Virus record (IMG/VR): IMGVR_UViG_3300006917_000097
Span: 1-30,589 of that record
From: a virus
Length of the DNA: 30,589 bases
Strand: one strand, 5' to 3'
Shown: piece after piece, positions 1 to 30,589 of the stretch
Layout: the number at the start of each line of letters is the position of its first letter
Position numbering within the stretch: the stretch's first letter is position 1
Notes under the pieces: generated by a model
The model's database searches: none
Seen by the model: only the letters and a program-made list of their open reading frames with translations
Told to the model about the DNA's origin: nothing
Position numbers and translations under genes: made by a program

Positions 1-22
1 CACACGCACACGCGACCGCGTT

Positions 23-38
23 TTCAACAATTCAACAA
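23..38. repeat. tandem 8-bp direct repeat upstream of terS
   Basis: TTCAACAA occurs twice head to tail in a locally A/T-rich stretch 26 bases before the small terminase start. Small terminase subunits bind repeated sites close to their own gene in several phages, so a packaging-recognition role is conceivable. Two copies are too few to argue it. The rest of bases 1-63 shows only a weak SD-like GAAAGG. Confidence 0.3.
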
Positions 39-63
39 ATCCAAGAAAGGCAACGGCTTAGCG

Positions 64-513
64 ATGGCTGGTGGGCACGGGGGGTACCGCCCTGGCGCGG
101 GCCGGAAGCCGAAATCAAGTCATCTCCGCGGGTTGGATGGTGGCGCGGATCGGCGCGGACCGAGGCCCGATACGGCTGCGGCGACGGCCGAGATCGAGCA
201 ATTTGGTCCGCCAGCGGGGCTAGACGGCGAGCCGCTCGTGATCTGGCAGGCGTTGGCGCCGTTGGCGTTCGAGGCGCGCACGCTGACCCGAGGCACGGCG
301 TTCGCGTTCGAGCGGTTGTGCCGCTACATCGTCATTGAGCGGTCGCTCGCGGGCTCCCAGCCTGGCTCGGCCGACCACCGCGGGATGATCCAGCGCGTCG
401 ACGCCGCCCTGCTGCGGTTCTCGCTGTCGCCGGTCGGCAAGCCCATCCATGAGGCGGCCAAAGAGCCTGCGAAGCCGACTAACCCGCTGTCCCGGTTTTT
501 GAAGCATGGCTAA
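64..513 (+). CDS. terS: terminase small subunit, P27-like
   Basis: The 149-residue product fits the DNA-recognition subunit of the packaging motor. The N-terminus carries the GGYRPGAGRKPK signature common at the start of P27-type and related small terminases. A helical middle follows (about 60-125), and a basic tail ends in PLSRFLKHG, where P27-family proteins often end in a similar NPLSRF-like motif. It overlaps the large subunit gene by 8 bases, the usual terS-terL arrangement. The ATG at 64 is the first in-frame start, preceded by a weak GAAAGG. The family call rests on the N- and C-terminal motifs and on synteny. Confidence 0.85.
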   Translation: MAGGHGGYRPGAGRKPKSSHLRGLDGGADRRGPRPDTAAATAEIEQFGPPAGLDGEPLVIWQALAPLAFEARTLTRGTAFAFERLCRYIVIERSLAGSQPGSADHRGMIQRVDAALLRFSLSPVGKPIHEAAKEPAKPTNPLSRFLKHG

Positions 514-2263
514 GGCCGCGCTCGACCCGGTCACGCGCTACGCGACCGATGTCGTGGCCGGTCGCACGGTGGCGTCCTGGCTGGTGCGGCAAGCGTGCCA
601 GCGGCATCTGGCCGACCTCGACGACGGCGTGCGGCGCGGGCTGGCGTGGATGCCGGACAAGGCGCAGGAAGTCATCGACTTCTTCGCAGAGGTGCTCGTG
701 CTGCCAGAGAACACCGACGCGGGCGACGCGAAGTCAGAGGCGCCACAGGACGCGCGGCCGTTCGTGCTCGAGCCGTGGCAGCAGTTCGTAGTCGGGTCGT
801 TGTTCGGCTGGTATGCCGCAGGCGGTTTCCGACGCTATCGGGAGGCGTATCTCGAAATCGGCAAGGGGTCAGGGAAGACGCCGATGTGTGCCGGCGTGCT
901 GCTGTACATGCTGGTGGCTGACGGCGAGCGCGGCGCCCAAGTGTTCATGGCGGCAACGACGCGGGACCAGGCCAAGCTAGCGTTTACCGACGCGGAGCGC
1001 ATGGTGCAGGCGTCACCAGCGCTTGATGCGCTGCTCGACCAGAAGGTCAACAATCTCGCCGTGCTCGAGACGGGGTCATTTCTACGGCCCATCTCGTCGG
1101 AAAAGCGCGGCCTCGACGGCAAACGCGTCCACGGCGCGATGATCGACGAGCTGCACGAGCACCCGACGGCCGTGGTGGTGAACAAGATGCGGGCCGGCAC
1201 CAAGGGGCGTCGGAACGCGCTGATTCTCAAGCCGACCAACTCTGGATTCGACCGCACGTCGGTGTGCTGGCAGCATCACGAGTATTCGCGCAAGGTGCTC
1301 GACGGGACGCTGGCGAACGATTCGTGGTTTGCGTTCATCGCCGGGTTGGACCCGTGCGACGCGCACCGCGAGGCGGGGCACTGGTTCCCGGTGGACGGCT
1401 GCGAGGCGTGCGACCGCTGGGATGCCGAGGGGCCGCATTGGCTCAAGGCCAATCCCAATCTGGGCGTGTCGCTGCCGTGGCAGTACGTCCGCGAGCGCGT
1501 TGATCAGGCGCGCGGGATGCCGTCGGAAGTCTCTGATGTGCAGCGGTTCAACTTCTGCGTGTGGACGCAGGGGCAGTCGCGGGCGATCGACATGGGGCGC
1601 TGGGCGACGTGCCAGCCGATGCCGGATGACGACGATCTGATCGGCGTGCCGTGCTACGGCGGGCTCGATCTCGGCGAGTCTGATGACTTCTCGGCGTGGG
1701 TGCGGCTGTATCTACTCGACGACGGGCGCGTCGCGGTCAAGCCGCGGTTCTGGATTCCACGCTCGGCGCTGGAACAGTTTCCCAATCGGCCCTATGGCGA
1801 GTGGATGCGGCGCGGGCTACTGACCGTCACCGATGGAGACGTGACCGACTACAGCCTCATCCGAGAAGCCATCCTCGAGGATTGCGCCACCGATGGGCTG
1901 CAGGCGATTGCCTACGACCCACGCTCGGCCAACGAGATGGCTCAGAACCTGATGGCGGCCGGCGTGCAGGTAGTGAAGACCCTCCAGGGCTTCGCGCTTC
2001 ATGAGGCGATCAAGCGCACGCACGAACTGATTGTGTCCGGGGCGTTGTGCCACGGCAACCATCCGATCTTGTCGTGGATGGCGTCGAATGTGGTGCTTGT
2101 CGAGGGCATGAAGGGCGAGAAACGGGTGAGCAAGGAGCGGGCGCCAGAGAAGATCGACGGCATGGCAGCGCTCTACACCGGGATGGATTGGGCCGTAGTG
2201 CGCCGCGAGAAGCAGCCGGCGCTGGTCTATCTCGACAGGGGCGTGCGGGAGTTGGGCCAGTGA
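506..2263 (+). CDS. terL: terminase large subunit
   Basis: The 585-residue product is the ATPase/nuclease motor that packages DNA through the portal. Walker A is GKGSGKT at about 119-125, and a Walker B-type hydrophobic-IDE segment lies near 211-215 (AMIDELHEH). The RNase H-like nuclease half begins near 384 with GGLDLGESDDF, whose Asp is the expected first metal ligand. Further acidic positions follow in AYDPRSANEM and in the C-terminal KIDGMAALY segment. Length and order match Terminase_1 (YmfN/HK97-like) proteins. A Cys/His cluster (CDAHREAGHWFPVDGCEAC, about 284-302) sits between the ATPase and nuclease parts. The gene overlaps terS upstream, and its stop overlaps a GTG start downstream. 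Confidence 0.95.
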   Translation: MAKAALDPVTRYATDVVAGRTVASWLVRQACQRHLADLDDGVRRGLAWMPDKAQEVIDFFAEVLVLPENTDAGDAKSEAPQDARPFVLEPWQQFVVGSLFGWYAAGGFRRYREAYLEIGKGSGKTPMCAGVLLYMLVADGERGAQVFMAATTRDQAKLAFTDAERMVQASPALDALLDQKVNNLAVLETGSFLRPISSEKRGLDGKRVHGAMIDELHEHPTAVVVNKMRAGTKGRRNALILKPTNSGFDRTSVCWQHHEYSRKVLDGTLANDSWFAFIAGLDPCDAHREAGHWFPVDGCEACDRWDAEGPHWLKANPNLGVSLPWQYVRERVDQARGMPSEVSDVQRFNFCVWTQGQSRAIDMGRWATCQPMPDDDDLIGVPCYGGLDLGESDDFSAWVRLYLLDDGRVAVKPRFWIPRSALEQFPNRPYGEWMRRGLLTVTDGDVTDYSLIREAILEDCATDGLQAIAYDPRSANEMAQNLMAAGVQVVKTLQGFALHEAIKRTHELIVSGALCHGNHPILSWMASNVVLVEGMKGEKRVSKERAPEKIDGMAALYTGMDWAVVRREKQPALVYLDRGVRELGQ

Positions 2264-2466
2264 GTAAAACCAATCTCGGACGATGGAATTTCCGAGTCAT
2301 CGCGCGAATGAGATCGTCAAGGGCTCACTATGTGCCCACGTCAAGCCTTTCTGAAGCTGGCAGCGATAGCAGGGCAAAAGCGAGACAGACCGCCGCGACA
2401 ATGTCTGTTAAATCGGCGAGGCGTTCGACTTTCATCGCCGATGCTCTGGGAGATCGTTTCAAGTGA
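2260..2466 (+). CDS. small basic ORF of unknown function
   Basis: A 68-codon reading frame starts with GTG inside the large terminase stop (GTGA) and ends in a GTGA shared with the next start. It is therefore tiled exactly like other genes of this operon. The product is basic and Ser/Arg-rich, with no motif or membrane segment I recognise. Third codon positions are only about half G/C, unlike the neighbours, and the stretch is visibly less G+C-rich. It may be a recently acquired gene, a decayed one, or a spacer whose overlaps are coincidental. Confidence 0.4.
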   Translation: MSKTNLGRWNFRVIARMRSSRAHYVPTSSLSEAGSDSRAKARQTAATMSVKSARRSTFIADALGDRFK

Positions 2467-2615
2467 GGCGGATCGACGGGCGGGACGTGCTGCTGACGGT
2501 GGGCCTGGTGGGGCTGCTCTATGGCGTCGCGCAGTGGTGGGCGCCGGCCGCGTGGATGGTGGGGGGCCTGCTGGCGTTGTCGGCGTGGCTCTGGCCGCAT
2601 GTGAGGAAGGGGTAG
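2463..2615 (+). CDS. small two-helix membrane protein
   Basis: A GTG-started frame of 50 residues lies between the preceding ORF and the portal gene. Two hydrophobic helices are visible: residues 9-22 (VLLTVGLVGLLYGV) and 30-45, with a short Gln-Trp-Trp turn between them and a basic end (RKG). The upstream stop overlaps the start (GTGA), and the portal ATG follows 3 bases after the stop. Small membrane ORFs between terminase and portal are common in temperate siphophages. I assign no function. Confidence 0.6.
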   Translation: MRRIDGRDVLLTVGLVGLLYGVAQWWAPAAWMVGGLLALSAWLWPHVRKG

Positions 2616-2618
2616 CGC

Positions 2619-4157
2619 ATGGGATTCTTCGACGGGCTGCTGCGCGCAGACTCGGGCGGCTTTGCGAGCTATCCGCCAGACGCGGATTACTGGTACGCCG
2701 ACCGCACGGCGGGCGTGCCGGCCGGGATTGCCGTCGACGCGGACGGGGCGCGCAAACTGTCGGCGTGGTATCGGGGCCGCGACCTGCTCTGCACGTCGCT
2801 GGCGATGCTGCCGCTGCAGGTCTACGAGCGGCTCCCGAATGACCGCGGCGCAAAGGCCGCCCGCGGCAACCCGCTCTATGACGTCCTGCACGACAAGCCG
2901 AACGGCTGGCAGGACTCGTTTGGGTGGCGGCGGCAGCTGATGGGGCATCTGATCGACCACGGCAACGCCTACTGCCTGATCGTGTCAGGCCAGCGCGGAT
3001 TCGTGCATGAGTTGCGGCCGATTCACCCGCGCCGCGTCGAGGTGGTGCAGTTGCCGTCGTCGCGGCTCGCGTATCGCGTGCGGAGCGGGACCAACGGAGA
3101 CGTGACGTCCTATACACAGGACGACATTTTCCACCTCAAGGGGCCGAGCGACGACGGCATCGTGGGCAAGGGGGTGCTCGCCTATGCCAGAGACAACCTC
3201 GGCCTGGCGATGGCCGTCGAGCGGTACGCCGGGATGACGTTCGGCCGCGGCACGCTGAACGGCGGGGCGATCACGGTGCCCGGCCTGCTGAATCCCGAGG
3301 CGTCAAGGCGGATGGCTGAGTCGTTTATCTCTGCGGCGGGCGATTGGCATCTGCCGAAGGTGCTCGAGCAGGGTGCGACATGGACGCCCAACGAGCTGAC
3401 GCCGGAAGACTTCCAGATGATCCTGTCGCGGAAGTTTTCTGTCACGGACATCGCGCGGTGGCTGGGCGTGCCGCCGCACATGATCGGCGACCTTGAGCGC
3501 GCGACGTTCTCAAACATCGAGCAGCAAGGCCAGGACTTCGTGACCTACTCGCTCGGGCCGTGGCTGTCCCTGTGGGAGTTCGCCTTGAGCGACCAGCTGG
3601 TGCTGAACACGTCCCGGTTCTATTGCGAGTTCCAGCGCGATGCGCTGGTGCGCGGCGACTTCCTGGCGCGGTGGCAGGGCTATCAGGTGGCCGTGTCGAC
3701 GGGCACGTTCACCCGAAACGAGGTCCGGCGCAAGGAGAACATGAGCGCCCTCGACGGGCTCGACGACCCGCTCGAGCCGGCGCATCTAACGGGCAGCCCA
3801 GACCCGGCCGGACACACAGACCCGCCCGCAGGGCCGTCCAAGCCGTCACAGAAGGCGCAGGCGATTGCCATCGAGTCGGCGGCGCGTGTCCTGCGGAAAG
3901 AGGCGCGAGCGGTGCAGCAGATGGCCGCGCGACACGCCAAGGACTCTGATGCCTTCGCGGTGGCCGTGACGGAGTTCTATGCCGACCACGTCGTGCTGGT
4001 GAGCGACTCGCTCAAGCTGTCGATCGAAGAGGCGAAAGCCTACTGCTCGAACCAGGCGGCGCAGGTCATCGCAGACGGCGTGGGCGTGGCCGAGCACTGG
4101 CTGGCCCCGCGCTACGCCGAGCAGTTGGCGTCGATTGCGCTACAGGAGGCCGCGTGA
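2619..4157 (+). CDS. portal protein, HK97 family
   Basis: The 512-residue product would form the dodecameric ring at the head vertex through which DNA passes and to which connectors attach. Family features include the N-terminal YRGRDLLCTSLAMLPLQVYER segment, NPLYDVLHDKPN, and the wing/stem section with DDIFHLKG and GKGVLAYARDNLG. The VTDIARWLGVPPHMIG and ATFSNIEQQGQDFV motifs (about 270-310) are highly typical of Phage_portal (PF04860). After about residue 375 an Ala/Lys-rich helical extension with a Pro-rich linker (SPDPAGHTDPPAGPSKPSQK) may be the crown. The last 4 bases overlap the following glycosyltransferase gene. Confidence 0.95.
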   Translation: MGFFDGLLRADSGGFASYPPDADYWYADRTAGVPAGIAVDADGARKLSAWYRGRDLLCTSLAMLPLQVYERLPNDRGAKAARGNPLYDVLHDKPNGWQDSFGWRRQLMGHLIDHGNAYCLIVSGQRGFVHELRPIHPRRVEVVQLPSSRLAYRVRSGTNGDVTSYTQDDIFHLKGPSDDGIVGKGVLAYARDNLGLAMAVERYAGMTFGRGTLNGGAITVPGLLNPEASRRMAESFISAAGDWHLPKVLEQGATWTPNELTPEDFQMILSRKFSVTDIARWLGVPPHMIGDLERATFSNIEQQGQDFVTYSLGPWLSLWEFALSDQLVLNTSRFYCEFQRDALVRGDFLARWQGYQVAVSTGTFTRNEVRRKENMSALDGLDDPLEPAHLTGSPDPAGHTDPPAGPSKPSQKAQAIAIESAARVLRKEARAVQQMAARHAKDSDAFAVAVTEFYADHVVLVSDSLKLSIEEAKAYCSNQAAQVIADGVGVAEHWLAPRYAEQLASIALQEAA

Positions 4158-5149
4158 GCTACACACCCGCCCATCCAGGGCGTGTCTCAGTCATCATCCC
4201 TGGCTGTAACGAGCGATTCATGGCCGCGACGATTGCCGACCTGCTGGCGCAGGCGCGTGGCGACGTCGAGATCATCGCCATCGTCGACGGGATTGGCGGT
4301 CTGCCTGGGCCGACGCAAGACCCGCCCTTGCCGGTGGACCCGCGCGTGCGCGTCATCGTGAACCAGACGCAGCGCAACATGCGCCCGAGCACAAACGACG
4401 CCGTGCAGATCGCGACGGGCGAATACATCATGAAGTGCGACGCCCACTGCCGGTTTGGCGAGGGCTGGGACGTTCTGCTCGCCAAGGACTGCGCCGAGGA
4501 CTGGGTGAGCGTGCCGACGCGCCATAGCCTCGACGGGGCGACGTGGCAGGTCCGTCCGCGCGACTTCAACTACCACTATCTGACGTTCCCGTACTCACGG
4601 TCGATGTACGGCTACGGCCTGCACGGCAAGACGTTTGATTGGCGCACCAACAAGCGCATCAACGCCGAGCGGGCGCATCTGCCGGTCGACGATCTGATGT
4701 CGTTTCAGGGCTCGTGCTGGTTCACGCCCAAGGCGAATTTCCTGCGGCTCGGTCCGCTCGACCACGAGCACTACTACTTCTACTCGGAGGCCATCGAGGT
4801 CGGGATGCGCCAGTGGATTAGCGGCGGGCGGGTCGTGATCAACAAGCAGACGTGGTACGCGCATCTCCACAAGGGCAATAACGACCTGCACACGGTCAAC
4901 GGCCGGTCTGGGCGCGGCTTCTTCCTGAGCCTCGACAAGAAGCGCAAGTCGGAAGCCTACGCCACCGACTACTGGATGCAGGACCGGATGCCGCATGCGC
5001 GGCGCACGTTCGCGCAGTTCATGGACATCTTCGCGCACCTGCTGCCCTACATCCCCGAGGCGGAGCACTGGCCGTCCGACTGGCAGGACGCGCGGCATCG
5101 AGTCGACTTTCTTAACCGCCCAGACTCCGAGATTCCGGCCCATCTCTAA
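4154..5149 (+). CDS. family 2-like (GT-A) glycosyltransferase
   Basis: The 331-residue protein starts with a Rossmann-like VSVIIPGCNERFM segment and continues with IIAIVDGIGG and ATGEYIMKCDAHC (Asp96-His98). The last stands where GT-A enzymes bind the metal-nucleotide sugar (DxD/DxH position). A later GSCWFTPKANFLRLGPLD segment followed by an acidic SEAIEVGMRQWISGGRVVINK resembles the acceptor/catalytic part of polypeptide GalNAc-transferase-like GT2 enzymes. The translated start is GTG overlapping the portal stop. It is clearly related to the N-terminal half of the 8377-10302 product (IPG, AIVDG, LDAHC, WLSGGRQVVNKRTWFAHM). Substrate and acceptor are unknown. Confidence 0.85.
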   Translation: MSYTPAHPGRVSVIIPGCNERFMAATIADLLAQARGDVEIIAIVDGIGGLPGPTQDPPLPVDPRVRVIVNQTQRNMRPSTNDAVQIATGEYIMKCDAHCRFGEGWDVLLAKDCAEDWVSVPTRHSLDGATWQVRPRDFNYHYLTFPYSRSMYGYGLHGKTFDWRTNKRINAERAHLPVDDLMSFQGSCWFTPKANFLRLGPLDHEHYYFYSEAIEVGMRQWISGGRVVINKQTWYAHLHKGNNDLHTVNGRSGRGFFLSLDKKRKSEAYATDYWMQDRMPHARRTFAQFMDIFAHLLPYIPEAEHWPSDWQDARHRVDFLNRPDSEIPAHL

Positions 5150-5154
5150 CGCGC

Positions 5155-5829
5155 ATGGACGCCATCACCTACATCGTCACCAAGTGGGACGTGCGCCTCG
5201 GCGGGCGCAATCCCGTCGAGATTCCCGACACGGATCGCGTCACGCTGGCGCGGCTGTTCTACGAGCTTGGGCACCAGCGCGGCGTTGAAGTGGGCGTCGA
5301 GCGCGGGCACTACTCCGAAGTGCTGGCGCAACAGAACCCCGGCGTGCGGCTGACCTGCGTCGATGCGTGGACGGCCTACCACGGCTATCGGGACCACGTC
5401 TCGCAGTCGAAGCTGGATCGGTTCTACGCCGAGGCCACGGAACGCCTGAAGCCATATGGCGGCGTGACGCTGCTGCGGTCGTTCTCGGTCCCGGCCGCTG
5501 AGACGTTCGCGGATGGGTCGCTCGACTTCGTCTACATCGACGCCGCGCACGACATCGCCAGCGTCGTCGCGGATCTGAAGGCGTGGTCCCGCAAGGTGCG
5601 TCCGGGCGGAATTGTCGCGGGCCACGACTACATCAAGGCGAAGCTCCCGAGTCTGATGCACGTCCCGCAGGCGATCCATGCGTGGACGGACGCCTACCAG
5701 ATCGCGCCGTGGTTCGTACTCGGGCGTCAAGAGAAGGTGCCCGGAGAAAAGCGAGACGACGGCCGGTCGTGGTTCTACGTCGTGCCTGACCCCGTGCATC
5801 GGAGCGGCGACAAGCCGATCAAGCAGTGA
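5155..5829 (+). CDS. class I SAM-dependent methyltransferase
   Basis: The 224-residue protein has the SAM-binding first motif GVEVGVERGHYSEVL (about 42-56) and an acidic strand end in LTCVDAWTAY. The DFVYIDAAHDIASVVADLKAW block and VRPGGIVAGHDY are characteristic of the Methyltransf_24 group. Members of this group modify sugars and other small acceptors, and they often sit in polysaccharide clusters. Here it lies between two sugar-transfer genes, with 5 bases before its ATG and a GTGA overlap at its end. A sugar O-methyltransferase is the best guess. A target in virion proteins or host surface polysaccharide cannot be distinguished. Confidence 0.85.
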   Translation: MDAITYIVTKWDVRLGGRNPVEIPDTDRVTLARLFYELGHQRGVEVGVERGHYSEVLAQQNPGVRLTCVDAWTAYHGYRDHVSQSKLDRFYAEATERLKPYGGVTLLRSFSVPAAETFADGSLDFVYIDAAHDIASVVADLKAWSRKVRPGGIVAGHDYIKAKLPSLMHVPQAIHAWTDAYQIAPWFVLGRQEKVPGEKRDDGRSWFYVVPDPVHRSGDKPIKQ

Positions 5830-6470
5830 AGATTGCGATGATCTCGGCCAATCTGGGCGGCTACGACGTGCCGAACGAGTGGCCCGAGCAGACCGTGCCG
5901 GTCGACGTGTGCCGTTACACCGACGCGAACTTCCCGCCGCGTCCGTTGGCGATGACGTCACGGCTGCAGTGCGGCATCCCGAAGTGGTTCGGCTTCGACC
6001 TGCGGCCCGGTTACGACGTCTACATCTGGATCGACGGTTCGTGTGCGCCGACGCCGACCTGCGCGGCGTGGTTCCTCGAGCAGTTGGGCGACGGCGACAT
6101 CGCCGTGTTCGCGCATCCCGAGCGAAAGACGGTGCGCGAGGAGTACGAGTTCATGCGGGCGCGGATGGCGCGGCCAGGTGAGACGTATCTCACTTCGCGC
6201 TATGGCGGCGAGTGGCTCGACGAGGCGTTTGCTCGGTGCGATCCAAACGCGCGGCTCGTGGCGAGCACGGCATTCGCGTATCGGCCATCCCAGTGCGTCC
6301 GCGATGCACTGGAACTCGTGTGGCTTGCGAAAACTCGGTGGCTGCTCCATGACCAGATGGCGTTGTCTGACCTGCTGGCGTGTCTCGGCGGCGTGCGCTA
6401 CATCCCCGACAACTACCTCAAGTGCTCCGCGCTGACGTTCACGCGCACGGGCGCGCGGCGGTCACGATGA
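5826..6470 (+). CDS. DUF616/TOD1-like glycosyltransferase
   Basis: The 214-residue product begins at a GTG overlapping the methyltransferase stop. Motifs are RLQCGIPKWFGFDLRPGYDVYIWIDGS (about 40-67) and IAVFAHPERKTVREEYEFM (about 92-111). These recall the DUF616/TOD1 glycosyltransferase-like family, in which a YxWIDGS strand ends at the putative DxD position and a HPxR...EE segment follows. A later LLHDQMALSDLL may be part of the catalytic pocket. It lies inside the sugar block, so a nucleotide-sugar transferase role is likely. The family match is from pattern memory only. Confidence 0.65.
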   Translation: MKIAMISANLGGYDVPNEWPEQTVPVDVCRYTDANFPPRPLAMTSRLQCGIPKWFGFDLRPGYDVYIWIDGSCAPTPTCAAWFLEQLGDGDIAVFAHPERKTVREEYEFMRARMARPGETYLTSRYGGEWLDEAFARCDPNARLVASTAFAYRPSQCVRDALELVWLAKTRWLLHDQMALSDLLACLGGVRYIPDNYLKCSALTFTRTGARRSR

Positions 6471-7174
6471 CCGACCTCACAATCCTCTACTACTCGGCGT
6501 GCCGCATCGCGCCATCCTTCGCAGAGGCGATTCGGTCGCGCCTTGTGGCGTCGTTGCCGGCCGGTGTGCCCATCGTGAGCGTGACGCATCAGCCGGTGGA
6601 CGTCGGGCGGAACATCTGCGTCGGGGATGTCCAACAGGGCGCGTGGCAGGTCTATCAAAACGCGCTGATCGCCGCGCGTGCGGCCACGACGGAGTTTGTC
6701 GCGTGCGCGGAGGACGACAGCCTCTACTGCCGCGAGCACTGGACGCTGCGGCCTCCGGTGGACACGTTCATCTACAACCGGCATCGGTGGGTGCTGTCGC
6801 GGCGGCTGTCGGCGGATGGGAAGCGGCGTGAATCGTTCTACTACTTCCGAGAGCGAACGCAGTTCGCGCAGTGCATCGCGCCGCGGGCGCTGCTGATTGA
6901 CGCGCTTGAAGAACGGTTTGCCAAATACCCAGATCGGATTGCCGATCCGGTGCTGTTCAAGATGGGGTGGGGCGAACCGGGGCGCTACGAGAAGAATCTC
7001 AAGCTGGCTCCGCGCAAACTGGCGTTTGTTCGCACCATCGAGCCCAACGTCACTATCAATCACGCCCTGTCCATTCGCGGCCGACGCGCGACCAAAGACG
7101 GCGACCTGATCGCGACGGACTTGGCGCCGTGGGGCGGCGCGGATGCGCTGTGGGAGGCGACCGTTGGACGCTGA
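6467..7174 (+). CDS. glycosyltransferase-like protein (paralogue of the C-terminal half of 8377-10302)
   Basis: The ATG at 6467 overlaps the previous stop (ATGA) and gives 235 residues starting MTDLTILYYSACR. The frame is open further upstream, but this start matches the operon style. Key segments are FVACAEDDSLYCREHW (acidic EDD in the DxD position) and VDTFIYNRHRWVLSRR. The YYFRERTQFAQCIAPRALLID segment also aligns by eye with the second half of the 641-residue product (HCEHDVLY, DTFYYNQHTF, FYYCSQVSGLCASRDLLVD). No named family is certain. The fold is probably GT-A. Confidence 0.65.
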   Translation: MTDLTILYYSACRIAPSFAEAIRSRLVASLPAGVPIVSVTHQPVDVGRNICVGDVQQGAWQVYQNALIAARAATTEFVACAEDDSLYCREHWTLRPPVDTFIYNRHRWVLSRRLSADGKRRESFYYFRERTQFAQCIAPRALLIDALEERFAKYPDRIADPVLFKMGWGEPGRYEKNLKLAPRKLAFVRTIEPNVTINHALSIRGRRATKDGDLIATDLAPWGGADALWEATVGR

Positions 7175-8162
7175 CGTCCTCGTCGTCGGCGCCGGCTGGG
7201 CGGGCGCTACGGTGGCCCGCGAACTCGCGGACGCGGGCCGGCGCGTGCTAGTCGTGGAGCAGCGCGACCACATCGGCGGGAACGCCTACGACTACTACAC
7301 GGCAGAGGGCGTGCTCGTCCACAAGTACGGCGCGCACATCTTCCACACGAACTCGGAGCGCGTCTGGCAGTGGGTGTCGCGGTTCACGGCGTGGCACCCC
7401 TACCGACATCGCGTGCTGGCATGGGTGGGCGGGAAGCTCGTGCCGGTGCCGATCAACCTCGACACGATGGAAGCGTTGGGCGGGGAACAGGCTGCGCGTG
7501 AGGCCATCTACACGCCCTACACGCGGAAGCAGTGGGGGCCGTTCGCCGATCAGCTCGACCCGTCCGTGCTCGCGCGCGTGAAGGTGCGGCAGAACCGCGA
7601 CCCCTACTACTTCGCCGACACGTATCAGGGGCTCCCGCTGGACGGCTACACGCGGACGTTCGAGCGCATCCTTGACCATCCCGGCATCACGGTGCAACTC
7701 AACACGCCACACGAGCGCGTGATGGCGCAGGGCTGGACTGGGCCGGTGGTCTACAGCGGATCGATCGATGGCTGGTTCGGCGAGTGCTACGGCAAGCTGC
7801 CGTATCGGTCGGCTCGGTTCAAGTTCGGTGCCGCCATATACGAGAGGTCGGCCGGCGTCGTGAACTACCCGTCGCCCAATGTGCCATATACGCGCGTTGC
7901 CGACTTCCGCCAGATGACTGGGCAGGTCCACGACGTCCGTGTGCTGGCCTACGAATACCCAACGGAATACGGCGATCCGTTCTGGCCCGTGCCGACCGCG
8001 ATCAGCGAGGCGTTGGCCGATCGCTACCGCGCGCTCGCCGCCGAGGTGCCAGACGTCCACTTCATCGGTCGGCTGGGGAGTTACCGCTACTACGACATGC
8101 ACCAAGTCATCGCGCAAGCACTCACGCTCGCGCGAACGTTGATCGGCAAGGAGGCCGCGTGA
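7164..8162 (+). CDS. glf: UDP-galactopyranose mutase
   Basis: The protein is a flavoenzyme that ring-contracts UDP-galactopyranose to UDP-galactofuranose, the donor for galactofuranosyltransferases. The FAD-binding ADVLVVGAGWAGATVAREL opens the protein. GGNAYDYY, KYGAHIFHTNSERVW, PYTRKQWG and the late GRLGSYRYYDMHQVI block are diagnostic for the family. I chose TTG at 7164, which follows GGGAGG by 6 bases and places the start directly before the FAD motif, giving 332 residues. An ATG at 7143 is an alternative. The length is slightly below the usual 365-390, with the core motifs kept. It overlaps the preceding gene by 11 bases. Confidence 0.93.
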   Translation: MDADVLVVGAGWAGATVARELADAGRRVLVVEQRDHIGGNAYDYYTAEGVLVHKYGAHIFHTNSERVWQWVSRFTAWHPYRHRVLAWVGGKLVPVPINLDTMEALGGEQAAREAIYTPYTRKQWGPFADQLDPSVLARVKVRQNRDPYYFADTYQGLPLDGYTRTFERILDHPGITVQLNTPHERVMAQGWTGPVVYSGSIDGWFGECYGKLPYRSARFKFGAAIYERSAGVVNYPSPNVPYTRVADFRQMTGQVHDVRVLAYEYPTEYGDPFWPVPTAISEALADRYRALAAEVPDVHFIGRLGSYRYYDMHQVIAQALTLARTLIGKEAA

Positions 8163-8377
8163 GCGACTACGAGACGTTCGGATTCCCGGAAGCCATGACG
8201 CGCATCATCGAGGGCTGTCGCGTGCGCCGCCTGTCGTGGACTGGCGACCATGCCCACGACTACGGCTTCCTGCACGCGGGCCTGCTGCACATCTCGACCA
8301 AGGGCACGCTGCATACCTGGCTCGTGAGCGACGGCGATCTCAACGGCGACGACTGGGTTGTGCTGCGGGACAACTGA
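8159..8377 (+). CDS. Tad2-like (DUF2829) protein, putative Thoeris anti-defence
   Basis: A 72-residue protein starts at a GTG overlapping the glf stop, behind a strong AAGGAGG. The pattern FxEAM-x3-I-x-G-x2-V-R-x2-W, then LHAGLLHIS, WLVSDGDLNGDDWVVL, matches the DUF2829 layout (FGEAL...G..V.R..W...DLLAEDWE). DUF2829 contains the Thoeris anti-defence protein Tad2, which sequesters the cyclic ADP-ribose-type signal made by ThsB. Not every DUF2829 member has been tested, so the activity is inference. It sits within the sugar block with 3-4 base overlaps on both sides. Confidence 0.7.
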   Translation: MSDYETFGFPEAMTRIIEGCRVRRLSWTGDHAHDYGFLHAGLLHISTKGTLHTWLVSDGDLNGDDWVVLRDN

Positions 8378-10302
8378 TGGACCTTTCGATCGTCATCCCA
8401 GGCCGCCACGAGATGTTCTTCCGCCGCACGGTGGAGGATGTGCTCGCGCATACCGGCCGGCAGACCGAGGTGATCGCCATCGTGGACGGGGCGACGTGCT
8501 CGAGCCATCCGCACGCGAATCCGCCACTGCCGGACGACCCGCGGCTGCGCGTCGAACGGCTGGATACGGTCATCGGCCAGCGGGCGGCGACGAACCTCGG
8601 CGTGCGGATGAGCCGTGGGCGCTACGTCTGCAAGCTCGACGCGCACTGCTCGATTGACGATGGCTTCGACGCCAAGGTGGTCGCGGCCGGCGACGAACTC
8701 GGCCACGACGTGACGCAGATCCCGCGCATGTTCAACCTGCACGCCTTTAACTGGAAGTGCGAGGGCTGCGGGGCGGAAACCTACCAGGGGCCGACGCCGA
8801 CGCTCTGCGAGACGTGCGCGAAAACGGCGCATGTACCGGGCGGGCCGTTCGTCCGCAAGATGCTGTGGGCGGCACGCGAGAACCGCAAGACCGACTTCGC
8901 GCGGTTCGACCACACGCTGCACTTCCAATACTGGCCCGAGTGCGGCAAGCGGCCAGAGTCGAAGGGCGAGATCGCGGATGTGCTGTCGAGCGTGGGCGCG
9001 TGTTTCGTGATGCGCCGGGCGCGGTTCGACGAACTCGGCGGCCTCGACGAGACGCACGGCTCCTGGGGACAGTTTGGCGTTGAGATTGCCTGCAAGTCGT
9101 GGCTCTCTGGCGGTCGGCAGGTCGTGAACAAGCGGACATGGTTCGCGCACATGTTTCGCACGCAAGGCGGCGACTTCGGCTTTCCGTATCGGATCAGCGG
9201 GGCCGATCAGGAACGCGCCCGCAAGTATTCGCGCGATCTCTGGCTGCACAATCGCTGGCCGGGGCAGGTGCGCCCGTTGTCGTGGCTGATTGACAAGTTC
9301 GCGCCGATTACGGGCTGGCACGGCCCCGAAGGCGCGGAAGCGTTGGCGCAGGTGCAGGAGGCGGGACGCGAATGGAGTGCGACGCACACGGAAACGTCAG
9401 GCGGTGGGGCGATGGCGACAGTTTCAACGGGGACCGTCCCGCCCTCGGCGTCTGCCGGCGATGCCGGAAGCGCACCCCGCATTACGAGCCCTGCTGTGAT
9501 TGCCGGTTCGTCTTCTGCTGGGACTGCGCGGGCGACCTTGCCCATACTGCCGGGGGCGAAGTGGGCTGTCTCTGCCGACCGTGCAGTGAGCAAAGGGATC
9601 ATCTACTACACGGACAACCGCACGCCGCCGGCCATCCGCGAGGCGGTGGCTAGACAGATTGACGCGGCCGGGCTGCCGGTGGTCGCCGCGGTCCTCCCTG
9701 GCGGCGTGACGCCAGCGCATTGGACGACCGTCACGGTCGACGCCGAGCGAGGCTATCTGACGATGTTCCGCCAGATTCTCGCGGCCCTTGAAGCCTCGAC
9801 GGCGGATGTCATCTATCACTGCGAACACGATGTGCTCTATCACCAGAGCCATTTCGAGTTCACGCCGCCGCGCGCCGACACGTTCTACTACAACCAGCAC
9901 ACGTTCAAGGTGGACGCGCAGACCGGGCAGGCGCTGTTCTACTACTGCTCGCAGGTCTCCGGTCTCTGCGCCTCACGCGACCTGCTGGTGGATCACTACC
10001 GCAAGCGCGTGGCGCTGGTCGCAGAGCACGGCTTCTCGCGCGAGTTGGGTTTCGAGCCGGGGACCAACAAGGCGCAGCGGTCGTTCGAGACGCGCACGGC
10101 CGAGACATGGCTGTCGCCGTGGCCGAACGTGGACGTGCGGCATGGGGCGAACCTGACGCGCTCCCGGTGGTCGCAGGACCAGTTCAGGAACAAGAGCACC
10201 TGTCAGGGCTGGATGCTCGTGGATGAGGTGCCGGGATGGGGCGTCACAAAGGGACGGTTCGCGGCGTTTTTGGCCGACTTGGCCGGGAAGAGGGCAGCAT
10301 GA
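8377..10302 (+). CDS. two-part glycosyltransferase ORF (GT2 + second GT-like half); possible stop-loss fusion
   Basis: A 641-codon frame begins at ATG 8377, overlapping the Tad2-like stop. Residues 1-332 form a GT2/GT-A domain (LSIVIPGRHEMF, VIAIVDGA, LDAHC at 88-91, SCxFVMRR-type segment) with a zinc-ribbon-like insertion (CEGC 128-131, CETC 144-147). It resembles the 4154 gene. Residues 404-641 resemble the 6467 gene and begin at an internal GTG (9586) aligned with that gene's start. The joining stretch, 333-403, is Ser/Ala/Thr-rich and unlike either domain, and another frame codes a Cys-rich protein across it. The long ORF may be a bifunctional enzyme or two genes merged by loss of a stop. 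Confidence 0.75.
   Translation: MDLSIVIPGRHEMFFRRTVEDVLAHTGRQTEVIAIVDGATCSSHPHANPPLPDDPRLRVERLDTVIGQRAATNLGVRMSRGRYVCKLDAHCSIDDGFDAKVVAAGDELGHDVTQIPRMFNLHAFNWKCEGCGAETYQGPTPTLCETCAKTAHVPGGPFVRKMLWAARENRKTDFARFDHTLHFQYWPECGKRPESKGEIADVLSSVGACFVMRRARFDELGGLDETHGSWGQFGVEIACKSWLSGGRQVVNKRTWFAHMFRTQGGDFGFPYRISGADQERARKYSRDLWLHNRWPGQVRPLSWLIDKFAPITGWHGPEGAEALAQVQEAGREWSATHTETSGGGAMATVSTGTVPPSASAGDAGSAPRITSPAVIAGSSSAGTARATLPILPGAKWAVSADRAVSKGIIYYTDNRTPPAIREAVARQIDAAGLPVVAAVLPGGVTPAHWTTVTVDAERGYLTMFRQILAALEASTADVIYHCEHDVLYHQSHFEFTPPRADTFYYNQHTFKVDAQTGQALFYYCSQVSGLCASRDLLVDHYRKRVALVAEHGFSRELGFEPGTNKAQRSFETRTAETWLSPWPNVDVRHGANLTRSRWSQDQFRNKSTCQGWMLVDEVPGWGVTKGRFAAFLADLAGKRAA
9372..9653 (+). CDS. overlapping Cys-rich zinc-binding protein
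   Basis: In the +2-shifted frame inside the long glycosyltransferase ORF, a 93-codon gene starts at ATG 9372, 10 bases after a perfect AGGAGG (9356-9361). Cysteines fall in four CxxC pairs (28/31, 41/44, 49/52, 68/71), as expected for two structural zinc sites in a treble-clef or RING-like small protein. By hand count, G/C at third positions is 57 of 74 codons here, against 46 of 71 in the long frame over the same bases. The true C-terminus may be nearer 9590, since residues after about 74 look random. Function is unknown. Confidence 0.6.
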   Translation: MECDAHGNVRRWGDGDSFNGDRPALGVCRRCRKRTPHYEPCCDCRFVFCWDCAGDLAHTAGGEVGCLCRPCSEQRDHLLHGQPHAAGHPRGGG

Positions 10303-11267
10303 GAGACCTGAATATTCTGGGGTATGTCGGCGCGTCCCTGTGGGCGATCACCGAAAGCAAGTGGGCCGAACTGTTGCCGGTGCTCGTACGGCACGTCAGG
10401 GGCGAGCGGCTGAGCGCGGAAGAGATCGAAGCGCGCATCGGCGGCGCCGGCACGTCGGTGCAGAGCGCGTCGACACGCGGGGGTGTGGCCGTCATCCCGA
10501 TCCGCGGCGTCATCGCGCACCGGGCCAACCAGTTGGAGGCGTCTAGCGGCGGCACGTCGACCGAGATGATCGCGTCGATGCTGGCGCAGGTCGCGGCCGA
10601 TGACAGCATCGGGACTATCGTCTACGACATCGACTCGCCCGGTGGGACGGTGCCTGGGGTGCAGGAGTTGGCCGCGCAGATGTTCGCCTTGCGCGGGGTG
10701 AAAAAGCAGATCGCGCAGGTCAACAGCCTCGCGGCGTCGGCGGCCTACTGGCTGGCGTCACAGGCCGACGAGATCGTGAGCATCCCGAGCGGGTCGGCGG
10801 GGAGCATCGGCGTCTTCTCGGTGCATCAAGACGTGAGCGCCGCGCTTGAGAAGGACGGCATCAAGGTCTCGATGATCAAGGCGGGGAAGTTCAAGACGGA
10901 GGGCAACCCGTTCGAGCCGCTGTCGGACGAGGCGCGGGCGACCATCCAGACGCGCGTCGACGAGGCCTACGCGAAGTTCACGGCGGACGTCGCGCGGGGC
11001 CGCGGCGTGTCGGCTGCTGACGTGCGAAACGGCTTTGGCGAGGGGCGGGTGCTGCCGGCCAAGGAAGCCAAGGCGGCGGGCCTGATCGACCGCATCGCCA
11101 CACTCGACGAGACGCTGGCGCGGGCCACGGGCGGCCGATCGGTGTCGATGCTGCGAGCGGAGGACGGAGCGCCAGAGATGGTCGCCGAGGCTCCAGCGCC
11201 GTCGTTGGCGGCCGTCGCTACTGTCGACGTCGACGACGCCGACGAGTTGGAGGGCCGGCTGCGGTGA
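10299..11267 (+). CDS. S49 (SppA-like) peptidase, probable prohead protease
   Basis: The 322-residue product starts at the ATG overlapping the previous stop. The S49 signature is present: GVAVIPIRGVI, TIVYDIDSPGGTV, then NSLAASAAYW with nucleophile Ser147. A downstream AGKFKTEGNPF contains Lys197 and Lys199, one of which is the probable general base (Ser/Lys dyad). ADEIVSIPSGSAGSIGV matches the family core. Phage proteins of this type, such as lambda gpC, cleave scaffold and capsid precursors during head maturation. Its place just before the capsid gene supports that. The extended N-terminal 55 residues and acidic C-terminus may bind or act as scaffold. Confidence 0.9.
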   Translation: MRDLNILGYVGASLWAITESKWAELLPVLVRHVRGERLSAEEIEARIGGAGTSVQSASTRGGVAVIPIRGVIAHRANQLEASSGGTSTEMIASMLAQVAADDSIGTIVYDIDSPGGTVPGVQELAAQMFALRGVKKQIAQVNSLAASAAYWLASQADEIVSIPSGSAGSIGVFSVHQDVSAALEKDGIKVSMIKAGKFKTEGNPFEPLSDEARATIQTRVDEAYAKFTADVARGRGVSAADVRNGFGEGRVLPAKEAKAAGLIDRIATLDETLARATGGRSVSMLRAEDGAPEMVAEAPAPSLAAVATVDVDDADELEGRLR

Positions 11268-11449
11268 GTCGCAAGCTACGCGCCGAGACGATCAGCACGA
11301 CCGTCTCGGTGCGTCTCTCTCGGCAGGAGCGGGAGCGCATCGAGCGCGCGGCCCGAGTGAACCGGCAGGCGCGCAGCCAGTTCTATCGCGACGCGTTACT
11401 GGACCGGGCCGACGCCTGCTTGGAGGCGTCGCCGTCGCCAGGGCGATAG
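11264..11449 (+). CDS. small ribbon-helix-helix-like protein
   Basis: A 61-residue product starts at a GTG overlapping the protease stop. After a short basic N-terminus, TISTTVSVRLSRQERERIERAA looks like a beta strand followed by the first helix of a CopG/Arc-type ribbon-helix-helix fold. RQARSQFYRDALLDRADA would supply the second helix. Such proteins dimerise and bind operators. It lies immediately before the terminator that precedes the capsid gene, so a regulatory role in late expression is possible but unproven. Confidence 0.6.
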   Translation: MSRKLRAETISTTVSVRLSRQERERIERAARVNRQARSQFYRDALLDRADACLEASPSPGR

Positions 11450-11513
11450 CCCCCAATCGTAAACACATCCCCCGGCTCGCCCACAAAATAGACAGAACAC
11501 GCGACTCCGTCGA

Positions 11514-11555
11514 GCCGCGGCGAGCACCCCCAGATTGGGTGCTGCCGCGGCTTTT
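11514..11555 (+). terminator. intrinsic terminator between protease/RHH genes and the capsid gene
   Basis: The left arm at 11514-11529 and right arm at 11537-11551 form a 15-bp G+C-rich stem with one bulged G and a 7-base loop, followed directly by TTTT. It lies in the 130-base gap between the RHH-like gene and the capsid start. It would limit readthrough from the packaging/sugar block, or trim mRNA so that capsid message is stable. I could not identify a convincing promoter between it and the capsid ATG. Confidence 0.8.
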
Positions 11556-11579
11556 GTCGTGTTTGGGAGAGCACAAGAC

Positions 11580-12908
11580 ATGGGAATCAAGCAGCTGCGG
11601 CAGGACAAGGCCGACAACGACGCCAAGCAGGCCGCGTTGCGGGCTGAACTCAACGACCTCCTGAACGTCGCGCGTGCCGACCGCACGCCGGACCAGTCGG
11701 CGCGCATCGCCGCGATCAACGCCGAATCGGTCGCCCTCGCCAACGAGGCCAAGGCCATCGCCGCCGAACTGGCGACGGCCGAGCGCCTGGCCGCCGATGA
11801 GCGCGCCGAGGCGGCTCGTATGCCGCGCGTGGAGATGGGCCGCGACCTCGCCGCCGACAAGCCGGTGAGCTTCGGAGAGTTCTTGCAGGGCGTCGCCTAC
11901 TCGGCGATGCCCGGGATGGCGCACCAGATCGCGCCGAACGTGCGAGCGGCGCTCGTGGCCGGGCCGACCGGCGCGTCGTCTGGCGTGTCAGCGGACGGCG
12001 GCATCCTCGTGCGGAACGAGTGGTCGACCTCCCTGCTCGAGAAGGCGCAGGAAGCCTCGCAGCTGCTCGGCAAGTGCGACCAGTTCCCGATCGGCGCCGG
12101 CAACGACGGCATTGAGGCGCCCTTCATCAACGAGACCAGCCGCGCGACCGGCTCCCGCTGGGGCGGCGTGCAGGTCTACCGCCGCGCCGAGGCCGACACC
12201 GTCACGGCGACCAAGCCGACGATGGGCCTCTTCGAGCTGCGCCTCGAAGACCTGATGGGCATCGCCTACGCGACCGAGCGGCTGCTGCGCGACGCCTCGC
12301 TGCTGCAGAGCGTGTTCGAGAAGGCGTTCACGTCCGAGTTCTCGTTCCGCATCGACGACGAGATCATCCGCGGCACGGGCGCCGGCCAGATGCTCGGCAT
12401 CCTTAACGCTGACTGCACGGTGCAGCAGTCGAAGGAGAGCGGCCAGGCCGCGGCGACGCTGAAGGCCGAGAACGTCATCAAGATGGCCCAGCGGATGCGC
12501 CCGCGCAACATGGGCCGCGCCGAGTGGTACGTCAACCAGGAATGCCTGCAGCAGCTGCAGCAGATGAGCGTGGCGGTCGGCACGGCGGGCGGCCAGCTGG
12601 TCTACATGCCGCCCGGTGGCCTGAGCCAGTCGCCCTACGGGTCGCTGCTGGGCCGTCCGGTCAACGTCATCGAGCAGTGCTCGGCGCTCGGCACGGTCGG
12701 CGACATCGTCCTCGCGGACTTCAGCGAGTACGCGGTCATCTCGAAGGACATGACGGCGGCGGATTCCATGCACGTGCGGTTCCTCTACAACGAGCGCACG
12801 TTCCGGTGGGTGTATCCCATCAACGGCAAGCCGAAGCTGGCGAGCGCGATCACCCCGTACAAGGGCTCGAACACGCTGTCGCCCTTCGTGACCCTGCAGG
12901 CGCGGTAA
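11580..12908 (+). CDS. major capsid protein, HK97 fold
   Basis: The 442-residue product starts at ATG 11580 behind GGGAG. Residues 1-85 form a charged Ala/Glu/Arg coiled coil, matching the delta/scaffold domain removed by prohead proteases. The rest follows Phage_capsid (PF05065): SADGGILVRNEWSTSLLEKA, IEAPFINETSRATGSRWGG, a FELRLEDLMGIAYATERLL helix (E-loop/spine region), FEKAFTSEFSFRIDDEIIRGTGAGQMLGIL, and a late YGSLLGRPVNVIEQC followed by a C-terminal IVLADFSEYAVI. The preceding S49 protease is its likely processor. The delta-domain boundary near residue 85-100 is my estimate. Confidence 0.94.
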   Translation: MGIKQLRQDKADNDAKQAALRAELNDLLNVARADRTPDQSARIAAINAESVALANEAKAIAAELATAERLAADERAEAARMPRVEMGRDLAADKPVSFGEFLQGVAYSAMPGMAHQIAPNVRAALVAGPTGASSGVSADGGILVRNEWSTSLLEKAQEASQLLGKCDQFPIGAGNDGIEAPFINETSRATGSRWGGVQVYRRAEADTVTATKPTMGLFELRLEDLMGIAYATERLLRDASLLQSVFEKAFTSEFSFRIDDEIIRGTGAGQMLGILNADCTVQQSKESGQAAATLKAENVIKMAQRMRPRNMGRAEWYVNQECLQQLQQMSVAVGTAGGQLVYMPPGGLSQSPYGSLLGRPVNVIEQCSALGTVGDIVLADFSEYAVISKDMTAADSMHVRFLYNERTFRWVYPINGKPKLASAITPYKGSNTLSPFVTLQAR

Positions 12909-12921
12909 AGGAGACCCGAAC

Positions 12922-13398
12922 ATGGCCTGGAAGAACATGCCCTTCGTGAACAAGATCGTTCAGTTGGCGTCGCCGGTGACGACCAACGGCGGCGTGACGT
13001 CGGACGTCATTTCGCTCAAGAACGCCGTCCGCGCGACCATCGTGGTCGATCTCAAGCAGGCGGTGGGTCACGCGACGGTCGTCTCGCTCAAGCAGGCGAC
13101 CGACGTGGCGGCGGGCACCAACGCGGCCGGCCCGGTGTCGGCCCTGTGGTCGAACGAAGACACGGCGGCGAGCGACACGCTGGTCAAGCAGACCGACGCG
13201 GCCAGCTACACCGTCACGGCCAACGTCAAGAGCAAGCAGGTCGTGTTCGAGATCGACCCGGCGTCGCTCACGGACGGCTACGACTGCGTCTACGTGACGC
13301 TGTCGGACAGCTCGCAGGCGACGAACTTTGCCAATGTGGGCGCGTTCATCCGCTCGAGCTTCCAGCAGGCGACGCCGCCGGCTGCCATCACCGACTAA
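12922..13398 (+). CDS. probable head accessory protein, unknown family
   Basis: The 158-residue protein follows the capsid gene by 13 bases with an AAGGAG ribosome-binding site. It is rich in Val, Thr, Ala and Ser with alternating beta-like strands (ATIVVDLKQ, ATVVSLKQA, YTVTANVKSKQVVFEID, YDCVYVTLSD). It lacks a signal peptide, membrane segment and charged motif. A gene directly after the major capsid often encodes a decoration or cement protein, and this beta-rich composition would fit. I do not recognise the family. A head fibre or neck component is also possible. Confidence 0.7.
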   Translation: MAWKNMPFVNKIVQLASPVTTNGGVTSDVISLKNAVRATIVVDLKQAVGHATVVSLKQATDVAAGTNAAGPVSALWSNEDTAASDTLVKQTDAASYTVTANVKSKQVVFEIDPASLTDGYDCVYVTLSDSSQATNFANVGAFIRSSFQQATPPAAITD

Positions 13399-13417
13399 CC
13401 GGCTGTGAGCACCCCTC

Positions 13418-14218
13418 ATGGCCGGCACGATTACTGAAACCGCCCAGTCGTACGGGCACATCCGAAAGCTGGTGTTCGCCTGCGTAGGCGACGCCAGCGA
13501 CGGCACGTTCCCGCGGACGGCTGTCTCGACGAAGTTTTCGGGACGGCTGCTGAAGCTGGTAACGAATCCTGGCGGGCAGACGTCGGCGTCGTCCTCGACG
13601 TCGGCGTCTGTGTCTCCGAGTTCGAGCGCCAGCTCAAGCACGTCGGCCTCGGTGAGTCCGAGCGCGAGCACGTCGCCGAGCGGCAGCACGTCGCCCTCGG
13701 CGTCGATTAGTCCGTCCGCGTCAGCCTCGATCTCGCCGTCGTCGTCGCTCTCTCCGAGCGCGTCGGCGTCGTTCTCGCCATCCTCGTCGCTGTCGCCGAG
13801 CGCGTCCATCTCGCCCAGCGCCAGCGTGAGCGCATCACGGTCGCCAAGTGCGTCCGTGTCGCCGTCTGCGTCGATCTCGCCGAGTGCGAGTGCGTCGCGG
13901 TCGGCGTCGGCCTCGGTGAGCCCGAGCGCGAGCACGTCACCGTCGTCGTCCATTTCGCCGTCAACCTCGGCGTCTCCGACGAGCGCCGCGCCGACGGACA
14001 ACTACGACGTGCGGCTCGAGCATCTCGGCTATGACCTGCTCGAAGGGCTGGGCGCGAATCGGGACGCGTTGCAGTGCGAGCACGCGGTGCTGCGCTACGC
14101 CAACACGTCGCTCCATCCCGTCGTGCATGAGAGCGACAGCCTGGTGCTGGTGATCGACAACGCGTTCCAGCCGTCGTCGCAGATCAGCGTCGAACTGTAT
14201 TACGCCGTCGGTTACTAG
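13418..14218 (+). CDS. virion protein with central Ser/Pro-repeat linker
   Basis: The 266-residue product has three parts. Residues 1-54 are a beta-rich N-terminus ([23 protein letters not shown]). Residues 55-191 are almost purely Ser with Ala, Pro, Ile, Val and Thr, in an S-x-S-x-S-P-S pattern. A 75-residue C-terminal domain follows ([21 protein letters not shown] and LVLVIDNAF...VELYYAVGY). A short SD-poor gap separates it from the upstream gene. Position among head and connector genes suggests a head-surface or neck component, with the tract as a long flexible arm. The two end domains have no recognised family. Confidence 0.75.
13580..13990 (+). repeat. Ser/Pro low-complexity coding repeat, copy 1
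   Basis: Roughly 137 codons alternate Ser with small residues and Pro, using TCG, AGC, TCC, TCT and TCA in turn, so units are similar but not identical. The DNA period is 6 bases with longer 12-18-base units such as TCGCCGAGCGCGTC. The same motif recurs in four other genes of the window. Confidence 0.9.
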
Positions 14219-14227
14219 GGGGGATAG

Positions 14228-14821
14228 GTGGCCCTGAGTCTTGTGTCCGGCCCCACGTCGGAGCCGGTGCGTCTGGATGACGTCAAACGGCACGTGCGCG
14301 TGTCGGATGACGTCACCGACGAAGACACGCTCATCGGCGACCTTATCTCGACGGCCGTCGAATACGTCGAGAACTTCATCCATCGGCGGCTGCTCTCGCA
14401 GACGTGGGAGCTGACGCTGGACGGCTTCCCGCCGTGCATTGACCTACCGTTCCCGCCCGTGTCGTCGGTGACGTCGATCTCCTACGTCGACACGGCCGGA
14501 GATACGCAGACGCTGGCATCGACGGCCTATACCACGTTCCTGCCGACCGGCCCGTATGCGCCGGTCGCGCGGGTTTTCCCGGCCTACGGCGTGCAGTGGC
14601 CGTCCACGCGCGACGTGCCTGGCGCGGTAACGGTGCGCTTCGTGTGCGGCTACGGGGTCCACGAGAACAGCGTGCCGTGGTCGATCAAGACCGCGATCAC
14701 GCTGATGGTGCAGCACTGGTACGACGTTGGCCGGCAGCCGGTGGTGATTGGCGCCGGGAATACGGTTACGTCTGTCCCGAAGACGGTCGACGATCTGCTC
14801 TGGCCGTATAAGGCGTTCTGA
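14228..14821 (+). CDS. head-tail connector, gp6-like
   Basis: The 197-residue product begins at GTG 14228, just after a G-rich SD (GGGGGGAT). The N-terminal VSGPTSEPVRLDDVKRHVRV, then EDTLIGDLISTAVEYVENFIHRRLLSQTWELTL, is the classic helical start of the Phage_gp6-like connector family (PF05135). Members include HK97 gp6 and SPP1 gp15. PVSSVTSISYVDTAGDTQTL and ITLMVQHWYDVGRQPV complete the family pattern. The protein would form the ring under the portal. Its TGA overlaps the next ATG (TGATG). Confidence 0.9.
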   Translation: MALSLVSGPTSEPVRLDDVKRHVRVSDDVTDEDTLIGDLISTAVEYVENFIHRRLLSQTWELTLDGFPPCIDLPFPPVSSVTSISYVDTAGDTQTLASTAYTTFLPTGPYAPVARVFPAYGVQWPSTRDVPGAVTVRFVCGYGVHENSVPWSIKTAITLMVQHWYDVGRQPVVIGAGNTVTSVPKTVDDLLWPYKAF

Positions 14822-15189
14822 TGATCAGCCCCATCGGATCACTGCGCGAGTGGGTGTCCATCCTGAAGCGGTCGACGACGTCTGACACGCAGGGCGGGCG
14901 CGCGGTGTCGTGGGTGGACTTGGTGACGGACAGCACGACGACGTATTCGCGCTTCCCGGCCGCGGTGACGCCGCAGGGTGGCTCTGAGCGGTTGCAGGCG
15001 TCGACGGCTATCGGTGCGGATCAGGCGTATCGCGTAGAGATGCGCTACCGCGCCGATGTGGCGCCCACGATGCGCGTCATCTGGACGCCCTTCAAGAGCG
15101 CGAGCGCCAAGACGTTGGAAGTGCGCGCGGTGCAGGCCAAGGGCGGGGCGCGTGACGCCATCGTGCTCGACTGCAGCGAGGTGATCTGA
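14821..15189 (+). CDS. head closure / head-tail joining protein
   Basis: The 122-residue, beta-rich product starts IGSLREWVSILKRSTTSDTQGGRAVSW, a pattern typical of Phage_H_T_join (PF05521; SPP1 gp16 type). The pattern has LR..V.I......D..G....W. A later YRVEMRYRADVAPTMRVIW segment matches the family's strand-rich core (Y.V.mRy......R..w). It would close the head-connector channel. It sits between the gp6-like connector and a tail terminator, as expected, sharing its first and last bases with neighbouring stop codons. Confidence 0.87.
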   Translation: MISPIGSLREWVSILKRSTTSDTQGGRAVSWVDLVTDSTTTYSRFPAAVTPQGGSERLQASTAIGADQAYRVEMRYRADVAPTMRVIWTPFKSASAKTLEVRAVQAKGGARDAIVLDCSEVI

Positions 15190-15608
15190 TGGCGGATTCC
15201 CTCGCACTGTCGCCGGTCTCCGCGGCGGTCTATGGGCGGCTGAACGTGGCGTCGCTGACGGCGCTGGCGACGGGCGGGATTTACGACGGCGTGCCGCAAG
15301 GCGTGACGTTCCCGTTCGTGCTCTACGAGGTGCAGGAGCGTGACGTGCGCGGGTTTGGGACGAGCGGACTGCCAGAGGTCGGCATCCGTGTCCACGTCTA
15401 CAGCACCTACGAGGGCATGAAGTCGGCGCAGGCGATTCTGGCGCGGGCGATTGAACTGCTGAAGGACCAGGCGCTGACGGTGAGCGGCTACAGCATGTGC
15501 GGGCATGTGTTCTACGACGACACCGTGACGCTGCCGAACGAAGTCGTCAATGGCGTGGCGTGTCACGAACTAGTCGCGAACTTCCGAGCCTACGTGGAGG
15601 AAGCGTGA
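15189..15608 (+). CDS. tail terminator / tail completion protein (DUF3168-like)
   Basis: The 139-residue product has ALSPVSAAVYGRLNVASLTALATGGIYDGVPQG followed by FPFVLYEVQERD. The next stretch, GIRVHVYSTYEGMKSAQAILARAIELL, leads into a final HELVANFRAYVEE strand. This follows the DUF3168 (gp11/gpU-like) layout of a small alpha/beta protein capping the tail tube. Location directly after the joining protein and before tail tube genes agrees. The ATG shares its A with the preceding TGA. Confidence 0.85.
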   Translation: MADSLALSPVSAAVYGRLNVASLTALATGGIYDGVPQGVTFPFVLYEVQERDVRGFGTSGLPEVGIRVHVYSTYEGMKSAQAILARAIELLKDQALTVSGYSMCGHVFYDDTVTLPNEVVNGVACHELVANFRAYVEEA

Positions 15609-15784
15609 CGCCTGAGACGGTGCTCGTGGCGCCGGACGGCAAACCGGCGCGTCCGGTGAAGGCGTCTGCGTGTCCGCAGTGCGGGGCGGGACCGGAGCGG
15701 CGTCGGGCGTCAGCTGGATTTGGCACGCCGCATCCGGTGTGCGGGTCGTGCGGCCATGAATGGCTGGATGAGGAGTGGCGCTGA
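15605..15784 (+). CDS. small zinc-ribbon protein
   Basis: GTG 15605 overlaps the previous stop, and the 59-residue product ends in a TGATG shared with the next start. It contains CPQC (about 22-25) and CGSC (about 47-50), an ideal zinc-ribbon spacing, with a GHEWLDEEW tail. No enzymatic residues are visible. It is probably a structural or nucleic acid-binding zinc ribbon. Its exact tiling in the tail operon makes it a real gene despite its size. Confidence 0.7.
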   Translation: MTPETVLVAPDGKPARPVKASACPQCGAGPERRRASAGFGTPHPVCGSCGHEWLDEEWR

Positions 15785-16740
15785 TGGCGGGCAAATTCGG
15801 ATCGGCCTCGGTGCTGTTTTTGGTGGACGGCTACAACCTGCTCGCGGGCAAGTTGTCTGGCCTCGGCTTCAAGCAGGAAGCCCTGCACGAGCCCACCACG
15901 GGCCTCGGGGATAGCACGGAGGCGACGACGCCCACGGGGCTGACCAAGGCCACGCTGACGCAGACGGGTGGCTTCTTCGACACGACCATCGGCGGGAACC
16001 ATACGGCGCTCTCGACGCTGCCGAGCGGCCCGCAGTCGACGCCGCGGATCGTGTGCTTCGGCTGGGCTGGGCAGACCGCAGGGAATCCCTTCACGGGCCT
16101 CGAGGGCGCCTACCAGCAGACCTACGACGTGCAGGGGCAGGTGGGCAAGCTCACCAAGGCGAATGCGTCCTACGTGGTCTCCGGGCAGGTCGACCAGGGC
16201 ATCGTGATCCAGCCGCTCGCCGCGTTTACCGGGGACTGGTCGAGCGCGTCGGTCGACAACGGCGCAGCCACGACGAATGGCGGCGTGGGGTATCTGCAGG
16301 TCACGTCGAGCTTCGGCGCGTTCACCGGGAAGATTCAACACTCGGCCAACAACAGCGTATGGGCCGACCTGCTCACGTTTACGACGGTGACGGCGTCGCC
16401 GGTCGCTTACCGCGGCACGGTCGCGGCTGGGACGACGGTCAACCGCTATCTGCGGTTTGTGGGCACCGTGTGGGGCGACATCTCGCCAAGCGCGTCGATC
16501 AGCCCGTCGAGTTCCACGAGCATCAGCCCGTCAAGTTCTGTGAGCCCATCGATCTCGGCCAGCGCGTCGGCTTCGGCGACGGCATCTCAGAGCGCAAGCG
16601 CGTCGGTATCGCCATCGTCGAGCCGGTCGCCATCGTCTTCGTTGAGCCCGTCGATCTCTGCCTCGGCGTCGCCGTCTCCGACGACGGCCGCGGGCGCGCA
16701 GGGCTCGGCGACGGTGTTCTGCGGGTTTGCGCGTGGGTAA
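15784..16740 (+). CDS. tail-tube-like protein with C-terminal Ser/Pro arm
   Basis: The 318-residue product starts MAGKFGSASV. Residues 1-230 are beta-rich, with ATTPTGLTKATLTQTGGFFDTT and YDVQGQVGKLTKANASYVVSG as in major tail proteins. A second part (about 155-230, VGYLQVTSSFGAFTGKIQHSANNSVW) resembles an Ig/carbohydrate-binding-like addition. Residues 233-299 are the Ser/Pro repeat, followed by a short GSATVFCGFARG end. The N-terminus and the PTGLTK...DTT block are shared with the 16937 gene, so the two are paralogues. One is presumably the main tube subunit and this one a decorated variant. Confidence 0.75.
   Translation: MAGKFGSASVLFLVDGYNLLAGKLSGLGFKQEALHEPTTGLGDSTEATTPTGLTKATLTQTGGFFDTTIGGNHTALSTLPSGPQSTPRIVCFGWAGQTAGNPFTGLEGAYQQTYDVQGQVGKLTKANASYVVSGQVDQGIVIQPLAAFTGDWSSASVDNGAATTNGGVGYLQVTSSFGAFTGKIQHSANNSVWADLLTFTTVTASPVAYRGTVAAGTTVNRYLRFVGTVWGDISPSASISPSSSTSISPSSSVSPSISASASASATASQSASASVSPSSSRSPSSSLSPSISASASPSPTTAAGAQGSATVFCGFARG
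16480..16683 (+). repeat. Ser/Pro low-complexity coding repeat, copy 2
   Basis: About 67 codons encode SPSxS units at the C-terminal end of the tail-tube-like protein, in the same codon phase and with the same mixed Ser codons as copy 1. Confidence 0.9.
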
Positions 16741-16933
16741 TGACGTCCTCGCCAGGGTGCTGAGTGACGCCATGCAAGCGGAAGCGAAGGCGCGCGAGTA
16801 CTGGCAGGCGACGACGGATGTAGCGGAGCGGGACTCGGCGTTGATTGTCGGTAGGCACGCGACGGCGTTGCGGAAGTCGGTCGAGGGGTGGATCGCACGA
16901 CGCGCCCTGCGGGCGCAGTTGGAGAAGGGGTAA
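16733..16933 (+). CDS. small helical protein, unknown
   Basis: GTG 16733 overlaps the end of the preceding gene by 8 bases and gives 66 residues; a TTG six bases earlier is also possible. The product is helical and Ala/Arg/Glu-rich (LARVLSDAMQAEAKAREYW, ALIVGRHATALRKSVEGWIARRALRAQLEKG), with no motif I recognise. It sits between the two tail-tube-like genes, 3 bases before the second. A small tail assembly factor is possible. Confidence 0.55.
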   Translation: MGNDVLARVLSDAMQAEAKAREYWQATTDVAERDSALIVGRHATALRKSVEGWIARRALRAQLEKG

Positions 16934-16936
16934 ACG

Positions 16937-17359
16937 ATGGCCGGAAAGTACGGAAGCTCGTCAATCACGATTTCCTACGACGACGGTCCTGGCGGCACGC
17001 CGCGGGCCATCACGTCGTTCGTCCTGCAGATGGGCGGCGTGAAGCTGACCAGCAACATGCAGAACGCGACGGCCTACGGCGACACGGTCGAGAAGATGCT
17101 CCCCACGGGCATGACGAAGATCGACCAGATCACGCTGTCGGGCCTGTGGGACACGACGGCCACGACCGGCCCGCATGTCGTGTTCATCGCGCCGGACGAC
17201 GGCCCGCAGGACGCGACGCGCACGCTGGCGATCGCGTTCGGCGACTCGAAGACGTGGACGTCGGAGGGCTACCTCGTGAGCTACGAGGTCACGGGCAAGG
17301 TCGGCAATCTGACCGAGTTCACGGCCGTGCTGCAGCAGAACTCTGGCGCCTGGTCGTAA
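16937..17359 (+). CDS. major tail tube-like protein
   Basis: The 140-residue product starts MAGKYGSSSITISYDDGPGG and continues with DTVEKMLPTGMTKIDQITLSGLWDTT. A beta-rich core follows (FGDSKTWTSEGYLVSYEVTGKVGNLTEFTAVLQQNSGAW). Short beta-sandwich proteins with a late TG.V...T.F.A.L elements are typical of siphophage tail tube subunits. It precedes the tail assembly chaperone and tape measure, the normal position of the tube gene. Start ATG follows GGAGAAGGGG closely. Shared motifs with the 15784 product indicate duplication. Confidence 0.75.
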   Translation: MAGKYGSSSITISYDDGPGGTPRAITSFVLQMGGVKLTSNMQNATAYGDTVEKMLPTGMTKIDQITLSGLWDTTATTGPHVVFIAPDDGPQDATRTLAIAFGDSKTWTSEGYLVSYEVTGKVGNLTEFTAVLQQNSGAWS

Positions 17360-17408
17360 CGGTCGGTCTCGCGCGGGCCGCTGGAGCCGCCCGCCCGAAA
17401 GGGGGCAG

Positions 17409-17819
17409 ATGAGCATTTTCGCATCGAAAACGCAACAGGTCGTTGCCGTCGAAGGCGGGACCATCACGATCCGCAAGCTGACCGGGCGCGAGGTCGAGCA
17501 GGCACAGGCCGAGCATTTGCGGAGCCTGGTTGGCGGTCGGTCGGCGCGTGGTTGGGCGCCGCGATTCCAGCGTCTGGTTGCCACAGGCAAGGCGACGGAG
17601 GCCGACGCGGAGGCGTTCATCGCCGACCCGCTCAACGGCTACGACCGGGCGACGGTCCTGCGGGCGGGCGTGGTGGGGTGGAGTTTCGAGCCGGCAGTGT
17701 CGGCCGAGATGATCGAGGACCTCGACGACGACACGAGCGAGCGGCTGGCCGTGGCGATCATGCGGCTCACGAAGCCCGCGACGGTCGCCGAGGTGGAGGG
17801 CGAGAGAAAAAACGGCTGA
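17409..17819 (+). CDS. tail assembly chaperone, short (gpG-like) form
   Basis: A 136-residue product starts at ATG 17409 behind a GGGGG-rich SD. It begins with a beta-hairpin (QVVAVEGGTITIRKLTGREVEQAQ) and continues with helices. It ends in VEGERKNG at a TGA four bases beyond a slippery heptamer. Position before the gp10-like and tape measure genes and the frameshift arrangement match the gpG/gpGT chaperones that coat the tape measure during tail assembly. Sequence similarity is not needed for this call, since these proteins diverge strongly. Confidence 0.8.
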   Translation: MSIFASKTQQVVAVEGGTITIRKLTGREVEQAQAEHLRSLVGGRSARGWAPRFQRLVATGKATEADAEAFIADPLNGYDRATVLRAGVVGWSFEPAVSAEMIEDLDDDTSERLAVAIMRLTKPATVAEVEGERKNG

Positions 17820-18103
17820 GGGGGCTGCACCTGGCGTTACAGGGTGACGGTCCCCAGCCCTTCGAGCACTTCATCGGGCGGTTGTGTGAGGAGTTCCACT
17901 GCTTGCCGTCGGAGGCGTGGGCGGAATGGCAGCGGGTGCCCTTCGGGATGCTGGAACGGATCGTCGAATACCGCGGCTACGCACACGCGAAAGCCGTCTG
18001 GGATGCGACGGACGACCAGAAGCGGTTGCAGGGCGGGTGGTTCGACATGGTGCGGGAGATCGAGTTCGACCTCGCACACGAGGAGATGGGCCTTGGCGGA
18101 TGA
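17409..18103 (+). CDS. tail assembly chaperone, frameshifted (gpGT-like) form
   Basis: A -1 shift at 17807-17813 fuses the 17409 frame to the next frame, which is open to TGA 18101. The joined product would be 231 residues. The added part (RLRGLHLALQ, then EEFHCLPSEAWAEW and FDMVREIEFDLAHEE) is clearly coding but has no ATG or GTG start near its beginning. It can therefore be read only by frameshifting or from a poor TTG. The T extension in lambda recruits tail tube protein to the tape measure, and the same role is expected here. Confidence 0.8.
17807..17860 (+). promoter_or_regulatory. programmed -1 frameshift site
   Basis: The heptamer A AAA AAC at 17807-17813 is in the correct phase for tandem slippage by one base. 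The zero-frame stop follows at 17817-17819. Eight bases downstream a two-part hairpin can form: GGGCTG (17822-17827) pairs with CAGCCC (17855-17860), and nested CACCTG pairs with a bulged CAGGGTG. This combines slippery site, spacer and structure as in other dsDNA phage gpG-gpGT genes. The stem was found by eye, without energy calculation. Confidence 0.85.
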
Positions 18104-18527
18104 CTTGACCATCGAGATGGACGCGGCCGAGGTTATCGCCGCGCTGTCACGCTTGGGCGACGCCGCGCAGCCCTACATCAACCGCGCGGCCGAGGAAACG
18201 TCCCGCGCCATCGTGACGGAAGCGCGTGCGCGGCTGTCGCGGCAGCTGAGCCCAGAGGCCACCGGGCGCACCGTGCAGTCGATTACGTCGCGTCCGGCCT
18301 ACGACCGCAACGGCTTTGTAGTCGTCGCCGAGCGTGAGCCGATGCCGAATCTTCCGCTCTGGCTCGAAAAGGGCACCAAGAAGGGCAACCGCAAGGGCCA
18401 CGGCGGCGGGAACATGGCCCCTCGGCCGTTCTTCTATTCCTCCGCGCTGCTTGAGGAAGGCGCGCACCAGCGACGCGTTGAAGACGCGGTGCGCGAGGCG
18501 CTGATCGACCAGGGGCTGGGGGACTAG
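18093..18527 (+). CDS. HK97 gp10-like tail/neck protein
   Basis: TTG 18093 lies 7 bases after GAGGAG and overlaps the preceding stop by 11 bases, giving 144 residues; ATG 18117 is the alternative. The N-terminal helical half (VIAALSRLGDAAQPYINRAAEETSRAIVTEAR) and a central LPLWLEKGTKK lead to a MAPRPFFYSSALLEEG end. This follows the HK97-gp10-like (PF04883) pattern of ...LE.GT.....APRPFlrpA. Such proteins usually sit earlier, beside the tail terminator; here the gene is after the chaperone. A neck/tail completion role is inferred. Confidence 0.75.
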   Translation: MADDLTIEMDAAEVIAALSRLGDAAQPYINRAAEETSRAIVTEARARLSRQLSPEATGRTVQSITSRPAYDRNGFVVVAEREPMPNLPLWLEKGTKKGNRKGHGGGNMAPRPFFYSSALLEEGAHQRRVEDAVREALIDQGLGD

Positions 18528-20594
18528 ATGCCGGCCCCTCAACTCGTCGTCCGCGTCGCGGCGACCCTCGACGAACTTAAGAAGAACCTCGCCGAAGGCG
18601 CCAACGTCATCGACACGACGCGTGCGGCTCTGACGCGCATGGCGTCGAGCTACGACGGATCGAAGGTCATCCAGCAGGCGAACGCAACGGTCGCGGCCAT
18701 CCAGCAGGTCGGCGGCGTGACGAACCTCACGGCGGATGAGCAGCGGCGGGCCAATCAGGTCATCGAGCAGGCCATCGAGAAATATCGACTGTTGGGCAAG
18801 GAGGCTCCGGACGGTCTGCGCCAAATGGCCGAGGCGACCGCGCAGGCTGAGCGGAAAGTCGGGGTGCTTGAGTCGACGTTCGCGCGGTTTGCGACGGCGT
18901 TTGCTGCCGGCGCTCTGATTGACCGTGGGGTGACGGCGCTGATGTCGTTCGGTCGGCAGGCGTTCGAGACGGCTGACCGCATCGTCGGCATGAGCGAGAA
19001 AACCGGGCTCTCGATTGAGTCGTTGCAGCGGATGAATTTCGTGGCCGGGCAGACCGGCACGACGCTTGACGATTTCAGCCGCGCCGTATTCCAGTTGGGC
19101 GCCCGCCTGGCTGGAGATGACAAGTCTGTCGCTGGCGCAGTGGGCAAGCTGGGGCTCTCGCTTGAGTCGCTTCGGGCGATGCGCCCCGAGGAACAGTTCG
19201 ACACGATCACGCGGGCGTTGTCGTTGATGGAGAGTCCACAGGAGCGCAATCGTGTTGCGCTTGACATGTTTGGCAAGTCGGTCGCCGAGATTATCCCTGC
19301 CATTGTCGAGAAGTACGACGAGTTGCGGGACAGCGCGACGGTCGCCAGCGACGCGCAGATTCGCTCTGTTGAGGCGGCCGGAGACAAGTGGGACGAGTTG
19401 AAAAACCGTGTCCTCGTCTCGTCGATGAAGGTTATCGCCGGCTTTGTCGATATGGCAGACGCCGCGCGAGACAACGAAGCATCCATGCAGCACTGGGTCG
19501 AGACAGGGCAGCTATTGCCCGTCGTGCTGCCGCAGATTGCATCGACGGCGCGAGACGCCGCAAGCGGCTTGCGCGACCTGACGATGTCGGCCGACGAGTT
19601 GGCCGCGGTGCAGGCGGACCTGGCCGCAAACTCGAACATCTACGTCTCGCGTCTACAAAACGCACAGGACGAAGTCGACGCGCTCACGGCGGACCAGCTG
19701 ATCCAGATTCGTGCCGCGCGTCAGCTGGGGGCCAGCACCGAGGAATTGGCGCGAGCGTTCCACCTGACGTCCGATGCCGCGCGTCTGCTGCAGTCGCGCC
19801 TCTCGGAGGACGCAGACGCGGCCAAGCAGGCCGCAGACTTCATGGCGATGACGCGAGACGAGGCCGCCAAGCTCGCCAACGTGGTGCAGGGGGCAGGTCT
19901 TCCGGCGACCGATGACTGGGCCGAGTCGATGGACGTGGCAGCGCAGTCATCCGAGGCGCTCCGCACCGACCTCAAGTTCACGGCCGAGACGGTGGCGCAC
20001 GTCGGAGAAGAAGCCAAGAAAGCGGCCGAGAAGATTCGCACACTGAGCGGAGAGATGCTCACGGCCGACGAGATTGCCAAGCGCCGAGAACAGGGCGGGC
20101 AGTTTTCGCTGGCCGAGTTGACGCCAGAGCAGTACGAGGCGGCCGGCGGCGATAAGCGCATCGCCGAGATCGAGGCGACCTATGCGCTGTATCCGGGGCG
20201 CAAGTCTGGCGGCAGCGGGCCGACCGGCTTGGGCACGAACGACGCACAGGGCTACGCCGCCATGCTGGCCGAGCAGCGGCTCTACGCGCAGCTCCTGGCG
20301 GCCCGGAAGCGGATCAAGGGCTACGCCGATGGCGTGATGAATGCGCCCGGTGGATGGGCGTGGGTCGGCGAGCGTGGCCCCGAACTGATGCGCGTCCCGC
20401 AAGGCGCCGACATCGTGCCGAATCACGCACTGGGAAGCGTTGGGGCGACAGTCACGATTGCGCCCGGCGCGTTCGTGTTCAATTACCCGATGATGAATGA
20501 CCCGAACGCAAAAGAGCAGTTTGCGGCATTCATCTTCGACGTGTTCATGCGGCAGCTGCGCGCGTCTGGCGTGCGGGTGCCGACGAGCGCCTGA
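18528..20594 (+). CDS. tape measure protein
   Basis: The 688-residue protein starts at the base after the previous stop. It is long and helical, Ala/Glu/Gln-rich, with a hydrophobic stretch near 120-150 (FARFATAFAAGALIDRGVTALMSFG). A following MSEKTGLSIESLQRMNFVAGQTG block is typical of TMP N-terminal regions. The C-terminus has the common NAPGGWAWVGERGPELMRVPQG...VPNHAL ending. At about 1.5 angstroms per residue, family practice would predict a tail of about 100 nm. This protein sets tail length and contacts the chaperones encoded just before it. Confidence 0.92.
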   Translation: MPAPQLVVRVAATLDELKKNLAEGANVIDTTRAALTRMASSYDGSKVIQQANATVAAIQQVGGVTNLTADEQRRANQVIEQAIEKYRLLGKEAPDGLRQMAEATAQAERKVGVLESTFARFATAFAAGALIDRGVTALMSFGRQAFETADRIVGMSEKTGLSIESLQRMNFVAGQTGTTLDDFSRAVFQLGARLAGDDKSVAGAVGKLGLSLESLRAMRPEEQFDTITRALSLMESPQERNRVALDMFGKSVAEIIPAIVEKYDELRDSATVASDAQIRSVEAAGDKWDELKNRVLVSSMKVIAGFVDMADAARDNEASMQHWVETGQLLPVVLPQIASTARDAASGLRDLTMSADELAAVQADLAANSNIYVSRLQNAQDEVDALTADQLIQIRAARQLGASTEELARAFHLTSDAARLLQSRLSEDADAAKQAADFMAMTRDEAAKLANVVQGAGLPATDDWAESMDVAAQSSEALRTDLKFTAETVAHVGEEAKKAAEKIRTLSGEMLTADEIAKRREQGGQFSLAELTPEQYEAAGGDKRIAEIEATYALYPGRKSGGSGPTGLGTNDAQGYAAMLAEQRLYAQLLAARKRIKGYADGVMNAPGGWAWVGERGPELMRVPQGADIVPNHALGSVGATVTIAPGAFVFNYPMMNDPNAKEQFAAFIFDVFMRQLRASGVRVPTSA

Positions 20595-20597
20595 CGC

Positions 20598-23234
20598 ATG
20601 GCGATCTCACCATCGGCCAGCGTGTCGCCGAGCAGCAGCCGGTCGCCGTCTGCGTCGCGTTCGCCGTCCGTCTCAGTGTCGTCGTCGATCAGCCCGTCCA
20701 CTAGCGCGTCGGCGTCGGCCTCGCCAAGCGTCAGCCCGTCGTCATCGCTCAGCCCGTCCGCGAGCACATCGGCCAGCCGGTCGCCGTCCTCGTCGCTGTC
20801 GCCGTCCTCGTCGCTGTCGCCGAGTGCGTCGACAAGCCTCTCGCCGTCGTCAAGCCGGTCCCCGTCTGCGTCGACGTCACCATCGTCGTCGCTGTCTCCG
20901 AGCGCAAGTGCGTCTACGAGCACGTCGCCGTCGTCATCGCTCTCTCCGAGCACGTCAAGATCGCCGTCTGTCTCGACATCATCAAGCGTCTCGCCGTCGG
21001 CGTCACTGTCCCCTGGGGACTTCACGTCGTGCGATGTCTACGTGCAGATCGCCGGAGTGGAGCGCGCCACTGGACGCTCCGACGAGAGTGCGAGCATCCT
21101 GCAGGGGACGCTGAACATCGTGGAGTCGCTGACGCTGTCGACGCCGAATCGCTGCTCGTTTGTGGCGATGGGGTTTGCGCCGTCGGCCGGTGATCGCGTC
21201 GTGGTCACGCTCGGTGGCGAAGGCAACCCGGAGCGCCTGTTCTACGGGTCGATCGTGTCGGTATCGGCCGGCTACGTGGGCACGCCGTCGAATCGCACGT
21301 ACGAGTGCGTCTGCCTGGATGACACGTACCTGCTTGACGCGCGGATCGTCAACAAACGATTCACGAGCACATCCGCGACGGCCATCGCCATCGACCTCGT
21401 GGCCGGGGCGGTGGGATTTACGGCCGAGCACGTACAGTCCGGCTTGCCGACCGTCGACGAGATCACGTTCACGAACGAAAGCATCTCGGTAGCGTTGCTG
21501 CGCCTCGCCAAGCGGATCGGTGGGTACGTCTACCTTGACCAGCATCGAGACATCCACCTGTATACGTCGGAGTCGATAGGCGCCGAGTTGACGCCGACGG
21601 CGCTGACATCCGCGCATGAGTCGCTCGAGCGGTTCGAGTTTGGACGCGACTGGACAGATGTCGCGACGCGCGTCTATTCCGAGGGTGGAGGATCGCAGGC
21701 GAGCGAGGATACCGCCGCAGGGGCGACTACGTTGGCCGTCGATGATACGGCGTGGTACTCCGCGTCTGGCGGCCTCGTGCGATGCGGCGCGCAACGCATC
21801 AGCTATGCCGGCATCGGGTCGAGCGCGGCCGAGAACGTCGGCGCGTGGAATGGCTTCAACGTTGCGGCGTCTGTGGTCGACATTCAGAGCGTGGCGTGGG
21901 CGCCAAGTCTGGGACTCTTCATGGCGCCTAAGTTGTCTGGCGTCTATACGTCCAGCGACGGGACTACGTGGACGTCGAACAGCGCGCCAACGTCGTTTTG
22001 GTATTCGGTGGCGTGGTCTGAATCATTGGGCCTCGGCGTAATGGGCGGCACGACCGGAACGTCAAAGTTCACGACGGCTACATCGTCGGACGGAGTGACG
22101 TGGACCGAATCGGCGTCGACTGATGGCGGGTTGGTCACTTGCGTGCGCTGGTTCGACAATGTGTCGCTGTTCGTCGCCACAGGCAACCGAAACGTGGGCG
22201 CCACGCAATATGCAACCATCGAGACGTCGCCAGACGGCGTCACGTGGACGCGTCGGTATACGCCAGGGTCTACCTCGACGTCCGTGTTTTCGGTGGCGTG
22301 GTCTGAATCACTCGGGCTATTCCTCGCGGTGGGCGGAACTGGAAACTTTCAGACGTCACCGGACGCAATCACGTGGACAGACCACACGAAAGCCGGCTTG
22401 TATAACTCGGTCGCGTGGTCTCCTACGGCTGAAGCGTTTGTCATTTGCGGCAACAGCGGCATCCTCAGATCGACAGATGGCACCACATACTCGACCGTGA
22501 CAAACCCGGTGACGGGGCAGGCGTGGCGCCGCGTGGACTGGATCGACGAGCTTGGCGTGTTCCTGATGTGGGCGGGGGCCGTCGCCATCGCTCAGAACCT
22601 TGCCATCAGCGCGGACGGCCTAACGTGGACGACCTACGCCGCCGTGTCGACGCTGGCGGTCGGAGGTACCGGAGGGTCGAGTGCGGTCGCATACAGCGCG
22701 GCCCTCGGCAAGACCATCGTGGTCGGGTCGACGTCTGGGTCGTTCCAGATGGCCGTGAGCGCCGCCACGAGCACCGGGCAGCTAACCGGCATCCCGGCCA
22801 GCGGAGACGGTGCCATCCGCTACGCCATCAGCGCAGGCGACGATGTCAACGTCGTCGCGCAGGTCGACGACGTTGCCGCGCAGACGGCGTTCACGGCGGC
22901 CTTCGGCACGGACGGCGTCAAGGAAGAGACGATTCAGGACGGTCGACTGAGCCTCACCGAAGCGCAGGCGCGCGGCGAGGCATATCTCGCGCTGCGGTCG
23001 AGCCCGAGGACGTCGATCCGTTATCGCACACGCGATAAAAACACGCGGGCTGGCCGCACCGTATCGGCCACGCTCTCTGAGTTCGGCCTGAGCGCAGAGA
23101 CGTTCCGTATCCAGAAAGTCACGATCTCCAATTTCCAGCCGTCGCTGTTCCCGTATTTCGACGCGGAGGCGAGCGACGAACTGTTTTCGTTTGAAGACAT
23201 GGTCCGTCAGTTCCGGTCGGGAGAGACGGTGTAA
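20598..23234 (+). CDS. baseplate hub/tail-tip protein with N-terminal Ser/Pro arm and inserted propeller
   Basis: The 878-residue product has an N-terminal Ser/Pro repeat (4-139). A hub-like region follows (141-407: VVVTLGGEGNPERLFYGSIVSVSAG, AIAIDLVAGAVGF, GGYVYLDQHRDIHLYTSE) and ends in GGLVRCGAQRISYAGI. Next come about seven repeats (about 425-722) of an SVAWS..LGLF.....S.DG.TWT unit, as in Asp-box/Kelch-type beta-propellers. The hub resumes at 725 (TGQLTGIPASGDGAIRYAISAGDDVNVVAQVDD) to the C-terminus. Position after the tape measure fits a distal-tail or gp27-like hub. The propeller is a strong candidate for receptor or glycan binding. Confidence 0.8.
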   Translation: MAISPSASVSPSSSRSPSASRSPSVSVSSSISPSTSASASASPSVSPSSSLSPSASTSASRSPSSSLSPSSSLSPSASTSLSPSSSRSPSASTSPSSSLSPSASASTSTSPSSSLSPSTSRSPSVSTSSSVSPSASLSPGDFTSCDVYVQIAGVERATGRSDESASILQGTLNIVESLTLSTPNRCSFVAMGFAPSAGDRVVVTLGGEGNPERLFYGSIVSVSAGYVGTPSNRTYECVCLDDTYLLDARIVNKRFTSTSATAIAIDLVAGAVGFTAEHVQSGLPTVDEITFTNESISVALLRLAKRIGGYVYLDQHRDIHLYTSESIGAELTPTALTSAHESLERFEFGRDWTDVATRVYSEGGGSQASEDTAAGATTLAVDDTAWYSASGGLVRCGAQRISYAGIGSSAAENVGAWNGFNVAASVVDIQSVAWAPSLGLFMAPKLSGVYTSSDGTTWTSNSAPTSFWYSVAWSESLGLGVMGGTTGTSKFTTATSSDGVTWTESASTDGGLVTCVRWFDNVSLFVATGNRNVGATQYATIETSPDGVTWTRRYTPGSTSTSVFSVAWSESLGLFLAVGGTGNFQTSPDAITWTDHTKAGLYNSVAWSPTAEAFVICGNSGILRSTDGTTYSTVTNPVTGQAWRRVDWIDELGVFLMWAGAVAIAQNLAISADGLTWTTYAAVSTLAVGGTGGSSAVAYSAALGKTIVVGSTSGSFQMAVSAATSTGQLTGIPASGDGAIRYAISAGDDVNVVAQVDDVAAQTAFTAAFGTDGVKEETIQDGRLSLTEAQARGEAYLALRSSPRTSIRYRTRDKNTRAGRTVSATLSEFGLSAETFRIQKVTISNFQPSLFPYFDAEASDELFSFEDMVRQFRSGETV
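20607..21014 (+). repeat. Ser/Pro low-complexity coding repeat, copy 3
   Basis: About 136 codons at the N-terminus of the baseplate protein, with frequent SPSSSLSPS and SPSASxS units. It is the only copy that starts within four residues of an initiator Met. The phase and mixed codons match the other copies. Confidence 0.9.
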
Positions 23235-23248
23235 ATGGCAGCACGTCA

Positions 23249-23428
23249 ATGGTGAGGCGCATGGTCGAGCAGCTGTGGATGGTCGGGGCAAGCGTGGTCG
23301 CGGTCGTCGTGTGGCTGGTGCGCCTTGAAGGGCGCGTCAACGCGACCGAGGCGTTTCATCGGCAGATCGCGGACGACATTCGCTACTTGCGCGAGCGGAT
23401 CGATAGCGCGATGAGTCGGCGAGTCTGA
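23249..23428 (+). CDS. small membrane-anchored coiled-coil protein
   Basis: ATG 23249 gives 59 residues. An N-terminal transmembrane helix (about 9-25, LWMVGASVVAVVVWLVR) is followed by a charged heptad-like helix (EGRVNATEAFHRQIADDIRYLRERIDSAMSRR). The topology recalls small phage lysis accessory or anchor proteins, such as XhlA-like or spanin-like parts, but no family signature is certain. It lies between baseplate and DUF5675 genes, 2 bases before the next ATG. Alternative start ATG 23261 would shorten it by four residues. Confidence 0.6.
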   Translation: MVRRMVEQLWMVGASVVAVVVWLVRLEGRVNATEAFHRQIADDIRYLRERIDSAMSRRV

Positions 23429-23430
23429 CG

Positions 23431-23874
23431 ATGGTCGACTGGCTGCTCGTGCGCGCACGCTCGGCTGGGCCTCGGACGTGGGGCACGCTCTACGACCGCG
23501 CCGACGCGATGCGCGTGCTGTGTATCACGCTCGAAGACGCCATCCGCGAGCGGCCTGGCGTGCCGGTGAGCGCGTGGAAGGTCTACGGGCAGACGGCGAT
23601 CCCGGCCGGGCGCTATGCGTTGCGGCTGTTCTGGTGGGCCAAGCACGGCGTCTGGGTGCCGCACGTCGAGGGCGTGCCCGGCTATACCGGCATCCTGATG
23701 CACGGCGGCGTGACCGAGGCCGACACGCTCGGCTGCCCGCTGGTGGGCTTTGCGCGTGAGGGCGACCGACTGACGGGAGGGCGCCTGGCGCGGGCGCTTG
23801 TCGCGGACAGGCTCAGGGCGGCGGGCGGCTCTGGCTGGCTCGAAGTGGTCAATCCGGCCGTGGTGGCCGCGTGA
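23431..23874 (+). CDS. DUF5675-family protein
   Basis: The 147-residue product shows the DUF5675 layout: WGTLYD, VLCITLEDAIRERPG, YGQTAIPAGRYALRLFWWAK, and the diagnostic VEGVPGYTGILMHGGVTEADTLGCPLVGF. In that last block the H-G-(x)n-D-T-x-G-C pattern may form an active or metal site. The family is common in phages and near lysis genes. The activity is not established, and some annotators suspect cell-wall action. No other recognisable endolysin is present in the window, so this is the leading lysin-like candidate by context only. Confidence 0.8.
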   Translation: MVDWLLVRARSAGPRTWGTLYDRADAMRVLCITLEDAIRERPGVPVSAWKVYGQTAIPAGRYALRLFWWAKHGVWVPHVEGVPGYTGILMHGGVTEADTLGCPLVGFAREGDRLTGGRLARALVADRLRAAGGSGWLEVVNPAVVAA

Positions 23875-24080
23875 TGGTCGCGGGCTGGCACACGGTCGAG
23901 GACGAGGCGCCGCGGCGGGCCCCGGTGCGGATGCTGCGACACGAGGGAACGCCGCAGGAATACATCGAGGTCGCCCTCGACGTGACGCTCGTGCCTGGTC
24001 GCTGGGCCGGACGTGGGCTAGTGATTCGCGCCTCGCAGGTCACGGGCGACGTGACGGCGGCGATTGAGCGGATCGAATAG
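23871..24080 (+). CDS. small hypothetical protein
   Basis: GTG 23871 overlaps the DUF5675 stop, and ATG 23874 is an equally good start. The 69-residue product (AGWHTVEDEAPRRAPVRML, VALDVTLVPGRWAGRGLVIRASQVTGDVTAAIERIE) is beta-strand-like with a short terminal helix. No family is recognised. The tight overlap suggests co-translation with its neighbour. Confidence 0.55.
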   Translation: MMVAGWHTVEDEAPRRAPVRMLRHEGTPQEYIEVALDVTLVPGRWAGRGLVIRASQVTGDVTAAIERIE

Positions 24081-24092
24081 GAGGACGCACCG

Positions 24093-24680
24093 ATGACGCT
24101 ACAGCAGATCAAGGACATCACGGCACGCATCGACGCCAGCTATCCCGGCCTTCGGCTGCGGGACCGCTACGCCTGGACGCATCGGGTCGCGTACGCCTGC
24201 TACAAGGTCGATCACACGGTCGGCCAGAAGCGGGCCAGTCTGGGGCGTCCCGTGAGCGACGACACCATCGCCTGGGCCGTGTCGCCGGTCGGCGGGCAGG
24301 CGGGCACGGCCGTGCAGGTCGCATTCAACGCGATCGACCTGCTCGACGGCGGCAGCGGCAACATTCACTTCGACGAGAACCCCGGCATCACCGACCAGTT
24401 CTTCGTCATTCCGACGCCCATCGACATCGACGGCGAGGGCGCCACTTCGGCCCCGCCGTCTGGGTATCCGGGCGATGCGACGTGGGACGCCGTGGGGCTG
24501 CAGCTCGTCTCGGACTACGCGCGGGCGGGTCGGCCCATTGACGCCGGCACGGGGCGCTGGTTCGGCCGCGTCATCTGGGACGCGACGGCTGGCGACGGGT
24601 CGAAGGTGCTCACCGTGCCCGAGAGCATCGCCAAGCATCGCATCGAGTGGTGCGCCGCGCTCGGCGTGCCGGTGGTCTAG
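24093..24680 (+). CDS. hypothetical protein, lysis-region
   Basis: The 195-residue product starts at ATG 24093, behind AGGAGGACG. The sequence is conserved-looking (LQQIKDITARIDASYPGLRLRDRYAWTHRVAYACY at the start, GGQAGTAVQVAFNAIDLLDGGSGNIHFDENPGITDQFFV in the middle, GTGRWFGRVIWDATAGDGSKVL near the end). There is no signal peptide or membrane helix. His, Asp and Glu residues cluster in the middle section (HFDENPGITD), but no hydrolase motif is certain. I do not assign a function; a tail-associated or lysis accessory protein is possible by position. Confidence 0.65.
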   Translation: MTLQQIKDITARIDASYPGLRLRDRYAWTHRVAYACYKVDHTVGQKRASLGRPVSDDTIAWAVSPVGGQAGTAVQVAFNAIDLLDGGSGNIHFDENPGITDQFFVIPTPIDIDGEGATSAPPSGYPGDATWDAVGLQLVSDYARAGRPIDAGTGRWFGRVIWDATAGDGSKVLTVPESIAKHRIEWCAALGVPVV

Positions 24681-24682
24681 CC

Positions 24683-24811
24683 ATGTGGCCCGACCCCGAC
24701 GAGATGGAGGCCATGACGCGCGACCTCGCGGCGGCGGCGGCCGTGTCGGTCATGGCGGCGGCCCTGATGGCGCTGATGGTCATCGGCGTCGCGTATCTGC
24801 TACTGCACTAG
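24683..24811 (+). CDS. 42-residue membrane protein
   Basis: ATG 24683 follows the preceding stop by 2 bases. The product is an acidic head (PDPDEMEAMTRDL) and one long Ala/Met/Val helix (about 16-41) ending LLLH. It is typical of phage single-helix membrane proteins. Its TAG stop is part of the AGGAGG that serves the next gene. Pinholin or antiholin-like roles are possible but unsupported. Confidence 0.55.
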   Translation: MWPDPDEMEAMTRDLAAAAAVSVMAAALMALMVIGVAYLLLH

Positions 24812-24819
24812 GAGGCGAG

Positions 24820-25023
24820 ATGAAGCAGTTTGTAACGGACTTGTGGACCGACCCCGCGAAGTTCGCGGCGGCGGTGCGTGCGCTGGTGTTTGCCGTGGCG
24901 ACCCTCATGCAACAGGGCGCCATCCCTGGCGCCGGCACGGCGCTGGGCTGGTACGTGACGCTGGCGGCGCAGGCGCTGGCGCTCGGTGTGGCGGCGGGAC
25001 AGAAAAACGAGGTTAAGCGATGA
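24820..25023 (+). CDS. small membrane protein, holin candidate
   Basis: ATG 24820 is 5 bases after TAGGAGGCGAG. The 67-residue product has two hydrophobic segments (about 16-32, AAAVRALVFAVATLMQ, and 42-60, LGWYVTLAAQALALGVAAG) and a charged C-terminus (KNEVKR), the arrangement of class II holins. The TGA overlaps the next ATG (ATGA). It is one of several tandem small membrane genes, and the holin assignment among them is uncertain. Confidence 0.6.
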   Translation: MKQFVTDLWTDPAKFAAAVRALVFAVATLMQQGAIPGAGTALGWYVTLAAQALALGVAAGQKNEVKR

Positions 25024-25199
25024 AGAAGAACATCTTCAAGTCGAAAACGTTCTGGCTCAACGTGCTGAGCGTCGGCGCGGCCGTGACGGGCACGCTGCCG
25101 CCGACCGCGGCGACGGCGGCGGTCATCGGCTGTCTTAACATTGGGCTGCGGGCGATGACCACCGAGCCGGTATCGGTGCTCCCCGCAAAGGAGGAGTAG
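25020..25199 (+). CDS. small phage membrane protein, holin-like
   Basis: The ATGA overlap with the preceding gene gives a 59-residue product starting MKKNIFKSKTFWLNVLSVGA. SKTFWLN, a hydrophobic middle, CLNIGLRAMTTEPVSV and an acidic end form a pattern common in small phage proteins near lysis genes (KSKTFW....N..LR..TT.P). Such proteins are often labelled holins or left unnamed. Helices are short (about 10-24 and 28-46). A pairing with the 24820 product as holin/antiholin is one possibility. Confidence 0.65.
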   Translation: MKKNIFKSKTFWLNVLSVGAAVTGTLPPTAATAAVIGCLNIGLRAMTTEPVSVLPAKEE

Positions 25200-25204
25200 T
25201 GACC

Positions 25205-25672
25205 ATGCGTCGTTTCATCTTTGTGGGTGTGCTCGTGGCGCTGTTGGGTGCGTCGGTGCGTCCGGCGTGGGCCGAGGCTGGCGAGGCGGTGACGCTGTCG
25301 CCGGTGTTCGACATCAATCTCGGGCGCACGGCGCGCGAGGGCACGGTGCAGACCGCGCAGGGCTTCGTGCCGGCGCCGTCCGCGCCTGACATGGCGGTCA
25401 AGGTCGACATCCGCCTCGACATGGGCAACGCCGAGTTGCACAACACGAACTTCTCGTGCGACTTCGCGCTCTGGGTCTATGACGCGGACAGCGCCACGCG
25501 CAAGCGCGTCGTCTCGGCCTCGTGGGTGGGGCATCCCGACAACGACACGCTGCCTGGATTCACGGTAGACGTGACCGAGTATCACGGGCTGCCGATCCTC
25601 GTCGAGTTGAGCATCCCGAACAAGTTCAAGGTGGGCGTGGTCGCCAACCTCTACGAAGAGAACAACCCGTAA
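25205..25672 (+). CDS. exported protein with Sec signal peptide
   Basis: ATG 25205 lies 10 bases after GGAGG; GTG 25199, overlapping the upstream stop, is an alternative. The 155-residue product has a clear signal peptide (MRRFIFVGVLVALLGASVRP, cleavage likely after AWA, residue 23). A beta-rich mature domain of about 130 residues follows, without a lipobox cysteine or membrane anchor. Mature residues include FSCDFALWVYDADS and FTVDVTEYHGLPILVELSIPNKFKVGVVANLYEE. An exported protein in a late operon could be a lysis partner, a superinfection-exclusion factor or a lysogenic conversion protein. I recognise no family. Confidence 0.75.
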   Translation: MRRFIFVGVLVALLGASVRPAWAEAGEAVTLSPVFDINLGRTAREGTVQTAQGFVPAPSAPDMAVKVDIRLDMGNAELHNTNFSCDFALWVYDADSATRKRVVSASWVGHPDNDTLPGFTVDVTEYHGLPILVELSIPNKFKVGVVANLYEENNP

Positions 25673-25693
25673 CACGCGACCCGCGAGACGACG

Positions 25694-27019
25694 ATGGCGG
25701 CCACATTCGTCCAAGAAAAGGGCATCCAGCAGTTTTCGGGTGTCGGCTCGGGCGGCCTCACGTTCACGTCGAACGTGACGGCGGGCAGCGCCATCGTCGT
25801 CTTCGCGCACGTCTCGTCCACGTCGCGCACGCTCAGTGTTAGTGACGACAAGGGCAACAGCTACTCGACGATTCTCGGGCCGATTGATCAGAGCACGGCG
25901 GCGCGGTCGTACTGCTGGGTCTGTCTGTCTGCGGCGTCTGGGTCAACGACGGTCACGGTCACGCTCGACAGCGGCACGACCGCGTTCTGTATGGCGATCG
26001 CCGAGGTCAGCGGTCATGACACGGCGGCCGTTCATGCGTCCACGTCGCAAGTGCTCGGCTCGCTGGAGACGCACAAGTCTGGCGCGGCACTCACGCCGAC
26101 GAGCAACGGCATCGGCCTTGCGTGGTACGGGAACAACGGCGCCTATGGGTTCTCGTCCTACGACAGCGGCTGGACGCGGTGGAACACCTCAACGGCCACG
26201 ACGGTCGCCGCTGCTCGCGGCATCTACACGACCCCTGGGGCTGGCGCCGTCACGTCCGGCGTGACCTACACGCCCGGGCTCAACGTAACGAGCAACGAGC
26301 AGGGCGTCATGCTGCACATCATCCTGGCCGATGCGGCGGCCGGGATTAGTGCAAGCGCGTCCATTTCGCCGTCCTCGTCGACCTCGCCATCGGCCTCGGT
26401 GTCGCCATCCGCGTCGACAAGCGCGTCGGTGTCGCCATCGGCCTCGGTGTCGCCGAGTTTTTCGGCGTCGGCATCGGTCAGCCCGTCGTCGTCGCTGAGC
26501 CCATCTGCCAGCGCCTCGGCCTCGGTGTCCCCGTCGTCGTCACTGTCGCCATCGGTGTCGGCCTCGGCGTCAGTGTCGCCGAGCGCGTCCGTGTCACCGT
26601 CGACGTCGGCATCGGCATCCGTCTCGCCGAGCGCATCGCTGTCGCCGAGCAGTTCGCCAAGCGCAGGGGGACTAAGCGCCTCGGCCTCGATCTCTCCGAG
26701 CGCCAGTGCATCGGCCTCTCTGTCGCCATCGTCGTCGGCCTCGGCCTCGCGTTCTCCGTCAGCGTCGGCGTCCGCCAGCGTGTCGCCGTCGAGCAGCCGC
26801 AGCCCGTCGACAAGCGCCTCCGCGTCAGTGTCGCCGTCGTCAAGCCGTTCGCCGTCGGTCAGCGCCTCGGCCTCGGTGTCGCCGTCGGCGGCGCCGCCCG
26901 ACTTTGTGTGTGCCCATATGACGGCCCGCTCGGGCCGCGTGTCGTTTTCGTCGCGTTCTTCTACGGTGGCGCTGTCGGGTCGATCCGGGCGTGCCGCCTT
27001 TACCGGCCGGGTGTGCTGA
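25694..27019 (+). CDS. tail fibre-like beta-sandwich protein with long Ser/Pro arm
   Basis: The 441-residue product starts with a beta-rich domain (1-215; [52 protein letters not shown]). It has the look of concanavalin/jelly-roll modules widespread in phage tail and fibre proteins. Residues 219-400 are the Ser/Pro repeat. A 41-residue basic tail follows ([31 protein letters not shown]), itself with a short SGR-type repetition. Location at the distal end of the structural block suggests a tail appendage or capsid fibre. The last base of the stop overlaps the next ATG. Confidence 0.7.
26348..26893 (+). repeat. Ser/Pro low-complexity coding repeat, copy 4
   Basis: About 182 codons make this the longest copy, with recurring [15 protein letters not shown]-type units. 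A short interruption ([12 protein letters not shown]) divides it into two blocks near 26675, as if two expansions were joined. Confidence 0.9.
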
Positions 27020-27432
27020 TGGATACCTTTAACGAACGGTCCACCGTGCTCGTCACCGTGGCGTGGTACGACGCCGACGATGCGCCCGTCACGCCAACCA
27101 CGGCCGCCTATCGCGTCGACGATGTGCGGTCGGGCGTGAACATCGTCCCGTCAACGGCGATCACTGGTCTGTCGACGACCAACGAGATCGAGATCACGCC
27201 GTCTCAAAACACGGTGCTCGACTATCGTCGGGAATTCGAGCAGCACGCTGTGACCGTCACGTTCACGTTCGGCGGCGGCGGGTCGCGCCAGGGCACGGCG
27301 CGATACGTCTTCGCGGTGAACAATCTGCCGAAGGTGGACAGCCCTGATGTGAGCGCGTCGGCCAGTGTGTCGCCGTCGTCAAGCCTGAGCCCGTCCGTGT
27401 CGGCGTCCTCAAGCGCGAGCCCGTCCGCATGA
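27019..27432 (+). CDS. beta-rich virion protein with short Ser/Pro tail
   Basis: ATG 27019 shares its A with the upstream TGA and gives 137 residues. The first 108 residues look like an Ig-like or adaptor domain (STVLVTVAWYDADDAPVTPTTAAYRVDD, HAVTVTFTFGGGG, GTARYVFAVNNLP), a pattern seen in small phage structural proteins. Residues 111-137 form a Ser/Pro tail cut off by the stop. It may partner with the 25694 product. No specific family is claimed. Confidence 0.65.
   Translation: MDTFNERSTVLVTVAWYDADDAPVTPTTAAYRVDDVRSGVNIVPSTAITGLSTTNEIEITPSQNTVLDYRREFEQHAVTVTFTFGGGGSRQGTARYVFAVNNLPKVDSPDVSASASVSPSSSLSPSVSASSSASPSA
27349..27429 (+). repeat. Ser/Pro low-complexity coding repeat, copy 5
   Basis: About 27 codons ([15 protein letters not shown] type) form the extreme C-terminus of the 27019 product; it is the shortest copy in the window. 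Confidence 0.85.
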
Positions 27433-27515
27433 GCGCGCACCGCTGCGACGACGCGGTAATCGTGACCCGCGGGTATCACATCTGCGCCTGCGGGCGCTGG
27501 CTGGTGGTGCTCTGA
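27429..27515 (+). CDS. 28-residue Cys-containing microprotein
   Basis: The ATG overlaps the preceding stop (ATGA), and the TGA shares its last base with the next ATG. The frame therefore tiles exactly between two accepted genes. The product has Cys at 6, 19 and 21 (HRCDD, HICACGRW) and a hydrophobic end (WLVVL). The spacing hints at half of a zinc site. It is too short for any assignment, and the overlaps are the main evidence. Confidence 0.5.
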   Translation: MSAHRCDDAVIVTRGYHICACGRWLVVL

Positions 27516-28576
27516 TGGCCCAGCCGCCGCTGCCTGAGTCGGTCCTCCGCGAAACGCTCGACCTCGTGCGTGAGCACGGCGGCGTCTCGGCGGCGGCCAT
27601 CGCCGCGGGCCTGCCACGCGGCACGTTCGAGTCGCGGTATCAGCGGGCGCGTGTCTGGGCCGAGGCGCAGGCGGCGCCACCAGAGAAGCCGTTCGCGGCG
27701 CCCGTGCTGCCCGAAGACGTCCCTACGGCCGACGAGCTGATCGCGCGGCGGCGCAAGCAGTTTGAGCGCAAGAGCGCCGCGCACGACGCGCGGGCGCTGG
27801 TGCCGGTGCGCGTCACCGTCGATGGCCCGTTCGGATTGGCCCTGATGGGCGATCCGCATGTGGACGACGACGGCACCGACATCGCGCTGCTCGAGCGCCA
27901 CGTCGCCATCATCAACCGCACCGAGGGGCTGCTCGCGGGAAACATCGGCGACTACAGCAACAACTGGGTCGGGCGTCTGGCGCGGCTCTACGGCGAGCAA
28001 TCGCTGTCCGCGCAAGAAGCGTGGGTGCTGGTCGAGTGGCTGGTGCGCTCGGTCCACTGGCTGTTCCTGATCGGCGGCAACCATGACTGCTGGTCTGGCG
28101 CGGGCGATCCGATCAAGTGGATGGCGAAGTCGGCGCGCGTGGCCTACGAGGCACACGGGATGCGGCTGGGCCTGACGACGCCAAAAGGTCGCGTGATTCG
28201 GCTCAACGCGCGGCACGATTTCTCAGGTCGCTCCCAGTGGAATACCGCGCACGGCCCCGCGAAGGCCGCGCAGCTCGGCTGGCGCGACCATGTGCTGGCC
28301 TGCGGACACACGCACGTCAGCGGACACAATGTGCTCCGCGACCCGGCGTCGGGGCTCATCTCGCATGCCCTGCGGATCGGCAGCTACAAGACGCTGGATC
28401 GGTATGCCGAAGAGAAGGGCTTGCCGAATCAGACGTTCATGGTGTCCCCGGTGGTCGTGGTGCGGCCGCAGTTTGCCGACGACGACAACCGGCTGATCAC
28501 GGTCCACTACGACCCGGAAACCGGCGCCGATTTTCTGTCATTTCTGCGCCGAAGAAAATCGGAGCGGGCGGCGTGA
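27515..28576 (+). CDS. calcineurin-like metallophosphoesterase with N-terminal HTH
   Basis: The 353-residue product has an N-terminal helix-turn-helix-like segment (LRETLDLVREHGGVSAAAIAAGLPRGTFESRYQRA, about 10-45). A metallophosphoesterase domain follows: GDPHVD (112-117), GNIGDYSNN with Asp146, GGNHDCW (187-193), a later His in NARHDF and CGHTH near 265. This is the full metal-ligand set for a dinuclear centre. Phage members are often called DNA-repair-type exonucleases or phosphoesterases. The HTH fusion suggests nucleic acid targeting. Its stop overlaps the HExxH gene start. Confidence 0.88.
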   Translation: MAQPPLPESVLRETLDLVREHGGVSAAAIAAGLPRGTFESRYQRARVWAEAQAAPPEKPFAAPVLPEDVPTADELIARRRKQFERKSAAHDARALVPVRVTVDGPFGLALMGDPHVDDDGTDIALLERHVAIINRTEGLLAGNIGDYSNNWVGRLARLYGEQSLSAQEAWVLVEWLVRSVHWLFLIGGNHDCWSGAGDPIKWMAKSARVAYEAHGMRLGLTTPKGRVIRLNARHDFSGRSQWNTAHGPAKAAQLGWRDHVLACGHTHVSGHNVLRDPASGLISHALRIGSYKTLDRYAEEKGLPNQTFMVSPVVVVRPQFADDDNRLITVHYDPETGADFLSFLRRRKSERAA

Positions 28577-28899
28577 CCGCTGATGACCTCTTCCGCGAGC
28601 TGCAGCGCGAGTTCAAGCGCGGGCAGATTCACGAGGCGCCCATAGTGGGGAAAGACGGCCACTTCGACGGCCTCTGCGACCACGAGGCGGGCAAGGTCTA
28701 TGTCGATCCGGCGCCCCACGCTGTTGGGGTGCTAATTCATGAACTTTTGCACCGTCGCTTCCCGCGATGGAGCGAGAAGCGCATCGCGAAAACCGAGCTA
28801 ATGCTGCTGTCGCAGATGAGCGCGCGGAGGGTGCGCGCTTGGTATCGGCGGTATCGCGTGGTGGCGCGACGGCTAAAGAAACCCGTGAGCGCGGAATGA
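28573..28899 (+). CDS. HExxH metallopeptidase-like protein
   Basis: GTG 28573 overlaps the previous stop and gives 108 residues. AVGVLIHELLHRRFPRWSEKRI places His56-Glu57 and His60 in a zincin motif. A downstream Glu (KTE, about 70) could be the third ligand. DGLCDHEAGKVYVDP precedes it, as in small SprT- or ImmA-like domains that use a hydrophobic helix before HExxH. The C-terminus is strongly basic (RVRAWYRRYRVVARRLKK). The target is unknown. An anti-repressor or late-protein processing role is speculative. Confidence 0.75.
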   Translation: MTADDLFRELQREFKRGQIHEAPIVGKDGHFDGLCDHEAGKVYVDPAPHAVGVLIHELLHRRFPRWSEKRIAKTELMLLSQMSARRVRAWYRRYRVVARRLKKPVSAE

Positions 28900-28906
28900 C
28901 GACGGG

Positions 28907-28915
28907 TGATAAAAT
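28907..28915 (+). promoter_or_regulatory. possible extended -10 promoter element
   Basis: TGATAAAAT fits an extended -10 (TGn followed by TAAAAT, one change from TATAAT), which stands out in G+C-rich DNA. No good -35 is visible 17 bases upstream. A transcript from here would begin near 28922, at the foot of the following hairpin, and would serve the 28990 gene. Confidence 0.3.
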
Positions 28916-28922
28916 AGGCGGA

Positions 28923-28952
28923 CCGGAGCGCGACTTGGAATCGCGCGTCCGG
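28923..28952 (+). other. G+C-rich hairpin in a 90-base gap
   Basis: CCGGAGCGCGA and TCGCGCGTCCGG can pair through about 11 base pairs with one bulged base and a 7-base loop. No T-run follows, so it is not a classical terminator. It could be a 5'-UTR stabilising structure for the next gene, or a processing site. Confidence 0.4.
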
Positions 28953-28989
28953 CCCTCACCACGACCATCCGCGTAGGAGGCGGACAGGC

Positions 28990-29466
28990 ATGGCTGCGAA
29001 GGAGCATACCCAACTATGCGAGCTGTGCGGCAGCGTTTTTGTCAATTCCCACCCGAGTGTGCCAAGGCGCTTCTGCTCGCGCCCGTGCCGGGACAGGTTC
29101 GTCGCCGTTCACGGATTGTGTGCGTCGGATGGTGGGCACATGACACATAGCGGCGACCCTGGCTTCCTCGCGGCGCTCGACACGCTGCGGGCGCTGCATC
29201 TATCGAAGGGCAGCGACTATGCCGACGCCGCGGACCCGCTCCGCAACTACGTCGTCAGCGGCACCGACAACGGCATCGAGCCGTGGCGGGCGGCCCAGAT
29301 TCGGCTGAGCGAGAAGTATCACCGACTGGTCAACCTCACGCGAAAGGGCGTGCCGCCGCAGCACGAGGGGCTCGACGATACCCTGCTCGACCTCGCGGCC
29401 TTGGCGCTGATCGTGCGGTCGCTGCGCGCGCGTGCCACGCGCGATGATGGAGCGGTCAAAGGATAG
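28990..29466 (+). CDS. zinc-finger plus DUF1599/Nmad1-like protein
   Basis: ATG 28990 (SD GGAGG at about 28976) encodes 158 residues. The N-terminus (1-45) has CELC (10-13) and RFCSRPCRDRF (Cys29, Cys33), a small treble-clef-like finger. Residues 65-145 (LSKGSDYADAADPLRNY, IRLSEKYHRLVNL, GLDDTLLDLAALALI) match the DUF1599/nucleotide modification-associated domain pattern: SDYA..N, K..RL.nL and DTL.DLA. That family is related to MazG-type folds and often sits near phage nucleotide-modification genes. ATG 29140 would give only the second domain. The fusion could reflect two genes joined. Confidence 0.75.
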   Translation: MAAKEHTQLCELCGSVFVNSHPSVPRRFCSRPCRDRFVAVHGLCASDGGHMTHSGDPGFLAALDTLRALHLSKGSDYADAADPLRNYVVSGTDNGIEPWRAAQIRLSEKYHRLVNLTRKGVPPQHEGLDDTLLDLAALALIVRSLRARATRDDGAVKG

Positions 29467-29490
29467 GCCGCCAAAACGCGAGTGCCGCGG

Positions 29491-29536
29491 CCTTCGAAGC
29501 TGGGGGTCGCAGGTTCGAGCCCTGCCGAGCGCACCA
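29491..29536 (+). other. tRNA 3'-end fragment, probable phage attachment core (attP)
   Basis: An anticodon loop (29492-29498, with TCG at 29494-29496, Arg-type) is followed by the 3' half of an anticodon stem and a 5-base variable loop. A perfect T-arm comes next (GCAGG/CCTGC around TTCGAGC, 29509-29525). The 3' acceptor strand and ACCA end at 29536. No 5' half (acceptor, D arm) exists upstream, so it is a fragment, not a tRNA gene. It ends one base before the integrase stop. Tyrosine integrases commonly recombine at tRNA 3' ends, so this is the best attachment candidate. Confidence 0.75.
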
Positions 29537-29537
29537 G

Positions 29538-30589
29538 TTATTTCCGAGCGTTTTTCGCGGTTTTCGCTCGTAACGGCCTCGCGTTCGGGGGTGTCGCCAA
29601 CGTGGCACGCGCGGCGGAAGATGGCGCATTTTGCCCGGTTTCGACCGCCGAACGTGGCACCAACGTGGCACCGAGCGCCGACGCCGCCATCGTCGCGCGG
29701 GCGGATGCCGCGCTGAGAGTGTAGCGCCGCGTCATGTCGAGGCTGGCGTGCAGCATCAGTTCGGCCGTGGCGTGAATGTCGCCCGTGGCCAGGTAGAGCG
29801 CCGAGCCGAAGCTGTGCCGCAGGTCGTACGCGCGCAGACGCGGGGGCGCCGGCCACGGCTCGCCAGGGCGCTCGGCCGCCCACTTCGCGCGGGCCTTGGC
29901 GACGGCGCGTGCGAATGAGTGCGCCATGCTGCGCGCGCTGAACGGTCCCCACGCATCCGCCTCCACCATCAGCCGAAACGCCTCGACGCCTTGCAGGGTG
30001 AGCGGCAGCGTCCGGCCGGCGACCCCGGCGCCCTTTCGCCGCGGGCGGACGTAGACCGTCGCGCCCTCGAGGTCCACATCGCGGCGCGTGATGCGGCCGA
30101 TCTGTGCATGCGGCAGTCCGGTGTAGGCGAGCACGTGCAGCCGGGCGCGCGTCTTCGACCGCTCGGGTCGGGTGCCTGAGCCATCCGGGCGGCCCCGCTC
30201 GGGGAGCTCGGCCAGGATGCGGGCGACGAGGTCGTAGCCGATGCCGCGGGCTTCCTCGATGCGCTCGGGCTGGCGGGGCACCTCGCGCACGGGATTCGCG
30301 GCTGAGCGTCCGTCAAGCGCGTGGTAGAGGTTCAGCAGAGCTTGGCGGCGGTGGTTGATCGTGGACGCCGCGCGTCCCGCCTCGACCCATTCGGCCATCT
30401 GGCGGGCAATCTCCGGGCTGGTGAGCGACTGACGCGGCCGGCCGTGGAACGCGGCCCACGCTTCAAGGTCGCGGCGCATGTTCTCGCGCTTCCTGCCTTT
30501 CGGCAGCGTGCCGAGATACGTGGCGATGTCGGCGGCGAGCGACAGGCGGCGCTCGTCGTCGCGGCGGGCGTGGTCGCGCTGGCGGGCCA
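29538..30589 (-). CDS. int: tyrosine integrase (5' end beyond window)
   Basis: The minus-strand frame is open to the right edge. Residues upstream of the first internal Met (30479) continue a SAM-like core-binding domain (SLAADIATYLGTL, REN before that Met), so the true start lies outside the window. The catalytic domain includes VLAYTGLPHAQIGRITRRDVD and a basic beta strand with GATVYVRPRRKGAG. RAYDLRHSFGSALYLATGD and MLHASLDMTRRYT follow, with the nucleophilic Tyr. The first catalytic Arg position reads as Pro-His, and the box-II His is Tyr. A Ser/Ala-rich tail of about 50 residues follows the Tyr. It would recombine the adjacent tRNA-fragment core with a host tRNA gene. Confidence 0.88.
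   Translation of the reverse strand, partial: ARQRDHARRDDERRLSLAADIATYLGTLPKGRKRENMRRDLEAWAAFHGRPRQSLTSPEIARQMAEWVEAGRAASTINHRRQALLNLYHALDGRSAANPVREVPRQPERIEEARGIGYDLVARILAELPERGRPDGSGTRPERSKTRARLHVLAYTGLPHAQIGRITRRDVDLEGATVYVRPRRKGAGVAGRTLPLTLQGVEAFRLMVEADAWGPFSARSMAHSFARAVAKARAKWAAERPGEPWPAPPRLRAYDLRHSFGSALYLATGDIHATAELMLHASLDMTRRYTLSAASARATMAASALGATLVPRSAVETGQNAPSSAARATLATPPNARPLRAKTAKNARK

Follow-up and report, generated by a model that had tools for sequence, protein, structure and literature searches.

What do several genes of one phage have in common when each carries the same kind of serine- and proline-rich repeat? The window, i.e., the whole stretch of DNA that was analyzed (30,589 nucleotides of an IMG/VR virus record), contains S-x-S-x-S-P tracts of 31-186 codons in five genes. 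An earlier note on this DNA had placed all five tracts within a few codons of the boundaries given here:

Tract A, 13574-13984, plus strand, 137 amino acids, inside gene 13418-14218, which encodes a small beta-sandwich protein and lies directly after the capsid gene
Tract B, 16474-16686, plus strand, 71 amino acids, close to the C-terminal end of the major tail protein (15775-16740)
Tract C, 20598-21020, plus strand, 141 amino acids, the N-terminal arm of a tail protein (20598-23234)
Tract D, 26339-26896, plus strand, 186 amino acids, with one phase slip, in gene 25694-27019
Tract E, 27337-27429, plus strand, 31 amino acids, the C-terminal end of gene 27019-27432

Serines occupy alternate positions (parity counts of 66/6, 32/4, 68/9, and 13/2, the fourth tract being interrupted by its single phase slip). 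The 6-base periodicity described previously was recovered: the spacing between prolines is, with few exceptions, an even number of residues, most often 6, 8, or 10. In 500 within-protein residue shuffles, the longest alternating tract was 29 amino acids, compared with 31-186 observed. The fifth gene starts at the ATG at 27019, overlapping the stop of the preceding gene, and not at 26908 as previously proposed. A tRNA search of the window gave none.

The five carriers had been described as virion-type genes, which holds for the major tail protein (PHROG 9522, E 1.1e-18), for the capsid-adjacent gene and, weakly, for the protein 20598-23234, whose gene follows the tape measure gene and has a weak baseplate-hub match (PHROG 4930); 25694-27019 and 27019-27432 are placed by position only. 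Most of the five tract proteins are evidently parts of the particle. Tractless relatives of the tract A gene are about 120 amino acids long and locate the insertion point between TNPGG and APTDNYD. The predicted fold of the tractless protein is a beta-sandwich, in which the insertion site would fall in an inter-strand loop, and a Foldseek search returned generic beta-sandwich matches only.

In the homologous genes of related phages (three to four of them), tracts occupy the same sites but differ in length, in agreement with the length change suggested earlier. The same note had taken the tracts for a mobile or gene-converting module. In the window, sharing of 12- to 30-mers between tracts is not above a codon-shuffle null, an outcome that the note itself had named as speaking against spread, so that recent spread or gene conversion of a DNA module has left no trace here. 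Within tracts, a local tandem duplication was detected in tract C (P = 0.007), and internal local duplication in tract D is weak. Shared 30-mers exceed the null in 8 of 38 other phage records and, judging from such shared sequence, a mechanism of exchange between genes exists in the group. Tracts of one genome also resemble one another in the residues between the serines and prolines, as if in a common dialect (distance within a record 0.25 vs. 0.38 when shuffled, 0/300). When tract A was compared between the records L276 and L278, 0 of 104 serines and 0 of 24 prolines were changed, while 16 of 73 residues between them differed and 47 serine changes were synonymous; in tract B, 2 of 56 serines and 14 of 32 residues between were changed. 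The gaps in these alignments are even numbers of residues. The codons of serine and proline vary synonymously and rarely in residue, while the residues between them drift. Thus, selection acts on the serines and prolines of the tracts.

The S49 protease and HK97-type capsid genes come directly after a 6-kb glycan module (4154-10302), which therefore lies inside the structural operon that also holds the tract genes:

4154-5149, plus strand, glycosyltransferase, GT2-type and polypeptide-GalNAc-transferase-like (PF00535)
5155-5829, plus strand, methyltransferase (Methyltransf_24), possibly for sugar O-methylation
5838-6470, plus strand, conserved module protein U1, homologues in 33 loci
6467-7174, plus strand, conserved module protein U2, homologues in 139 loci
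7143-8162, plus strand, UDP-galactopyranose mutase (PF03275, E 3e-57; TIGR00031 above cut-off)
8377-10302, plus strand, two-domain glycosyltransferase (BI), the marker enzyme of the system and the largest module enzyme
10302-11267, plus strand, S49 protease (PF01343)
11577-12908, plus strand, HK97-type capsid protein (PF05065)

The marker enzyme has a polypeptide-GalNAc-transferase-like N-half, of which 4154-5149 is a paralogue (28% identity, E 2e-39), and a C-half without known family that is homologous to U2 (25% identity, E 2e-15). Homologues of the methyltransferase occur in most loci with the module; a PHROG match naming it "DNA methyltransferase" spans just part of a long profile, and the name was not accepted. 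U1 is a probable glycan enzyme, and family, structure, and database searches with it gave no match. Apart from the window virus, of which L274 is a second contig, the mutase, the product of which is UDP-galactofuranose, was found in L276 and L278 only.

The link between tracts and enzyme family is tight and was measured in both directions. Among IMG/VR records of 20-140 kb, in which tract-bearing loci were found by DNA patterns, PF00535 scored above cut-off in 27 of 30 tract-bearing records, the other three having no GT2 above cut-off, compared with 6 of 50 tractless controls from the same DNA-pattern scans (P = 2e-12, Fisher's exact test; 22/25 minus five previously seen records). In the reverse test, with loci chosen by enzyme alignment only, a tract of at least 40 amino acids lies within 10 kb at 64 of 80 viral loci (55/71 minus nine already known records), compared with 0/14 for tractless relatives of the tract A gene. 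At two of the 16 tractless enzyme loci, SP tracts narrowly miss the criteria; 14-16 of the 80 are without a tract in the stretch examined. The module lies beside or between structural genes, in the same operon, in phages with different capsid families. Three examples were shown to be phages by their capsid and terminase PHROGs; the PF04860 portal (4/35) and the PF03237 terminase (above cut-off in 7/35) are both too narrow as group-wide phage markers. Some homologues of the tract E gene at other module loci end in a short SP tail and others have none, and a peptide-pattern search for homologues of this gene found none. Used as a query, the tract gave nothing by tblastn against phage records and confirmed one locus as a protein query in IMG/VR, both probably limited by low-complexity handling. 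No relative of the marker enzyme was found in 50,697 phage records, mycobacteriophages included.

Polypeptide GalNAc-transferases (GT27), which share a common fold with GT2 enzymes, are the initiators of mucin O-glycosylation. A profile search with the marker enzyme found them first (1xhb, 1e-13), ahead of all GT2 enzymes. They were also found by single enzyme sequences of the window, including 4154-5149, which matched Toxoplasma GalNAc-T3 by phmmer (E 9e-6). Two ordinary GT2 enzymes of control phages gave no match to them. With the predicted fold as query, the top 50 Foldseek matches were all polypeptide GalNAc-transferases. The DAH at 88-90 and H258 are invariant among 18 homologues; D88, H90, and H258 align to the DAHC and GHVFR of GALNT1, where DxH and a third histidine are the metal-binding residues.

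In the reading that we consider likely, virion proteins bear the tracts as mucin-like arms, which accept O-glycans put on by the phage's own module. The module would put O-linked glycans on the tract serines, initiation most likely falling to the polypeptide-GalNAc-transferase-like 8377-10302 and/or 4154-5149, and elongation and decoration of the glycan would be left to the rest of the module, with galactofuranose suggested by the mutase and O-methylation by the methyltransferase. As the tracts were inserted in loops or at the termini of several proteins of the head and tail, glycan bristles would be borne on the head, the tail tube, and the tail tip. Because the tracts almost always travel with a mucin-type-like enzyme, the phage probably wears a self-made sugar coat. 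Against this reading stand the GT2 enzymes of phages without tracts (6/50), the three tract-bearing records with no GT2 above cut-off, the 14-16 of 80 enzyme loci with no tract, the fold common to GT2 and GT27, and the low identity to solved GalNAc-transferases. The earlier description of flexible, hydroxylated arms on the particle pointed in the right direction; since the tracts are accompanied by a module dedicated to glycosylation, the serine hydroxyls more likely serve as sugar acceptors. Overall, that first interpretation is supported in part.

The glycosyltransferases of some phages serve serotype conversion or DNA glucosylation, and those of the module might likewise act elsewhere, on host surface glycans against superinfection or on phage DNA, with the tracts as unmodified flexible linkers or entropic spacers. 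Disordered linkers typically show serine alternating with proline and small residues, and the three tract records lacking a GT2 above cut-off would fit. We nevertheless regard this as unlikely. What the tracts associate with is a single conserved family of two-domain enzymes; the association holds in both directions and recurs in cells of the Candidate Phyla Radiation (CPR) without phage genes nearby; moreover, linkers need no retention of serine, yet none changed in tract A while their neighbors drifted. Still less probable is a selfish or mutational spread of low-complexity sequence, one mobile or gene-converting DNA module being copied among genes. The within-genome dialect, the 30-mer excess in some records, and the variable length could be read that way, but the window has no excess sharing, the insertion sites are constant over large divergence, synonymous saturation coexists with fixed serines, and the enzyme association is not predicted.

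A doubtful but possible addition concerns the host. The tracts may be copied from, or imitate, a giant surface glycoprotein of the host, the coat being the host's own mucin-like glycan, for mimicry or shared adhesion. In CPR chromosomes, the same module lies before one giant tract protein, with up to 2323 tract residues and adjoining TatC, and no phage genes are around. Furthermore, 10 or more switches from viral to cellular contigs or back are needed to explain the enzyme tree, and one contig of a Patescibacteria bin, L368, recurs in IMG/VR as the virus L330. Against this, the window virus has a GC content of 66% and its nearest cellular sequence, L354, is in a Planctomycetota bin, and binning errors may have put phages among the cellular contigs. 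Mimicry is a statement of purpose, which adds to the reading of the tracts as acceptor arms for the phage's own module and does not replace it.

The chances seem to us about even that these loci represent a widespread, undescribed prokaryotic mucin-type O-glycosylation system, in which a GalNAc-transferase-like enzyme and Ser-Pro acceptor tracts are common to unrelated tailed phages (several virion proteins) and CPR bacteria (one giant tract, in a probable surface protein beside TatC), the phage coat being of the same kind as that of the cells infected. No description of the system was found in the open-licence literature. If true, phages and ultra-small CPR bacteria would possess a mucin-like system whose initiating enzyme is related to the animal one, and glycosylated virions would have a simple sequence signature. 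Glyco-engineering would gain a new source of O-glycosylation enzymes together with repetitive peptides as their acceptors, and the surfaces of CPR bacteria and of their phages, most of them uncultured, would become more open to study.

The proposed system resembles that of animal mucins and GT27 in its Ser/Pro-rich disordered acceptor tracts and in the DxH motif, the WGxE-like block, and the HxFR motif of the enzyme. Unlike in animals, the phage enzyme would be cytosolic, in the infected cell, and the phage tract is almost without threonine. Identity to solved GalNAc-transferases is about 16-20%, and the phage enzyme has an unrelated second domain, common to 6467-7174, fused at its C-terminus, where GT27 enzymes usually have a ricin-type lectin domain, for which 8377-10302 gave no Pfam match. 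Simple (PS)n runs of phages and bacteria are similar in Ser/Pro composition, but control records with such runs (e.g., L051 and L077) are without S-x-S-x-S-P and mostly without GT2. Mycobacteriophages such as Che8 have glycosylated virions, with glycans on capsid proteins and phage-encoded glycosyltransferases, according to PMC11256854 (on Freeman et al. 2023). Glycosyltransferase genes are likewise present in the window phage genome, the glycans here being deduced from genes. Dedicated acceptor tracts are not mentioned in PMC11256854. Gram-positive serine-rich repeat glycoproteins with accessory Sec (GspB, Fap1, SRRP) have a long Ser-rich tract that is O-glycosylated intracellularly by enzymes of the same cluster (PMC6973325, PMC5207161). 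Here too, a Ser-rich repeat protein is found with same-cluster glycosyltransferases, and the CPR version adjoins a translocase gene, although the one found there is TatC; among the window proteins scanned, nothing resembling SecA2/SecY2 export or a cell-wall anchor was noticed. The enzymes of serine-rich repeat glycoproteins are the GtfA/GtfB pair, whereas those described here are GalNAc-transferase-like, and the tracts are carried by phage virion proteins, of which one genome has several.

Five genes of the window carry tracts (A to E; 13574-13984, 16474-16686, 20598-21020, 26339-26896 and 27337-27429) in which serine occupies alternate positions and proline is spaced mostly 6, 8 or 10 residues apart. 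Tracts of this kind were not regenerated by shuffling residues inside the window proteins. The five Ser/Pro tracts reported in the earlier note stand, with the start of the fifth gene corrected to 27019. The linear record of 30,589 bp, probably a fragment of a phage genome, encodes a terminase, a portal, a glycan module, an S49 protease, an HK97-type capsid protein, head-tail connectors, tail proteins, a tape measure, a tail tip, later genes and an integrase.

Selected features of the window
4154-10302, glycan module: two GT2-type enzymes, a methyltransferase, a UDP-galactopyranose mutase and two conserved proteins that match no family
7143-8162 (+), UDP-galactopyranose mutase
8195-8377 (+), 60-aa protein within the glycan module; PF11195 (Thoeris anti-defence Tad2) at 23.0 bits, below the cut-off of 25
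8377-10302, two-domain glycosyltransferase of 641 residues (the marker enzyme)
15775-16740 and 16937-17359 (+), tandem pair of related tail-tube-type proteins, with a tract in the longer one only
29538-30587 (-), tyrosine recombinase-type integrase (PHROG 1) at the right end

Judging from its profile match, the 60-aa protein is a possible anti-defence gene. The tandem tail-tube-type pair is also found in the viral contigs L012, L276 and L278. No tRNA adjoining the integrase was found in the window, and the phage may be temperate.

The proposal that the tracts are copies of one mobile or gene-converting DNA module was not upheld in the window. When amino acids were fixed and synonymous codons permuted inside each tract, tracts shared 12- to 30-mers no more than by chance (e.g., 37 15-mers common to different tracts vs. 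26 ± 13 under this null), and no k-mers of 21 or longer were shared between different tracts. Inside tract C, an excess of 18- to 24-mers over the same null (P = 0.007), and weakly inside tract D, indicates that local slippage or duplication occurs. Exchange of tracts between genes does occur in the group, but cannot be seen in the window: 8/38 phages, each with at least two tract genes, have 30-mers common to different genes over the null. Six viral contigs (L326, L353, L203, L179, L275 and L293) contain many such 30-mers and are the most promising records in which to seek real exchange. The residues in between are also more similar in composition among tracts of one phage than among tracts from separate phages with similar GC (median distance about 0.22 vs. 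0.38; permutation, 0/300). This within-phage dialect could be due to exchange between genes, to shared mutation bias, or to the preference of the enzyme that the phage encodes.

Tract lengths do vary between relatives, as had been predicted, while the sites are retained. Another contig, L011 (also L274), has the same sequence as the window over its whole length and is the same virus. L012 (about 65-72% DNA identity to the window), L276 and L278 carry tracts at the same sites of the same two genes, with lengths in the window, L012, L276 and L278 of 137, 187, 213 and 213 aa for tract A and 71, 93, 109 and 119 aa for tract B; in L226 the tract of the first gene has the same site and is shorter. 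More distant relatives of the tract A protein are tractless, and their loop sequence, [13 protein letters not shown], marks the insertion point, which in the predicted structure of a tractless relative, a beta-sandwich, lies in an inter-strand loop. In the comparison of L276 with L278, tract A shows changes at 0/104 aligned Ser, although 47 codons are synonymously changed, at 0/24 Pro, and at 16/73 in-between residues. The corresponding changes in tract B are 2/56, 2/15 and 14/32; the aligner prefers Ser-Ser matches, which makes low counts in gapped regions less certain, whereas the long ungapped part of tract A is unaffected. Selection acts on serine and proline, not on the DNA.

The tracts are associated with the marker enzyme in both directions. 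Before any enzyme search, records of 20-140 kb were divided according to their tracts, and PF00535 exceeded its cut-off in 27 of 30 records with a long heterogeneous SxSPS tract vs. 6 of 50 records lacking such a tract from the same pattern scans (P = 2×10−12), two of the 30 (G024 and G036) having an identical enzyme and being the same or very close phage. Excluding five tract records seen previously left 22/25. An enzyme of about 550-600 aa recurs in the tract records and belongs to the 8377-10302 family (40-53% identity), which was not found in the non-tract loci compared at that stage. Conversely, when only the enzyme alignment was used to query IMG/VR, 80 loci were retrieved, and the stretch examined includes a tract of 40 aa or more in 64 of them (55/71 without nine records already known); several of the misses are short contigs, and L331 and L351 carry SP tracts just outside these limits. 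Tracts were found in 0/14 of the set of tractless relatives of the tract A gene, and enzyme relatives in none of 50,697 phage records. Capsid proteins differ among the module phages (PF05065 in the window, PHROG 1357 in L342, PHROG 267 in L344), which means that the association does not reflect chance in a single lineage.

The enzyme also identified 49 GTDB loci, nearly all in Patescibacteria/CPR bins (Woese-, Levy-, Davies-, Collier-, Zambryski-, Saccharibacteria, WWE3 and others) and two in Planctomycetota. Tracts are present in 28 of them, reaching 2323 aa in one protein, and TatC is close to the cluster in 11 loci and in 0 viral loci. Four clusters lie among ordinary chromosomal genes and are candidate surface glycoprotein systems.

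CPR chromosomal loci with a giant Ser-Pro tract protein and glycan module, TatC nearby
L381 (complete Woesebacteria chromosome), 11104-17638
L379, 12090-20489
L392, 303-19692
L362, 3213-15063

On its well-supported branches, the tree of the enzyme N-half requires 10 or more changes between viral and cellular contigs, so the module has moved repeatedly; phages placed in the wrong bin may account for some of the cellular contigs. Within this tree the window clusters with L341, L276, L278 and L354, a contig from a Planctomycetota bin. A 34-kb IMG/VR virus contig (L330) with tracts and a tail-protein homologue is almost identical to a Patescibacteria-bin contig (L368) and is a possible CPR phage.

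The tracts are most likely O-glycan acceptors, on which the module would build a glycan in the infected cell, prior to assembly. The tract serines would then be glycosylated and displayed on the particle, where such a coat could serve in adhesion, protect the particle, or resemble a host glycoprotein. Among the loci compared, the mutase occurs otherwise only in L276 and L278, pointing to galactofuranose as a glycan component in this clade only.

The N-half of the enzyme is related to 4154-5149 and the C-half to 6467-7174. Polypeptide N-acetylgalactosaminyltransferases are the best solved structures for the family profile (18 members; 1e-13) and likewise for the single sequences 8377-10302 and 4154-5149, whereas two GT2 enzymes of control phages retrieved other glycosyltransferases or almost nothing. 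The best 50 Foldseek matches of the AlphaFold model (pLDDT 84) are all polypeptide GalNAc-transferases; as the query comprises two domains, their TM-scores reach only a modest value of about 0.4 (by target). Invariant features of the enzyme family are the DAH motif and the histidine in AHMFR, which align with the DxH and HxFR motifs that bind metal in the animal polypeptide GalNAc-transferases.
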